Source: Sulfuritalea sp. (GTDB lineage Bacteria; Pseudomonadota; Gammaproteobacteria; Burkholderiales; Rhodocyclaceae). Taken from it: a DNA stretch of 64,000 nt. Of the stretch, positions 1 to 64,000 are shown piece after piece. The DNA is taken from contig JALHPU010000017.1 in assembly GCA_022842325.1 (NCBI GenBank), positions 1-64,000 on the forward strand, written 5' to 3'. The position numbers and the translations under genes were made by a program. The notes beneath the pieces were generated by a model, which saw nothing but the letters and a program-made list of their open reading frames with translations, had not been told where the DNA came from and ran no database searches. Numbering within the stretch: the stretch's first letter is position 1; every line of letters begins with the position of its first letter.

Positions 1-90
1 GCAGCAGCTTGCTTCAGTCGCGCTACGCGCTCCTTACGCAACCTGCTGCGCAACATCACGCCATACGTCGAATTCTTCATGGAAAAATAA
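1..90 (+). CDS. C-terminal end of an upstream gene (partial, unidentified)
   Basis: Frame 1 is open from the first base to a TAA at 88-90 and reads as the last 29 residues of a protein, ending in NITPYVEFFMEK. The tail looks protein-like, with mixed hydrophobic, basic and aromatic residues. The first 15 codons are a low-complexity run of Arg, Leu and Ala that could be repeat-derived. The palindrome cluster begins 6 bases after the stop, as expected just outside a gene. Too little is present to name a family, and the reading frame itself is only moderately supported. Confidence 0.35.
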   Translation, partial: AAACFSRATRSLRNLLRNITPYVEFFMEK

Positions 91-96
91 TACAAG

Positions 97-177
97 GGCG
101 GACTTCAGTCCGCCATCCATCCGGCCGACTGAAGTCGGCCCTACATATCCATCCATCGGGCCGACTGAAGTCGGCCC
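97..177. repeat. Cluster of three short palindromes
   Basis: Three near-perfect hairpins lie in a row: GGCGGACT-TC-AGTCCGCC at 97-114, GGCCGACT-GA-AGTCGGCC at 123-140, and the same palindrome with one more base pair at 158-177. The second and third copies sit in a tandem unit of about 36 bases that includes ATCCATC spacers. The first copy is a compensatory variant (GGCGG instead of GGCCG on both arms), so the stem is kept while its sequence changes. This is typical of REP-like intergenic palindromes. It lies between a gene end and the ATG at 230, and could act as a terminator or mRNA stabiliser. Confidence 0.8.
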
Positions 178-229
178 TGCGAGGCGCAGACATTCGCGAA
201 GCTGAACACCGATACAGGGAGACCTCCGC

Positions 230-1963
230 ATGAAACGAACCGGCGCCTGGATGGCGGTACGAGCCCTCGAAGCCCTCGGCATCAAATACACCTTCGGCAT
301 CCCCGGGGTGCACAACACCGAGCTTTACGACGAGCTCAACAGCTCGGCGCAGATCACCCCGGTGCTGGTGACCCACGAGGGCGGCGCATCCTTCATGGCC
401 GACGGCATGAGCCGCACCTCGGACCTGACCGGCACGTTGGTCATCGTCCCCGCCGCGGGCGCCACGCACGCCGCCAGCGGCATCGGCGAGGCCTTCCTCG
501 ACGGCATTCCAATGCTGGTGATCTGCGGCGGCATCCGCACCGACCTCGACAAGAAATACCAGTTGCACGAACTCGATCAGCACGCCTTCCTCAAACCGCT
601 GACCAAGGCGACCTTTCTGGTCACGACGCACGCCGAGATCGTGCCGACGCTGTTCAAGGCCTGGGAAATCGCCCATTCCGGCGAGCCGGGCCCGGTCTTC
701 GTCGAGATCCCGGTGAACCTGCAGATGTTTCCCGGCGAGGCCCCCGAGATCCCGCTGCCGCCGGTCATCGCGCGGACGCAGAAGACCACGCCGGCGGACA
801 TCCGGCGCGCCGCCGAACTGCTGCTGGCGGCGCAGCACCCGGCCCTGTTCGTCGGCTGGGGCGCGCGCGACGCCGAGCATGAAACCCGTGCCATCGCCGA
901 ATTCCTCCAGGCCCCGGTGGCCACCACGCTACAGGGCCTGTCGGTGTTTTCCGCGGCCCATCCGCTGCATACCGGCTTCGGCTTCGGCGCCTCGGCCGTA
1001 CCCGCCGCACGCAACGCCTTCGCCGACTGCGACTGCCTGCTGGCGGTCGGCACCCGCTTCGCCGAAATCGCCACCGGCAGCTTCGGCGTCATGGTGCCCG
1101 CCAACCTGATCCACGCCGACATCAACCCGGCGGTATTCAGCGCCAACTATCCGGCCAAGGTGAGCCTCGAAGGCGATGCCCGGGCCGTGCTCGGCCTGTT
1201 GCTGGAGGAACTGCAAAGAGTCGGCGCCCGGCGCACGGCGAATACCGAACTGCAGGCGCGCATCCAGCGCGACAAGGCTGCATACAACGAGGAATGGCTG
1301 CGCCACGACAGCGGCGGCAAGGTCAATCCGGCGGCGTTCTTCAATGCACTGCGCGCAGCGGTGCCCGACGACGCGATCGCCGTGGTGGACGACGGCAACC
1401 ACACCTACCTGACCGCCGAACTGTTCCCGGTGCGGCAGCCCAAGGCGCTGATCGTGCCGACCGATTTCAACAGCATGGGCTACGCGGTGCCGGCCGCGAT
1501 CGGCGCCAAGCTGGCCAACCCCGAGCGCGAAGTGTTCGCCATCGTCGGCGACGGCGCCTTCACCATGACCTGCATGGAAATCGTTTCGGCCACGCGGCTG
1601 GGGCTCGGCCTCGTCTATTACGTGTTCCACGACGGCGAGCTGTCGCAAATCGCGCAGGCGCAGGAGATTCCCTTCAACCGCAAGCCCTGCACCGCGCTAG
1701 GTGCGATCGACTTCAGCGGCGTGGCGATCGCCACCGGCGCCGAGTACATCCGTGTGGAATCGAACGAATGGGTGGTGCAGGCGATCGCCCGGGCCCGCGA
1801 ACTGGCCGCCGGCAACCGGCCGGTGATCGTCGATCTGATCATGGACTATTCGAAGCGCACGGCCTTCACCACCGGCGCCGTCAAAACCAACTTCAAGCGC
1901 TTCCCGCTGGCCCAGCGCCTGCGCATGGTGACCCGCGCCGTCAGGCGCAAGATCACCGGCTGA
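230..1963 (+). CDS. ThDP-dependent enzyme, acetolactate synthase-like
   Basis: A 577-aa protein of the acetolactate synthase/pyruvate oxidase family, which uses thiamine diphosphate to decarboxylate 2-oxo acids and transfer the resulting carbanion. It has the usual three parts: an N-terminal Pyr domain with the activating Glu (THEGG, Glu50), a central domain, and a C-terminal PP domain with the metal motif GDG at 440-442. About 27 residues after Asp441, where family members have the Asn-Asn metal pair, this protein has His467-Asp468. The true biosynthetic enzyme is encoded by ilvB further along, and no small subunit lies beside this copy. It is therefore probably a catabolic or specialised decarboxylase. 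GGGAGACCTCCGC precedes the ATG as a plausible ribosome site. The substrate cannot be read from sequence. Confidence 0.8.
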   Translation: MKRTGAWMAVRALEALGIKYTFGIPGVHNTELYDELNSSAQITPVLVTHEGGASFMADGMSRTSDLTGTLVIVPAAGATHAASGIGEAFLDGIPMLVICGGIRTDLDKKYQLHELDQHAFLKPLTKATFLVTTHAEIVPTLFKAWEIAHSGEPGPVFVEIPVNLQMFPGEAPEIPLPPVIARTQKTTPADIRRAAELLLAAQHPALFVGWGARDAEHETRAIAEFLQAPVATTLQGLSVFSAAHPLHTGFGFGASAVPAARNAFADCDCLLAVGTRFAEIATGSFGVMVPANLIHADINPAVFSANYPAKVSLEGDARAVLGLLLEELQRVGARRTANTELQARIQRDKAAYNEEWLRHDSGGKVNPAAFFNALRAAVPDDAIAVVDDGNHTYLTAELFPVRQPKALIVPTDFNSMGYAVPAAIGAKLANPEREVFAIVGDGAFTMTCMEIVSATRLGLGLVYYVFHDGELSQIAQAQEIPFNRKPCTALGAIDFSGVAIATGAEYIRVESNEWVVQAIARARELAAGNRPVIVDLIMDYSKRTAFTTGAVKTNFKRFPLAQRLRMVTRAVRRKITG

Positions 1964-1973
1964 CGCAGGCAAT

Positions 1974-2873
1974 TCAATCAGTGACGGCCGCGGTGTCGGT
2001 CCGGCGCGACAATGCCGTGGCGAGCACACCGCTGGCCACGATCAGGATCACCCCAAGCCAGCCTGACCAGGGCAGGCTTTCGCCCCACAGCAGCATGCCG
2101 AAGGCGCTGGAAAACACCACCGTGCTGTAGGCCAGGCCGGCCGAGACCAGCGTCTTGCCGCGCTTGTAGGCGGCGGTCATGCACAGCTGCGCCAGCACGC
2201 CGAAGCCGCCGACGCCGAGCAGCAGCAGCCAGCCGCGCAGGTCGATGGCATGGAAAGGATTGGCCAGCAGCAGCCAGGGCAGGCCGCCCAGCGCCGACAG
2301 GGCCGAGAAATAGAACACCGTGCGCCATTCCGGCTCGCCCAGTTCGCCGAGCCGGCGCACGTTGAGGTAGGCGATGCTGGAAATGATCCCGGAGCCGAGA
2401 CCGAAGGCCGCGCCCAGCCATTGCTCGCGGGCCAGCGTCGGCTGCAGCAGGAAGATGACGCCGACGAAACCGGCGGCGAGGACCGCGTAAAAGCCGCGGC
2501 GTACCGGTTCCTTGAGCCACAGCACCAGCAGCAGTGCGAGGAACAGCGGCGATGTGAAGTTCAGCGTCACCGCGGCCGCCAGCGGGATCATGCTGATCGC
2601 GTAGAAGTACATCACCAGCGAAACGAAGCCCGCCAGGCCGCGCACCACATGGGTCCGCGCATGCGGCGTCGCCAGCGGCAGCCGGCGCAGCAGCACATAG
2701 GAACCGATCAGCAGCGTGGCGATGAAGCCGCGCCAGAACACCAGTTCGGCGGCAGCGAACTGCGCCGCGCCAAGCTTGACGCAAACGCCCATGCAGGCAA
2801 ACAGCAGGCTTGCGGCGACCATCCAGAGTGACTGCATCAACGCCCATGGCTTCGACAGCCACCCTCGAATCAT
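1974..2873 (-). CDS. DMT-superfamily transporter (EamA family)
   Basis: A 299-aa inner-membrane protein with about ten hydrophobic segments arranged as two EamA repeats, the hallmark of drug/metabolite exporters. The first half includes the ALVFWRGF-like pattern (AELVFWRGF) and the second half ends in LSRRTDTAAVTD. The frame stays open to an ATG at 2975, but that extension lies inside a GC-rich inverted repeat and has no transmembrane character. I therefore start at 2873 (MIRGWLSK); 2837 (MQSLW) is also possible. It converges with the ThDP enzyme, whose stop is 11 bases away. Substrate unknown; members export amino acids, purines or small organic molecules. Confidence 0.8.
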   Translation of the reverse strand: MIRGWLSKPWALMQSLWMVAASLLFACMGVCVKLGAAQFAAAELVFWRGFIATLLIGSYVLLRRLPLATPHARTHVVRGLAGFVSLVMYFYAISMIPLAAAVTLNFTSPLFLALLLVLWLKEPVRRGFYAVLAAGFVGVIFLLQPTLAREQWLGAAFGLGSGIISSIAYLNVRRLGELGEPEWRTVFYFSALSALGGLPWLLLANPFHAIDLRGWLLLLGVGGFGVLAQLCMTAAYKRGKTLVSAGLAYSTVVFSSAFGMLLWGESLPWSGWLGVILIVASGVLATALSRRTDTAAVTD

Positions 2874-2903
2874 GAAACGCCCGCGCCCTTGCGCGGCCAT
2901 GGG

Positions 2904-2959
2904 CGAGCAAATTTGGCCCGCCCCCCTTCCCCCCTCGCGGGGGGTTACCAAATGGCTCG
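2904..2959. repeat. MITE-like imperfect inverted repeat
   Basis: Nested arms CGAGC/GCTCG (2904-2908, 2955-2959) and ATTTGG/CCAAAT (2911-2916, 2948-2953) enclose a CCCCCC-TCGC-GGGGGG hairpin (2929-2944). It lies just upstream of the DMT exporter. Both the outer arms and the inner G/C hairpin pair, so the element would fold as one long cruciform or RNA stem. A purine-poor, G/C-run element of similar style lies at 57607-57672. Confidence 0.6.
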
Positions 2960-3009
2960 TTTCGCTCGATAGCACCAGCGACCCATCTCGTTGTTTGCCG
3001 TTAAATGAA

Positions 3010-3038
3010 ACGGGCGCCGGCGGCTGACCGGCGCCCGT
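3010..3038 (-). terminator. Terminator of the Rieske oxygenase gene
   Basis: An 11-bp perfect stem, ACGGGCGCCGG pairing with CCGGCGCCCGT around a 7-base loop, starts 16 bases past the stop codon. Read on the minus strand it is followed by the T-rich stretch TTCATTTAA, consistent with Rho-independent termination. Confidence 0.7.
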
Positions 3039-3053
3039 GTCGGGACTCCTGGT

Positions 3054-4154
3054 TCAGATGTGTTCGGCCATCACGCGTCGGTAAAACTCATGGAAGTGCT
3101 GCATGCCGTCTTCCATCGGCGACTGGTAAGGGCCGACTTCGCTGCGTCCCTGCTTGAGCAAGGCGCGGCGGCCGCGGTCCATGCGCTCGCCGATGTCGTC
3201 GTCCTCGATCGCCGTTTCCATGTAGGCGGCCTGCTCGGCCTTGATGAACTCGGGCTCGAACAGCGCGATGTCTTCGGGATAGTAGAACTCGACCACGTTC
3301 AGCGTCCGGTCCACATCCTGCGGAATCAGGGTCGATACCACCAGCACATGCGGATACCACTCGACCATGATGTTCGGATAGTAGGTGAGCCAGATCGCGC
3401 CGTGCTTCGGCAGTTCGCCGTTGTAGTAGTCGAGCACCGCCTTGTGCCAGCGCTGGTAGGTGGCCGAGCCCGGCTTGGCCAGCGAGGTGACACCGACTCG
3501 CTGCACCGAATACCAGTCGCCGAACTGCCAGGTCAGGTCGTCGCAGGTGACGAAGCCGCCGAGGCCCGGGTGATAGGGCACGACGTGATAGTCCTCGAGA
3601 TAGACCTCGATGAAGGTCTTCCAGTTGTAATTGCACTGGTGCAGTTCGACGTGGTCGAGCTTGTAGCCGTCGAACTTGAGCTCGCTGCCGACTTTCATGC
3701 CAGCCAGGTCGGCATTGGCCGAGCGCGGACCGCGGAACAAGAGCCCCTGCCAGCTTTCCAGCTTCTGCTTGGCCAGGTTGAGACAGGGATTGGCCGGAAA
3801 ATGCGGCGCGCCGATCAGTTCGCCGCCGGTGTCATAGGTCCAGCGATGGATCGGGCAGACGATGTTCTTCGCATTGCCGGCGCCCTGCAGCATGATCGCC
3901 TGGCGATGGCGACAGACGTTGGACATCTCGTAGCAAGCGTCGGGCTGGCGCACCAGCAGTCGCGCATGGTCGTGCCATTCCTGGGAACGATAGTCATGCA
4001 CTTCGGGAATCATCAACTCGTGGCCGACATAGCCCGGGCCGGCATCGAAGATCAGCTTTTTCTCCTGCTCGAACAGCTTTTCATCGAAATACCACGCAAC
4101 CGGAAACTGCGAAGCTCCGGGTGAGAGGAGCGCTCGCGAGCCAACTTCGGACAT
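3054..4154 (-). CDS. Rieske non-heme iron oxygenase, alpha subunit
   Basis: A 366-aa ring-hydroxylating-oxygenase alpha subunit. The Rieske [2Fe-2S] site is Cys81-x-His83 with Cys100-x2-His103. The catalytic domain carries the mononuclear-iron motif EDYHVVPYH (His190, His195), with an Asp-rich segment near the C-terminus (AIEDDDIGERMDRG) in the region of the third ligand. I start at ATG 4154 because GGAGG stands 8 bases upstream; the frame is open 35 codons further without support. No beta subunit, ferredoxin or reductase gene is adjacent, so electrons must come from elsewhere. Relatives act on aromatics, quaternary amines or sterol side chains, and the substrate is not determinable here. A terminator follows the gene. 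Confidence 0.85.
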   Translation of the reverse strand: MSEVGSRALLSPGASQFPVAWYFDEKLFEQEKKLIFDAGPGYVGHELMIPEVHDYRSQEWHDHARLLVRQPDACYEMSNVCRHRQAIMLQGAGNAKNIVCPIHRWTYDTGGELIGAPHFPANPCLNLAKQKLESWQGLLFRGPRSANADLAGMKVGSELKFDGYKLDHVELHQCNYNWKTFIEVYLEDYHVVPYHPGLGGFVTCDDLTWQFGDWYSVQRVGVTSLAKPGSATYQRWHKAVLDYYNGELPKHGAIWLTYYPNIMVEWYPHVLVVSTLIPQDVDRTLNVVEFYYPEDIALFEPEFIKAEQAAYMETAIEDDDIGERMDRGRRALLKQGRSEVGPYQSPMEDGMQHFHEFYRRVMAEHI

Positions 4155-4260
4155 GATTCCCAACCTCCAAGAGGGTTTACCCGGAAACCGGAAACGGACG
4201 GAAACGCCCGTCAGGAGAGACGATTGGCGGTATAAAACCGGCGGCGCAATTGTAGCCAAT

Positions 4261-4290
4261 TTGACCAGAGGGCGCAGCTTAGGCTATTTT
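4261..4290 (+). promoter_or_regulatory. Probable sigma-70 promoter for xseB-ispA-dxs
   Basis: TTGACC (4261-4266) and TATTTT (4285-4290) are separated by 18 bases, 48 bases ahead of the xseB start. It sits in the divergent gap with the Rieske gene and is the best -35/-10 pair there. Confidence 0.45.
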
Positions 4291-4338
4291 TACGGTTTTC
4301 CATGCCGCTGGTCACCGTTTTCGGCCAAGGCTGCACCC

Positions 4339-4614
4339 ATGGCCATACTCCCAGACACCGCTCCGGACACCGATTCAGCAAGCGCCTCGACCCCGTCGTT
4401 TGAAAGCGCCCTCACTGAACTGGAGGCCATCGTCGCTGCGATGGAAGCCGGTCAAATGCCGCTGCAGGAGGCGCTGGACGCATACAAGCGGGGCATGGCG
4501 CTGTTGCGCCGGTGTCAGGACACGTTGACCGCAGCGGAGCAAAAGATACGCGTCCTTGACGCGAACGGATTGCGCGATTTCAATCCAGAGACCGACGGCA
4601 AACAGGAAAGCTGA
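4339..4614 (+). CDS. xseB: Exodeoxyribonuclease VII small subunit
   Basis: A 91-aa cytoplasmic subunit of exonuclease VII, which degrades single-stranded DNA together with XseA. Residues about 15-75 contain the family core: FESALTELEAIVAAMEAG, then LQEALDAYKRGMALLRRCQ and a two-helix coiled coil ending in AEQKIRVLD. The frame continues 62 codons upstream of this ATG, but that part overlaps the promoter and lacks homology, so the ATG at 4339 is chosen to give the usual length. It is the first gene of xseB-ispA-dxs, with only 7 bases before ispA. This order is common in proteobacteria. Confidence 0.93.
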   Translation: MAILPDTAPDTDSASASTPSFESALTELEAIVAAMEAGQMPLQEALDAYKRGMALLRRCQDTLTAAEQKIRVLDANGLRDFNPETDGKQES

Positions 4615-4621
4615 ACCACTG

Positions 4622-5506
4622 ATGGATTTTTCGACCTGGATGTCCGGCATCCAGCAACGCACCGAATCGGCCCTGGAAGCCGCCCTGCCCGCCCCCACGC
4701 TTGCGCCCGCAAACCTCCACGAGGCCATGCGCTATGCCGTGCTGGGAGGCGGCAAGCGCGTGCGTCCACTGCTGTGCCACGCCGCAGGCTCGATCTTCAA
4801 TATCGCCGGCAGCGTGCTCGATGCGCCCGCCATTGCCGTTGAACTGATCCATGCCTATTCCCTGGTGCACGACGACCTGCCCTGCATGGACGACGACGAC
4901 TTGCGCCGCGGCAAGCCCAGTTGCCATGTCCAGTATGACGAAGCGACGGCGCTGCTGGTCGGCGACGCCCTGCAAACCCTGGCATTCCAGACGCTGTCGA
5001 ACCGGCTGGCCGGCATTGCGGCGGCGCGGCAGCTAGACATGCTGCATCTGCTGGCGGTCGCCTCCGGATCGCGCGGCATGGCCGGCGGCCAGGCCATCGA
5101 CCTCGCCGCGGTCGGCCAGCAACTGGACATCGGCGAACTGGAGTTCATGCATATCCACAAGACCGGTGCGCTGATCCGTTCCGCGGTGCTGCTCGGCGCC
5201 CATTGCGGCGAAGCGGCGCCGGATGCTTTGGAGCATCTGGGGCACTACGCCAACCGGATCGGCCTGCTGTTCCAGGTGGTTGACGATATCCTCGACGCCG
5301 AAGCCAGTACCGCCACGCTGGGCAAGACGGCCGGCAAGGACGCGGCACAGAACAAACCTACCTATGTCAACATCCTCGGTGCGAGAGAAGCGAAAGCCAT
5401 GGCAAGCAAATTGAGACAGGACGCGCACGACGTGCTGGCGCCCTTCGGCGCATCGGCCCTGCGTCTGCACGAACTTGCCGACTTCATCGTCGAGCGGACT
5501 TTCTGA
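4622..5506 (+). CDS. ispA: Farnesyl diphosphate synthase (geranyltranstransferase)
   Basis: A 294-aa trans-prenyltransferase that adds IPP to DMAPP and GPP to give farnesyl diphosphate for quinones and undecaprenyl phosphate. Visible motifs are the IPP-binding GGGKRVRP (42-49), the first Asp-rich motif with its two-residue insert typical of bacterial FPP synthases ([10 protein letters not shown], 84-93), and the second motif in [12 protein letters not shown] 4622 lies 8 bases after xseB; the longer open frame from 4556 overlaps xseB and is rejected. The stop overlaps the dxs start as ATGA, giving translational coupling between two isoprenoid enzymes. Confidence 0.96.
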
Positions 5507-7368
5507 TGACCTACCCCTTGCTCGATCGAATCAATGCTCCGGCCGATCTTCGTGCCCTGGAGCGCGACCAGCTGCCCCTGGTGGCGGATGAGCTGCGGGC
5601 CTTCCTGCTCGAGTCGGTATCGAAGACCGGCGGGCACCTGTCGTCCAATCTGGGCACCGTCGAACTGACCGTGGCCCTGCATTACGTGTTCGACACGCCC
5701 GAGGATCGCCTGGTGTGGGACGTGGGCCACCAAACCTATCCGCACAAGGCGCTGACCGGACGGCGTGCCGGCATGGAACGCCTGCGCATGAAGGACGGGG
5801 TTTCGGGCTTTCCGCGCCGCACCGAGAGCGAGTACGACACCTTCGGCGTCGGCCATTCGTCCACCTCGATCTCGGCGGCGCTGGGCATGGCCGTCGCCGC
5901 ACGCAACAAGGGCGAGGAGCGCCGCGTCGTGGCCATCATCGGCGACGGCGCGATGTCCGCCGGTCAGGCCTTCGAGGCGCTCAACAACGCCGGCGTGATC
6001 GACGCCAACCTGCTGGTCATCCTCAACGACAACGACATGTCGATCTCGCCGCCGGTGGGCGCGCTCAACAAGTACCTGGCACGGCTGCTGTCGGGCGGCA
6101 CCTTCAATGCCGCGCGCCGCGCCGGCGAGAAGATGCTGGCCGTGATCCCCAACGTCCTCGAATTCGCCAACCGCGTCGAGGAGCACGTCAAGGGCATGAT
6201 CTCGCCCGGCACCCTGTTCGAGGAACTCGGCTTCAATTACATCGGCCCCATCGACGGCCATGACCTCGATGCGCTGATTCCGACCCTGCAGAACCTGCGC
6301 AAGCTGAAGGGACCGCAATTCCTCCACGTCATCACGCGCAAGGGCCAAGGCTACAAGCTGGCCGAGGCCGACCCGATCCTCTATCACGGCGTCAGCAAAT
6401 TCGACGCCGCCAACGGCATCCAGCAGGCCAAGGCACCGGGCCGGCCGACCTACACCCAGATCTTCGGTGACTGGCTGTGCGACCAGGCCCAGGCCGACCA
6501 GCGGGTGATCGGCATCACTCCGGCCATGCGCGAGGGCTCGGGCATGGTGCGCTTCGCCCAGGAATTTCCGCAGCGCTTCTTCGATGTCGGCATCGCCGAA
6601 CAGCACGCGGTGACCTTCGCCGGCGGCCTGGCCTGCGAAGGCATGAAACCGGTGGTCGCCATCTATTCGACCTTCCTGCAGCGCGCCTACGATCAGCTGA
6701 TCCACGACATCGCCCTGCAGAACCTGCCGGTGGTGTTCGCCATCGACCGCGGCGGCCTGGTCGGCGCCGACGGCGCGACCCACAATGGCGCCTTCGACCT
6801 GTCCTATTTGACCTGCATTCCCAACATGGTGGTGATGACGCCCAGCGATGAAAACGAATGTCGCAAGATGCTGTCCACCGCGCTGACCATCGACGGCCCG
6901 AGCGCGGTGCGCTACCCGCGCGGCAGCGGGCCCGGGGCAGCCATGGAGCCGGGGCTTGCTACCCTGCCCATCGGCAAGGGGGAAGTGCGGCGCCAGGGCC
7001 GCCGTGTGGCTATCCTTGCGTTCGGCGCGATGCTGGCTCCGGCGCTGAAGGCGGCCGAATCGCTGGACGCCACGGTCGCCAACATGCGTTTCGTCAAGCC
7101 GCTGGACACCGAACTGGTGCAACAGCTCGCGGCAAGCCATGAACTGCTGGTCACGATCGAGGAAAACGCCTTGATCGGCGGCGCCGGTGCGGAGGTTGCG
7201 CGCGCCCTGGAAGCGGCCGGACTGCGCACTTCCCTGCTGCGACTGGGCCTGCCCGACCGGTTCATCGACCATGGCGACTCGGCCTTGCTGCTGGCTGAAG
7301 TCGGCCTCGACGATGCCGGCATCGTGCGTAGCGTGACGGCGCGACTTGCTGCAGCAATTAATAGTTGA
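5506..7368 (+). CDS. dxs: 1-deoxy-D-xylulose-5-phosphate synthase
   Basis: A 620-aa ThDP enzyme that condenses pyruvate with glyceraldehyde 3-phosphate, the entry step of the MEP isoprenoid pathway and also a source for thiamine and pyridoxal. It has the N-terminal ThDP/Mg motif [18 protein letters not shown] (Asp147), the Pyr-domain segment [16 protein letters not shown] with catalytic Glu365, and the Dxs signature [14 protein letters not shown]. Length is normal for the family. The start overlaps ispA (ATGA), so both are coupled. The stop codon lies within the -35 box proposed for folE2. Confidence 0.97.
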
Positions 7369-7394
7369 GTAAATTCGTCGGATACTGATATAGT
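7365..7394 (+). promoter_or_regulatory. Sigma-70 promoter for folE2
   Basis: TTGAGT (7365-7370) and TATAGT (7389-7394) are 18 bases apart. The -35 box overlaps the dxs stop codon, and the -10 lies about 55 bases before the folE2 start. It would give folE2 a transcript independent of dxs. Confidence 0.55.
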
Positions 7395-7448
7395 GCTACC
7401 GTCGACTTCACACACCAACCCACACGCAATATGAACTGCAGGAATCCC

Positions 7449-8255
7449 ATGGCTCCACCCCAGCAATCTCCCATAGCAGACGTCCAGAGCAGCGCGGATT
7501 CGCGCCAGTTGCCGATCAACAAGGTCGGCATCAAGGACATCCGGCATCCCTTCAAGGTGCTGGACAAGAGCGGCGGCGTACGCCATACCATCGCGACCTT
7601 CAACATGTATGTCGGGCTGCCGCACAACTTCAAGGGCACCCACATGTCGCGTTTCGTCGAGATTCTCAACTCGCACGAGGAAGAGATTTCGGTCGAGAGC
7701 TTCGAGACCATGCTGCGCGAGATGGTGGTCCGTCTCGAAGCGGAAACCGGCCACCTGGAAATGAATTTCCCGTATTTCATCAACAAGACCGCGCCGGTGT
7801 CGGGCGTCAAGAGCCTGATGGATTACGAAGTGACTTTCATCGGCGAGATCATCGAGGGTGGACGCTACCGGCAGACCATCAAGGTGGTGGTGCCGGTCAC
7901 CAGCCTCTGCCCCTGCTCGAAGAAGATTTCCGAGCGCGGCGCCCACAACCAGCGTTCCCACGTCACGATCAGCGCCACCACCAATCAGCTGGTGTGGATC
8001 GAGGATATCGTGCGCATGGCCGAAAGCCAGGCCTCCTGCGAGTTGTATGGCTTGCTGAAGCGCCCCGACGAGAAATACGTGACGGAACGGGCCTACGACA
8101 ACCCGAAGTTCGTCGAGGATCTGGTCCGCGACGTTGCCGGTGCGCTCAATGCCGACGTCCGCATCGATGCCTACGTGGTCGAAAGCGAGAACTTCGAATC
8201 CATCCACAACCACTCGGCCTACGCGCTGATCGAGTGCGACAAGAAGCGCTACTGA
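7449..8255 (+). CDS. folE2: GTP cyclohydrolase FolE2 (type IB)
   Basis: A 268-aa enzyme converting GTP to 7,8-dihydroneopterin triphosphate, the first step of folate (and queuosine precursor) synthesis. The type IB signature is clear: [11 protein letters not shown], then the metal/catalytic segment [19 protein letters not shown], and a C-terminal [10 protein letters not shown] motif. Two in-frame ATGs exist, at 7431 and 7449. AGGAA sits 5 bases before 7449, so I prefer that one. FolE2 works with metals other than zinc and often replaces FolE under zinc shortage, but no Zur box was recognised here. A strong terminator follows. The queuosine genes queA and tgt are elsewhere in the window. Confidence 0.95.
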
Positions 8256-8310
8256 AACCCGATTGACCAATCCCGGGATACCGTCCCGCCGTCCCGGTCG
8301 GGACATATAC

Positions 8311-8344
8311 AAACGGGCCGCCCAGAAAACTGGGCGGCCCGTTT
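8311..8344. terminator. Strong bidirectional terminator between folE2 and rplS
   Basis: A perfect 15-bp stem, AAACGGGCCGCCCAG with its complement around an AAAA loop, is followed by GTTTTG. The A-rich left arm gives a U-tract on the other strand too, so it can stop transcripts from both converging operons. Confidence 0.85.
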
Positions 8345-8434
8345 GTTTTGCGACTGCGCGGCGCAGATTACGCGCGGCGCGTCAGCTTCTAGCTCCGGCA
8401 TAACGCCTGCTGGCGCAGGCATTAGCCTTCTCTG

Positions 8435-8461
8435 AAAACTTACGCTCTTCGCGTAAGTTTT
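8435..8461 (-). terminator. Hairpin at the end of rplS
   Basis: An 11-bp perfect stem (AAAACTTACGC / GCGTAAGTTTT, 5-base loop) overlaps the last codons of rplS, including its stop. On the minus strand the 3' arm ends in TTTT. This is a plausible terminator for the rpsP operon. A second hairpin, GCCTGC-TGGC-GCAGGC, lies just downstream at 8405-8420. Confidence 0.6.
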
Positions 8462-8802
8462 TCCTTGATCCGCGCCGACTTGCCGGAACGGTCGCGCAGG
8501 TAGTAGAGCTTGGCGCGGCGCACATCGCCGCGGCGCTTGACCTCGATGCTGGCAATCAGCGGCGAATAGGTCTGGAAAGTACGCTCGACGCCCTCGCCGG
8601 ACGAAATCTTGCGCACGATGAAGTTGGAATTGAGGCCGCGGTTGCGCTTGGCGATGACCACGCCTTCGAAAGCCTGGACGCGCTTGCGATCGCCTTCGAC
8701 CACATTCACGTTGACGATCACCGTGTCGCCGGGGGCGAACGCGGGCACGGTCTTGCCCAGGCGTTCGATTTCTTCGTTTTCGAGCTGCTGAATCAGGTTC
8801 AT
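8440..8802 (-). CDS. rplS: 50S ribosomal protein L19
   Basis: A 120-aa large-subunit protein at the 30S-50S interface. Recognisable L19 segments are [52 protein letters not shown] and [25 protein letters not shown]. Length fits the family. It is the last gene of rpsP-rimM-trmD-rplS, 60 bases after trmD, the standard order in proteobacteria. Its end is built into a hairpin terminator. Confidence 0.97.
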
Positions 8803-8862
8803 TGCTTTACTCCTTCAGTTATGGCTGCGGAAATGCCCGCCAACCTTGCGTGCAGAGCAGAA

Positions 8863-9657
8863 CTAGCTTTCCGTTCTGGTGCCCGCCGTTTCTGTGCCTT
8901 CCCGCCGGAATTCCGCCAGCAGTTCGGCCTCTTCACTACTCAACACCCTCGTCTCAAGGAGATCCGGGCGCCGTTGCCAGGTCCGTCCCAGCGCCTGCTT
9001 CAGGCGCCAGCGGCGGATCTTTTCGTGGTTGCCGGACAACAAAACCTCCGGCACCGTTGATCCTTCGTACACTTCCGGCCGCGTGTAGTGCGGACAGTCC
9101 AGCAAGCCTGCGGCAAATGAATCCTCCACCGCCGAAGCTTCATCATTCAATGCGCCCGGCAACTGCCTGATGCACGCGTCCATCAAGGCCATCGCCGCCA
9201 GTTCGCCGCCGGACAACACGAAATCGCCCAGCGACAACTCTTCATCCACGCAGCGCTCGATCAGCCGCTCGTCGATTCCTTCGTACCGCCCGCAGAGCAA
9301 AATCGCTCCGGAGCCTGAAGCCAGTTCCACTACCCGCTGCTGCCGGATTGGCGCCCCCTGCGGGGAAAGATAAATCACTTTCGCCGTACCGCCAGCGCCG
9401 ACTCCTGCAGCCGCCTTTGCCGCCGCTTTTGCGGCACTGATCGCCTGCTCCAGCGGCAAGGCCATCATCACCATGCCGGGGCCGCCACCGTAGGGCCGGT
9501 CATCCACCGTTCGATGCACATCCTGCGTCCATTGCCGCGGGTTCCAGCACTCGATCTGCCACAAGCCCCGCTCCAGCGCACGCCGGGTAATTCCCGATGC
9601 CGTGAGTGCCGCGAACATCTCGGGAAACAACGTAATGACGTCGAAGCGCAAGCTCAC
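8863..9657 (-). CDS. trmD: tRNA (guanine-37-N1)-methyltransferase
   Basis: A 264-aa SPOUT methyltransferase that makes m1G37 in tRNAs reading CNN codons and prevents +1 frameshifts. The start [11 protein letters not shown], the AdoMet knot ([15 protein letters not shown]) and [12 protein letters not shown] are all intact. Compared with the E. coli protein as I recall it, the loop before VIYLSPQG is about eight residues longer ([20 protein letters not shown]). This insert contains one copy of the 22-bp dispersed motif, at 9382-9403. The start overlaps the end of rimM by 4 bases, so the two are translationally coupled. Confidence 0.96.
9382..9403 (-). repeat. Dispersed 22-bp motif, copy in trmD
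   Basis: On the minus strand this reads AGTCGGCGCTGGCG, two bases, then ACGGCG. It lies within the TrmD loop insert and codes GVGAGGTA. It is one of seven copies listed separately. Confidence 0.6.
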
Positions 9658-10160
9658 CAGTCACTGTCCCAATCGACGCGGATCAGCCCTCCCGCAACAT
9701 CCACTACCTTGACCACATGGCCGACGAAGGGCAGCAATCTCTCGCGCTCGGCTTCTGCGACCACCAGCACCTGGTTCGCGCCGGTCTCGATCAGAGACTT
9801 GACCCGACCCAGGGGCTGCTCCTGCATGTTCACCACCTCCAGGCCGATCAGATCCGCCCAGTAGTACTCGTCCTGCTCCGGCACCGGCAATGCCTCGCGC
9901 GGTGCGCCGATAAAGCAATTGCCCAAGGCTTCCGACGCATCCCTGTTGTCGATGCCGGCCAGCTTGGCGACGACACCGTCACCGTGCAGCTTGACCGCTT
10001 CCAGTTGATGCGCCTTCCAGCTTGCGGCGGGGGCCTCGGCATCGGTTGCAAGCCACCACTGCGGCATCTTGCGCCAGGCCTCGGGGTCATCACCAAACGG
10101 ATGCACCCGCAACCAGCCCTGAACCCCGAACGGGGCGACGATGCGCCCCAACACGATCAT
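9654..10160 (-). CDS. rimM: Ribosome maturation factor RimM
   Basis: A 168-aa protein that binds S19 and helps assemble the 30S head. The N-terminal barrel starts [23 protein letters not shown], and the PRC-like C-terminal domain contains [13 protein letters not shown] and ends in [12 protein letters not shown]. It lies 5 bases after rpsP and overlaps trmD by 4, so it is part of a tightly coupled ribosomal operon. Confidence 0.95.
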
Positions 10161-10165
10161 GCGAT

Positions 10166-10417
10166 TCAGGCAGCCTTGGTCGCGGCCTGCTTGACCAGAC
10201 GCGCGGCAGTCGGCGACAGCTGCGCGCCATGACCCTGCCAGTAAGCCAGGCGCTCGGTGTTGATCACCAGGCCCTGCTCGCTTGCGGCGGCGACGGGATT
10301 GTAGTAACCGATGCGCTCGATGAAGCGGCCATCGCGGCGGTTGCGCGAATCGGCCACCACCATGTTGAAGAAGGGGCGCTTCTTGGCACCGCTACGGGCA
10401 AGACGAATTACAACCAT
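10166..10417 (-). CDS. rpsP: 30S ribosomal protein S16
   Basis: An 83-aa small-subunit protein needed for 30S assembly. It begins [25 protein letters not shown] and includes [14 protein letters not shown], typical S16. The frame is open 20 codons further upstream, but that part is promoter sequence; ATG 10417 has AAGAGAA upstream and gives the normal length. It is the first gene of the rpsP-rimM-trmD-rplS operon. A -35/-10 pair lies about 30-60 bases upstream, after pyrF. Confidence 0.97.
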
Positions 10418-10448
10418 GATGTTCTCTTGAAAAGCCGGAAAGCCGGCG

Positions 10449-10477
10449 ATTTTATTGCAAAAACCCGGATAAAACAA
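10449..10477 (-). promoter_or_regulatory. Promoter of the rpsP operon
   Basis: Read on the minus strand, TTGTTT and TAAAAT are separated by exactly 17 bases. The -10 is 32 bases before the rpsP start, in the AT-rich gap after pyrF. Confidence 0.55.
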
Positions 10478-10530
10478 GGCATAGCCTCACCCCTTTTGGC
10501 TACCGTGGCGTCGCCGGCCAGGCGGCCTGG

Positions 10531-11265
10531 TCAGCTCCGGGCCTGCCCGAACACCTCACGAATGGTCTGCTGGATGCCGATCGCGGCCTGGCGCGGATTC
10601 TCGGCCTGGCGAATGGGCCGTCCGACCACGATGTAGTCGGCACCGTTCCGGAACGCCTGCGCCACATCGACGGTACGCTTCTGGTCATCCGCGGGTTTGT
10701 TCTCGACCGGTCGAATGCCGGGGGTCACCACCATCAGCTTTTCGCCCAGTTCGCGCCTGATCATGGGCGCCTCGAGACCCGAAGAAACTATCCCGTCCAC
10801 GCCGGCCGCCAGCGCGCGGCGCGCGCGCGAAAGTACAAGCTTGTCCACCTCGCAGGAGAACCCAAGATCGTCGAGATCGCCTCGATCCAGGCTGGTCAGC
10901 ACGGTAACCGCAAGAATCTTGAGATCACCCTTGTCCTTGACCGCCGCTTCCATGATGGCCTGGTTGCCGTGGATGGTGGCAAACGTGGCGCCGCTGCCGG
11001 CCAGGGCGCGAACCGCGGAACGCACCGTTTCCGGGACGTCGAAAAATTTCAGATCGACAAAGACCTTCTTGCCCTGGCCGACGAGCCAGTGCAACAGTTC
11101 AAAATAGCCGCCGGTCATGAACAGCTCCAGCCCGATCTTGTAGAACACCACGGCGTCACCCAGTTCGGTTACGAGGGCGCGCGCTGCGGCCGCATCCGGA
11201 AGATCGAGGGCTACGATCAGGCGATCCCTGGGATCGATGGCCTTGGCAGAAAGCAGATCAGACAT
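10531..11265 (-). CDS. pyrF: Orotidine 5'-phosphate decarboxylase
   Basis: A 244-aa TIM-barrel enzyme that makes UMP from OMP. The catalytic segment VDLKFFDVPETVRSAV contains the Asp-x-Lys-x2-Asp array. The phosphate-binding end includes VVTPGIRP and GADYIVVGRPIRQAENP. Length matches the short bacterial class I form. It lies 114 bases upstream of the rpsP operon on the same strand and is probably a separate unit. The upstream gap of 77 bases to the divergent 504-aa gene would hold both promoters. Confidence 0.97.
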   Translation of the reverse strand: MSDLLSAKAIDPRDRLIVALDLPDAAAARALVTELGDAVVFYKIGLELFMTGGYFELLHWLVGQGKKVFVDLKFFDVPETVRSAVRALAGSGATFATIHGNQAIMEAAVKDKGDLKILAVTVLTSLDRGDLDDLGFSCEVDKLVLSRARRALAAGVDGIVSSGLEAPMIRRELGEKLMVVTPGIRPVENKPADDQKRTVDVAQAFRNGADYIVVGRPIRQAENPRQAAIGIQQTIREVFGQARS

Positions 11266-11342
11266 GGGTGGAATCCTTGCGACAAAACAATGCGCCCGGA
11301 TTCTACTAGAATCGGGTCTGGTTCCCGGCCGTCTCGCCTACC

Positions 11343-12857
11343 ATGCGCCGCAACAAAACATCTCCGCATCCACCCGTCCAGCTTCAGGAAGCGCTCGACT
11401 GGCTCGCCGAACCGCCGCAGGAAGATCCGCTGCTTGATCTGGTGCCCTTGCGCAAGCACATTGCGGCCGTCGGCTCACTGGCACTACCGGCATTGCATCG
11501 GCTCAAGATAGACGAACTGCTGCAGCAACGCGCCGAACGCATCGATGACGCGCTGGTTCCGATGCTGCTCGACGTCAAGCTACCCTTGCCGATGTCACTC
11601 GGCACGATCGCCCAGGGGCTGATCGGCTTGCGGGCGGAGCTTGGGGACACATGGCAGGCGGTTGCCGGCGACGCCGACCCGGAAGAACTCGCCCGCGTTC
11701 ATCGCAGCAAGGCCCAGATTTGCCTGCAGGGAATCAACAATCTGTCACGCCAGTTCCTGGTCATTCTGCTGACCGCGACTCCCACGCCGATGTACTTTTG
11801 GCGCAACGCCCAGGCGCTCTATCACCGCGCCCATGACTCGGTCGACCCGACATCGACGCTCCCCGCGGAAATCGGTGCGATCGACGCCCGCTTCAAGGCC
11901 ATGCTGGCGCTCACTGCAGCCCAACCCGAGGGGCTGACGCCACGCGAAATAGTTTTTCTTGCCGAATATCTCGAGACCCACGGCGTACTCACCAGAATTG
12001 ACGCGATTCCGCCCGAAGCCGCCGGCGACTGGCTCTGGCTGGACGCCAATCTCGACCAGCCGCCGGTATCGCTTGAGCGCATCAAGCCCGACGGTGGACG
12101 CTGTCTGTACGTCCGCCTGGGCGAACTGGCCGCGCTTGCAGCCCAGCATCTGGACAAGCTCAACGACGGAGTGCCTCCCAAGTCACTCGGGCTGCCCATG
12201 CAGGCGGCTGGCGCGGACTACCGCAATGCGCTTGAACGCGCCCGTCAATGCTGGGCGACTCCGCGGCGGCGCAACTTCAACCGCCGCCCGCAATCGCTGC
12301 CAGTGGAAGTCTGCACACAATTGAGCTCCTTGTGGACAGCCCTGCAGAATGACGCCGTGCAGGAACCCGATTCCGCGGTCTGCGAGCTGACCTACAGCGA
12401 TTGGACGGTGCTCAACGAAGGTCCGTCCGGCTATGCGATCGTGCATGTGGTCGGTGCCGTCACCGGCATAGTGCCGGGATGTGCGGTAGGTTTGCGCACC
12501 GGTGCCGGTGCCGCCTGGCAGATTTGCCTCGTACGCTGGGCCCGCAGCCGGAGCAGCACTCATGTCGAACTGGGGCTCGAAGTACTCTCGCCGTCGGCAA
12601 AGCCGGTACGGATCCAGGCGTTGAGCAGCCGGAATCCCGAGCCACCGGTGCCGGCGCTGCTGCTGCCGGCAATGCCGAACATCAACCGCAATGAAGCGAT
12701 ACTCGCCGGGCGCGGCGACTACAACGTCCGTCCCTTTACATTGCTGCAGGAACACGAGGCCCACTTGCAGGTCGCCGAATGCATGCCGCACCGGAGCCTG
12801 ATCGAAACATCAAGCATCGAAGTCTTCGAGTTCATCCGCAACTCGGCCGCACATTAG
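11343..12857 (+). CDS. Conserved-looking protein of unknown function, 504 aa
   Basis: I do not recognise the family with certainty. The protein is soluble, with no signal peptide or transmembrane segment. Residues about 1-170 are helical, Leu-rich and resemble a scaffold. Residues about 345-430 contain NEGPSGYAIVHV, then GCAVGLRTGAG, CLVRWARS and ELGLEVLSP. This pattern (a GYA turn, a G-V-x-L-R strand, a V-R-W strand and an ELG-LEVL end) resembles a PilZ-like beta-barrel. The classical RxxxR c-di-GMP motif is not obvious. The gene is divergent from pyrF and ends four bases into yihY on the other strand. Composition matches its neighbours. Confidence 0.75.
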   Translation: MRRNKTSPHPPVQLQEALDWLAEPPQEDPLLDLVPLRKHIAAVGSLALPALHRLKIDELLQQRAERIDDALVPMLLDVKLPLPMSLGTIAQGLIGLRAELGDTWQAVAGDADPEELARVHRSKAQICLQGINNLSRQFLVILLTATPTPMYFWRNAQALYHRAHDSVDPTSTLPAEIGAIDARFKAMLALTAAQPEGLTPREIVFLAEYLETHGVLTRIDAIPPEAAGDWLWLDANLDQPPVSLERIKPDGGRCLYVRLGELAALAAQHLDKLNDGVPPKSLGLPMQAAGADYRNALERARQCWATPRRRNFNRRPQSLPVEVCTQLSSLWTALQNDAVQEPDSAVCELTYSDWTVLNEGPSGYAIVHVVGAVTGIVPGCAVGLRTGAGAAWQICLVRWARSRSSTHVELGLEVLSPSAKPVRIQALSSRNPEPPVPALLLPAMPNINRNEAILAGRGDYNVRPFTLLQEHEAHLQVAECMPHRSLIETSSIEVFEFIRNSAAH

Positions 12858-13675
12858 GCCCGCGTCGATTGGGGCAACTCGGCAACCAGCAGCGCGCCGA
12901 TCAGAATCACGCTCCACGAGGCATAAAGCCAAACCAGAAATACCGGGACAACCGAGAATGCACCATAGACCACGGCATTTACGGTAAACCCGGTAGCGAT
13001 ATACAGCGTGAAAAGCTTCTGCAGGCCGAGAAAGCCCAGTGCTGCAATCACGCCACCGAAGCCGGCATGCCAAACCCGTACCTGCTTGTTTGGCACCCCC
13101 CAGTAAAGCAGGCCAAACAAGGCGCTCATGAACGCGAACGGCAACAGGCCGCGGATTACGAGGGTGCTCACCCAGGCGGGTTCGTCCAGCAAGCCAAGCG
13201 ATATGCCCGCCACAAAGGATATCCCCGCCAGGCTCGCCCCGAACACCAGCGGCCCCAGGAGCAGTGCAAGGACATGAATAGCCAGGCGTCGCAACAGCGG
13301 ACGACCGGCCTTGATCCGCCAGATCTGATTGAAGGCCCGCTCTATGGTCAGCATCTGGATCAGGGCCGTCGCCCCGAGCACCATGACGCCAAAAAAGGTC
13401 ACGCGTCCGGCGCGCGACGCGAATTGCCCGATGTACTTGGCAATGATGATGCCGGCCTTGTCAGGCAGCAGGTTGGCCAGGAGGAACTTTTCGAGTGCCG
13501 AACCAAGTCCGGCGCCGATCGGCAGGTGTGAAATCAGCGCGAACGCCGTCGCAATCATGGGCACCAGACCAATCAAGGTCGCAAATGAAAGCGCAGCTGC
13601 AATCTGTACGCAATGTTCGCTCCTGAATCGATGCGCGGTGCGGAAGATCAGCCGGAAGGGTGCCAGGAGCCACAT
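12854..13675 (-). CDS. YihY/BrkB family inner-membrane protein
   Basis: A 273-aa protein with six predicted membrane helices, of the YihY (formerly BN) family. The family core is visible as ALSFATLIGLVPMI near the N-terminus and VPNKQVRVWHAGFGG plus YGAFSVVPVFLVWLYASW in the second half. Long family members carry a C-terminal cytoplasmic domain, but this one ends shortly after the last helix. Function is not settled. It is divergent from wrbA, only 28 bases apart, an arrangement (yihY-wrbA-DUF2069) that recurs in betaproteobacteria. Confidence 0.9.
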   Translation of the reverse strand: MWLLAPFRLIFRTAHRFRSEHCVQIAAALSFATLIGLVPMIATAFALISHLPIGAGLGSALEKFLLANLLPDKAGIIIAKYIGQFASRAGRVTFFGVMVLGATALIQMLTIERAFNQIWRIKAGRPLLRRLAIHVLALLLGPLVFGASLAGISFVAGISLGLLDEPAWVSTLVIRGLLPFAFMSALFGLLYWGVPNKQVRVWHAGFGGVIAALGFLGLQKLFTLYIATGFTVNAVVYGAFSVVPVFLVWLYASWSVILIGALLVAELPQSTRA

Positions 13676-13703
13676 ATAATCGGATTCTACTGGAGGCAGA
13701 TAA

Positions 13704-16193
<2,490 letters not shown>

Positions 16194-16291
16194 GGCTATC
16201 TCCTGGGGAAAATCAAACTTAGGCGGTAGCTTCCGGCGGCAGTAATGGGTTGTGAAGCGGCCGAAACCAACACCAAAATCAAAGCGTTATA

Positions 16292-16309
16292 CCGCCCCTC
16301 GCAGGGCGG
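16292..16309 (-). other. GC hairpin in the leuA leader
   Basis: CCGCCC and GGGCGG pair around a 6-base loop, 99 bases before the leuA start. On the minus strand it is followed by TATAACGCTTTGATTTT, which is only weakly U-rich, so it could be an attenuator or a simple pause. The rest of 16194-16345 holds a run of nine G (16332-16340) and no gene. Confidence 0.4.
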
Positions 16310-16345
16310 GCACTATCAAAAACCGGATTGTGGGGGGGGGTGTAG

Positions 16346-16447
16346 TTAGCGCGCGCGGCGCAGCAGCTTGGCGCGCAGCGTCAGGCGCGCAATCAGCGCG
16401 CCCGAGAGGACAAAGAATAGAACGGCAAAGCCGAATGTCGAACTCAT
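16346..16447 (-). CDS. Small hydrophobic peptide, 33 aa, upstream of leuA
   Basis: Translation on the minus strand from ATG 16447 gives 33 residues: a short start (MSSTFG), one hydrophobic segment (FAVLFFVLSGALIARL) and a strongly basic tail (RAKLLRRAR) before TAA. This is a classic single-pass inner-membrane topology with positive residues inside. Seven of 33 residues are Leu. There is no Shine-Dalgarno, but an excellent promoter ends seven bases before the ATG, so a leaderless transcript is predicted. It may be a real small protein or a leader ORF for leuA. No family recognised. Confidence 0.45.
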   Translation of the reverse strand: MSSTFGFAVLFFVLSGALIARLTLRAKLLRRAR

Positions 16448-16454
16448 GGCAATG

Positions 16455-16483
16455 ACTATAAAGATTTTAATCCAGACGTGCAA
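16455..16483 (-). promoter_or_regulatory. Strong sigma-70 promoter upstream of the small ORF and leuA
   Basis: On the minus strand TTGCAC and TATAGT are separated by exactly 17 bases. The predicted start falls at, or one base before, the ATG of the 33-aa ORF. No other good promoter was seen before leuA. Confidence 0.6.
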
Positions 16484-16527
16484 CAAGTTTTGTTACCGCT
16501 TATTGCCTGCCTTGAGAGAAGCGTGAG

Positions 16528-17295
16528 CTAGTCTCCGCCGACACCCTGCTTTCGCTTTCCTCGCCAATTCCATACCGCCATTACATAGCCCGACAGCGCG
16601 TAGGCGAGGAACAAGGCGAACAAAACTCCGGGTGGATACGACGAAACCAGCACGTAACCCAGGACGATAATGGGAAGCACCATGAACGGCACGCTGCGCC
16701 GCAAATTGATGTCCTTGCCACTCCAGTAGCGCAGGGTGCTGACCATGGTAATGCCGGCAAACAGTGTGAGCGCGAACGCATACCAGCGGACCTCGTCACC
16801 CGGTATGTTGAGGTCATTGATGATCCAGACAAAACCAGCGACCAGCGCCGCCGCCGCTGGGCTGGGCAGTCCCTGGAAATAGCGCTTGTCGACTATGCCG
16901 ATATTGGTATTGAAGCGGGCGAGGCGCAGCGCTGCCCCCGCGCAATAGACGAAGGCCGCGATCCATCCCCACTTGCCCATGCCCTTCATCGCCCACTCGA
17001 AAGCGATCAGGGCCGGGGCCGCGCCAAAGGACACCATGTCCGACAGGGAATCATATTCGGCGCCGAAAGCACTCTGGGTCCGCGTCATGCGTGCCACCCG
17101 ACCGTCGAGACCGTCGAATACCATGGCAATGAATATCGCCACTGCCGCATGCTCGAAGCGCCCTGTCATCGCCTGGACGATGGCATAGAAGCCGGAGAAC
17201 AGGGCAGCCGTAGTCAGCAGGTTGGGCAGCAAATAAATACCGCGCCGACGCAGCTCGGGATTCATCAGTGCCTTGCGGGGTGGAATTGCCGGCAT
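16528..17295 (-). CDS. pssA: CDP-diacylglycerol-serine O-phosphatidyltransferase
   Basis: A 255-aa membrane enzyme that makes phosphatidylserine, the precursor of phosphatidylethanolamine. The CDP-alcohol phosphotransferase motif is complete: D-G-L-D-G-R-V-A-R followed by G-A-E-Y-D and S-L-S-D, with PNLLTTAALFSGFYA just before. About eight hydrophobic segments are present. The start could be ATG 17295 or ATG 17265 (MNPELRRRG), which has AAGG upstream. It follows ilvC by 169 bases beyond a terminator hairpin. This type II enzyme next to ilvC and leuA is a common betaproteobacterial arrangement. Confidence 0.94.
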   Translation of the reverse strand: MPAIPPRKALMNPELRRRGIYLLPNLLTTAALFSGFYAIVQAMTGRFEHAAVAIFIAMVFDGLDGRVARMTRTQSAFGAEYDSLSDMVSFGAAPALIAFEWAMKGMGKWGWIAAFVYCAGAALRLARFNTNIGIVDKRYFQGLPSPAAAALVAGFVWIINDLNIPGDEVRWYAFALTLFAGITMVSTLRYWSGKDINLRRSVPFMVLPIIVLGYVLVSSYPPGVLFALFLAYALSGYVMAVWNWRGKRKQGVGGD

Positions 17296-17417
17296 GGTGA
17301 GATCGAAAAAGGAACTGGCCCTATTCTAACGGCTCAATCCGGCCGCGCGACTACCGTCATAACAGGTGCGGCAAACTCGACTGGGAAGGGTATTGCTGCA
17401 AACTAGCCGCCTGAATG

Positions 17418-17450
17418 GACAAAGGGCACGGCGCTGCCGTGCCCTTTGTC
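17418..17450 (-). terminator. Terminator of ilvBNC
   Basis: A perfect 15-bp stem (GACAAAGGGCACGGC with its complement, 3-base loop) lies 14 bases after the ilvC stop. The 3' arm ends CCCTTTGTC. There is no extended T-tract, so termination may be partial and allow some read-through to pssA. Confidence 0.7.
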
Positions 17451-17464
17451 ATGACTGCCTGCAA

Positions 17465-18496
<1,032 letters not shown>

Positions 18497-18503
18497 TCAG
18501 ATT

Positions 18504-18995
18504 TCAGACTTTGAGTATGCGATCGCCGCGTCCGATGCCCGAAACGCCGGTACGAACCGTTTCGAGAATCAGGGAGCGATCAATGGCTTCGAGGAAGGCA
18601 TCCAGCTTGGAACCATTGCCTGTAAGTTCGATGACGTAGGTCGAATCGGTGACGTCGATGATGCGGCCGCGGAATATATCGGCGATGCGCTTCATCTCCT
18701 CACGATCCTTGCCCGCAGCACGTACCTTGACCAGCATCAGTTCGCGCTCGATATGCGCCGCTTCCGACAGATCCACTACCTTGACGACATCTATCAGCTT
18801 GTTGAGTTGCTTGGTGATCTGCTCGATAACGTCGTCGGACCCCGTACTGACGATTGTCATTCGGGACAGCGAAGCATCTTCCGTTGGCGCCACAGTCAGC
18901 GACTCGATGTTGAAAGCACGGGCGGAGAACAGTCCGGAAACACGGGAAAGGGCACCCGCCTCGTTTTCGATGAGAATGGAAATTATGTGTCGCAT
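18504..18995 (-). CDS. ilvN: Acetolactate synthase small (regulatory) subunit
   Basis: A 163-aa regulatory subunit (IlvH type) that activates IlvB and gives valine feedback inhibition. It has the ACT domain (MRHIISILIENEAGALSRVSGLFSARAFNIESLTV, 1-75) and a C-terminal ALS_ss domain (AAGKDREEMKRIADIFRGRIIDV). The frame stays open 173 codons upstream inside ilvB, which is a shadow; ATG 18995 lies two bases after the ilvB stop. Confidence 0.96.
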   Translation of the reverse strand: MRHIISILIENEAGALSRVSGLFSARAFNIESLTVAPTEDASLSRMTIVSTGSDDVIEQITKQLNKLIDVVKVVDLSEAAHIERELMLVKVRAAGKDREEMKRIADIFRGRIIDVTDSTYVIELTGNGSKLDAFLEAIDRSLILETVRTGVSGIGRGDRILKV

Positions 18996-18997
18996 GC

Positions 18998-20707
18998 TTA
19001 CAGTTCCTCGGCCAGGATCATTTCTGACAAGCCCTTGCCGGCCGCCACCATCGGATACACGTTGGCCGTCTGATCGGTGAGGAAGTCCATGAAGACAAGA
19101 TCGTTCTTGTGCTTGGTGAAGGCTTCGCGCAAGGCCGGCTCGACATCGGCCGGACGCTCGATCTTCATGCCTACATGCCCATAGGACTCGGCCAGTTTGA
19201 CAAAATCCGGCAAGGCATCGACATAGGATTCGGCATAGCGGTTGCCGTGGAACATCTGCTGCCACTGACGCACCATGCCGAGGTAGCGATTGTTGAGATT
19301 GATGATCTTGATCGGCAGGCGGAACTGTTTGGCGGTCGACAACTCCTGAATATTCATCTGGATCGAGGCCTCTCCCGTAACGCAAGCGACCGTGGCTTTT
19401 GGATTCGCAAAGCGCACGCCCATCGCGTAAGGCAAACCGACACCCATGGTGCCCAGCCCTCCGGAGTTGATCCAGCGGCGCGGCTTGTCGAATTTGTAAT
19501 ACTGCGCCGCCCACATCTGGTGCTGGCCTACATCCGAGGTAATGAAGGCGTCACCACCCGTAACCTCGTAGAGCTTCTCCACTACGTACTGGGGCATGAT
19601 GATTTCCTTGCCCTGTTTGTACCTGAGCGATTTTTTTCCACGCCAATCCTCGATCTGCTTCCACCAAGCCGCCAGTGCCTTCGGATCGGGCACACCGGCT
19701 GAGGCTTCGAGCAGTTTCTGCAATTCGTCCAGTACATCCGGCAGATTGCCGACGATGGGTACATCAACCTTGACGCGCTTTGAAATCGAGGAAGGATCTA
19801 TGTCGATGTGAATGATCTTGCGCGAGACCTCTGCAAAATGCACCGGATTGCCGATCACGCGATCATCGAAACGAGCGCCGACGGCAATCAGGACATCACA
19901 ATTCTGCATGGCCATATTGGCCTCATAAGTACCGTGCATGCCCAACATGCCAAGGGACTGCTTGTCGGTGGCGGGATAGCCGCCCAGGCCCATCAGGGTG
20001 TTGGTAACCGGGTAACCCAGGGTACGGGCAAGCTTTACCAGCTTTTCGGCGGCATCGGAGAGGATTACCCCGCCGCCGGCGTAGATCATCGGCCGCTTGG
20101 CCTCCAGCAGCATCTGCACCGCCTTCTTGATCTGCCCGCTGTGGCCCTTGACCACGGGGTTATAAGACCGCATTGCAATGGTCTTGGGATATTCGAATTC
20201 GCATTTCTGGTTGGTGATGTCCTTCGGGATATCCACCAGAACCGGACCCGGACGACCTGTCTTGGCGATGTAGAAGGCCTTTTTCAGAGTTAGCGCCAGA
20301 TCCCTGACGTCCTTGACCAGGAAATTATGCTTGACGCAGGGCCGCGTAATCCCCACGGTGTCGCATTCCTGGAAGGCATCCTGCCCGATGTAGGCCGTAG
20401 GCACCTGCCCGCTGATGATTACCATCGGGATGGAATCCATATGTGCCGTGGCAATCCCTGTGACGGCATTGGTCACGCCAGGCCCGGAGGTGACCAGACA
20501 TACGCCGATCTTGTTGGACGAGCGTGAATAGGCATCCGCAGCATGCACAGCAGCCTGCTCATGACGAACCAGGACATGCTTGAACTTGTCCTGTTTGAAG
20601 AGTTCGTCATAAATATAAAGGACCGAGCCGCCGGGGTAGCCGAATACGTACTCGACTTTTTCCTCCTGCAAGCACCTGATTACAATTTCTGCGCCTGTTA
20701 GCTGCAT
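18998..20707 (-). CDS. ilvB: Acetolactate synthase large subunit
   Basis: A 569-aa catalytic subunit using ThDP, Mg and FAD to make acetolactate and acetohydroxybutyrate. The activating Glu is Glu50 (RHEQAAVHAADAYSR). The metal motif, usually GDG and often GEG in betaproteobacteria, is GEA here (CVTGEASIQMNIQELSTA), followed by the intact LNNRYLGMV. It heads ilvB-ilvN-ilvC. The ribosome site lies in a hairpin directly before the ATG, described separately. The divergent neighbour is a sigma factor. Confidence 0.96.
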   Translation of the reverse strand: MQLTGAEIVIRCLQEEKVEYVFGYPGGSVLYIYDELFKQDKFKHVLVRHEQAAVHAADAYSRSSNKIGVCLVTSGPGVTNAVTGIATAHMDSIPMVIISGQVPTAYIGQDAFQECDTVGITRPCVKHNFLVKDVRDLALTLKKAFYIAKTGRPGPVLVDIPKDITNQKCEFEYPKTIAMRSYNPVVKGHSGQIKKAVQMLLEAKRPMIYAGGGVILSDAAEKLVKLARTLGYPVTNTLMGLGGYPATDKQSLGMLGMHGTYEANMAMQNCDVLIAVGARFDDRVIGNPVHFAEVSRKIIHIDIDPSSISKRVKVDVPIVGNLPDVLDELQKLLEASAGVPDPKALAAWWKQIEDWRGKKSLRYKQGKEIIMPQYVVEKLYEVTGGDAFITSDVGQHQMWAAQYYKFDKPRRWINSGGLGTMGVGLPYAMGVRFANPKATVACVTGEASIQMNIQELSTAKQFRLPIKIINLNNRYLGMVRQWQQMFHGNRYAESYVDALPDFVKLAESYGHVGMKIERPADVEPALREAFTKHKNDLVFMDFLTDQTANVYPMVAAGKGLSEMILAEEL

Positions 20708-20708
20708 T

Positions 20709-20747
20709 GGTTACACCTGTTACACTTTTCGAGTGAAACATGTAACC
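20709..20747 (-). promoter_or_regulatory. Hairpin enclosing the ilvB ribosome site
   Basis: On the minus strand GGTTACA-TGTTTCACT pairs with AGTGTAACA and TGTAACC around a CGAAA loop. There is one T-T mismatch and a two-base GG bulge. The bulge is part of the only Shine-Dalgarno-like AGG, and the stem ends two bases before the ilvB ATG. It could sequester the ribosome site, or act at the DNA level as an operator. Confidence 0.55.
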
Positions 20748-20829
20748 TTACTGACTCGTCCGCGAATGGTCAAGATTTTTAGTCTATCGTTCCAAATGAA
20801 AAACTGCTGGACGGTGGCCGGAGTCTCCC

Positions 20830-21393
20830 CTGAGTTCCCGAACTGAACTATCGAATTTCCTTGCCAGCATAGAACGGCGCGCCTTCAAGCAGGCCATGTT
20901 TGCCATTCGAAACGAGGAGACGGCGCTCGACATCGTTCAGGATGCCATGATGCGGCTTGCAGAAAAATACGGCGATCGGCCGGCCACCGAATGGCCAATG
21001 CTGTTTCAGCGAATCCTGCAAAATGCGATACGCGACAGTTACCGGCGTTCCAAGGTACGATCGCTGTGGACGACTCTGCTGTCCTCGCTTTCTGCCAACG
21101 ATGAAGACGAGACGGATCCGCTTGAAACTTTCACCGCAGACAACGAGTCAGATGGACTTGCAACACCACACCGTCAACTGGAGCGCGTGCAACTCCTTGG
21201 TGTTATTGAAAAAGAGATAGGAAAGCTGCCGCCACGTCAACGTGAAGCCTTCCTCATGCGTTACTGGGAGGAAATGGATATTGCCGAAACTGCCGCCGCG
21301 ATGGGATGCACCGAAGGGAGCGTAAAAACGCACTGTTCGCGCGCCACTCACACTCTTGCAACGGCACTTAAGGCGAAGGGCATAGAACTATGA
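20830..21393 (+). CDS. RNA polymerase sigma factor (sigma-70 family, ECF-like), apparent CTG start
   Basis: A sigma factor with region 2 (ALDIVQDAMMRLAEKYGD, then FQRILQNAIRDSYRR) and region 4 (IEKEIGKLPPRQREAFLMRYWEEMDIAETAAAMGCTEGSVKTHCSRATHTL). The first ATG in frame (20896) would remove the start of region 2. The frame is open back to 20800, and the residues before that ATG (SSRTELSNFLASIERRAFKQA) read as genuine protein. A CTG at 20830 has GGAG six bases upstream, giving 187 aa. The DUF3619 gene overlaps by four bases (ATGA) and could encode its membrane partner, as anti-sigma genes do. Promoter targets unknown. Confidence 0.8.
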   Translation: MSSRTELSNFLASIERRAFKQAMFAIRNEETALDIVQDAMMRLAEKYGDRPATEWPMLFQRILQNAIRDSYRRSKVRSLWTTLLSSLSANDEDETDPLETFTADNESDGLATPHRQLERVQLLGVIEKEIGKLPPRQREAFLMRYWEEMDIAETAAAMGCTEGSVKTHCSRATHTLATALKAKGIEL

Positions 21394-21776
21394 AGCAGGA
21401 TACCGAATTCGGCTACAAGGCAAGGCAGATTCTCAATCACGGGGTGGACAGCCTGGACGGGAAGGTTCTTGCTCGCCTGAGTGAGGCTCGCCAAGCGGCC
21501 CTGAACAGTCAGCGAGTGGCAGTACGCGGGCTTCGGCTCGCAGGCATTGGATACAGTGTCGAGTCCAGAATTTTCCCGTATGCCCGTAGCGTCCTCGCCG
21601 TGATCGCGTTGGTCATTGGCGCCACGGGAACTCATTACTGGAATGCTTTTGAACAGGCTCAGGAATTCGAGGAAATCGACAGCGCCCTACTTGCCGACGA
21701 ACTGCCCCCTTCAGCATATCTTGATCGCGGCTTCCACGCATGGCTAGAGCGCGCTTCGGACTCGCCCTCGCAGTAG
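21390..21776 (+). CDS. DUF3619 membrane protein
   Basis: A 128-aa protein with one membrane helix (about residues 68-85, YARSVLAVIALVIGATGTHYW), an N-terminal cytoplasmic part with GYKARQILNHGVDSLDGKVLARLSEARQAAL, and a short C-terminal periplasmic part. The N-terminal pattern is that of DUF3619, a betaproteobacterial family encoded next to this type of sigma factor. Overlap with the sigma gene (ATGA) and topology suggest an anti-sigma role; this is inference, and no zinc-binding motif is present. The 3' end overlaps the DUF3106 gene by 37 bases. Confidence 0.85.
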   Translation: MKQDTEFGYKARQILNHGVDSLDGKVLARLSEARQAALNSQRVAVRGLRLAGIGYSVESRIFPYARSVLAVIALVIGATGTHYWNAFEQAQEFEEIDSALLADELPPSAYLDRGFHAWLERASDSPSQ

Positions 21777-22273
21777 CGCTTTGGCTGGCTGCCCCGTTCA
21801 GCCATGCAGTCATTGCACCCCCGCTTTCACAGCCATCATGGAGTGAACTAAGCGCGGAGCAAAAGCGTGTTCTGGCTCCGCTTTCGGGCGAGTGGGACAA
21901 AATGGATGGGTTCCGTCGCAAGAAGTGGCTGGGTATTGCCCAGCGCTACCAATCCCTTTCACCGGACGAGCAGGCCCGCATGCAGCGCCGAATGACGGCC
22001 TGGGCCAAACTCACGCCGGATGAGCGCAAGAGCGCCCGCGACCGCTACAAGTCCCTGCAGAAAGCTCCTCCGGAAAAGAAGGAAGCAGTGAAGCAGAAAT
22101 GGGAGGAATACAAAGTTCTTCCCGAGAGTGAAAAGGCCCGCCTCAAAGCCGAAGCCGCGCGAAAGCCAACGCCCCGCCCCGCACCCTCCAAGGCCGCCGT
22201 TGCTCCGCAAGCGCCTCCCGCTGCAAACTCCCTGCGACCGGTGGCCCCGGAGGGCCCAGCCGCGGTTCGCTGA
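21740..22273 (+). CDS. DUF3106 secreted protein
   Basis: A 177-aa protein with an N-terminal signal peptide (LALAVALWLAAPFSHA, cleavage near residue 24). The mature part consists of short helical repeats (WSELSAEQKRVLAPLSGEWDKM, YQSLSPDEQARMQRRMTAWAKLTPDERKSARDRY), the DUF3106 pattern, and a Pro/Ala-rich tail. It probably acts in the periplasm, in the same unit as the sigma factor and DUF3619. Repeats with L-S/T-x2-E resemble the CpxP/Spy type, so an envelope-stress role is a reasonable guess. Confidence 0.85.
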   Translation: MARARFGLALAVALWLAAPFSHAVIAPPLSQPSWSELSAEQKRVLAPLSGEWDKMDGFRRKKWLGIAQRYQSLSPDEQARMQRRMTAWAKLTPDERKSARDRYKSLQKAPPEKKEAVKQKWEEYKVLPESEKARLKAEAARKPTPRPAPSKAAVAPQAPPAANSLRPVAPEGPAAVR

Positions 22274-22281
22274 TCTGCAGA

Positions 22282-22710
22282 ATGGCAGCTCCCGGGATTC
22301 AACTGCCGAGCCTCGGTCGGCGCATAGCGAGCATGGCTTACGAGAGCCTGCTTCTGCTTGGAGTGCTTTCGGTATTCTTTCTATTGCCGCACGTTGTCTT
22401 GGGTATTGGCTTCAACATCGCATTGCCCGGTTGGATGCTGATCGTCCATGTCTTCATCCTGCTCGGCGGCTATTTCGTCTGGTATTGGCAGCATGGCGGG
22501 CAGACCCTGGCGATGCAGACTTGGAAAGTGCAGATTTCAACGCCGAGCGGAGCGAAACCCTCCCTGGCGCAACTGATCCTGCGCTACGTGCTTTCCTGGC
22601 TCAGTCTCCTCGCCCTGGGCGTGGGACTGCTCTGGGCACTTGTCGACCCGGATAGCCAATTCCTGCATGACCGACTGGCCGGTACGCGATTGATATTCAA
22701 ACAAAACTAG
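22282..22710 (+). CDS. RDD family membrane protein
   Basis: A 142-aa RDD-family protein with three membrane segments: residues about 14-40 (SMAYESLLLLGVLSVFFLLPHVV), 45-72 and 100-122. It has the Arg before helix 1 (PSLGRRIASMAYE) and HDRLAGTRLIF at the C-terminus. The second D of the RDD motif is replaced by E in the first helix. It follows DUF3106 by 8 bases and closes the sigma-factor unit. Converges on lptG. Family function is poorly known (transport or Na+/H+ related). Confidence 0.88.
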   Translation: MAAPGIQLPSLGRRIASMAYESLLLLGVLSVFFLLPHVVLGIGFNIALPGWMLIVHVFILLGGYFVWYWQHGGQTLAMQTWKVQISTPSGAKPSLAQLILRYVLSWLSLLALGVGLLWALVDPDSQFLHDRLAGTRLIFKQN

Positions 22711-22716
22711 TTCAAA

Positions 22717-23796
22717 TCAGCGTCGCTCGACCCACCAGAGCATACCGGCGGCAGTAAGCAGGAAAAGCACGCTTGGTGTTATCGCAGAAAAAAACGGCGG
22801 CCAGCTGTTGATTACGCCAAGACTGGAGAACAGTCCATTCAGCATGTGGAAACCAATCCCGAGCATGATCCCGGCAAATACCCGAATGCTGACGGCCCCC
22901 ATCCGATCCTGCATGTACGCGAATGGCAGTGCCAGTGCCATCATCACCAGTGCGGCCAGAGGATAGATCAGTTTTTTCCACATCGCGATATCGTAGCGAT
23001 CGGTCTTTTGCTGATTTCCGCTCAAGTGACGCACAAAGAGATATAGATTCACCAGCGACATGCGCTCCGGAACCACCAGGAGCACTGCCAGCAAATCGGG
23101 ACTCAGTCCAGACTTCCAGTTCAGTTCGCGGAATCTTTCGACATGGGCCGCATCCCCCGAAAACACGGTGCGGACAACTCCATCCAATAGCCAGTTTCCA
23201 TCCCTGATGTAGCTACCTCGCTCCGCCTGACTGATCGAAAGCAGTTGAAACCTGTCATCGAACTCAAAAATCCGAACATTTTGCAATGACGCGTCCGGAA
23301 GCACCTCGCGCACATTTACGAACGAGCGCTCGTCCTTGACCCACAGGCCGGAGCGAAACTCCTGCGCCACCATCGAACCCATGGCCCTGAGTCTGAGTTG
23401 CTGGGCCGCACGCTCGGCGGGTGGGGCGACCAGTTCGCCCATCAGCAGCGTCAAGACGACGAACACCATGCCGATCTTGGCCAAGGTAAACAGCAAATCT
23501 CTCGTTGACAATCCGGCCGCACGCAGCACGGTGATCTCGGAATGCCGCGCAAGAACTGTCAGGGCATACAGCGTGCCTATCAGTACGCCGATCGGGAACA
23601 GTTCGTAGAGCCGCCCCGGCAGGGTCAGGGCCACGTAGCCCAGCGCATGCTGAATCTGGTAGCCGCCTTTGCCGATGCTTTCAAGCTGATGGATCAAGTC
23701 GAAGAATGCAAAAAGCATCAGAAAGGCCACCAATACCAATCCGGTAGCCGCATAGATTTCACGCGCCAGGTGGCGTTCGTATAGCTTTAACGCCAC
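22717..23796 (-). CDS. lptG: LPS export ABC transporter permease LptG
   Basis: A 359-aa inner-membrane permease that, with LptF and LptB, extracts lipopolysaccharide for transport to the outer membrane. It has six membrane helices in two groups of three and a large periplasmic beta-jellyroll between (about 130-260). It starts VALKLYERHLAREIYAATGLV, the family start. I place the start at GTG 23796, which overlaps lptF by 10 bases; the upstream frame continues 41 codons inside lptF but is non-homologous. The next Met is far too late. C-terminus GMLWWVERR is complete. Confidence 0.93.
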   Translation of the reverse strand: MALKLYERHLAREIYAATGLVLVAFLMLFAFFDLIHQLESIGKGGYQIQHALGYVALTLPGRLYELFPIGVLIGTLYALTVLARHSEITVLRAAGLSTRDLLFTLAKIGMVFVVLTLLMGELVAPPAERAAQQLRLRAMGSMVAQEFRSGLWVKDERSFVNVREVLPDASLQNVRIFEFDDRFQLLSISQAERGSYIRDGNWLLDGVVRTVFSGDAAHVERFRELNWKSGLSPDLLAVLLVVPERMSLVNLYLFVRHLSGNQQKTDRYDIAMWKKLIYPLAALVMMALALPFAYMQDRMGAVSIRVFAGIMLGIGFHMLNGLFSSLGVINSWPPFFSAITPSVLFLLTAAGMLWWVERR

Positions 23797-24869
23797 CGAA
23801 GCTTGCCCCAGGCTAGAGGATTCTGCCGGCGATAGAAGAGAATTACCAGGAGCAGGAACATGCCGACGTGCACGGCCCAAACGCCAATCTCGAACCGCAG
23901 CTTCCCCTGTGCGACCCATGCCTGGCTGACGCTCAACAAATTGCTATAAACCATATAGGTGAGCAGCGCAAAAACCAGGTTATTGGTTCGTCCGGCGCGC
24001 GGATTGACGAAGGCCAGGGGTATTGCCAGCACGGCCAGATTCAACGCCGCCAAGGGCAGCCCCAGACGCCACAGCAACTCGGCCAGATATGTTGGCTGCG
24101 GATCCCGTATCAGTTCCCACAATGGTTTGGTACGGGGCGAATCCTCGAAGCCACGTGCCTCCTTGGTCTCGATGCGCAAGGCATAGCGTTCGAACTCCAT
24201 CACCCGATACTCCGCAGTTCCAGCGGTGCCTTCGTGACGACGTCCCTTGTCGAGCACGAGAAAGCGATCACCATTCGGCATGGTTTCGGTATGGCCATGA
24301 GCCGTCGCCATCACTCCAAGACGTCCCTGCTGAATCGAACTGATGAAAACATTCTTCACCTGTCCATCTTCACCGGCCACACCTTCGACGAAAAATACCC
24401 GGTCCGCCGCCGCCGACTCGTTGAACGAACCTGGCGACACCCGGGCCACATCGTCCCGCTGGTCCATATTTTGACGAAACGCCTCGGCTTTTTGGTTTGC
24501 CCATGGAGCCAGCAACAGTGAGAGCAGCGCTATGACAATTATCGGCGGCCCGACAAACTTCAACACCGGCTTGATCCAAGCCGTCAAAGGTATGCCCGAT
24601 GCCAGCCAGACCACCATTTCCGAGTCGCGATACCAACGCGACAAGGTCATCAATATGGCGACAAAGAGCGTCAGGGAAAGCAACACCGGAAGGTAGCCTA
24701 TTGCCCGAAAGCCGAGTAGCGCAACGACCGCTTCAGAGGCCAGCCTGCCTCCTGCTGCGTCGCCCAGCAGACGAATCAACTGGGTAGTCATCAGGATCGC
24801 AAAGAGTGCAACAAAGACCGCAGCCGCGGTATGGGTGAACTCGCGAATTGCGGCGCGCTGAAAGATCAT
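23787..24869 (-). CDS. lptF: LPS export ABC transporter permease LptF
   Basis: A 360-aa partner of LptG, starting MIFQRAAIREFTHTAAAVFVALFAI with the usual six helices and a central periplasmic domain (QNVFISS-like region VKNVFISSIQQGRLGVMATAHG). The TTQLIRLLGDAAGGRL segment after helix 1 is typical. lptF-lptG is divergent from pepA, the standard arrangement in betaproteobacteria. Confidence 0.94.
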   Translation of the reverse strand: MIFQRAAIREFTHTAAAVFVALFAILMTTQLIRLLGDAAGGRLASEAVVALLGFRAIGYLPVLLSLTLFVAILMTLSRWYRDSEMVVWLASGIPLTAWIKPVLKFVGPPIIVIALLSLLLAPWANQKAEAFRQNMDQRDDVARVSPGSFNESAAADRVFFVEGVAGEDGQVKNVFISSIQQGRLGVMATAHGHTETMPNGDRFLVLDKGRRHEGTAGTAEYRVMEFERYALRIETKEARGFEDSPRTKPLWELIRDPQPTYLAELLWRLGLPLAALNLAVLAIPLAFVNPRAGRTNNLVFALLTYMVYSNLLSVSQAWVAQGKLRFEIGVWAVHVGMFLLLVILFYRRQNPLAWGKLRWR

Positions 24870-24990
24870 CTTATGACCGCAGTACGGCTTTTGACTTTTG
24901 GGGAAAACTTGGAGAATAATGACAACATAGGAGAAAGTGACTCAAAATAGAACGATTTCTTCATTCTCCATGCGTCGAAAGGTGACAATT

Positions 24991-26514
24991 TTGGAATTTA
25001 GCATAAAAAGCGGAAGCCCGGAAAAGCAGCGCAGCGCCTGCGTCGTAGTCGGCGTCTTCGAACCAAGAAAGCTGTCTGCGGCAGCGGAAATTGTAGACCA
25101 CGCCGCAAAGCAGTTTCTGAGCGACATTCTGCGTCGCGGCGACATGGAGGGCAAGCCAGGTACCAGTCTGCTACTGCATGGCGTTCCAGGTGTCGAAGCA
25201 GATCGTGTCCTGCTTGTGGGGCTGGGAAAGGAAAAGGAATTCCGCGAAAAGGAATACCGGGCAGCCATGGCGACCGCGGTGCGACAGTTGAACGAAACCG
25301 GCGGCTTCGACGGGACGCTCTACCTGACCGAACTCTCGGTAAAGAAACGCGATGTCGCCTGGAAGGTCCGGCAGGCAGCGCTTGTGGTGCAGGAAACCCT
25401 GTACCGATTCGACCGCCTGAAGTCGAAGAAGGAAGAAGTGCGCCGGCCGCTGCGAAAACTGACGTTCTGCGTCACTCGCCGCAACGAACTGGCCATCGCC
25501 GAAGCCGCCCTCGCCGAAGGACTGGCAATCGCGGCCGGAATGGGGCTCGCCAAGGATCTCGGCAATCTGCCCGGCAACATCTGCACGCCAAGCTATCTTG
25601 CCGACCAGGCCAGGCAGCTCGGGAAGTCGCACGGGCTGAATGTCGACGTCCTCGACCGCGGCGACATGGAAAAGCTCGGCATGAACACCTTGCTGTCGGT
25701 CGCCAGAGGGTCGCACGAGCCGCCCAAATTCATCGTCCTGCGCCATTCCGGAGGCGCGTCCGGATCAAAGCCCGTGGTACTGGTCGGCAAGGGCATTACC
25801 TTCGACTCGGGAGGTATTTCGCTCAAGCCAGGGCAGGAAATGGATGAAATGAAGTACGACATGTGCGGCGCTGCCAGCGTACTCGGCACGCTCAAGGCAG
25901 TTGCCCTGATGAAGTTGCCGCTCAATGTCATCGGCGTCATCCCGTCGACGGAAAACATGCCCGGCGGTGCGGCCACCAAACCGGGCGATGTAATCACGTC
26001 GATGTCGGGCCAGACTGTTGAAATCCTCAACACCGACGCCGAAGGTCGCCTGATACTGTGCGACGCCCTGACTTATGTCGAACGCTTCGACCCCGAGTGC
26101 GTGGTGGACATTGCAACCCTCACCGGAGCCTGCGTCATTGCGCTGGGTCACGTCACCACCGGTCTGCTGGCCAACAATGACGGACTTGCAAGGGAACTTC
26201 TCGATGCCGGTCACGATTCCTACGACCGGGCCTGGCAGTTGCCGCTGTGGGATGACTATCAGGAACAGTTGAAGAGCAACTTCGCCGATATGGCGAATAT
26301 CGGTGGTCGTCCGGCCGGCACCATCACCGCCGCATGCTTTCTCTCCAGGTTTGCCGACAAGTACCATTGGGCTCATCTCGATATCGCGGGTACCGCCTGG
26401 CGCTCCGGCAAGGAGAAAGGGGCGACCGGGCGACCGGTTCCCTTGCTCAGCCAGTTTCTGATGGATCGAGCAGCCAGGGTCGCGAAGCCGACGGGCAAGC
26501 GCAAGCGCGGATGA
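24991..26514 (+). CDS. pepA: Leucyl aminopeptidase (M17)
   Basis: A 507-aa hexameric two-metal aminopeptidase; in E. coli PepA also binds DNA. Metal and catalytic motifs are intact: [26 protein letters not shown] and the signature NTDAEGRL. Earlier in-frame ATGs exist at 24937 and 24970, but neither has a ribosome site. The homologous start [15 protein letters not shown] begins at TTG 24991, which has AAGGTGA just upstream. I take TTG. The stop overlaps holC (ATGA), as usual. Confidence 0.95.
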
Positions 26515-26939
26515 CACAAATCAGTTTTCTCCACGGTGCACACGATCGGCTGCAGGTGATTGCCCAGTGGCTAGGCATTGCCAGCAGCCAGGGTAGACGG
26601 GTGCTGGTATATGCGCCGACTGGCGAACGGAGCGAGCAATTGAGCCGTCTGCTCTGGATGCACCCGGCCAACGGTTTCATACCGCACTGCCTCGCCAACG
26701 ACAGACTGGCCGCCGAAACGCCTATCGTCCTTGCCGCCGCGATCGAACAGCCATTGCACGATGAATGCCTGTTGAACCTGTCGGATGAGATTCCGCCCGG
26801 CTTCAGCCGCTTCCAGCAATTGGTCGAAGTCGTCAGCGCCGAAGAAAGCGTCAGACTGCCCGGGCGCGAGCGCTTCCGCTTCTATCGCGAACGCGGTTAC
26901 CCCCTGGAAGCCCGGGACATATCCGGAGGCCTCGGATAA
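26511..26939 (+). CDS. holC: DNA polymerase III chi subunit
   Basis: A 142-aa clamp-loader accessory protein that links the polymerase to single-strand binding protein. The family pattern is [22 protein letters not shown], then [30 protein letters not shown] and [10 protein letters not shown]. The ATG overlaps the pepA stop. The longer frame from 26334 lies inside pepA and is rejected. Length is typical. Confidence 0.93.
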
Positions 26940-27332
26940 ATGGCTGATGACAACACCGATGATCTCCTGCTCAAGGCCGATGCGCTGATTCGCCGCAATC
27001 GGACCTATGTCGCCGGATCGCCGCCGGTATCGACGCCGAACCTTCCGACCGACGACGATTTGCCGGTCCTTACCGAGATCGTCACTGCACAGGAGGCAGC
27101 CCTTGCCACGGCACCACCTCACCTGCAACAGCATCTCGATGCACTACGCGAGGAACTTTCGCGCTGGCTGGATCAGGAACTGCCGCATGCCGTGCTGAAG
27201 GTCACGGACGGCCTGGCGGACCAACTAATGGGAGAACTCACCCATCAGGCCGAAAAGAACCTGCTCCCGCGCCTGATAGCCCGGCTGGATGGCACCGCAG
27301 CAGCCGAATCCGGGCCAGAGAAGACCGATTAG
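26940..27332 (+). CDS. Unknown 130-aa protein after holC
   Basis: The ATG directly abuts the holC stop, with no gap. The protein is acidic, with no signal peptide or membrane segment. Residues 1-55 are probably disordered (SPPVSTPNLPTDDDLPVLTEIV); 60-120 form amphipathic helices (LQQHLDALREELSRWLDQELPHAVLKVTDGLADQLMGELTHQAEKNLLPRLIARL). The pattern of an acidic linker and C-terminal helices recurs after holC in related genomes as I recall; no function is known. The usual follower valS is absent here. The 3' end overlaps the GST gene by four bases. Confidence 0.7.
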   Translation: MADDNTDDLLLKADALIRRNRTYVAGSPPVSTPNLPTDDDLPVLTEIVTAQEAALATAPPHLQQHLDALREELSRWLDQELPHAVLKVTDGLADQLMGELTHQAEKNLLPRLIARLDGTAAAESGPEKTD

Positions 27333-27937
27333 GCTGGCGGCAGGGTTTCCGAAAACGCTGCGCGTTGCATGAGTTTTTCGTGCAACACCGCAAGCTTGGG
27401 GAACTGCTCGGCCCACTTGATGTCGCCGAGCCGGAAGGAAACATAGGCCAGCGCACAGCCGACGGCAATATCCGCCAGCGAAAGGCTGTTGCCGTGGCAC
27501 CAAGGCTGCTCGCCCAATTCGTCGGACATGGCCTGCAAGGCCTGGAGCACCTTGCCGCGCTGGCGCTCTATCCAGGACAGACTCCGCTCGCCATCCGGAC
27601 GCCGCGACTCGAGGAATGCCGCAACCGCTGCATCAAGTACTCCATCCGCCAACGCCTCCCAACGCTTGACGCTGATGCGCTCCCGGCCTGAGGCGGGAAT
27701 CAGACGGTTATTCGGGGCGACGGCATCAAGATATTCGGCAATGACACGGGAGTCGTACAAGGTGCTGTCGTCGTCGAGAATGAGCACCGGTACCTTGCCC
27801 AGGGGATTGAGCGCGGCCACCTGATTGCCAGCTTCCCAGGGCGAATCGAGCACAAAATCGTAATCGATCTTCTTCTCTGCCAGCACGATACGAATCTTGC
27901 GGACATAGGGACTGGTCAGGGAGCCTATCAGTTTCAT
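27329..27937 (-). CDS. Glutathione S-transferase family protein
   Basis: A 202-aa protein with an N-terminal thioredoxin-fold domain (MKLIGSLTSPYVRKIRIVLAEKKIDYDF, then NPLGKVPVLILDDDSTLYDSRVIAEYLD) and a helical C-terminal domain with SLSLADIAVGCALAYVSFR. The conserved cis-Pro (KVPVL) and the DS glutathione contact are present. It resembles the beta-type GSTs. Convergent with the preceding gene; an independent unit. Confidence 0.9.
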   Translation of the reverse strand: MKLIGSLTSPYVRKIRIVLAEKKIDYDFVLDSPWEAGNQVAALNPLGKVPVLILDDDSTLYDSRVIAEYLDAVAPNNRLIPASGRERISVKRWEALADGVLDAAVAAFLESRRPDGERSLSWIERQRGKVLQALQAMSDELGEQPWCHGNSLSLADIAVGCALAYVSFRLGDIKWAEQFPKLAVLHEKLMQRAAFSETLPPA

Positions 27938-27973
27938 TTGGCGAACTCGTTTTGCGGGGCCGGGAAACTATAG

Positions 27974-29437
<1,464 letters not shown>

Positions 29438-29438
29438 C

Positions 29439-29768
29439 ATGGCGTTTGCCGACAATCTCAAACAACTGCCCCGCGTCTCGCATCTGGCAGCAATTCAGTT
29501 GCTGGATCGTGATGGCATTGTTGCCGCGACTATAGAAAACAAGCCCGGGCAAGCAGGCTCGCTTTCTATCTACAACCATTTGGGTCAAATCTACGGTGCG
29601 ATCACCGCGGAAGCTGCCAAAAAGGGGCTGGAACTGTATGCCGAGCATACCGACGACGCCCGCCAGAATCCCGGCAAACATCCCAATATCGACCGTCTGC
29701 TGGAACTGGTGGCCGATGGCAAGCAACTGCTGCGCGTCAAGCACGTCTTCGCCACCGGAATCGACTAG
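29439..29768 (+). CDS. DUF2322 family protein
   Basis: A 109-aa soluble protein that starts one base after the purB stop, so it is translated in the same unit. It matches DUF2322 in its central region (LLDRDGIVAATIENKPGQAGSLSIYNHLGQIYG and HPNIDRLLELVADGKQLLRVKHV). No function is known and no catalytic motif is apparent. Confidence 0.85.
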   Translation: MAFADNLKQLPRVSHLAAIQLLDRDGIVAATIENKPGQAGSLSIYNHLGQIYGAITAEAAKKGLELYAEHTDDARQNPGKHPNIDRLLELVADGKQLLRVKHVFATGID

Positions 29769-29925
29769 CCAACGTCTTCCGGTCGGCCGCGGCGCCCGCC
29801 ACTACACGGGTCTGTAACCCAAGTCACAAATCAATTGCCAGACGCATGGAATAATTTCCGGACGCCGGTCGTATACCGGATGCCGGTACCTGCTGGCCTT
29901 CCCCTCGACAGAAAAAGGAGTTCAT

Positions 29926-30396
29926 ATGAAATTCAACAAGATCGCCGTCGCAGCTCTCGCTATTGGCCTCTCCGGCCCAACTCTGGCACAAAACATCGGC
30001 AAGGCCGAAGACCAGATCCGCTGGCGCCAGTCGGTGATGCAGACTCTGGGCTGGAGCATGGGCCGCATCAAGGCCAACATCGAAGGCAGCTACAACAAGG
30101 ATCAGGTGATCCAGGCCGCGAACACCATTCAGGCGCTGGCCAACTCGGGATCAGGCGGGTTGTTCCAGCCGGGAACCGATACCGGCAAGGGCTGGCGCGA
30201 CACCAATGTAAAGCCGGAACTGTTCACCAATGCCGCCAAATTGCGGGAAGTCGGCATGGCTTACAACAAGGAAGCCAACGAAATGGCCAAAGTTGCCGCT
30301 GGCGGAGACGTTGCCGCGGTCAAGGCCCAGTTCGGCAATCTGGGCAAGGCCTGCAAGGGTTGCCATGACGAGTTCCGCAAGGAAGAGAAGAAGTAA
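29926..30396 (+). CDS. Cytochrome c' (c-prime)
   Basis: A 156-aa periplasmic high-spin cytochrome with a signal peptide (KIAVAALAIGLSGPTLA, cleavage near 21) and a single C-terminal haem site, CKGCH, near residue 146, in the typical ACKGCHDEFR context. The four-helix-bundle start is AEDQIRWRQSVMQTLGWSMGRIKANIEG. AAAAAGGAG precedes the ATG. Members bind NO and CO and are linked to NO defence. A cytochrome b561 gene converges on it, a common pairing across the c'/b561 families. Confidence 0.93.
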   Translation: MKFNKIAVAALAIGLSGPTLAQNIGKAEDQIRWRQSVMQTLGWSMGRIKANIEGSYNKDQVIQAANTIQALANSGSGGLFQPGTDTGKGWRDTNVKPELFTNAAKLREVGMAYNKEANEMAKVAAGGDVAAVKAQFGNLGKACKGCHDEFRKEEKK

Positions 30397-30423
30397 ATCG
30401 CAGGCAGCGCAAGAGAACGGCAC

Positions 30424-30461
30424 AAAACAAAACGGCCACCCGAAGGTGGCCGTTTTGTTTT
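30424..30461. terminator. Bidirectional terminator between cytochrome c' and cytochrome b
   Basis: A 17-bp perfect stem (AAAACAAAACGGCCACC with its complement, CGAA tetraloop) with A-tract on one side and TTTT on the other. It stops both converging genes, and the stop codon of the cytochrome b gene begins in its last bases. Confidence 0.88.
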
Positions 30462-31143
30462 ACCAGTTCGGTGCGGCGGTAGGCGCCGCAACAGGCGGGG
30501 GTAACGCAATCCAGGCGCCGCTGGCGCCGTAGGCGGCGCCCAGGGCAATCGCCAGCGCGACGCAGAAGGCCAGCGCTCCGCCACCCTTCGCCGTCTCGCC
30601 AGCGCCGTCCTTCCAGCCGGTGACCATGGGCATGATCAGGGTTTGCTTCCTGAAGCGGACGTAATAAGCGATGGCGCACAGGTGCGCAAGCACCAGCAGT
30701 ATCGTCAGCGGCTCGATCAGGCGATGGATGCCCGCCATCCGATCCGAGAATTCCTTGCCCACCAGCGCGTAGAGCGGCCCTTCGAAGGCGATGTCATCGT
30801 TGGCGAACAATCCGGTCGCCACCAGCAACGCCAGCGTGGCCAGCATCGCCAGCACCGACAGGGCGCCGAGCGGATTGTGTCCTTCGCCCTGCCACTGCCC
30901 GCGCAGATAGTCCCGGATGGCATGTGGCCCGCGCACGAACTGGGTGAAGCGCGCGTAAGTCGAACCGACAAAACCCCAAACCAGGCGAAATGCCAGCAGG
31001 CCGACCACGGTCACGCCGATGCGGCCATGCCAGACCATGGCATTGCCGCCGATCTTTACCGTGACGAAGGATCCGACCACGCAGAGCGCCAAAACCCAGT
31101 GAAACACCCGGGTCGGCAGATCCCAGACGCGGATGCGCTGCAT
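30460..31143 (-). CDS. Cytochrome b561-like membrane protein
   Basis: A 227-aa di-haem b-type cytochrome (cytochrome b561/Ni-Fe hydrogenase b type). It begins MQRIRVWDLPTRVFHWVLALCVVGS and has four or five membrane segments with His in FHW, MVWHGRIG and the LVLAHLCAIAYY helix. It likely passes electrons between quinones and a periplasmic c-type cytochrome. ATG 31143 overlaps the secF stop (ATGA), giving coupling to secF; an upstream in-frame extension lies inside secF and is rejected. Confidence 0.85.
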   Translation of the reverse strand: MQRIRVWDLPTRVFHWVLALCVVGSFVTVKIGGNAMVWHGRIGVTVVGLLAFRLVWGFVGSTYARFTQFVRGPHAIRDYLRGQWQGEGHNPLGALSVLAMLATLALLVATGLFANDDIAFEGPLYALVGKEFSDRMAGIHRLIEPLTILLVLAHLCAIAYYVRFRKQTLIMPMVTGWKDGAGETAKGGGALAFCVALAIALGAAYGASGAWIALPPPVAAPTAAPNW

Positions 31144-32117
31144 CAGACCACGGCTTCCTGCTTCTCTACCTTGGGCTTGACGAATTGTTCGCGCGAGACG
31201 CCGAGCCACATCACCAGGGGGCTGGCCACCAGCACCGACGAATAGATGCCGAACAGGATGCCGATGGTCAGTGCCAGGGCGAAGTAGTGCAACGCCGCGC
31301 CACCGAACACCAGCATCGAAGTGACCATCATCTGCGTCGAGCCATGGGTGATTATGGTGCGCGAGATGGTGCTGGTAATGGCGTGGTCCAGCACCTGCGG
31401 CGTGGTCATGCCGCGCTTCTTCTTGAAGGTTTCGCGGACCCGGTCGAACACCACCACGGATTCATTCACCGAGTAGCCCAATACCGCCAGCACCGCCGCC
31501 AGCACCGGCAAGGAGAATTCCCACTGAAAGAAGGAAAAGAAGCCGAGGATGATCACCACGTCGTGCATGTTGGCGATGATGGCAGACAGCGCGAAGCGCC
31601 ATTCGAAGCGGAAGGCCAGATACAGCATGATGCCCACTACCACCAGCAGCAGGGCCAGGGCGCCATCTTCGGCGAGTTCCTTGCCCACCTGCGGCCCGAC
31701 GAATTCGACCCGTTTGAGTTCAGGTGTCATCACGGGCGCCGCACCGCCAGCGCCGTCCCCGGGGATACCGCTACGCATAACTTTCATCAGCGAAGCCATG
31801 ACCTGCTCACCGACCTTCGAGCTTTCAGTGCCCTTCGTCAGCGGAACGCGAATCAGCACCTCGCGCGAGGAACCGAAGTTCTGCACCTGCGGATCGACAA
31901 AGCCGTCAGCTTCCAGTTGCTTGCGAATCTGCGTTAGGTCAGGCGCCTGGGCATAGCTGACTTCCATCAGCGTGCCCCCGGTGAACTCGACGGAAAAGTG
32001 CAGACCCCGGGTGGCCAGAAAGAACACCGCCAGCAAAAAGGTGATCAACGAAATGATGTTGAACACCAGGGCATGGCGCATGAAGGGAATGTCTTTGCGT
32101 ATGCGGAAAAATTCCAT
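31143..32117 (-). CDS. secF: Protein translocase subunit SecF
   Basis: A 324-aa inner-membrane protein that works with SecD and YajC to pull proteins through SecYEG using the proton gradient. Six helices, with the SecF periplasmic domain between 1 and 2. Recognisable: FSVEFTGGTLMEVSY, and GYSVNESVVVFDRVRETFKKKRG, plus SRTIITHGSTQMMV. It follows secD by 1 base and overlaps the cytochrome b gene. Confidence 0.96.
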   Translation of the reverse strand: MEFFRIRKDIPFMRHALVFNIISLITFLLAVFFLATRGLHFSVEFTGGTLMEVSYAQAPDLTQIRKQLEADGFVDPQVQNFGSSREVLIRVPLTKGTESSKVGEQVMASLMKVMRSGIPGDGAGGAAPVMTPELKRVEFVGPQVGKELAEDGALALLLVVVGIMLYLAFRFEWRFALSAIIANMHDVVIILGFFSFFQWEFSLPVLAAVLAVLGYSVNESVVVFDRVRETFKKKRGMTTPQVLDHAITSTISRTIITHGSTQMMVTSMLVFGGAALHYFALALTIGILFGIYSSVLVASPLVMWLGVSREQFVKPKVEKQEAVV

Positions 32118-32118
32118 G

Positions 32119-33987
32119 TCAGACTCCCGGCTTCCAGATCTGTCCGATGCTCACCGATTCCAGCTTGCGCCGGTGGCCGTAGATCCAGTTGATGAGGGCA
32201 CGCGACACCACGACCGAACTGAAGATCGAGGTCAGGATGCCCAGGCAATGCACCACCGCAAAGCCGCGCACCGGGCCGGAGCCGAAAATCAGCAGCGCGA
32301 CGCCGGCGATCAGGGTGGTAATGTTCGAGTCGAGAATGGTCGCCCAGGCGCGCTCGTAGCCGGCCGTGATCGCTGCCTGCGGCGAGTTTCCGCCGCGCAG
32401 TTCCTCGCGCACCCGCTCATTGATCAGCACATTGGCGTCGATCGCCATGCCCAGGGTCAGCGCGATGGCCGCAATACCCGGCAGGGTCAGCGTCGCCTGC
32501 AGCAGCGACAGCAGCGCCACCAGGAACAACAGGTTGGCCGACAGCGCGAACACCGACACGGCACCGAACAGCAGGTAGTAGGCGATCATGAATATCGCGA
32601 TGGCAATGAAGCCCCACATCGTCGAGTTGAAGCCCTTGGCGATATTTTCGGCACCCAGGCTGGGACCGACGGTCCGCTCCTCGATGATTTCCATCGGCGC
32701 CGCCAGCGAGCCGGCGCGCAGCAGCAGGGCCACATCGTGCGCTTCCACTGTGCTCATGCGGCCTGAAATCTGCACCCGGCCGCCGCCGATCTCGGTGCGG
32801 ATCACCGGCGCCGTAACCACCTCGCCCTTGCCCTTCTCGATCAGCAGGATGGCCATGCGCTTGCCCACGCTCTCGCGCGTCACGTCCTTGAAGATGCGGG
32901 CGCCGGACGAATCGAGCGACAGGTGTACTGCGGGTTCCTGGGTCTGGTTGTCGAATCCCGGCTGGGCATCGGTCAGCCGCTCGCCGGTCAGCACCACCTG
33001 CTTCTTAACCAGCAGGCCGCGGCCGCCGCGCTCGACGTAGTACTCGGTGCCGGGAGGCGGCTGCCCGCGGGCGGCCTGCTCCATGACGCTCGGATTGGCG
33101 CTGGCTTCGTCATCCACCATGCGCACTTCCAGCGTTGCCGTGCGGCCGAGAATGTCCTTGGCCTTGGCGGTGTCCTGCACCCCCGGCAACTGGACCACGA
33201 TCCGGTCCGCGCCCTGCTGCTGGATCACCGGTTCGGCAACGCCGAGTTCGTTGATGCGATTGTGCAGGGTGGTGATGTTCTGCTTGACGGCAAATTCCTG
33301 GATGCGCTTTTGCGCCACCAGCTTGAGCGTCGCCACCAGTTTGAGATCAGCGCCGTCCTGGGCATCGGCCAGTTCCAGGTCGGGCTGATTGTCGGTCAGG
33401 ATGGCGCGCGCCTTGTCGCGGGTTTCCGCGTCGCGGAAGCGAATTGCCACCGTCTGTCCTTCGCGGCTGATGCCGCCATGGCGGATGTTCTTGTCGCGCA
33501 GCAGACCACGCAAGTCGGCACCGATTGAATCGAGGCGCTTGGTCAGCGCACCCTTCATATCCACCTGGAGCAGGAAATGCACGCCACCGCGCAGATCGAG
33601 GCCGAGATACATCGGCAAGGCATGAATGCCGGTCAACCAGTTGGGAGAATCCGAGACCAGGTTCAGTGCCACGCTGTAGGTCGCATCCGCCGCCACGGGA
33701 TTCACGGCCTTCTCGATGACGTCTTTGGCCTTGAGCTGGGTATCGGTGTCGGCCAGGCGGACGCGCACGCTGTTCACGTCGAGCACGATTCCTTGCGGGA
33801 CGACTGCGGCGGCCTTGAGTGCAGCCTCGACCTGAGCCAGAAGTCTGGCGTCAACCTTGTGCGTCGATTTGACGCTGGCCACCTGCACAGCCGGCGCCTC
33901 GCCAAAAAAGTTGGGCAGGGTGTAGAGCAGGCCAAGCACCAGGGCAATCAGCACCGTGGCGTTTTTCCAGAGGGGATAGCGATTCAT
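32119..33987 (-). CDS. secD: Protein translocase subunit SecD
   Basis: A 622-aa partner of SecF with a large periplasmic P1 domain (about 40-450). The family motifs GLDLRGGVHFLLQVDM, GPSLGAENIAKGFNS and IDANVLINERVREELRGG are intact. ATG 33987 (MNRYPLWKNATVLIALVLGLLYTLPNFFGE) is chosen; seven codons more are open upstream without support. Forms tgt-yajC-secD-secF, the standard order. Confidence 0.96.
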   Translation of the reverse strand: MNRYPLWKNATVLIALVLGLLYTLPNFFGEAPAVQVASVKSTHKVDARLLAQVEAALKAAAVVPQGIVLDVNSVRVRLADTDTQLKAKDVIEKAVNPVAADATYSVALNLVSDSPNWLTGIHALPMYLGLDLRGGVHFLLQVDMKGALTKRLDSIGADLRGLLRDKNIRHGGISREGQTVAIRFRDAETRDKARAILTDNQPDLELADAQDGADLKLVATLKLVAQKRIQEFAVKQNITTLHNRINELGVAEPVIQQQGADRIVVQLPGVQDTAKAKDILGRTATLEVRMVDDEASANPSVMEQAARGQPPPGTEYYVERGGRGLLVKKQVVLTGERLTDAQPGFDNQTQEPAVHLSLDSSGARIFKDVTRESVGKRMAILLIEKGKGEVVTAPVIRTEIGGGRVQISGRMSTVEAHDVALLLRAGSLAAPMEIIEERTVGPSLGAENIAKGFNSTMWGFIAIAIFMIAYYLLFGAVSVFALSANLLFLVALLSLLQATLTLPGIAAIALTLGMAIDANVLINERVREELRGGNSPQAAITAGYERAWATILDSNITTLIAGVALLIFGSGPVRGFAVVHCLGILTSIFSSVVVSRALINWIYGHRRKLESVSIGQIWKPGV

Positions 33988-34030
33988 GGCGTGGTGGCCG
34001 GCCCGCATTGACGCGGCCGGCCCATAAAAA

Positions 34031-34372
34031 TTACAGGTTCTTCAGCGTACCCTTGGGCAGCAGCGCGCCCACGGCGTTCTTCTGCACGGTAATCACCACC
34101 GGGCCGTCCTTGCCTTCGGCCACTTCGAGGCTCAGGTAGTTTTCACCCACCTTGGCAATGCGGCCGGTGATACCTCCCTGGGTGACCACTTCATCGCCCT
34201 TGGCCAGTTCGCTGACCATTTTCTGTTGCTCCTTGGCCTTCTTCATTTGTGGCCGGATCATGACGAACCAGAGCACGATGAACATCAGCAGGATCGGCAG
34301 CATGCCCATCAGGCCGCCCGTCGGATCGGCGGCGGCACCGGCCGCCTGCGCGTAAGCATTGGAAATCAGCAC
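34031..34372 (-). CDS. yajC: Preprotein translocase accessory subunit YajC
   Basis: A 113-aa single-pass membrane protein bound to SecDF. It starts with GTG 34372 (VLISNAYAQAAGAAADPTGG), where GGAGAG lies seven bases upstream; the longer frame overlaps tgt sequence without homology. The helix (MLPILLMFIVLWFVMIRPQ) is followed by KKAKEQQKMVSELAKGDEVVTQGGITGRI, the YajC core. Confidence 0.94.
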   Translation of the reverse strand: MLISNAYAQAAGAAADPTGGLMGMLPILLMFIVLWFVMIRPQMKKAKEQQKMVSELAKGDEVVTQGGITGRIAKVGENYLSLEVAEGKDGPVVITVQKNAVGALLPKGTLKNL

Positions 34373-34409
34373 TATGACTCTCCAGAAATGTCGGGATAAA
34401 ACCGGCGAA

Positions 34410-36544
<2,135 letters not shown>

Positions 36545-36698
36545 CGGGGGAGCGCCTGCAGGCGGGGCAGCCGGTGGACTGGCGCGGGTAAGGCCGGACT
36601 CGGCCGCCCGTCGCTTGACGGCGGCCGGCGCGAATAGTACCAGAGCGCTATCGCGGCTCCGCCAGAATCAGCGGGCACGACATTCGGTGCGCGGCGGC

Positions 36699-37397
36699 TC
36701 AACTGTCCGTGTCGATATCGCCATGCCGCCTGAACGCCGCCAGATCGACCAGAATCAGCTGACCCTCATGCTCCTGGATCAGTCCCTGGGCCGTCAGGTC
36801 GCGCATCACGCGGCTGACCATCTCGCGCGATGCCCCGATCATTTTCGCTATATCCTGCTTGGTCAGTTTGTGCGTTACGACCTTGCGCCCTTCCACGAGG
36901 TCGGCCGATTCCAGCAGCAGGCGCGCCACACGCCCATAGACATCGAGCAGCGCCAGACTCTCGATATTCCGGTCGGCCAGGCGCAGGCGCTTGACCAGAT
37001 TGCGCATGATGAACAGCGAAACGTCGGGATTCTCGACCAGGCAGCGCTTGAAGTCGTCCTTGCCGATGACCACCACTTCGCTCGGCTCGACCGCCAGCAC
37101 GGTTGCCGAACGCGGATGGTCGTCGAGCACGCCCATCTCGCCGAACAATTCCCCGGGGCCAAGCATGGACAGAATCACCTCGCGCCCTTCTTCGTCGCTG
37201 ACTTGCACCTTCAGGGCGCCGGAGAGGACGAAGTAGATGTTGTCGGTTCGATCGCCGGCATGCAGCACCACGGTGTGCCGCGGAATCGGTCGCAGCATGG
37301 CGACGTGCGTCAGCGGCTGGAGGCAGTCGTCGTCGAGCGTCTCGAAGATCGGCAGCGCCCGCAATATGGTCAATGACACTCGAGCATTCGACGACAT
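36699..37397 (-). CDS. Crp/Fnr family transcriptional regulator
   Basis: A 232-aa regulator with an N-terminal cyclic-nucleotide-binding fold (about 15-130) and a C-terminal winged helix. The phosphate-binding cassette GELFGEMGVLDDHPRSATV is well formed, with the Glu, Arg and Ser-Ala of cAMP/cGMP binders. The recognition helix is KQDIAKMIGASREMVSRVMRDL. There is no N-terminal Cys cluster, so it is Crp-like rather than an oxygen-sensing Fnr. It is monocistronic and lies downstream of tRNA-Leu. Targets unknown. Confidence 0.9.
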   Translation of the reverse strand: MSSNARVSLTILRALPIFETLDDDCLQPLTHVAMLRPIPRHTVVLHAGDRTDNIYFVLSGALKVQVSDEEGREVILSMLGPGELFGEMGVLDDHPRSATVLAVEPSEVVVIGKDDFKRCLVENPDVSLFIMRNLVKRLRLADRNIESLALLDVYGRVARLLLESADLVEGRKVVTHKLTKQDIAKMIGASREMVSRVMRDLTAQGLIQEHEGQLILVDLAAFRRHGDIDTDS

Positions 37398-37517
37398 TCC
37401 ACCTTACCCCCGCAGAAAACAAGAATCAGTACCCGGAATCAAGTGTAATCCGGAATACCGCCTTCCCCCAGCCCGATATCCGATGTGCTTGCGATGCGTG
37501 GAGCGCTGTGGGCGCTC

Positions 37518-37602
37518 TGGTGCCGGGGGGGGAAGTCGAATCCCCATGCCTTGCGGCGGCGGTGTTTGAGACCGCTACGTCTACCGATTCCGTCACCCCG
37601 GC
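37518..37602 (-). tRNA. tRNA-Leu (anticodon CAA)
   Basis: Read on the minus strand, this is an 85-nt class II tRNA with encoded CCA. The acceptor stem pairs GCCGGGG with CCCCGGC. The anticodon stem GCGGT/ACCGC holds the loop CTCAAAC, giving anticodon CAA. A long variable arm (GCCGC-AA-GGC-like) and a T arm GGGGA-TTCGACT-TCCCC follow. The D arm has the usual GACGGAATCGGTAGAC layout. It reads UUG codons. Confidence 0.93.
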
Positions 37603-37782
37603 CCGGGATGTCGCAGCGCTGAAGCTGAGGCTGCGCGAGGCGCGCATTATCCGACAATCTTGCCCGATCGACAATGTACTGCAGGACATTGTGGGCTTGC
37701 CCCGTTTCCGACCTGCGCTGATGCGTTGCCTGAAGCGCGGCGCGGGCGTTTGCGAGGCATGACCCAGGCCATCCGATACGCC

Positions 37783-37788
37783 TATAAT
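37783..37788 (+). promoter_or_regulatory. TATAAT box directly before kup
   Basis: A perfect TATAAT ends 6 bases before ATG 37795. A weak -35 (TGACCC, 37760-37765) is 17 bases upstream. Transcription would start close to that ATG. Confidence 0.5.
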
Positions 37789-37794
37789 CCAGGC

Positions 37795-39690
37795 ATGGTG
37801 CAGAGCAGCATGAACCCGGACACAGCCAAACCCCGCCTCGCGGCCGTCTCGGTGGCTGCCATGGGCGTGGTCTATGGCGACATCGGCACCAGCCCGCTAT
37901 ACACCATGAAGGAAGTCTTCACTGGCCCGCATGCAGTAGCCGTCACCCCGGACAACCTGCTGGGAATCCTCTCGCTGATCTTCTGGGCGCTGACCATCAC
38001 GGTATCGCTCAAATATGTGATGTTCATCACCCGTGCCGACAACCGCGGCGAGGGCGGCATCATGGCCCTGACCTCGCTCGCGCTGCGCACCCGCGGCAGC
38101 GGACCGCAGATGATGTGGCTGCTGTCCGGATTGGGCATCTTCGGCGCCGGGCTGTTCTATGGCGATGCCGTGATCACTCCGGCGATGTCGGTGCTCTCTG
38201 CCGTCGAGGGTCTCGAAGTCGCGACACCGATGTTCAAGCCCTATATCGTTCCCATCACCATACTGGTCCTCTGCGGCTTGTTCCTGTTCCAACCGCGCGG
38301 CACGGCGAGCGTCGGCGCCCTGTTCGGACCGGTGATGCTGTTCTGGTTCGGCACGCTCGGCGTGCTGGGCATCTTGAACATCCTCAAACACCCCGCAGTA
38401 ATTGCTGCAGTCAACCCGTGGTACGCGGTGCACTTCTTCCTCGAGAACCGCTCCCACGCCTATCTCGCCCTGGGCGCGGTAGTGCTGGCGATCACCGGCG
38501 GCGAGGCGCTGTATGCCGACATGGGACATTTCGGCCGGCGATCGATCAAATGGGCATGGCTGGGCTACGTGTTTCCCTGTCTTTATCTGAACTACCTCGG
38601 GCAGGGCGCTTTGATCCTGGACAACCCGGCCGCGGTGAAGAACCCCTTCTTCATGCTGGTGCCAGACGAACTGTTGTATCCGATGGTCGGCCTGGCCACC
38701 GCAGCGGCCGTCATAGCCTCGCAAGCGGTAATCTCGGGCGCGTTTTCGCTGACCAGCCAGGCCATGCAGCTTGGCTATTGCCCGCGGCTCCAGGTCAAGT
38801 TTACCTCGGAGCGCGAAATGGGACAGATCTATATTCCCAACATCAACTGGCTGCTGCTGTTGACCGTAATCATCTTGGTGCTCGGCTTCAAATCGTCCTC
38901 GAACCTGGCGTCGGCCTACGGCATCGCCGTGACCCTGACCATGATGATCGACACCCTGCTGGCGTTTGTCGTGGTGCGCGCGCTTTGGAACTGGAACTGG
39001 CTGCAGGCGGGGCTCTTCCTGGCACTGTTCATCGTGGTCGACTTCGCGTTCTTTTCCGCCAACCTGATCAAGGTAGTCGATGGCGGCTGGTTCCCGTTGG
39101 TGCTCGGTCTCGGCATTTTCACCCTGTTTGCCACCTGGAAGCGCGGACGCGCCCTGCTCTATGAACGACTGCAGCAGGATTCGATACCGCTTGACGCCTT
39201 CCTCTCCAGCCTTAAGTACGGAGGCCCGCATCGCGTCGCCGGCACCGGCATTTTCATGACCACCCGCCCCGACGGCGTGCCGCGCGCAATGCTGCACAAT
39301 ATGCTGCACAACAAGGTGCTGCACGAGCGCGTCATTCTGCTCAACGTCAATATGCAGGACATTCCCCACGTCGACCAAACGGATCGCGTTCTGGTCGAAG
39401 AGCTCAGCGACGGCTTCTATCGCATCATCCTGAACTATGGCTTCAAGGACGATCCCAACGTCCCCCTGGCGCTTGAATTATGCGGTGAGCATGGAATGGC
39501 ACCGGTTGAGATGATGGAGACATCCTTCTTTCTCGGCCGCGAAACCATCGTCCCCAACCGCGTGCCAAGCATGACGCTGTGGCGGCAGGTTCTGTTCATG
39601 TGGATGTTCCGCAACGCCGGAACGGCGACCGACTTCTTCAAGCTGCCGACCAATCGGGTGGTGGAACTCGGGACACAGGTCGAACTCTGA
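37795..39690 (+). CDS. kup: Potassium uptake protein Kup
   Basis: A roughly 631-aa K+/H+ symporter of the Kup/HAK/KT family, with 12 membrane helices in the first 450 residues and a C-terminal cytoplasmic domain. The family signature VVYGDIGTSPLYTMKEVF is near residue 22, and GEALYADMGHFG and ASQAVISGAFSLTSQA follow. Starts at 37759, 37795 and 37810 are possible; homology begins after the last one. The TATAAT box rules out 37759. The longer frame overlapping the tRNA is rejected. Confidence 0.94.
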   Translation: MVQSSMNPDTAKPRLAAVSVAAMGVVYGDIGTSPLYTMKEVFTGPHAVAVTPDNLLGILSLIFWALTITVSLKYVMFITRADNRGEGGIMALTSLALRTRGSGPQMMWLLSGLGIFGAGLFYGDAVITPAMSVLSAVEGLEVATPMFKPYIVPITILVLCGLFLFQPRGTASVGALFGPVMLFWFGTLGVLGILNILKHPAVIAAVNPWYAVHFFLENRSHAYLALGAVVLAITGGEALYADMGHFGRRSIKWAWLGYVFPCLYLNYLGQGALILDNPAAVKNPFFMLVPDELLYPMVGLATAAAVIASQAVISGAFSLTSQAMQLGYCPRLQVKFTSEREMGQIYIPNINWLLLLTVIILVLGFKSSSNLASAYGIAVTLTMMIDTLLAFVVVRALWNWNWLQAGLFLALFIVVDFAFFSANLIKVVDGGWFPLVLGLGIFTLFATWKRGRALLYERLQQDSIPLDAFLSSLKYGGPHRVAGTGIFMTTRPDGVPRAMLHNMLHNKVLHERVILLNVNMQDIPHVDQTDRVLVEELSDGFYRIILNYGFKDDPNVPLALELCGEHGMAPVEMMETSFFLGRETIVPNRVPSMTLWRQVLFMWMFRNAGTATDFFKLPTNRVVELGTQVEL

Positions 39691-39932
39691 CAACGCCAGC
39701 GCTTGATGCATTGCAGCAGACAAGCAGACGGATATCCGAGCCGGTTTATTCCATTAGTTTACGCGATTGCCCGAACAACTATTTTCCATTTACCTTGCGG
39801 AATTAGTGTGCAAGACTACGACGCTCATTAAACCGCTCGCCATACACCAAGGCTCTCTATTCCCTATTTATTTAGTGATAGGCTTGCCAAGGAAGCAGAT
39901 AAACATTTGATGTTACGGAGGAGATCAAAGCA
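39691..39932. other. Gap between kup and soxY with inverted repeat
   Basis: 242 bases without a gene, more AT-rich than its surroundings. It holds an inverted repeat (CCTAT/ATAGG, 39863-39882, 10-base spacer) and, before soxY, the ribosome site GGAGGAG. A sox promoter and operator would be expected here; no known regulator gene (soxR, soxVW) is adjacent. Confidence 0.5.
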
Positions 39933-40409
39933 ATGGAAATGAACGTCACACGGAGGACCGTGCTTCGCGGCGCAGGAAGCCTGGGAGCGCTTTCTGCACT
40001 GGTCATGGCCGGCGTACTCAAGCCAACCGCGGCTTATGCTGCGGAATGGAACAAGGCCGCCTTCGAAGCCAAGGACACGGCCGGTGCGCTCAAGGGTATC
40101 GGTGCCGGAGCAACCGCCGACAGCAAGGACCTGATACTCAAGGTGCCGGACATCGCCGAGAATGGCGCCGTGGTGCCGGTGGATGTGGTCAGCAATATTC
40201 CGAAAACCACTTCGATTGCGATCCTGGTCGAGAAGAATCCGCAACCGCTTTGCGCCCAGTTCGAGTTTTCCAACGGCGCATTGGCCGAAGCTTCAGCGCG
40301 CCTGAAGATGGGCCAGACCTCCCTGGTCAAGGCGATAGCCAAGGCCGACGGCAAGTTCTATACGGCTCAAAAGGAAGTCAAGGTCACCGTCGGCGGCTGC
40401 GGCGGCTGA
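39933..40409 (+). CDS. soxY: Sulfur-carrier protein SoxY
   Basis: A 158-aa periplasmic carrier that holds sulfur intermediates on a C-terminal cysteine. The N-terminus has a Tat-type signal (TRRTVLRGAGSLGALSALVMAG), and the mature Ig-like domain ends in the swinging-arm motif GGCGG, Cys156. GGAGGAG lies 8 bases upstream of the ATG. First gene of soxYZAX-soxB. SoxYZ works as a heterodimer with SoxZ. Confidence 0.96.
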   Translation: MEMNVTRRTVLRGAGSLGALSALVMAGVLKPTAAYAAEWNKAAFEAKDTAGALKGIGAGATADSKDLILKVPDIAENGAVVPVDVVSNIPKTTSIAILVEKNPQPLCAQFEFSNGALAEASARLKMGQTSLVKAIAKADGKFYTAQKEVKVTVGGCGG

Positions 40410-40437
40410 GCAAACTCAAGGGATAAAGGAAGACACC

Positions 40438-40749
40438 ATGGCAGATCCGATGAAAATTCGCGCCCAATTGAAGGGCGATGTCGCAGAAGTTCGCATTCTG
40501 ATGGGCCACGCAATGGAAACCGGCCAGCGCAAGGACGCTGCCGGCGCCACCGTTCCGCCTCATTTCATCCAGTCGATGACGGTCGATGTAGGCGGCAAAC
40601 GCGTCGTCGACGGACAGATCGGCACCTCGGTGTCGCGCAACCCGGTCTTTGGCTTCAAGGTCAAGGGTGCAAAGGTTGGTGACAAGGTTGTCGTCAACTG
40701 GGTGGATAACAAGGGTGACAAGAGAAGCGACGAAGCCGCCGTAGCCTGA
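40438..40749 (+). CDS. soxZ: Sulfur-carrier partner SoxZ
   Basis: A 103-aa soluble partner of SoxY; lacking its own signal, it is exported with SoxY. The family text is MKIRAQLKGDVAEVRILMGHAMETGQRKD and HFIQSMTVDVGGKRVVDGQIGTSVSRNPVFGFKVKG, ending in a KSDEA-like tail (KRSDEAAVA). GGAAGAC precedes the ATG; it follows soxY by 28 bases. Confidence 0.96.
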   Translation: MADPMKIRAQLKGDVAEVRILMGHAMETGQRKDAAGATVPPHFIQSMTVDVGGKRVVDGQIGTSVSRNPVFGFKVKGAKVGDKVVVNWVDNKGDKRSDEAAVA

Positions 40750-40774
40750 TAGCTTGATCTGCCAATAAAAACCC

Positions 40775-40793
40775 GGGCGGGACGCACCCGCCC
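40775..40793 (+). other. Hairpin between soxZ and soxA
   Basis: GGGCGGG pairs perfectly with CCCGCCC around a 5-base loop. There is no T-tract downstream, so it may stabilise the soxYZ end of the mRNA or set stoichiometry, rather than stop transcription. Confidence 0.55.
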
Positions 40794-40815
40794 CATTCCT
40801 TGACTGGAGGAGACC

Positions 40816-41673
40816 ATGAAGCAGAACATCATTGGCGCGCTTTGCGCCATGGCGTTGATGGGGAGCGCCTTTGCCCAGGCTCCCAAGAAGCCGGCGGTCA
40901 AACCCGCCGCGAAAGCCGCCGCCGAAGTAAAAGATGCCGCAACCCTGGAGTTCGAGAAATTTCGCGCCGAAATGGAAGACAGCAACCCGGCCGAACTCTT
41001 CGAAATGAAGGGTCAGGAGCAGTGGAAGAGCAAGCGCGGCCCGAAGAATGTTTCGCTGGCTGAAAGCTGCGATCTCGGCCAGGGCATCGGCAAGGTCGAC
41101 GGCGCCTATGTGAAGATGCCGCGTTACTTCGCTGACGCCGACGCCGTAATGGACGCCGAACGGCGCATCGTCTGGTGCATGGTCGAGAAGCAGGGTTACA
41201 AGTTCGACGAGATTGCAGCCAAGCCCTTCGCCAATGCCAATTTCACGCCCGACATCACCAATCTGGTCACCTATGTCGCCGGACATTCGCGCAACATGAA
41301 GGTCGCCGTGCCGCTCAAGGACCCCAAGGTGCAGGAAGCCTACCGGATCGGCAAGGAGATCGCCGCCTACCGTGCCGGCCCCTACGATTTCTCCTGTAAT
41401 ACCTGCCATGGATCGGATGGCAAGCGCATCCGCATGCAGAACCTGCCCAATCTCAGTACACCTGCCGGTGCAATGAAGGGCGTGCAGGGCTGGCCCGGCT
41501 ATCGCATGACCGGCGGCGTGATGCTGACCCACCAGTGGCGCATGGGCGACTGCTTCCGCCAGCAGCGTTTTCCGCAGCCAAAATACGCTTCGGATGCAAT
41601 CACAAACCTGCTGACTTACATGATCGGCAACGCCAACGGCCAGGTCTACAAAGGCCCGGGCATCAAGCGCTAA
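40816..41673 (+). CDS. soxA: Sulfur oxidation c-type cytochrome SoxA (mono-haem)
   Basis: A 285-aa cytochrome that, with SoxX, attaches thiosulfate to the SoxY cysteine. Signal peptide about 1-20. Only one haem site, CNTCH at 194-198, is present. The place of the N-terminal haem in di-haem SoxA holds Cys85 and Cys121, likely a disulfide. Cys246 (RMGDCFRQQRFP) is the expected persulfide/haem ligand. GGAGGAGACC precedes the ATG. Followed by soxX after 13 bases. Confidence 0.95.
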   Translation: MKQNIIGALCAMALMGSAFAQAPKKPAVKPAAKAAAEVKDAATLEFEKFRAEMEDSNPAELFEMKGQEQWKSKRGPKNVSLAESCDLGQGIGKVDGAYVKMPRYFADADAVMDAERRIVWCMVEKQGYKFDEIAAKPFANANFTPDITNLVTYVAGHSRNMKVAVPLKDPKVQEAYRIGKEIAAYRAGPYDFSCNTCHGSDGKRIRMQNLPNLSTPAGAMKGVQGWPGYRMTGGVMLTHQWRMGDCFRQQRFPQPKYASDAITNLLTYMIGNANGQVYKGPGIKR

Positions 41674-41686
41674 CAGGGAGACAGAC

Positions 41687-42304
41687 ATGACCAAGACCAT
41701 TTTTCTGGCCGCTGCCGTGGCCCTACCTCTCCTCACTGCCGCTGTGCCCGCCGCAGCCGATGCCGACTATCGCGCCAAAGCCATCACCGTGCTGAAGAAG
41801 GACTTTCAGCCAAGGGGCCAGGCGTCGCTCGACCGGCTGGCGGAAGACGGCCTGCAAACCATCTGCAATCGCACCGAAAACAAGCCGCCCGAATATATCG
41901 CCAAACGGCTCGAAGCCGACCAGCTGGCCAATGTCAAGTATCCAGCCGACGGCAAACTGCTCGGCGACTGGAAGTCGGGCGAAAAGCTGGCCCAGAGCGG
42001 CCGCGGCTTTACCTGGAGCGACAACCCCGGCCTGCCGGTGGGCGGCAACTGCTACAACTGCCACCAGATCGCCCCGAAGGAAACCTCTTTCGGCACCATC
42101 GGGCCGAGCCTCTACCAGTTCGGCAAGCTGCGCGGCAACACGCCGGAGATCCAGAAGTACGCGTATTCGAAGATCTACAACGCCAAGGCGCACAACCTGT
42201 GTTCGGAAATGCCACGCTTCGGTCATGTCGGAGCGCTGAAAGAACAGCAGATCAAGGATCTGGTGGCCCTGCTGCTCGATCCCGAGTCGCCGGTCAACAA
42301 ATAA
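41687..42304 (+). CDS. soxX: Sulfur oxidation c-type cytochrome SoxX
   Basis: A 205-aa partner of SoxA. Signal peptide 1-24 (LAAAVALPLLTAAVPAAA). The haem site is CYNCH at 122-126, and Met175 in CSEMPRFG is the sixth ligand. The mature N-terminus before the haem is longer than in short SoxX forms and contains Cys60, which may pair with Cys172. Terminator follows. Confidence 0.95.
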   Translation: MTKTIFLAAAVALPLLTAAVPAAADADYRAKAITVLKKDFQPRGQASLDRLAEDGLQTICNRTENKPPEYIAKRLEADQLANVKYPADGKLLGDWKSGEKLAQSGRGFTWSDNPGLPVGGNCYNCHQIAPKETSFGTIGPSLYQFGKLRGNTPEIQKYAYSKIYNAKAHNLCSEMPRFGHVGALKEQQIKDLVALLLDPESPVNK

Positions 42305-42322
42305 GGCTAGTGCAGGTACCCA

Positions 42323-42349
42323 GGGCCTGACTGCGGTCAGGCCCTTTTT
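42323..42349 (+). terminator. Rho-independent terminator after soxX
   Basis: A 9-bp stem (GGGCCTGAC with GTCAGGCCC, TGCG loop) followed by TTTTT. It closes soxYZAX, so soxB is probably transcribed at a different level. Confidence 0.85.
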
Positions 42350-42355
42350 ATGTCT

Positions 42356-42399
42356 CCGCTGAAAGCGGGGGCGGTATTCCCTCGGGGATTATGTCCCCG
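42356..42399 (+). other. Two hairpins in the soxB leader
   Basis: CCGCT-GAA-AGCGG (42356-42368) and CGGGG/CCCCG (42383-42399) sit between the soxX terminator and soxB. No clear promoter was seen; the ribosome site is AGAGGTGA before ATG 42454. Confidence 0.4.
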
Positions 42400-42453
42400 C
42401 TCCAAGCGAAAACGACATCCCTTGGCGGGATATGCTGAACAAGAGGTGACACC

Positions 42454-44178
42454 ATGTCCTCAATGAATCGCCGTGAATTTCTGCAAATCCTCGCCGCCGC
42501 CTCCGTGGCCGGCGCCGCCCTGGAGTCCCGCCCGCTGCTGGCGGCCGGCAATGCCGACGCGCTCTACGACGTGCAGAAATTCGGCAACGTGCATTTCCTG
42601 CACTTCACCGATTGCCACGCGCAACTGATGCCGATCTGGTTTCGCGAGCCGAGCGTCAACCTCGGCATCGGCGCCGCGCTGGGCAAGGCGCCGCACCTGG
42701 TCGGCGAGCATTTGCTGAAGGCCTACGGCATCAAGCCCGGCAGCCGCGAGGCGCACGCCTTCACCTATCTCGATTTCGCCCAGGCGGCAAGAACCTACGG
42801 CAAGATCGGCGGCTTCGCTCACCTCGCAACGCTGGTCAAGCGCCTGCGCGCCGAGCGTCCTGGCGCCCTGCTGCTGGATGGCGGCGATACCTGGCAGGGC
42901 TCGGCCACGGCCTTGTGGAGCAATGGCCAGGACATGGTCGATGCCTGCAAGCTGCTCGGCGTGAACATCATGGCCGGCCACTGGGAATTCACGCTGGGCG
43001 ACAAGCGCGTGCTGGAAATCGTCGAGACGGATTTCAAGGGAAAAATCGATTTCCTCGCGCAGAACATCAAGACCAGCGATTTCGGCGACAAGGTCTTCGA
43101 ACCCTACAGCCTGCGCGAGATGAACGGGGTCAAGCTTGCCGTAATCGGCCAGGCCTTCCCCTACACGCCGATCGCCAACCCGCGCTGGATGGTGCCGGAT
43201 TGGACCTTCGGCATCCAGGACGACAACATGCAGAAGACCGTCGACGAGGCCCGCGCCAAGGGCGCGCAGGTCGTCGTCCTGCTCTCGCACAACGGCATGG
43301 ACGTCGACCTCAAGATGGCCACCCGCGTCACCGGCATTGACGCGATACTCGGCGGCCATACCCACGATGGCGTACCGCAGCCAGTGATAGTGAAGAATGC
43401 CGGTGGCCAGACCCTGGTGACCAACGCCGGATCGAACGGCAAGTTCCTCGGCGTACTGGATTTCGACGTGCGTGGCGGCAAGATCCAGGACTTCCGCTAC
43501 AAACTGCTGCCGGTTTTTTCCAATCTGCTGCCAGCCGACGCCGAAATGGCGGCGCATATCGACAAGGTACGCGCACCGCACAAGTCCAAGCTCGAAGAAA
43601 AGCTGGCGGTCTCGGAAGGCCTGCTCTACCGGCGCGGCAACTTCAACGGCAGCTGGGACCAGTTGATACTCGACGCCATCATGGAAGTACAGGGCGCCGA
43701 CATCGGCTTCTCGCCGGGCTTCCGCTGGGGCACCACGATCCTGCCCGGCCAGGCAATCACTTTCGAACACCTGATGGACCAGACCGCGATCACCTACCCG
43801 AACGCGACGCTGACCGAGATGAGCGGCGAGCAGATCAAGACCATCCTTGAAGACGTCGGCGACAACCTGTTCAATCCCGACCCCTACTACCAGCAGGGCG
43901 GCGACATGGTTCGTGTCGGCGGCCTGCAATACACCTGCGCGCCGAACGCGAAGATGGGCAGCCGCATCACCGACATGCGCCTCAAGGACAAACCCGTCGA
44001 AGCCGACAAGAAATACAAGGTGGCCGGCTGGGCGCCCGTGGCTGAAGGCGCCAAGGGCGAGCCGGTATGGGACGTCGTCGCACGCTATCTGCGCGACAGG
44101 AAGACCATCGCCCCGCGCCGGCTCAACCAGCCGAAACTATTGGGCATGAAGGGCAATCCGGGTCACGCCGGCGCATAG
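42454..44178 (+). CDS. soxB: Thiosulfohydrolase SoxB
   Basis: A 574-aa di-manganese enzyme of the metallophosphatase/5'-nucleotidase fold that releases sulfate from SoxY-bound thiosulfonate. It carries a Tat signal (NRREFLQILAAASVAGAAL, RR at 6-7) and is exported folded. Metal motifs are FTDCHAQLMP, DGGDTWQGSA, MAGHWEF, LSHNGMDVD and GGHTHDG. The 5'-nucleotidase C-terminal domain is complete. It is the catalytic core of the cluster; soxCD and soxV/W are not in the window. Confidence 0.96.
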   Translation: MSSMNRREFLQILAAASVAGAALESRPLLAAGNADALYDVQKFGNVHFLHFTDCHAQLMPIWFREPSVNLGIGAALGKAPHLVGEHLLKAYGIKPGSREAHAFTYLDFAQAARTYGKIGGFAHLATLVKRLRAERPGALLLDGGDTWQGSATALWSNGQDMVDACKLLGVNIMAGHWEFTLGDKRVLEIVETDFKGKIDFLAQNIKTSDFGDKVFEPYSLREMNGVKLAVIGQAFPYTPIANPRWMVPDWTFGIQDDNMQKTVDEARAKGAQVVVLLSHNGMDVDLKMATRVTGIDAILGGHTHDGVPQPVIVKNAGGQTLVTNAGSNGKFLGVLDFDVRGGKIQDFRYKLLPVFSNLLPADAEMAAHIDKVRAPHKSKLEEKLAVSEGLLYRRGNFNGSWDQLILDAIMEVQGADIGFSPGFRWGTTILPGQAITFEHLMDQTAITYPNATLTEMSGEQIKTILEDVGDNLFNPDPYYQQGGDMVRVGGLQYTCAPNAKMGSRITDMRLKDKPVEADKKYKVAGWAPVAEGAKGEPVWDVVARYLRDRKTIAPRRLNQPKLLGMKGNPGHAGA

Positions 44179-44214
44179 CAGGAGGCTGGCCCGCCGCAGC
44201 GGGCGCAGCTTCGC

Positions 44215-44658
44215 TCAGGGCTTGATGTAGGCGTAACCGCCGCGCGCCTGCAGTTTGGCGATTTCGGCGACGCCCGAGGGCACGAACACCGATTCGGGGA
44301 TGAACTGCTTGCGATCCAGCTTGCGGTTCCTCAGGGTGATCTCGCAGACGTCGAAGCTCACGCCCTGTTGGGCGAGCGTCTCGACCTGGACGTTGTACGG
44401 GTTGCCGTTCTTGTCCTTGGCGCCTTCCATCAGGAAATCCACACCGAGGGCATGCGTGACGACCACGATCTGCGCCTGCGGATTGACTTCGAGATGATTG
44501 CCGATGTTGCGCAGGGCGGCCGTGGCATTCGCCGAATCGTTCACGTGATAAACCACCTTGTCGGGATGACCGCTCGCGGCCAGGTTCGTCGCGCATCCGC
44601 CTAAAAGCAGGGAAGCTGCCGCCAGTACAGTTGCCAAGACGCTTGTCATTCTGTTCAT
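44215..44658 (-). CDS. DsrE-like lipoprotein
   Basis: A 147-aa protein with a lipoprotein signal (MTSVLATVLAAASLLLGGC, lipobox LGGC, Cys near residue 21). The mature part fits the DsrE/DsrF-like fold: KVVYHVNDS, LRNIGNHLEVNPQAQIVVVTHALGVDFLMEGA, VSFDVCEITLRNR. One Cys in the CEITL strand could carry sulfur. ATG 44658 has GGAGGAGA upstream. It converges on soxB. A sulfur-transfer role is plausible but inferred from the neighbours. Confidence 0.8.
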   Translation of the reverse strand: MNRMTSVLATVLAAASLLLGGCATNLAASGHPDKVVYHVNDSANATAALRNIGNHLEVNPQAQIVVVTHALGVDFLMEGAKDKNGNPYNVQVETLAQQGVSFDVCEITLRNRKLDRKQFIPESVFVPSGVAEIAKLQARGGYAYIKP

Positions 44659-44880
44659 GTCTTCTCCTCCGTAGATAATAGTTTTGTGCACACCGAAATA
44701 TTTGACGCCTGAATAAATTTACTCTCCTTGCCGGCTTCCCACAACCCTGATTGGAACATCGCTATTGACGCAGGGCATGATCTTGCGGGCGATCCCTGGA
44801 CAAGGCCCGCATGGCAAGCGGTAACATTTCCTTGCACAGGCTTTTCTCGAAGCTCTGGCGACGTCGGCTAGAATCGCCGG

Positions 44881-46425
44881 ATGAATAAACGTACCGTCAT
44901 CGTTCTTCTGGCAGGTGTCCTGATACTGGGCGTCGGCGGCTATGCCGCATGGCGGACATGGGACCGCGGCGGCGATGCGCCAAAATACAAACTGGCCAAG
45001 GCCGAAGCCGGTCCGCTCACGGCCGCGGTCTCCGCCACCGGTACCCTGAACCCAGTGGTCTCGGTACAAGTCGGTTCTCAGGTCTCGGGACAGATCAAGG
45101 AGATCCTGGTCGACTTCAATTCGCCGGTGAAATCCGGCCAGTTGATCGCCCGACTGGACCCGGAAACCTACGAGCACCGCGTACGCCAGGCCCAGGCGGA
45201 CGTTGACGCGGCGCGCGCCGGCCAGGGCGTGCAGCAGGCGGAAGTGTCCCGCGCCCGCGCCAATCTGTCCAACGCCCAGCGCGACTACGAGCGCAAGAAA
45301 ACCCTGGTGGAGAAGAATTTCATTTCCCCGGCCGAGCGCGACACCGCGCAGAACACCCTCGATGCGGCACGCGCGGCCCTCGCCTCGGCCGAGGCGCAGG
45401 TGAAGAACGGCGAGGCCGTGGTCCGCCAGCGTGAAGCCCAACTCGCCGCCGCCCGCGTCGATCTGGAACGCACCTCGATCAAGGCGCCGGTGGACGGCAT
45501 CGTCGTCAAGCGCAGCATCGAACCGGGGCAGACGGTGGCCGCCAGCCTGCAGGCGCCGGAACTGTTCGTCATCGCCAAGAACCTGACCGACATGCAGGTC
45601 GAAACCTCGATCGACGAAGCCGATGTGGGTCGCGTCCGCCTCGGGCAGAAAGCCAGCTTCACGGTGGACGCCTTCGCCGGTCGCCACTTCGAAGGCGAGG
45701 TGCGGCAGGTGCGCAAGGCCGCCACCGTGGTGTCGAACGTCGTGACCTACACCGTGGTAATTTCGGCGGCCAATCCCGATCTCACGCTGCTGCCGGGAAT
45801 GACGGCCAATGTGCGCATCATCACTGCGCAAAAGGACAAGGTGCTCAAGGTGCCGAACGCGGCGCTGCGTTTCCGCCCTGCCGGCGCTGCCGACGAGAAG
45901 AAGACCGGGGCCGCCGTAGCGCCGGCGCCGACTCCTGCCGCAACCACCTCGGCTGGTGGCGGTGCGGGAAGCGGCGGTCTCGCGCAGCAACGCGAGCGTC
46001 TGGTTGCCGAACTCAAGCTCGATGCCGACCAGAAGGCCAAGCTTGAGGCCATCTACGACGGCATGCGCGACAGGTTCAGGGCCGCACGCGATCTGCCCGA
46101 GGCGGAAAAGAGCAAAGCACAGGAACGCAATCGCAGCGAGATTCGCGAGAAAACCGCAGCCATGCTCAACCCGGAACAGAGGATGCGCTACGACGAACTG
46201 GCCAGCGAGGCGCAGACTGCGCGCGCCGGCGGCGGTGGCGGCACGGGGCGAATCTGGATCCTCGGCGAAGATGGCAGGCCCAAGGCTGTCGAGGTGCGCC
46301 TGGGCCTCACCGACGGCAGCATGACCGAGATCCTGTCCGGCGACATCAAGGAGGGCCAGGAAGTCATCGCCGGACAGCAGGCCGCAACGAAGGCTTCCGG
46401 CATGCCCGGCCCGCGGCTGTTCTAG
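44881..46425 (+). CDS. Periplasmic adaptor (MacA/HlyD type) with helical insert
   Basis: A 514-aa membrane-fusion protein of a MacAB-type tripartite exporter. It has an N-terminal anchor ([20 protein letters not shown]), a split lipoyl domain, a long alpha-hairpin (about 85-175), and beta-barrel and membrane-proximal domains. Between them, residues about 355-445 hold an insert: a Pro/Ala/Gly linker, then [26 protein letters not shown] and [15 protein letters not shown], which resemble LTxxQ helices of Spy/CpxP. Usual MacA is about 370-400 aa. It precedes a macB-like ATPase and permease by 11 bases. Confidence 0.88.
45912..45933 (-). repeat. Dispersed 22-bp motif, copy in the adaptor gene
   Basis: On the minus strand AGTCGGCGCCGGCG, two bases, then ACGGCG. 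In the gene's own direction it codes AVAPAPT, at the start of the linker of the helical insert. Confidence 0.55.
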
Positions 46426-46436
46426 GCCCAGCAGCC

Positions 46437-47162
46437 GTGAATGCGCCGCTGATCCGGGTCGAGGAACTGACCAAGGATTACGTCATGGGCAGCAACGTGG
46501 TGCCCGCCCTGCGCGGCGTCACGCTCGACATCGCGGCCGGAGAATTCGTCGCCGTCATGGGCCCCTCGGGTTCCGGCAAGTCGACCTTCATGAACCTGCT
46601 CGGCTGCCTCGACCATCCAAGCGGCGGCAGCTATTGGCTCGGCGGTCAGGAGGTCTCCGCACTCTCCGGCGACGAACTGGCGGCGGTGCGCAATCGCAAA
46701 CTGGGCTTCGTCTTCCAGCACTTCAACCTGCTGGCACGCACCTCGGCGCTGGACAACGTCGCATTGCCGCTGCTATATGGCAATGTACCGGCGGGGGAGC
46801 GCCGCCTGCGCGCCGAACGGCGCCTGAGCCAGATCGGCCTGGCGGCGCGCATGGACCATCACCCTTCGCAGTTGTCCGGCGGCCAGCAACAGCGCGTCGC
46901 CATCGCCCGCGCCCTGGTCAACGATCCGCAACTGGTGCTCGCCGACGAGCCCACCGGCGCGCTGGATTCAGGCACCAGCGTCGAGATCATGGCGCTGCTG
47001 CAGCAGCTCAACCGCGAGGGCATCACCATCGTCCTGGTGACCCATGAACACGACATCGCCGACTTCGCCGGCCGCATCATTTCCTTCCGCGACGGCAAGG
47101 TGGTCGAAGACCGCACGAATGTCGCCAGACAGGCGCCGAGGGACGCGGCGGCGGCACCATGA
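46437..47162 (+). CDS. ABC transporter ATP-binding protein, MacB/LolD type
   Basis: A 241-aa ATPase with Walker [11 protein letters not shown]-loop FVFQHFN, signature [15 protein letters not shown], Walker [14 protein letters not shown] and H-loop VTHEHD. The start is GTG 46437. It pairs with the permease, whose start overlaps its stop by four bases. In classical MacB both are one protein; here they are separate. Confidence 0.93.
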
Positions 47163-48394
47163 ACTTCGCCGCCACCCTGCGTATCGCCCTGCTCGCGCTG
47201 CGCATCAACAAGCTGCGCTCGGCGCTGACCATGCTCGGCATCATCATCGGCGTCGCTGCCGTGATCGTCATGATCGCCGTCGGCAACGGCGCCCAGGCAC
47301 GCGTCGAGGACCAGATCCGCAGCCTCGGCTCCAACATCATCATGGTGCTGTCCGGCTCGATGACCTCGGGCGGCGCTCGCGGCGGCAGCGGTTCGCAGCC
47401 GACCATCACCGAGGACGACGCCTACGCGCTGAACCGCGAAGTCGATGAAATCCAGGCCGCCGCGCCGTCCCTGCGCGGCAGCGGACAGGTGGTGGCGGGC
47501 AATGCCAACTGGTCCACGGTGTTCTACGGCACGACGCCCGAGTACCTCGAAGTGCGGGAATGGACGGTAGTCGAAGGCCGCGGCTTCGAGCAGGCGGAAA
47601 TCAACGGCGCCGGCAAGGTGGCGCTGCTCGGACAGACCGTGGCGAAGAACCTGTTCGGCGACGCCAGCCCGATCGACCAGGTCATCCGCGTGCGCAAGGT
47701 TCCGCTCACTGTCATTGGCGTGCTCGACCGCAAGGGTCAGAACATGATGGGCCAGGATCAGGACGACATCATCCTGATGCCGATCAGCACCGCCAGGAAG
47801 CGGGTACTCGGGTCCACCCAGCAGGCCAAGAGTCGCAGCGTCGGTTCGATCATGGTCAAGATCAAGGACGGCACCGACATGACGGAAGCGGAAGCGCGCA
47901 TGCGCGAACTGCTGCGCCAGCGCCACCGGCTCCAAACCGGCCAGGACGATGATTTCTACGTGCGCAACCTGTCGGAAATCCTCCAGGCCCAGGAAGCCTC
48001 GTCGAAGGTGATGTCGATGCTGCTGGCGGCCGTGGCCTCGGTCTCGTTGCTGGTCGGCGGTATCGGCATCATGAACATCATGCTGGTCTCGGTCACCGAA
48101 CGCACGCGCGAAATCGGCCTGCGCATGGCCGTCGGCGCCCGCGGCCGTGACATCCTGACCCAGTTCCTGGTCGAGGCGGTCACCCTGTCGCTGATCGGCG
48201 GCGCCATCGGCATCCTGTTCGGGGTCGGCGGCGCCACGGCGATCGCCGAATTCGCCGGCTGGCGCACCGAACTCTCGGGCGGCTCGATCGTGCTCGCCGC
48301 CGGCTTTGCCGGCGCCATCGGCATATTCTTCGGCTATTACCCGGCCAAGAAGGCCTCGCGCCTGCTGCCCATCGAAGCCCTGCGCTACGAATAG
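47159..48394 (+). CDS. ABC transporter permease, MacB/FtsX type
   Basis: A 411-aa permease with one N-terminal helix, a periplasmic MacB-like domain (about 45-245, starting [27 protein letters not shown]) and three C-terminal helices ([35 protein letters not shown]). With the adaptor and ATPase it forms an exporter for peptides, macrolides or lipids; the cargo is unknown. No outer-membrane TolC-like gene is adjacent. Confidence 0.93.
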
Positions 48395-48468
48395 GCGGCC
48401 CGCCGCTGCAGTCAGTCGTATCCGCATGGGATCATGGATAATGCATTCTTTTCGGTGCGAACCTGGCC

Positions 48469-49974
48469 ATGGCTGAAGAAGTTGAACTCAAGCTGGCGCT
48501 CGCCGACGAGCATCAATCCCGCTTCCTGCGCCATCCGCTGCTGCGGCAGGCGGTCGCGCGTCATGTCGAGCCGCTCGACAACATTTATTACGACACCGCC
48601 AACCTTGCCCTGTACCGTCGCGGCATCGCCCTGCGCCTGCGCCGCCGCGGTCGCGAATGGCTGCAAACGGTCAAACTGGCAGGCAGTTCGGCGGCCGGAC
48701 TGAGCAGTCGCCCCGAGTGGGAAACACCCTACGCCGGTCATTTCGACTTCTCATCGATCGACGATGCCGGCCTGCGCCAGTGGCTGCAGCGGCCGATGCT
48801 GCTGGCGCGGATCGTGCCGGTCTGCGAAACCCGATTTCGCCGCGTCACCTGGAAATTCGCCGCGGCGCCCGGCGCGGTTCTGCTGACCCTGGATCGCGGC
48901 TGGATCATCGCCAACGGGCGTCGCGAAGCCATTTCGGAAGTCGAACTGGAGCTTGCCGGCGCGCCGGTGCATGCCATTTTCGGCATCGCCAGCCAGCTCG
49001 CCCAACGCATCAGTCTGACGCCATCGGTACTGTCGAAGGCCGAGCGCGGCTATCGGCTGCACCGCGGAGTCGCACCCGCGCCGGTAAAAGCCGGCGCCAT
49101 GGCACTTGCGGCAGACATGGCGCCGCTCGAAGCATTCCGCCACATCGCCATGTCCTGCCTCGAGCACCTGCAGCAAAATCATCACGGTGCGCTGACCAGC
49201 GACGACCCCGAATACATACACCAGATGCGCGTTGCCGCGCGCCGCATGCGTGCCGCGCTGCGTTTGTTCGCCCCGGTGCTGCCGGTGCCGCTGATCGCAT
49301 CGCTACGTACACCGCTGGTCGCCCTGGCCACGCAACTCGGCCGCGCGCGCGACCTCGACGTGCTGCTCGACGAAATTGCCAACCCGGTGTTGCGTGCCCT
49401 GCCCAATGAACCGCGCCTGCCGGCGCTGGCCGGCGACATCACCAATCGCCGCTACGCGGCCCGTGCCGAGGCGATTGCCCTGCTCGCCGCGCCCGACTAT
49501 GGGCGCAATCTGCTGGCGGCGCTGGAGTCGCTGCATCCGGCACCTGCGACGGGGGCCGTAACCCTGCCCTTGCGGAGCTTCGCCAGCGAGCGTCTGCGGC
49601 GCCTGCGCAAAAAATTGCGCTGGCTGGCGGCGACGGCCAGCATTGACGACCCGGCATCCCTGCACGCCCTGCGCATTGCCACCAAGCGCCTGCGCTATGC
49701 CCTGGAGTTCTTCTCGCCGCTGGCGCCGAAGCACGCCTTGGATGGACCGCTGAAACATCTCGCCGGCGTTCAGGACACCCTCGGCCAGCTCAACGACCTG
49801 ACCAACGCCGGCGCCCTGCTGATGGACTGTGCCGGCGAGGATCCCCGGCTGCGCGAGGCGGTGACGCTGATCGGCGGCTGGCACGGACCGCGCTACGCCC
49901 GCTTGCTGGAAAGCATCGTTCCCGAACTGGGTCGCCTGGCCAGGCTGCGCCTACCACGCCTTGCCGCCGGGTAA
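48469..49974 (+). CDS. CYTH and CHAD domain protein
   Basis: A 501-aa protein with an N-terminal CYTH triphosphate tunnel domain (EVELKLAL at 4-11, ending near 200) and a C-terminal CHAD domain (about 215-495, starting EAFRHIAMSCLEHLQQNHHGALTSDDPEYIHQMRVAARRMRAALRLF). CHAD binds polyphosphate through its basic helices; the second repeat contains LHALRIATKRLRYALEF. Together they suggest polyphosphate hydrolysis or binding. SixA follows in the same direction, a frequent pairing. Confidence 0.92.
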   Translation: MAEEVELKLALADEHQSRFLRHPLLRQAVARHVEPLDNIYYDTANLALYRRGIALRLRRRGREWLQTVKLAGSSAAGLSSRPEWETPYAGHFDFSSIDDAGLRQWLQRPMLLARIVPVCETRFRRVTWKFAAAPGAVLLTLDRGWIIANGRREAISEVELELAGAPVHAIFGIASQLAQRISLTPSVLSKAERGYRLHRGVAPAPVKAGAMALAADMAPLEAFRHIAMSCLEHLQQNHHGALTSDDPEYIHQMRVAARRMRAALRLFAPVLPVPLIASLRTPLVALATQLGRARDLDVLLDEIANPVLRALPNEPRLPALAGDITNRRYAARAEAIALLAAPDYGRNLLAALESLHPAPATGAVTLPLRSFASERLRRLRKKLRWLAATASIDDPASLHALRIATKRLRYALEFFSPLAPKHALDGPLKHLAGVQDTLGQLNDLTNAGALLMDCAGEDPRLREAVTLIGGWHGPRYARLLESIVPELGRLARLRLPRLAAG

Positions 49975-50026
49975 CATGCGTGCAACAACGATGCAGCATG
50001 ATTGAATCCGCAATGGAGAACCACCG

Positions 50027-50488
50027 ATGGAGCTGATACTCTGGCGTCATGCCGAAGCCGAAGAAGGCGACGGCACGCTTCCCGACAGCAAGCGACGGCT
50101 TACCGCGCGCGGGGACAAGCAGGCAAAAAAAGTTGCGCGCTGGTTGCACCAGCATCTGCCGCGCAAGCGGATCGTCCTCGTCAGTCCCGCCGAACGCACG
50201 CAACAGACCGCGCATGCGCTCGAACTGCCCTACGAGATCGAACCCCGCCTCGGCATCGGCGCCTCGGTGACGGATGTACTCAAAGCCGCGGGCTGGCCGG
50301 ACCGCAGCGGCGCCGTGCTGGTGATCGGCCACCAGCCGACCCTGGGACGCGTCGCCGCCCTGCTGCTGGGCGGCGAGGAAGCCGACTGGCCGGTCAAGAA
50401 AGGCGGCCTCTGGTGGTTTGCCAGCCGCGCGCGCGACGGCGAGAGACAAACCGTGTTGCGCGCTGTGCTCAATCCCGATTTCGCCTGA
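50027..50488 (+). CDS. sixA: Phosphohistidine phosphatase SixA-like
   Basis: A 153-aa histidine-phosphatase with the catalytic LILWRHAEAEEG (Arg7-His8), SPAERTQQTAHAL and VIGHQPTLGRVAALLLGGEE (second His). Short, without the N-terminal cap, matching SixA that acts on phosphotransfer proteins. 52 bases follow CYTH-CHAD. Confidence 0.88.
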   Translation: MELILWRHAEAEEGDGTLPDSKRRLTARGDKQAKKVARWLHQHLPRKRIVLVSPAERTQQTAHALELPYEIEPRLGIGASVTDVLKAAGWPDRSGAVLVIGHQPTLGRVAALLLGGEEADWPVKKGGLWWFASRARDGERQTVLRAVLNPDFA

Positions 50489-50545
50489 AATTGGCGACTC
50501 GAAGCCGGATTCAATCTTCATTCCGGTTGCGGAAACACGCATCTT

Positions 50546-50556
50546 TTGATATTTTA
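50546..50556 (+). promoter_or_regulatory. Possible MarR operator upstream of the marR gene
   Basis: TTGATATTTTA lies 47 bases before the marR ATG, in an AT-rich island. A very similar sequence, TTGATATTTAAAA, occurs before the hydrolase gene. Confidence 0.35.
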
Positions 50557-50602
50557 GGCATCGATATATTAATTACGCTGCGCCCGCCAGCTTTCTACCG
50601 CC

Positions 50603-51103
50603 ATGTCGAAGAAATCCGCTTCCGCCGCATCCGATACCGAAACCCGCGCCACCTCGGAGCACGCGCCCGACTTGCGGCTCTGGCTGCGCACGCTGGCATG
50701 CACCAATCTGATCGAGAACCACATCCGCTCGCGCCTGCGCGCCGAGTTCGGCATCACGCTGCCGCGCTTCGACCTGATGGCCCAGCTCGAGCGCTCGCCG
50801 CAAGGCCTCAAAATGGGCGAACTGTCCAAGCGCATGATGGTCACCGGCGGCAATGTAACCGGCATTACCGATCAACTGGTCGCCGAGGGCTTGGTGGTGC
50901 GCGAGGACAGCCCCAAGGACCGCCGTGCCTACATCGTCAAACTGACGCCCGAAGGCCGTCGCAGCTTCCGCAAGATGGCCGAAGCCCATGAAACCTGGGT
51001 GGTCGATCTGTTCGCCGGGATGGATGAAAAACAGCGCAGCCAGTTATATGACTTGCTGGCCGTCCTCAAGTCCAGCGCATCAGCGGTTGCGGCGAAGAAG
51101 TGA
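50603..51103 (+). CDS. MarR family transcriptional regulator
   Basis: A 166-aa dimeric winged-helix repressor with helix 1 LRLWLRTLACTNLIENHIRSRLRAEFGI, the DNA-binding helix GELSKRMMVTGGNVTGITDQL and wing DSPKDRRAYIVKLTPEGR. The ligand is probably an aromatic acid or CoA ester, as in similar betaproteobacterial MarR genes. Shared upstream motif suggests self-regulation and control of the hydrolase. Confidence 0.9.
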   Translation: MSKKSASAASDTETRATSEHAPDLRLWLRTLACTNLIENHIRSRLRAEFGITLPRFDLMAQLERSPQGLKMGELSKRMMVTGGNVTGITDQLVAEGLVVREDSPKDRRAYIVKLTPEGRRSFRKMAEAHETWVVDLFAGMDEKQRSQLYDLLAVLKSSASAVAAKK

Positions 51104-51371
51104 CTCGTTGCCGGCGCCCCGTGGCGCCGGGCTGCTGCAACGCAAATCCAGGGCCTCCATCCGCCGCAGAGCCTGGTCCGCGAATGATGCCTCGCACGCA
51201 GCGATAGCCTCACCCGACTGCCCCAGCCTCGCGGTGCCGGGGCAGGCCCGTGACCACTTCAGCCGGCTGCCGCCGGGCACCGTGCATTCAATGAAGTTCT
51301 TCCCGTCCAGCGCGTATGGGTTTATTCTATTGTATTGATATTTAAAATAGATTGACTGGCCCAGCCTGCCG
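51104..51371. other. Gap between marR and hydrolase, with candidate operator at 51335-51347
   Basis: No gene. The last 60 bases are AT-rich and hold TTGATATTTAAAA, followed by ATTGAC as a possible -35. This is probably the promoter and operator of the next gene. Confidence 0.4.
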
Positions 51372-52220
51372 ATGTTCACCCCGGATCAGATCGACCGTCA
51401 GTACAACGCCCGCGCCGCAATCCCCGACCATCCGGCGATCTTCGAACGATGGCGGGCGCAGTCGCGTGCCGCGCGTGATGTACTGCGTTGCGAGCAAGAT
51501 TGCCAATTCGGCCCTGCGCCGGCCGAAACCCTCGACCTTTATCCCGTTCCGGCAGCGAACGCGCCCTTGCTGGTTTTCATTCACGGCGGTTATTGGCGTT
51601 CGCTCGACAAGCAGGATTTTTCCTTCCTGGCCCCGGCATTCGTAAGCGCCGGGGTCGTCGTGGCCATGCCCAACTACGGCCTCGCCCCCGTCACCCGCAT
51701 CGAAGACATGGTGCGGCAGATGCTGCGCGCACTGGGCTGGCTGCATCGCACGGCGCCGCAACTGGGTATCGATGCACGACGCATCGTGGTTGCGGGGCAT
51801 TCCGCAGGGGCGCATCTCGCTGCGATGATGCTGGTCGCCGACTGGCCGCTGCTGGCGCGCGACCTGCCCGCCGACCTGCTGTGCGGCGCGGTCTGCATTT
51901 CCGGTCTCTACGACCTGCAGCCATTGGCGCGCGCGCCTTTCCTGCAGCAGGATCTCGGACTCGATGAGCCGACCGCGCAATTCCTCAGCCCGATCCGCTA
52001 CCGGCCAAGACTCGCAACGCCACTGATCACCGCGGTCGGCGGCGACGAGAGCGCAGAATTCCAGCGCCAGAACGGCCTGATCCGCGCTGCCTGGCCGCAT
52101 TGCTTTCGGCAGGACCTGCCCCTGCCCGGCCGCCATCACCTGGCCAGTGTCGAGGCGCTGGGCGACCCCGGCCATCCCTTGTTCCATGCCGCCTTGCGCC
52201 TGTTGGGAAGAGCAGCATGA
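51372..52220 (+). CDS. Alpha/beta hydrolase, arylformamidase-like
   Basis: A 282-aa hydrolase with HGGYWRS (oxyanion loop), nucleophile VAGHSAGAHLAAMM and likely catalytic His in LPGRHH. The HGGYW signature and N-terminal MFTPDQIDRQYNARAAIPDHPAIFERW match the kynurenine-formamidase-like group. Formamide or ester bonds are likely targets; the kynurenine link is not proven, and no kynureninase gene is near. The stop overlaps the next gene (ATGA). Confidence 0.85.
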   Translation: MFTPDQIDRQYNARAAIPDHPAIFERWRAQSRAARDVLRCEQDCQFGPAPAETLDLYPVPAANAPLLVFIHGGYWRSLDKQDFSFLAPAFVSAGVVVAMPNYGLAPVTRIEDMVRQMLRALGWLHRTAPQLGIDARRIVVAGHSAGAHLAAMMLVADWPLLARDLPADLLCGAVCISGLYDLQPLARAPFLQQDLGLDEPTAQFLSPIRYRPRLATPLITAVGGDESAEFQRQNGLIRAAWPHCFRQDLPLPGRHHLASVEALGDPGHPLFHAALRLLGRAA

Positions 52221-52891
52221 ACCGGCCCTGCCGCCTGTTCCTGATCCTGCTTGCGCTGGTCGGCGCCACCGCCATCTGGCTGGCGACCAACCTCGACTTC
52301 CGGGTCGAGAACGCTATTACCGAAAACGGCAGCGCCATGACCAAGGCCACGGTCAGCGTCGATACGGTGAAGATCGCCTCGGCCAGCGGCAAGGGCACGA
52401 TCGGCATGCTGGTGGTGAGCAATCCACCGGGCTTCAGGACGCCCCACGCCTTCAAGGCAAGTTCCATCGACGTCGACATCGATCTTGCGTCGCTGGCGAG
52501 CGATGTAGTTGTCATTCGCGTCATCACCATCAATGGCCCTGACGTGATCTACGAACATGGCGACGCCACGACCAACTTCGATGCACTCCAGAACAACATC
52601 GCCGCCCAGCGCAACATCATGCGGCGCAAGGGCGATCAAGGAGAAAAGAAACTGATCGTCGAAGAGTTGACAATCTGCAATGCCACGGCGTGGGCCAGTG
52701 CCCCGTTCATGGGCAACAAGAACATCAGCATTCCTCTGCCGGATATCACCCTGAAGAACATCGGCATGGACCGCGGCGGCATCAGTCCGGAAGAACTGGG
52801 AGTGGTCGTGACCGGCGCCCTCAAGACCAGGTTGACCAGCGCGGCGAGCATCGACCGGCTGGCAAAAGCCACCGGCGGCGGCAGCCAGTAG
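52217..52891 (+). CDS. Membrane-anchored periplasmic protein, AsmA/DUF748-like
   Basis: A 224-aa protein with one N-terminal helix (FLILLALVGATAIWL) and a periplasmic part with repeated beta-strand text such as VSVDTVKIASASGKGTIGMLVVSNPPGFRTPHAFKAS and VVVIRVITINGPDVIYE, resembling AsmA-like repeats that build lipid-transfer grooves. Much shorter than AsmA. It overlaps the hydrolase gene by 4 bases. Confidence 0.7.
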   Translation: MNRPCRLFLILLALVGATAIWLATNLDFRVENAITENGSAMTKATVSVDTVKIASASGKGTIGMLVVSNPPGFRTPHAFKASSIDVDIDLASLASDVVVIRVITINGPDVIYEHGDATTNFDALQNNIAAQRNIMRRKGDQGEKKLIVEELTICNATAWASAPFMGNKNISIPLPDITLKNIGMDRGGISPEELGVVVTGALKTRLTSAASIDRLAKATGGGSQ

Positions 52892-53091
52892 AACTTCGCC
52901 CGGGAAGGGCAATTCGGACAGGAATCGGGTGCAGCACAGCATCCCGCTCGGGCAGGGCCTGCCTGTAATACAATACGCGCCATGCGCGCCCTGCCGGTTG
53001 GCGCCCAGTCCGGCATTCCGCCGCATATCCCTCAAGCGCTTCGCCGCCTGAACCGGTTCCCCGCGAGGGGCAGGCCGATTCAGGAGTCCAA

Positions 53092-54651
53092 TTGAACGCG
53101 ACCACATCCGACATCACCCATTCCGACGCCACATTCGCCCCGAGCCCGGACGCCGCGTTGATCGCCGCGCCCGACGCCGTAGCGCCAGCGCCGACTTTTG
53201 ACCAACTCGGCCTGCTGCCCGAACTGCTGCGTGCCATCAAGGACGCCGGCTACACGACACCGACGCCGATCCAGATCCAGGCCATCCCGATCATCATGGC
53301 CGGCAAGGATGTCATGGGCGGCGCCCAGACCGGCACCGGCAAGACCGCCGGCTTCACCCTGCCGCTGTTGCAACGACTGGCGCGCCACGCCAGCAGTTCG
53401 CCTTCGCCGGCACGCCATCCGGTGCGCGCGCTGATCCTGGCGCCGACGCGCGAGCTGGCGATGCAGGTGCATCAGAGCGTGGTCACCTACAGCAAGCACC
53501 TGCCGCTGCGTTCCGTCTGCATCTATGGCGGCGTCGATATCCGGCCGCAGATCGCCGAGCTGCGCGAGGGCCGCGAAATCATCATCGCCACACCAGGGCG
53601 GCTGCTCGATCACGTGCAGCAGAAGAGCGTCAGCTTCAACGCCGTCGAGGTGCTGGTGCTCGACGAAGCCGACCGCATGCTCGACATGGGCTTCATCCCC
53701 GACATCAAGCGCATCCTCGCCATGCTGCCGAAGGAACGCCAGAGCCTGCTGTTCTCGGCCACCTTCTCCAACGAGATCAAGAACCTCGCCGACAGCATGC
53801 TCAAGGCGCCGCAGCTGATTGAGGTCGCACGGCGCAACATGGTGACCGAGACCGTCACCCACCGCGTCTACCCGGTGGCCTCGGACCTCAAGCGCAGCCT
53901 GCTGGTGCATCTGCTGACGCACGACGAGGAAAATGCCAAACAGGTGCTGGTGTTCGTCGGCACCAAGTTCGGCGCCAGCCGCCTTGCCGTATATCTCGAA
54001 CGTCAGGGCATCGCCGCCGATGCCATCCACGGCGACAAGAGCCAGCAGCAGCGCACCGAAGCGCTGGAAGGCTTCAAATCGGGCAAGATCCGCGTGCTGG
54101 TCGCCACCGACGTCGCCGCGCGCGGACTCGACATCGACGACCTGCCGCATGTCATCAACTACGAGTTGCCGCACACGGCCGAGGACTACATCCATCGCAT
54201 CGGTCGAACGGGGCGCGCCGGCAAGCACGGCAATGCCACCTCGCTGTTTGCGCCGGAGGAAGCCCAGCGCCTGACCGACATCGAACGGCTGATCAAGCGC
54301 AAGATCGAGCGCGTCGAGATCAGCGGCTTCGCCGAACTGGCACAGGTGCGTGAAAGCGCGCCACCGAGCAATCGCGGACACAAGCGCGAACACCTCGAAC
54401 GGGCCCGCGAGAAGGCACGCGAGCATGATCGCGCGTTGACACTGGACGGCAGCCGCCCGGCCGGTCGCGAGTTGCCCAGCCCCGTCGCCCACGTACCGCG
54501 CCTCGATCCGCGCCTGCCGCGGCTCGATTTCGACCCGAACAAACCCTACGTCAGCAAAACCGTCGCGGTCGACGTCGGTGCCGAAAAGCCCGCACCGACG
54601 CGCCCGCAGCGACCCGTTGCGGCACTACTCGGCGGCTTGGGCAAGAAATAG
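53092..54651 (+). CDS. rhlE: DEAD-box RNA helicase, RhlE type
   Basis: A 519-aa ATP-dependent RNA helicase. Q motif TPTPIQIQAIPI, motif I AQTGTGKT, motif II VLDEADRMLDMGF, motif III LLFSATFS, motif VI HRIGRTGRAG. The C-terminal 140 residues are Arg/Lys-rich and variable, typical of RhlE. The start is TTG 53092 with AGGAG upstream. A 22-bp motif copy lies in the N-terminal linker. The preceding 200 bases hold a -10 (TACAAT) and a long leader, so cold-shock type control is possible. Confidence 0.92.
   Translation: MNATTSDITHSDATFAPSPDAALIAAPDAVAPAPTFDQLGLLPELLRAIKDAGYTTPTPIQIQAIPIIMAGKDVMGGAQTGTGKTAGFTLPLLQRLARHASSSPSPARHPVRALILAPTRELAMQVHQSVVTYSKHLPLRSVCIYGGVDIRPQIAELREGREIIIATPGRLLDHVQQKSVSFNAVEVLVLDEADRMLDMGFIPDIKRILAMLPKERQSLLFSATFSNEIKNLADSMLKAPQLIEVARRNMVTETVTHRVYPVASDLKRSLLVHLLTHDEENAKQVLVFVGTKFGASRLAVYLERQGIAADAIHGDKSQQQRTEALEGFKSGKIRVLVATDVAARGLDIDDLPHVINYELPHTAEDYIHRIGRTGRAGKHGNATSLFAPEEAQRLTDIERLIKRKIERVEISGFAELAQVRESAPPSNRGHKREHLERAREKAREHDRALTLDGSRPAGRELPSPVAHVPRLDPRLPRLDFDPNKPYVSKTVAVDVGAEKPAPTRPQRPVAALLGGLGKK
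53175..53196 (-). repeat. Dispersed 22-bp motif, copy in the helicase gene
   Basis: On the minus strand AGTCGGCGCTGGCG, two bases, then ACGGCG. In the gene it codes AVAPAPTF before the helicase core. Confidence 0.55.
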
Positions 54652-54668
54652 CCACAGGCTCATCGGCC

Positions 54669-55808
54669 ATGCACGGCCAGGCAGCGTGGCAAATCGAGGT
54701 GCTCTCGTCCGCCGACGATCCCGCGACTTTGGTGATCGTTCTCGGCGGTCGCTGGCGCATCGACCAGCATCTGCCCACGGCCGATACCCTGAATGACAGA
54801 CTGGCGGCGCCGGTGCGCCGGATCCGTTTCGACGCGGGCGAACTCGCCGAGTGGGATTCCGGCCTGCTGAGCTTCGTTTCCGGAATCAGCAAGTACGGCA
54901 CGGAGCGTGGCATCGCCGTCGATGGCAGCGGACTGCCATCGGGTGCACAGCGCCTGCTGGCGATGGCGCTGGCGGTGCCGGAGCAAAAGCTTGCGGGGCG
55001 GGAAAACGGCCCACAGGGAAGCTTCGCCAAAGTCGGTACCGCGACCCTGGAGTTCATCCACGGTGCGCCGCAGATGCTGGGCTTTCTCGGCGAAGTCACG
55101 TTGTCGCTGTTACGGCTGCTTTCCGGCCGTGCCCGTTTTCGTGCCCGCGACCTTTGGCTGGAAATCGAGGAAGTCGGGCCGCGCGCCCTGCCGATCGTCT
55201 CGGTGATCAGCTTCCTGGTCGGGCTGATCCTCGCCTATCTCGGCGCCGACCAGCTGAAACTGGTCGGGGCGCAGATATTCATCGCCGACCTGGTGGCCAT
55301 CGGCATGGTGCGCGAGGTGGGCGCGCTGATGACCGGCATCATCATCGCCGGCCGTACCGGCGCCGCCTTTGCCGCGCAGCTCGGCACCATGCAGGTCAAT
55401 GAGGAAATCGACGCCTTCAAGACGCTCGGCATCTCGGCCATCGATTTCCTGGTGCTGCCGCGTATCCTCGCGCTGATGCTGATGGTGCCGCTGCTGACGC
55501 TCTACTCCGGCTTCATCGGCATGCTGGCGGGCTTGCTGGTCTCGGTCACGATCTTCGACATCGGCGTTTTTGAGTACTACACCGAAACCCTGCGCGCGCT
55601 GGAATTCAAGCAGTTCGCGGTCGGCCTGTCGAAGGGCACGGTGTATGGCGCGATGATCGCCTTCGCCGGCTGCCTGCGCGGCATGCAGTGCGGACGCAGC
55701 GCCGAAGCGGTCGGCCATGCCGCCACCTCGGCCGTGGTCACCGCGATCCTGCTGATCACGATCGCGGCCTCGATCATGACCATCGTGTACTACCAGTTGG
55801 GAATTTGA
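54669..55808 (+). CDS. MlaE-type permease with N-terminal STAS domain
   Basis: A 379-aa lipid-transport permease. Residues 1-110 form a STAS-like domain (RIRFDAGELAEWDSGLLSFVSGISKYG); 135-379 are the MlaE core (GPRALPIVSVISFLVGLILAYLGADQLK, and GREVGALMTGIIIAGRTGAAFAAQLGTM-like text). In E. coli MlaB (STAS) is a separate protein; here it is fused. Forms a complex with the next two genes. Confidence 0.9.
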   Translation: MHGQAAWQIEVLSSADDPATLVIVLGGRWRIDQHLPTADTLNDRLAAPVRRIRFDAGELAEWDSGLLSFVSGISKYGTERGIAVDGSGLPSGAQRLLAMALAVPEQKLAGRENGPQGSFAKVGTATLEFIHGAPQMLGFLGEVTLSLLRLLSGRARFRARDLWLEIEEVGPRALPIVSVISFLVGLILAYLGADQLKLVGAQIFIADLVAIGMVREVGALMTGIIIAGRTGAAFAAQLGTMQVNEEIDAFKTLGISAIDFLVLPRILALMLMVPLLTLYSGFIGMLAGLLVSVTIFDIGVFEYYTETLRALEFKQFAVGLSKGTVYGAMIAFAGCLRGMQCGRSAEAVGHAATSAVVTAILLITIAASIMTIVYYQLGI

Positions 55809-55812
55809 AGCC

Positions 55813-56565
55813 ATGAACGGCGCAGCCCACATCGAGGTACGCGACCTGAGCATGGCTTATGGCGATTTCATCGTGCAGAGCAGTCTCGATTTCACGGTGA
55901 ACAAGGGCGACATCTTCGTCGTCATGGGCGGCAACGGTTGCGGCAAGACCACGCTGATGCGCGCCCTGGTCGGCCTGCAGCGGCCCGCGGCCGGCGCGGT
56001 GCTGTACAGCGGCGAAGACTTCTGGAATGCCGAAGAGGAGGCGCAGCAAAGGCTCAAGCGCCGGCTCGGCATCCTGTTCCAGGGCGGTGCGCTGTGGAGC
56101 TCACTGACACTCGCGGAAAATGTCGCGCTGCCGATCGCCGAATACACAGGCCTGCCCCCGGCCCGCGTGGACGAAATCGTCGCCTTCAAGCTGGCCCTGG
56201 TCGGACTGGCCGGCTGCGAGGATTTGTACCCTGCCGAGTTGAGCGGCGGCATGAAGAAACGTGCAGGTCTGGCGCGCGCGATGGCGCTCGATCCGGACAT
56301 CCTGGTCATCGACGAGCCTTCGTCCGGGCTCGATCCGCTGACGGCGCGGCGCCTCGACGAGCTGATCATGGAACTGCGCGACAGCCTCGGCACCACCATC
56401 GTCGTCATCACGCACGAACTGGCCAGCATTCTCAGCATCGGCAACAATTCCATCTATCTCGATACCGAAAGCCGCACCATGATCGCCACCGGCCACCCGC
56501 AGGACGCCTTGAAGAACGGCCATCCCAAGGTCCGTCATTTCCTCAGTCGCGGAGTTGTTGAATGA
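55813..56565 (+). CDS. Lipid-transport ATPase, MlaF type
   Basis: A 250-aa ABC ATPase with Walker A GGNGCGKTT, Q-loop LFQGGALWSS, signature LSGGMKKRAGLARAM and Walker B LVIDEPSSGLDP. LSGGMKKR is the MlaF form. 4 bases after the permease gene; overlaps the MCE gene by four. Confidence 0.93.
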   Translation: MNGAAHIEVRDLSMAYGDFIVQSSLDFTVNKGDIFVVMGGNGCGKTTLMRALVGLQRPAAGAVLYSGEDFWNAEEEAQQRLKRRLGILFQGGALWSSLTLAENVALPIAEYTGLPPARVDEIVAFKLALVGLAGCEDLYPAELSGGMKKRAGLARAMALDPDILVIDEPSSGLDPLTARRLDELIMELRDSLGTTIVVITHELASILSIGNNSIYLDTESRTMIATGHPQDALKNGHPKVRHFLSRGVVE

Positions 56566-57578
56566 GCCGCAAAGCCAACCCCACGCTGATCGGCGCCTTC
56601 GTGCTCGGCGCGGTGGCACTGGCGATCATCGCCACGCTGCTGCTGGCCGGCGGCAGCTGGTTCGGCGAACGCAAGCAGCATGTGCTGTATTTCGAGGGTG
56701 CGGCCCAGGGCCTGCAGGTCGGCGCGCCGGTGGTCTTTCTCGGCGTCAAGGTCGGCACTGTGAGGCAGATCCAGCTCGGCCTCGACCAGCAGACCCGCCG
56801 CTTCCTGGTCCCGGTAACCATCGAAGTGGAACCCCAGGTCGTGCATACGCACGGCGGGCAGAACATCGATCTGCGCGACCGTGACACCGTCCGTCAATTG
56901 GTCGAGCGCGGCCTGCGCGCACGGCTGCGGATGCAAAGCCTGCTGACTGGCCAGCTTTACGTCGATCTCGATTTCCATCCGGACAAGCCGGCGACCTTCG
57001 CCGCACTCGATCCCGAGCTCAGCGAAATCCCGACCATCCGTACTGCCGTGCAGGAGCTGAGCACCAAGCTCGAAGCCTTCCCGATGGACAAGTTCCTCGC
57101 CGACGTCGCAGCGATCAGCAGCGCGGTGAACAAGCTGATGTCGGCGCAGGCCACGCAAGACCTGCCACGGCGCCTCGACGCCACCCTGCGCCACCTTGAA
57201 TCGCTCGCCGCACGCTTCGATGCGCAGGGCGGCCCGATCCTCAAGGACGTGCGCGGCAACCTGGCCGAGATGCACAAGGCACTGCTGGCGGCGCAGGCCG
57301 CGCTGGCCAGGCTCGACACCGCCGCCGAGCGCGTCGCCGATCTGGCGCGCGCCGACTCGCGCATGGTGGCCGGCATGACCCAGGCCAGCGAGGATCTGGC
57401 CAAGGCCGCCGCTTCGGTACGCAAGCTGACCGAACAGGAATCGCCGACGGTAGACAACGTCAATGCCACGCTCAAGGAAATCGCCCGCGCCGCCGATGCC
57501 CTGCGCCTGCTGGCGGAAACCCTGGAACAGCAACCCGATGCCATCTGGCGCGGCAAGCGGCAGAAGACCGCCCCCTGA
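56562..57578 (+). CDS. MlaD/MCE-domain protein
   Basis: A 338-aa substrate-binding protein with an N-terminal helix (ALAIIATLLLAGGSWFG), one MCE domain (about 40-110, YFEGAAQGLQVGAPVVFLGVKVGTV) and a long helical C-terminal region that could form a tube or needle, longer than MlaD of E. coli. Forms a lipid shuttle with the two upstream genes. No mlaC or mlaA gene is adjacent. Confidence 0.9.
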   Translation: MSRKANPTLIGAFVLGAVALAIIATLLLAGGSWFGERKQHVLYFEGAAQGLQVGAPVVFLGVKVGTVRQIQLGLDQQTRRFLVPVTIEVEPQVVHTHGGQNIDLRDRDTVRQLVERGLRARLRMQSLLTGQLYVDLDFHPDKPATFAALDPELSEIPTIRTAVQELSTKLEAFPMDKFLADVAAISSAVNKLMSAQATQDLPRRLDATLRHLESLAARFDAQGGPILKDVRGNLAEMHKALLAAQAALARLDTAAERVADLARADSRMVAGMTQASEDLAKAAASVRKLTEQESPTVDNVNATLKEIARAADALRLLAETLEQQPDAIWRGKRQKTAP

Positions 57579-57602
57579 CCCATCAAATCAGAAGGAGAAA
57601 TT

Positions 57603-57689
57603 ATGGACCCCCACGCTCACATTCGTTCGCTGCCCCCCAAGGGGGCGCATGCCTCCCTTGGGGCGGCCCTGCGGAAGGCATGGCCATGA
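57603..57689 (+). CDS. Repeat-derived leader ORF, 28 codons
   Basis: AGAAGGAGAAATT, a strong ribosome site, precedes ATG 57603. The frame runs 28 codons through a GC-rich repeat (starting MDPHAHIRSLPPKG) and stops at TGA 57687-57689, which overlaps ATG 57686 of the FAH gene as ATGA. The peptide itself is unlikely to have a role; the ORF may deliver ribosomes to the FAH gene. Confidence 0.5.
   Translation: MDPHAHIRSLPPKGAHASLGAALRKAWP
57607..57672. repeat. GC-rich intergenic palindromic repeat
   Basis: Two hairpins: GCCCCCCAAGGGGGC, then TCCCTTGGGGCGGC, with a CACATTCGTTCG lead-in. The CCCCAAGGGG/CCTTGGGGCGGC pattern is of the type scattered between betaproteobacterial genes. It has inserted between a ribosome site and the FAH coding region. 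Confidence 0.65.
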
Positions 57690-58525
57690 AGCTCGTCCGC
57701 TTCGGCCCCAAGGACCGCGAAAAACCCGGCCTGATCGCCGCCGACGGCACGCTGCGCGATCTGTCCGCCCATGTCGCCGACATCGGCTGGAACGAGCTCT
57801 CCACCGCCGGCCAGCAGCGCCTGCGCGCACTGAATCCGGCCACGCTGCCCGCGGTGCGCGGCAAGCCGCGCTTCGGCGTGCCCTTCACCGGGATTTCGAA
57901 AATCGTCGGCATCGGACTCAACTACCGTGCCCACGCCCTCGAAGCCGGGATGCCGATTCCCGCCGAGCCGGTGATGTTCATGAAAGCCACGACCTGCATC
58001 AGCGGCCCCGACGATCCGATCCTGATGCCGATCGGCAGCAGCAAGCTCGACTGGGAAGTCGAACTAGGGCTAGTCATCGGCAAGGAAAGCCGTCAGGTCA
58101 GCGAAGCCGCGGCGCTCGACCACGTCGCCGGCTACTGCGTGTTCCACGATGTCTCGGAGCGCGCCTTCCAGCTCGAACGCGGCGGCCAGTGGGACAAGGG
58201 CAAGGGCTGCGACAGCTTCGGCCCGATCGGCCCCTGGCTGGTGACGAAGGATGAAATCGCCGACCCGCAAGCCTTGCGCCTGTGGCTCGACGTCAATGGC
58301 GAACGCATGCAGGATTCGAGCACGTCCGACATGATCTTTTCCTGCGCCCAGATCGTCAGCTATGTTTCGCGTTTCATGACCCTGCTGCCCGGCGACGTGA
58401 TCTGCACCGGCACGCCGCAGGGCGTCGGCATGGGCCGCGGCCGCTTCCTGCAGCTCGGCGACAAAGTGAAGCTCGGCGTCGAGGGCCTCGGCGAGCAGGA
58501 ACAGACCGTCATCGCCACACGGTAG
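57686..58525 (+). CDS. Fumarylacetoacetate hydrolase family protein
   Basis: A 279-aa FAH-fold enzyme, with GIGLNYRAHALEAGMPIPAEPVMFMKATTC, metal ligands in LDWEVELGLVIGKESR and the QDSSTSDMIFSCAQIVSYVS segment, ending CTGTPQGVGMG. Family members hydrolyse C-C bonds or hydrate 2-oxo acids. 57680 is an alternative start two codons earlier. The gene next to it is an FGGY kinase, but a common pathway is not evident. Confidence 0.9.
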   Translation: MKLVRFGPKDREKPGLIAADGTLRDLSAHVADIGWNELSTAGQQRLRALNPATLPAVRGKPRFGVPFTGISKIVGIGLNYRAHALEAGMPIPAEPVMFMKATTCISGPDDPILMPIGSSKLDWEVELGLVIGKESRQVSEAAALDHVAGYCVFHDVSERAFQLERGGQWDKGKGCDSFGPIGPWLVTKDEIADPQALRLWLDVNGERMQDSSTSDMIFSCAQIVSYVSRFMTLLPGDVICTGTPQGVGMGRGRFLQLGDKVKLGVEGLGEQEQTVIATR

Positions 58526-58531
58526 CGCAAG

Positions 58532-58553
58532 AGTCGGCGCTGGCGACACGGTG
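58532..58553 (+). repeat. Dispersed 22-bp motif, intergenic copy
   Basis: AGTCGGCGCTGGCG, two bases, then ACGGTG, six bases after the FAH stop, in non-coding DNA. Confidence 0.55.
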
Positions 58554-58587
58554 ACCGCCGCGGGTAGCGGTAGTATCTGGGGCTGCC

Positions 58588-60153
58588 ATGAGCAACGACT
58601 ACCTCCTCGCCATCGACTGCGGCACGCAAAGCGTGCGCGCCTTGATCTTCGACCTGCGCGGTCATCTGGTCGACAAGGCGCAGGTCGATATCACCAGCTA
58701 CCAGTCGCCGCAGCCGGGCTGGGTCGAAATCGACCCAGAAGAATTCTGGCGCGCCCTGTGCCAGGCCTGCCAGCGCCTCTGGGCCAATACCCGGGTGCCG
58801 AAGAGCTCGATCCGCGGCGTGGTCATCACCACCCAGCGCGCCACCGTCATCAATCTCGACCGCCACGGCCAGCCGCTACGGCCGGCCATCGTCTGGCTCG
58901 ACCAACGGCGCGCCGATACACGGCCGACGTTTTCGTGGTGGTGGGAACTGGCCTTCCGCACCATCGGCATGCGCGAAACGATCCGCTTCTTCGCCCGCGA
59001 AGCCGAGGCCAACTGGATTGCCCAGCATCAGCCCGCGCTCTGGGCGCGCACCGACAAGTACCTGCTGCTCTCCGGCTACCTCAACTACCGCTGCACCGGC
59101 CGTTACGCCGATTCCGTAGCGAGCCAGGTCGGCTACATTCCATTCGACTACCGGCGCGGGCGCTGGGCCAGCGCCTGGAACTGGAAATGGCAGTGCCTGC
59201 CGGTCAGGCGCGAAATGCTGCCCGAGTTGGTCCCGGCCGGTGCCCGGCTCGGCGTAATCAGCACCGACGCAGCGCGCGACACCGGCATTCCCGCAGGCCT
59301 GCCGCTGATCGCCGGCGCCGCCGACAAGGCCTGCGAAGTCATCGGCGCCGGCTGCCTGACGCCCGAGATCGCCTGCCTCTCCTACGGCACCGCCGCCACC
59401 ATCAACACCAGCACGCCGCGCTACATGGAGGCCACGCCCTTCATCCCGCCCTACCAGGCCGCGGTGCCCGGCCACTACAACACCGAGATCCAGATCACGC
59501 GCGGCTTCTGGATGGTCAACTGGTTCAAGGAACAGTTCGGCCTGCACGAGCAGATCGAAGCGCAGAGCCGCGGCGTGGCGCCCGAGAACCTGTTCGACGA
59601 ACTGGTCAATGCGGTGCCGCCCGGCGCCATGGGCCTGATGCTGCAGCCCTTCTGGAATCCCGGCATCAAGGTGCCAGGCCCGGAAGCCAAGGGCGCCGTG
59701 ATCGGCTTCGGCGACGTGCATACCCGCGCCCACCTCTACCGCGCCATCCTCGAAGGCCTCGCCTATGCCTTGCGCGAAGGCAAGGAGCGCATCGAACGGC
59801 GCGGCGGCACCCGCATCGAACGCGTGCGCGTCTCCGGCGGCGGCTCGCAAAGCGACGCCGCGATGCAGATCACCGCCAACATCTTCAACCTGCCCGCCGA
59901 GCGCCCTCACCTTTACGAGACCAGCGGCCTCGGCGCCGCCATCATCACTGCCGTCGGCCTCGGCCTGCACCCCGACTTCGCCACCGCCGTGCGCGAAATG
60001 ACCCGCGTCGGCCAGGTGTTCCAGCCCGAGCCGCAGCACGTGCGCATCTACGAACAGCTCTACCGCAAGGTGTATTGCCGCATGTACCAGCGGCTGCAGC
60101 CGCTGTACCGGGAGATACGCGAGATCACCGGCTATCCGGCCAGCGGGGCATGA
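58588..60153 (+). CDS. FGGY-family carbohydrate kinase
   Basis: A 521-aa kinase with the phosphate-1 loop LAIDCGTQSVRALIFDLRG, activation region GVVITTQRATVINLDRHGQPLRPAIVWLDQRR, and the C-terminal RVSGGGSQSDAAMQITANIF. Resembles xylulokinase/glycerol-kinase relatives, but the sugar is not identifiable. GGGGCTGCC precedes the ATG. Confidence 0.9.
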   Translation: MSNDYLLAIDCGTQSVRALIFDLRGHLVDKAQVDITSYQSPQPGWVEIDPEEFWRALCQACQRLWANTRVPKSSIRGVVITTQRATVINLDRHGQPLRPAIVWLDQRRADTRPTFSWWWELAFRTIGMRETIRFFAREAEANWIAQHQPALWARTDKYLLLSGYLNYRCTGRYADSVASQVGYIPFDYRRGRWASAWNWKWQCLPVRREMLPELVPAGARLGVISTDAARDTGIPAGLPLIAGAADKACEVIGAGCLTPEIACLSYGTAATINTSTPRYMEATPFIPPYQAAVPGHYNTEIQITRGFWMVNWFKEQFGLHEQIEAQSRGVAPENLFDELVNAVPPGAMGLMLQPFWNPGIKVPGPEAKGAVIGFGDVHTRAHLYRAILEGLAYALREGKERIERRGGTRIERVRVSGGGSQSDAAMQITANIFNLPAERPHLYETSGLGAAIITAVGLGLHPDFATAVREMTRVGQVFQPEPQHVRIYEQLYRKVYCRMYQRLQPLYREIREITGYPASGA

Positions 60154-60305
60154 AAGCCTCCGCTGGTGGCGGAGCAACTACTTCCGCTTTGGGGACAGGA
60201 ATACAAGGGGTCGCGTCGACCCCAAGCAGCCGGTCGCGAACCCGGACCCCCTTTTGCTGGCCGATTAGCCTCTCAAGGCGTCCGGGGCGTATCAAAGGCT
60301 CCCCG
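60154..60305. other. Gene-free gap with two hairpins
   Basis: CTCCGC/GCGGAG (60158-60174) and GGGGTC/GACCCC (60207-60223) pair but are not followed by T-tracts. No gene was seen. The first may end kinase transcription. Confidence 0.4.
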
Positions 60306-60779
60306 CTAGAGCGGGCGACCGAGATGCCTTTCAACCTGCCGACGTTCCCACTGTGGGCCGAGGAACCAAGCTGGTCTAAAAACCCGAGAAGCGTGCATCA
60401 AGATACCCAATCCCCATCCGCCCATCACCCAATAGACCCACATTCTTTGTGGAGAAACGATCAGGTTGATGGCCAGCAACGCGATAACGACAACTATGTA
60501 TTGAAAAAGGTGCATGTAGAAGCGTCGAAGGCTGCGTACATACTTAAACGCTTCTGCTTCCTGCTTTTCGCTTAGGGCATTTTCTGTAGATGTCATGTCT
60601 TGCTCCGGTTTAAGGGTTGAGAAGTCCACTTCGAACACCGCAGCAAGCGACTTGAGTGTTTCGATACTGGCCGGTTGTCCAGTTTCAATGCGCTGAATGG
60701 TTCTGACACTCAAACCGCTGGCATCGGCCAACTGTTGTTGTGACCACCCGTGTTTAAGGCGTAATTTCTGAATCAACAT
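60306..60779 (-). CDS. XRE-family HTH protein with 2TM tail
   Basis: A 157-aa protein with an XRE helix-turn-helix (LIQKLRLKHGWSQQQLADASGLSVRTIQRIETGQPASIETLKSLAAVF, 2-50), a linker, and a C-terminal 2TM domain (two helices, about 93-130, within MHLFQYIVVVIALLAINLIVS and VYWVMGGWGLGILMHASRVF). It is a membrane-tethered DNA-binding protein. No partner gene is adjacent; its targets are unknown. Confidence 0.85.
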   Translation of the reverse strand: MLIQKLRLKHGWSQQQLADASGLSVRTIQRIETGQPASIETLKSLAAVFEVDFSTLKPEQDMTSTENALSEKQEAEAFKYVRSLRRFYMHLFQYIVVVIALLAINLIVSPQRMWVYWVMGGWGLGILMHASRVFRPAWFLGPQWERRQVERHLGRPL

Positions 60780-61111
60780 GTCAAGCTCCAGTTGCTACGG
60801 AATCCCCAAGATGGCATAAAAGGTTGCAATGTGCGACGACAGCAATACGCCAATACCCCGACACCGACGCGACATTGTCGCAAAGAACCAGCCGCGCAGC
60901 GGGGTTGGGGAACGACAGCTATTGGTCGACGCCGTCCGCGAAGCGGGCGGCTGGCTTAGCGACCGTCCCAGCGGACCTTTGGCAGCGAGGGCAGTCTGAC
61001 ACTGCAGGCCGGGGCGGCGGGGTGTACGAGTCAAGCACATCGGAAGCGAAGTCACACCACAAAAAGTCGGCGCTGGCGACACGCCAATTTACCGTCTCTC
61101 CGCAGCGGACC
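60780..61111. other. Gene-free stretch before the DUF294 gene
   Basis: 332 bases with no supported coding frame. It contains patches like GAACGACAGCTATTGGTCG and GCGAAGCGGGCGGC that look like decayed repeat material, and the 22-bp motif at 61065. Confidence 0.45.
61065..61086 (+). repeat. Dispersed 22-bp motif, intergenic copy
   Basis: AGTCGGCGCTGGCG, two bases, then ACGCCA. The 18 bases from 61065 are identical to the 58532 copy up to GACACG. Confidence 0.55.
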
Positions 61112-62575
61112 CTAATTCAGGTAATCCAGCCGCAAGCGCTGCTGCAGGGTCCGCGCCTGACGAAAGGCTTCCTTGAGGATCTGCCGGTCGAGCTTGTGCA
61201 ACCGGTCCGGATTGAGCCGGTTGGCGGCCGCGGGAAATTCGCCGGATACCTGGTTCTGCAGCCGTAGTCGCTGGATCTGGTAGAAGGCCGCCGCCATCGC
61301 CGCCGCCTCCTCGACCGGCATGCCCAGGGCCTGGCGCACGCCGCGCAGACGCTCGACGGTGTTGGTGTGGGGAATTCCGTGCGCCAGCGAGAATATTCTG
61401 ACGGCATCGACGAAGACGCGGATGCCCTGGCCCTTGAGATCGATGGTATGTGGAAATTCCTTGCCGCCACCGGTGCGAAATTCGCGCCACCAGGACAGCG
61501 GCGGCGTCTGTTCGAGCGCATTGACGGTCATCGCCCGCACGAATGCGGTGTTGCCCTTGCAGCGTTGGAGCAGCCAGCGCTGCAATTCGGTGACCAGTTC
61601 CTCGCGGCCGTAAAGCGGGCGGAAATCGAAAAATATACTGGCATTGAGCAGCGCCTTTGGCTCCGGCACCGAGATCCAGCTGTTGAATTGTCGCTTCCAT
61701 TCCTCCTGCGAGAGACACCAGGCCGGGTTGCTGGCCATGACCTGGCCGGTGCAGAGCGAAAATCCGCAGCTGTCGAGCGCCGTAGTGACCGCCTCGGCGA
61801 AGGGCAGGAACTGCTGCCGCAAATCTTCCGCCTCGGCAGCCGAGGCGGCGGCGAAGATGATGCCGTTGTCCTGATCGGTGACCAGGGTCTGCTCGAGTCG
61901 CCCTTCTGAACCGAACACGATCCAGCACCATGGCACATAGGGCAGCTCGAAGCGGGCTTCGACCAGGTCGATGACCTGCAGCGCGATCAGGTCGTTGAGC
62001 GCCGATATCCATTCGCACAGGACCTCGGCGCCGCTGCCCTCGGCCAGGCGGCGGGCCGCAAAGCGGCGCACGGCGGCCGTCTGCGCCGCGAGTTCGTCAA
62101 TGCTGCGCGCCGCCAGGATGGCATTGGCCAGGCTCGCCGAATCGGCTGCCTGCATGCCGTACAGATCGCCCTGCGAGACGACGTTGAACAGCTGCCCGTC
62201 GGCCCCGGTCAGGATCAAATGGCGCATGCCGCGGCGGAACATCAGCACGGTGGCCTGATGCACCGTGGCTTCGGCCGAGAGGCTGGCCAGCCCGCCGGTC
62301 ATCACACCGGCGATCGGCCCGGCCAGGTCGCAGTCCTCATTGACGATGCAGCGCAGCGCGTCGCGCAGGGTGACGATGCCCAGCGGCACCGAGCTCACGC
62401 CATCGACAATGACGGCGGCCTCGGCATCGCGTGAATCGATGGCACGCAGCGCGTCGCGCACCGAGAGCGCCGGATCCAGCACCACCGGCGACGCCAGCGG
62501 CAGGTTGCACAGCGTCGTATTGAGATTGATCGGCGCCGCGTCGAGCAGGTGCGACTCAGTATTTGATGCGGGCAT
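61112..62575 (-). CDS. CBS-domain DUF294 nucleotidyltransferase-like protein
   Basis: A 487-aa protein. Residues about 20-140 hold two CBS modules (VVLDPALSVRDALRAIDSRDAEAAVIVDG, ATVHQATVLMFRRGMRHLILTG). The middle has the nucleotidyltransferase site FGSEGRLEQTLVTDQDNGIIF (DUF294, with the GSxGRxE and TDxDN motifs), and the C-terminal helical domain follows (DUF294_C). It resembles a GlnD-type nucleotidyltransferase domain. ATG 62575 overlaps the upstream exonuclease stop by 20 bases. In Pseudomonas a similar pair lies beside the acetate permease; the flank is outside this window. Confidence 0.88.
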   Translation of the reverse strand: MPASNTESHLLDAAPINLNTTLCNLPLASPVVLDPALSVRDALRAIDSRDAEAAVIVDGVSSVPLGIVTLRDALRCIVNEDCDLAGPIAGVMTGGLASLSAEATVHQATVLMFRRGMRHLILTGADGQLFNVVSQGDLYGMQAADSASLANAILAARSIDELAAQTAAVRRFAARRLAEGSGAEVLCEWISALNDLIALQVIDLVEARFELPYVPWCWIVFGSEGRLEQTLVTDQDNGIIFAAASAAEAEDLRQQFLPFAEAVTTALDSCGFSLCTGQVMASNPAWCLSQEEWKRQFNSWISVPEPKALLNASIFFDFRPLYGREELVTELQRWLLQRCKGNTAFVRAMTVNALEQTPPLSWWREFRTGGGKEFPHTIDLKGQGIRVFVDAVRIFSLAHGIPHTNTVERLRGVRQALGMPVEEAAAMAAAFYQIQRLRLQNQVSGEFPAAANRLNPDRLHKLDRQILKEAFRQARTLQQRLRLDYLN

Positions 62576-64000
62576 GGTAAGTCTTCTCGCTGGCCTCGCG
62601 CGCCTCGCCCAGGGTACGGATGCCCTTTTCGGCCAGCAGCGGCAGCATCTTGAGGAACACTTCGGCCGTGACGATGGCATCGCCGACCGCGGTGTGGCGA
62701 CCCATCACCGATACCCCGAGGCGTTCGGCGATGGCTTCCAGGCGATGCGTTTCCTGCGCCGGGAACAGCACCGCCGAGAGCAAAAAGGTATCCAGCACCG
62801 GGCGATCGAAGCGAATGCCGGTGGTGGCTTCCTTCAACTCGAGAAAACGCATGTCGAAGGCGGCGTTGTGCGCCACAAGTACCGTATCGGCAACGAAGGC
62901 GCGAAAGATCGGCAGCACCCGCGCGATCGGCGGCTGGCCGGCGAGCATTTCCGCCGTGATGCCGTGGATCTTCACCGATTGTGCCGGCAGGCTGCGCTGC
63001 GGATCGATCAGCTGTTCGTAGCTCTCGTGCCGCAATAGACGTCGATTGACGATACGTACCGCACCGATCTGGATGATCTCGTCGCCCGCGGAGGGTTCGA
63101 GGCCGGTGGTCTCGGTATCGAACACGGTGTAGGCGAGCTGCGCCAGCAGGCGGTCGTCCAGCGCGAGGTCCGTGTCTTCCCCCTTGAACAGGTCGAAGTC
63201 GTAGAACTCGGGCCGGCTGTCCACCGTCGCCGCACCCACCTTGGCGAGTACGGCATCCTGGGCGCTGATGGCGGGCAGCAGGAAGCGGAAGAAGGCCCGA
63301 TAGGATGCGTGGTCGCGCTGGAACCACACCTCGCCGCCGTTGCGCTCGACGATGTCGCGCACCGCCAGCGGCGATGTTTCCCCCGCCACGGTCATCGCAT
63401 CGAGCTCCCACTGCATCACGGTCTCGGTGCTCATGAAGACACCGGACCAGATCAGGTCGATATGCGCCATCGCGCCGTCGCGGCTCAGGCGCAGCTTGAT
63501 GTCGCGGATCTGGTATTCGTCGCGCAGGCGCGCGGAAAAATATGTCATCGCCTGCAGCATCGAAAAGCCGTCGACCTTGATCCATACCTCGGCGTCGACA
63601 TCCTCGATGCTCACCTGCAGGGCACAGCGATCGACGATGCGGCGGCGGGCCGCCATCAGCAAATCCGAGCCCAGCATTTCTTCCAGCGGCCAGCGCGACT
63701 TGAGTACGGCGGCATACTTGCGCGCCGCACCCTCGACGCGCGTGGCAAGGCCGGCGGCTTCGTCGCGGACCACGGCGAGAAAGCGCTGATGATCCTCCGC
63801 GCTCATGTCGGTGTAATCGTAGAGCGTCTCCGCCGCCGCGCGCAGGTTGCCCACCGGACCGCGACTGCTCTCGGTGAGATCCTGCAGCAACTGGTCGCGC
63901 ATGGATTCGCTGTCGAAAGTCTCGGTCATGTCCTCGATCATCGTCATGTAGCCGGACAGCCCGCGCACCGTTTCTGCCGCCGCCCCTGTCCCGGTGCCTG
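62556..64000 (-). CDS. Pseudo-kinase and DEDDh exonuclease fusion (5' end missing)
   Basis: The frame runs off the window; 481 residues are seen. The first part resembles a histidine-kinase core (LLQDLTESSRGPVGNLRAAAETL, later VRDIVERNGGEVWFQRDHASYRAFFRFLLP), but the phosphoacceptor His of the H-box is replaced. Residues about 290-465 are a DnaQ-type 3'-5' exonuclease: FDTETTGLEP (ExoI), VAHNAAFDMRFL (ExoII), RHTAVGDA (ExoIII), all acidic residues and His present. The stop overlaps the DUF294 start, so they are coupled. The N-terminus probably holds membrane and HAMP segments, not visible. Confidence 0.85.
   Translation of the reverse strand, partial: GTGTGAAAETVRGLSGYMTMIEDMTETFDSESMRDQLLQDLTESSRGPVGNLRAAAETLYDYTDMSAEDHQRFLAVVRDEAAGLATRVEGAARKYAAVLKSRWPLEEMLGSDLLMAARRRIVDRCALQVSIEDVDAEVWIKVDGFSMLQAMTYFSARLRDEYQIRDIKLRLSRDGAMAHIDLIWSGVFMSTETVMQWELDAMTVAGETSPLAVRDIVERNGGEVWFQRDHASYRAFFRFLLPAISAQDAVLAKVGAATVDSRPEFYDFDLFKGEDTDLALDDRLLAQLAYTVFDTETTGLEPSAGDEIIQIGAVRIVNRRLLRHESYEQLIDPQRSLPAQSVKIHGITAEMLAGQPPIARVLPIFRAFVADTVLVAHNAAFDMRFLELKEATTGIRFDRPVLDTFLLSAVLFPAQETHRLEAIAERLGVSVMGRHTAVGDAIVTAEVFLKMLPLLAEKGIRTLGEAREASEKTYHARIKY

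Follow-up and report, generated by a model that had tools for sequence, protein, structure and literature searches.

The genomes of Sulfuritalea sp. and of its genus carry, in many copies, a motif of 22 to 26 bp, AGTCGGCGYYGGCGNNACGSCG, which probably acts as a DNA uptake sequence (DUS/USS-like), a tag by which self DNA would be recognized in natural transformation. We adopt this reading because the marks of published uptake sequences, even spacing excepted, are found within our samples and because ComEC and DprA are present. Uptake sequences described in the literature occur in hundreds to thousands of copies and vary between dialects inside one family; they are over-represented in non-coding DNA, show no orientation bias, are evenly spaced and arose through point mutation and not through insertion. 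A 2025 paper confines DUS and USS to the Neisseriaceae and the Pasteurellaceae. We also consider it likely, if with somewhat less assurance, that uptake sequences evolved independently a third time, here in betaproteobacteria of a family other than the Neisseriaceae. The motif would then be a block of 22-26 bp (two helical turns), enriched only as a whole unit, divided into genus-level dialects (AGTCGGCG, AGTCGACG and AGTCAGCS) and implying a receptor whose recognition stretch would be about twice as long as that of ComP. An earlier note, written from the sequence of the window (the whole stretch of 64,000 nucleotides analysed), had hesitated between a mobile or REP-like element and a functional DNA signal of the uptake, segregation or recombination type; the distribution, dialects, point-mutation origin, codon shuffles, placement and whole-unit enrichment presented below support a functional signal of the uptake type.

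The seven window copies listed in the earlier note were all recovered at the positions and on the strands given there, five of them within genes and two between genes. In trmD (CDS 8863-9657, minus strand), the copy at 9382-9403 (-) is read in the sense direction and encodes VGAGGTA; likewise, the copy at 35723-35744 (-) in queA (CDS 35519-36544, minus strand) encodes KVGAGETA. The other three genic copies are antisense: one at 35439-35460 (+) in tgt (CDS 34410-35522, minus strand), encoding GVAPTPT, and two encoding AVAPAPT, at 45912-45933 (-) in an HlyD/MacA-like membrane-fusion gene (CDS 44881-46425, plus strand) and at 53175-53196 (-), close to the 5' end of a DEAD-box (RhlE-like) helicase gene (CDS 53092-54651, plus strand). 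The QueA and Tgt products are named here by recognition from their translations. The intergenic copies lie at 58532-58553 (+), between an FAA-hydrolase gene (57680-58525, plus strand) and an FGGY kinase gene (58588-60153, plus strand), and at 61065-61086 (+), right after the 3' end of a DUF294/CBS gene (61112-62680, minus strand). These two carry one mismatch each, within the last two bases, where the earlier note had described variation; the motif is exact at the other five sites. An eighth copy with two mismatches, at 30589-30610 (-), encodes DGAGETA in a cytochrome b561-family gene (30460-31209, minus strand). Dinucleotide-shuffled versions of the window gave on average 0.02 matches when two mismatches were allowed, and none of 100 shuffles gave eight, in line with the near-zero chance expectation proposed previously. 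An Rfam search of the window returned no match.

A count over the whole genome and both strands, as the earlier note had recommended, gave 642 copies with one mismatch or none (280 forward, 362 reverse) in the 4,892,856 bases and 121 contigs of the window genome, or about one per 7.6 kb, and none of the reversed pattern used as a control. In a 464-kb sample, copies with zero, one, two, three and four mismatches number 35, 32, 15, 12 and 30. In a logo built from the 67 that have no more than one mismatch, positions 1-9, 11-14 and 17-22 are well fixed and position 10 is a pyrimidine; a purine-rich tract occupies positions -2 to 0, slight preferences are seen at 23-24, and conservation drops sharply beyond 22-26 bp. 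The motif is not palindromic. A separate family of palindromic repeats is also present in the window genome.

All 31 genomes of the genus that were searched contain the motif, in 34 to 642 copies each: G026 has 34, G002 has 102, G021 has 153 and the remaining 28 have 276-642, with zero or one match to the reversed pattern in each. Across the family, 62 of 150 genomes had some match and 16 had at least 30 copies. The latter belong to genera g1 (four genomes in the survey), g8, g19, g38, g46 and g64 and include one of the two genomes of g23; g19, g46 and g64 are motif-rich in three genomes out of three. The remaining family genomes hold 0-7 copies, except for G070 (11), G142 (12) and G085 (14), these survey counts being too low for genomes that use a dialect. 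Among 250 genomes sampled across the order, the 242 from outside the family gave 0-5 matches each to the degenerate pattern. In a wider contig scan, the 80 QueA loci retained were at most 67% identical to the query, against 74-86% within the genus, so that none of them belongs to this genus; 12 of their genomes were searched for the motif and had 0-4 copies each. The window QueA is 66-67% identical to that of an unplaced betaproteobacterium and of Zoogloea, and 59% and 55% identical to those of two named Neisseriaceae relatives; because it is nearer the former, the family is probably one other than the Neisseriaceae. Exact copies were also seen in at least 120 stretches of viral contigs, and a consensus 30-mer searched against plasmids matched 80 records, weakly and at scattered places.

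Dialects emerged from k-mer counts and logos of individual genomes. G074 (g45) uses AAAAGTCGACGCTGGGG..ACGGYR, with 29 core matches in 143 kb; G142 (g66) uses AAAGTCAGCSGTGGCG..ACGCCG, with 27 core matches in 178 kb; and G037 (g8) uses AAAAGTCGGYGCTGGCG, as judged from 60 kb. Every one of the ten G142 stretches, and three of the ten from G074, came from contigs chosen for a match in the family survey, and the enriched dialect words extend past what the selecting pattern required. In G153 (g19), four of five motif-like rows in 30 kb end in ACGGCA, too few to be firm. Among the papers listed, our literature search found no published uptake-like motif for the Rhodocyclaceae, nothing on natural transformation and competence genes in Accumulibacter and no mention of GTCGGCGCTGGCG in print, most subscription papers and bioRxiv preprints lying outside its reach.

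These observations suggest a scheme, in which receptor binding, uptake bias and drive are steps that we infer. DNA that carries the motif, of about 22-26 bp, would be bound by a receptor on the cell surface, probably a minor pilin of type IV; DNA of kin bearing the motif would be pulled in, pass through ComEC in single-stranded form and recombine. Preferential uptake of tagged fragments would then let copies created by point mutation spread and be restored by homologous recombination, a form of molecular drive, and copies would come to rest in intergenic DNA and where the encoded protein tolerates them. Changes in the receptor might give rise to the genus-level dialects. Among 34 genomes, ComEC is found in all, motif-rich and motif-less alike, and so is the DprA domain, above the cut-off in 33; G004, with 636 motif copies, has but a weak match to the DprA domain (E 3.8e-4). 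A pilin of the ComP_DUS family occurs in 32 of the 34, being missing in the dialect genome G074, which has two N_methyl matches only and is assembled in 330 contigs; a second pilin family, of 245 aa, occurs in 31 and is missing in the dialect genome G142. A receptor co-varying with the motif was not found among ComP_DUS pilins (34 genomes), N_methyl proteins (14 genomes) or the 245-aa pilins (34 genomes): both pilin families, like ComEC and DprA, are also present in motif-less relatives, and none of them discriminates.

Where the copies lie, and how they are oriented, bears on the alternative that they are sites for a cytoplasmic DNA-binding protein (nucleoid-associated, domain-organizing or involved in segregation) distributed by the hundreds along the chromosome. 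By home-made gene models, 45 of the 67 sampled copies are genic and 22 intergenic, the non-coding share of the 464 kb being about 14%. Nineteen of the genic copies encode VGAGxTA in sense, ten RRxASAD in antisense, eight AVxPAPT in antisense, and eight fall in the other three frames. In the circular genome G001, 323 copies are forward and 315 reverse; in five blocks covering 460 of its 3,803 kb, the ratios of forward to reverse copies are 12:5, 10:6, 6:10, 4:12 and 1:7, and both strands are represented in the blocks at 0-100 kb and 600-700 kb. Relative to GC skew, 47 of 73 sampled copies in G001 are co-oriented with the leading strand. Spacing is at most slightly more even than random, with coefficients of variation of 0.81 and 0.67 in two stretches and 0.98 in the window. 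A cytoplasmic binder could account for the mild leading-strand bias, for the somewhat evener spacing of two of the three stretches and for a compact footprint of about two helical turns enriched only as a whole unit. It fits poorly, however, with coding copies occupying all six frames and with the gain and loss of copies by point mutation among species of a single genus (see below), and a switch of dialect at hundreds of sites would be hard to achieve without a drive such as biased uptake. The strict replichore polarity of a KOPS-like signal is absent from the G001 sample, the bias of 47/73 being only mild; we reject such polarity, and a segregation signal of KOPS type is disfavoured. Altogether, we regard a cytoplasmic binding site as unlikely.

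Constraint at the DNA level was gauged by comparing the variability of four-fold sites inside and outside the motif in the two sense genes. In QueA (28 sequences, G000 left out), mean entropy is 0.47 bits at the six four-fold sites inside the motif against 1.21 at the 108 outside, only 7 of which are as low as the inside mean. The contrast is weaker in TrmD (25 sequences), where the means are 0.61 inside and 0.95 outside, entropy at 20 of the 77 outside sites is no higher than the inside mean, and the most variable site of the motif (1.5 bits) corresponds to the degenerate NN. Known uptake sequences often form inverted-repeat terminators; in an uncontrolled inspection by eye of the 22 intergenic copies, a single one (C1 246789) was seen to pair with an inverted repeat of its initial part.

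A second alternative is a small mobile element of the REP or RPE kind that has entered genes and the gaps between them and is tolerated in frame. High copy number, the recurrent in-frame peptides VGAGxTA and AVxPAPT and the existence of the other, palindromic repeat family in the window genome might favour such an element. An insertion should leave clean absences in relatives, and the alignments contain none. The queries were 168 copies of the motif, taken from nine genomes in 15 joined stretches, and the targets were those stretches plus the queA and trmD loci; 35 sites yielded 376 orthologous pairs after removal of those with flank identity below 70%, fewer than 50 aligned bases on either side or near identity (99.9% or more). 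The motif was ungapped in 353 pairs, with 0-1 mismatches in 257 and two or more in 96; 23 pairs had some gap, and clean absences numbered 0 of 376, the pairs being non-independent in that they come mostly from queA, tgt and trmD and include some genomes twice, as locus and as stretch. An earlier and looser version of the analysis gave 170 ungapped pairs of 227, 57 with gaps of many sizes and again no clean absence.

Individual genes give the same picture. The queA site matches the motif with at most two mismatches in 27 of 29 genus loci, and in the alignment of 28 of these its columns are ungapped in 27; the exception, G021, has a 27-base insertion within the place of the motif. They are likewise ungapped in 23 of 24 named sequences from outside the genus, several of which have gaps upstream. 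The motif overlies a pre-existing G-x-G/A-E-T segment. At tgt, several genus members have the same 22 positions substituted and ungapped. The trmD site has at most two mismatches in 22 of 27 genus loci, and in the alignment of 25 of them the species lacking the motif (L140, L141, L147, L152 and L155) show substitutions at the site. The TrmD loop had been described as longer than its E. coli counterpart; it does exceed that of PDB chain 1p9p in the window species, but the extra length, like the length variation among the aligned loci, is due to an upstream AKAAA repeat and not to the motif, and the shortest genus versions that contain the motif (L157-L159) have the loop length of 1p9p. Judged by these alignments, the motif at the tested sites is a product of point mutation in existing sequence. 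An insertion element is rejected on the gap analysis at 35 sites and on the TrmD and QueA alignments; together with the sharp stop of conservation at 22-26 bp and the non-palindromic sequence, these results make the mobile or REP-like element tolerated in frame very improbable.

The possibility of a Chi-like recombination hotspot for RecBCD or AddAB was raised by the presence within the motif of GCTGGCG, which we take to be close to E. coli Chi, and the mild leading-strand bias would accord with it. Known Chi sites are 5-8 bases long. In G000, the sub-word GCYGGCG is unenriched outside the motif (1512 occurrences against 1555 expected in all). Outside the full motif, the half AGTCGGCGY occurs 34 times in G000 against 35.6 expected and 37 times in G001 against 31.0, and the half GGCGNNACGSCG 23 times against 28.1 and 23 times against 25.4, the expectations being for all occurrences under an order-4 Markov model whose training sequence was the very one counted and contained the motif copies. 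Clear enrichment is confined to the whole block and is seen for neither half alone. As no short word is enriched on its own, we reject a short Chi-like signal, and a hotspot of this kind is very doubtful.

Codon usage was controlled for by synonymous-codon shuffling of 400,545 coding bases (home-made gene models, 464-kb sample), a codon-matched comparison that the earlier note had suggested. Perfect coding copies numbered 24 against a mean of 0.1 in 100 shuffles, and copies with one mismatch 21 against 1.2, both far above the shuffled sequence; at two mismatches, the 8 observed against 4.8 lie within the shuffle range (maximum 10), and at three, 9 against 12.6 represent no excess. That composition, codon usage or preference for a peptide produced the motif as a by-product, as its GC-richness and preferred reading frames might suggest, therefore has a negligible probability given the dinucleotide, reversed-pattern and synonymous-codon controls (0.02, 0, and 0.1 against 24) and the 22 of 67 copies that are intergenic, and we reject such an artefact.

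Were the uptake-sequence interpretation correct, self-specific DNA uptake would have a third case, its evolution could be studied comparatively, and a new receptor problem would be posed, namely how two helical turns of DNA are read. The motif would serve as a barcode, readable in the genome, for the exchange of genes among these bacteria. The interpretation would further imply that the group is naturally transformable now or was so recently, which could open genetics there.

Short repeats found both within and between genes have precedents in the Rickettsia palindromic elements and REP sequences. The present motif resembles them in being a short repeat in genes and gaps and differs from them in being non-palindromic and, at the tested sites, not inserted. 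The neisserial DUS is a 10-12-mer, and our logos do not match it: they show another, longer sequence, though the letters CTG occur in it. A CTG core is attributed to the neisserial DUS. The motif is like the Neisseriaceae system, with its receptor ComP, in the many genome copies, the restriction to a lineage and the dialects differing by a few bases between relatives. The motif departs from that system in its sequence, in its length (22-26 bp against about 10-13) and in its fewer copies (about one per 7.6 kb). With the Pasteurellaceae USS, whose candidate receptor is ComN/PpdA, it shares an origin in point mutations and not in an insertion. For Haemophilus influenzae, the literature puts 65% of USS within reading frames, to be compared with the 45 of 67 sampled copies here. 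The H. influenzae USS AAGTGCGGT loosely resembles AAGTCGGYG, a likeness of cores that may be due to chance. The pasteurellacean USS is described as having a core of nine bases that includes GCGG and, distal to it, AT-rich segments; the logo of the present motif shows instead one compact GC-rich block with no downstream AT-rich segments, about twice as long as the DUS or the USS core and less densely distributed.

Genomes G067 and G074, which belong to genera g38 and g45, respectively, encode pilins that are 80% identical, and their dialects of the 22-bp motif differ (AGTCGGCG in G067 versus AGTCGACG in G074). This combination of similar pilins with distinct dialects makes the two genomes a good pair for locating the change in the putative receptor. 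Elsewhere, the queA gene of G021, a genome whose 153 motif copies place it below most members of its genus, contains a 27-base in-frame insertion exactly where the motif sits (loci L119 and L178).

The motif also occurs outside the motif-rich genomes. An exact copy is present in at least 120 viral-contig stretches from IMG/VR, and most of the 80 listed among these (L225-L304) have one copy each. Genome G111 has five copies in total, all on one strand and within 41 kb (C1:1461265-1502264), a segment that may have been gained from a motif-rich bacterium. In several other low-copy genomes, at least two of the few copies share one contig (G210:C3, G187:C29, G257:C34 and G085:C104). Contamination of the assembled genomes is a possible source of the copies in low-copy genomes.

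Distinct from the motif is a family of palindromic repeats, GGCCGACTGAAGTCGGCCCTACA, with variants GGCGGACTTCAGTCCGCC, found at positions 100-180 of the window. Its members frequently form tandem inverted clusters, and clusters are present in four other stretches (L009, L014, L016 and L027). The family and the motif have AGTCGGC in common, perhaps by coincidence. The palindromic family looks REP-like.
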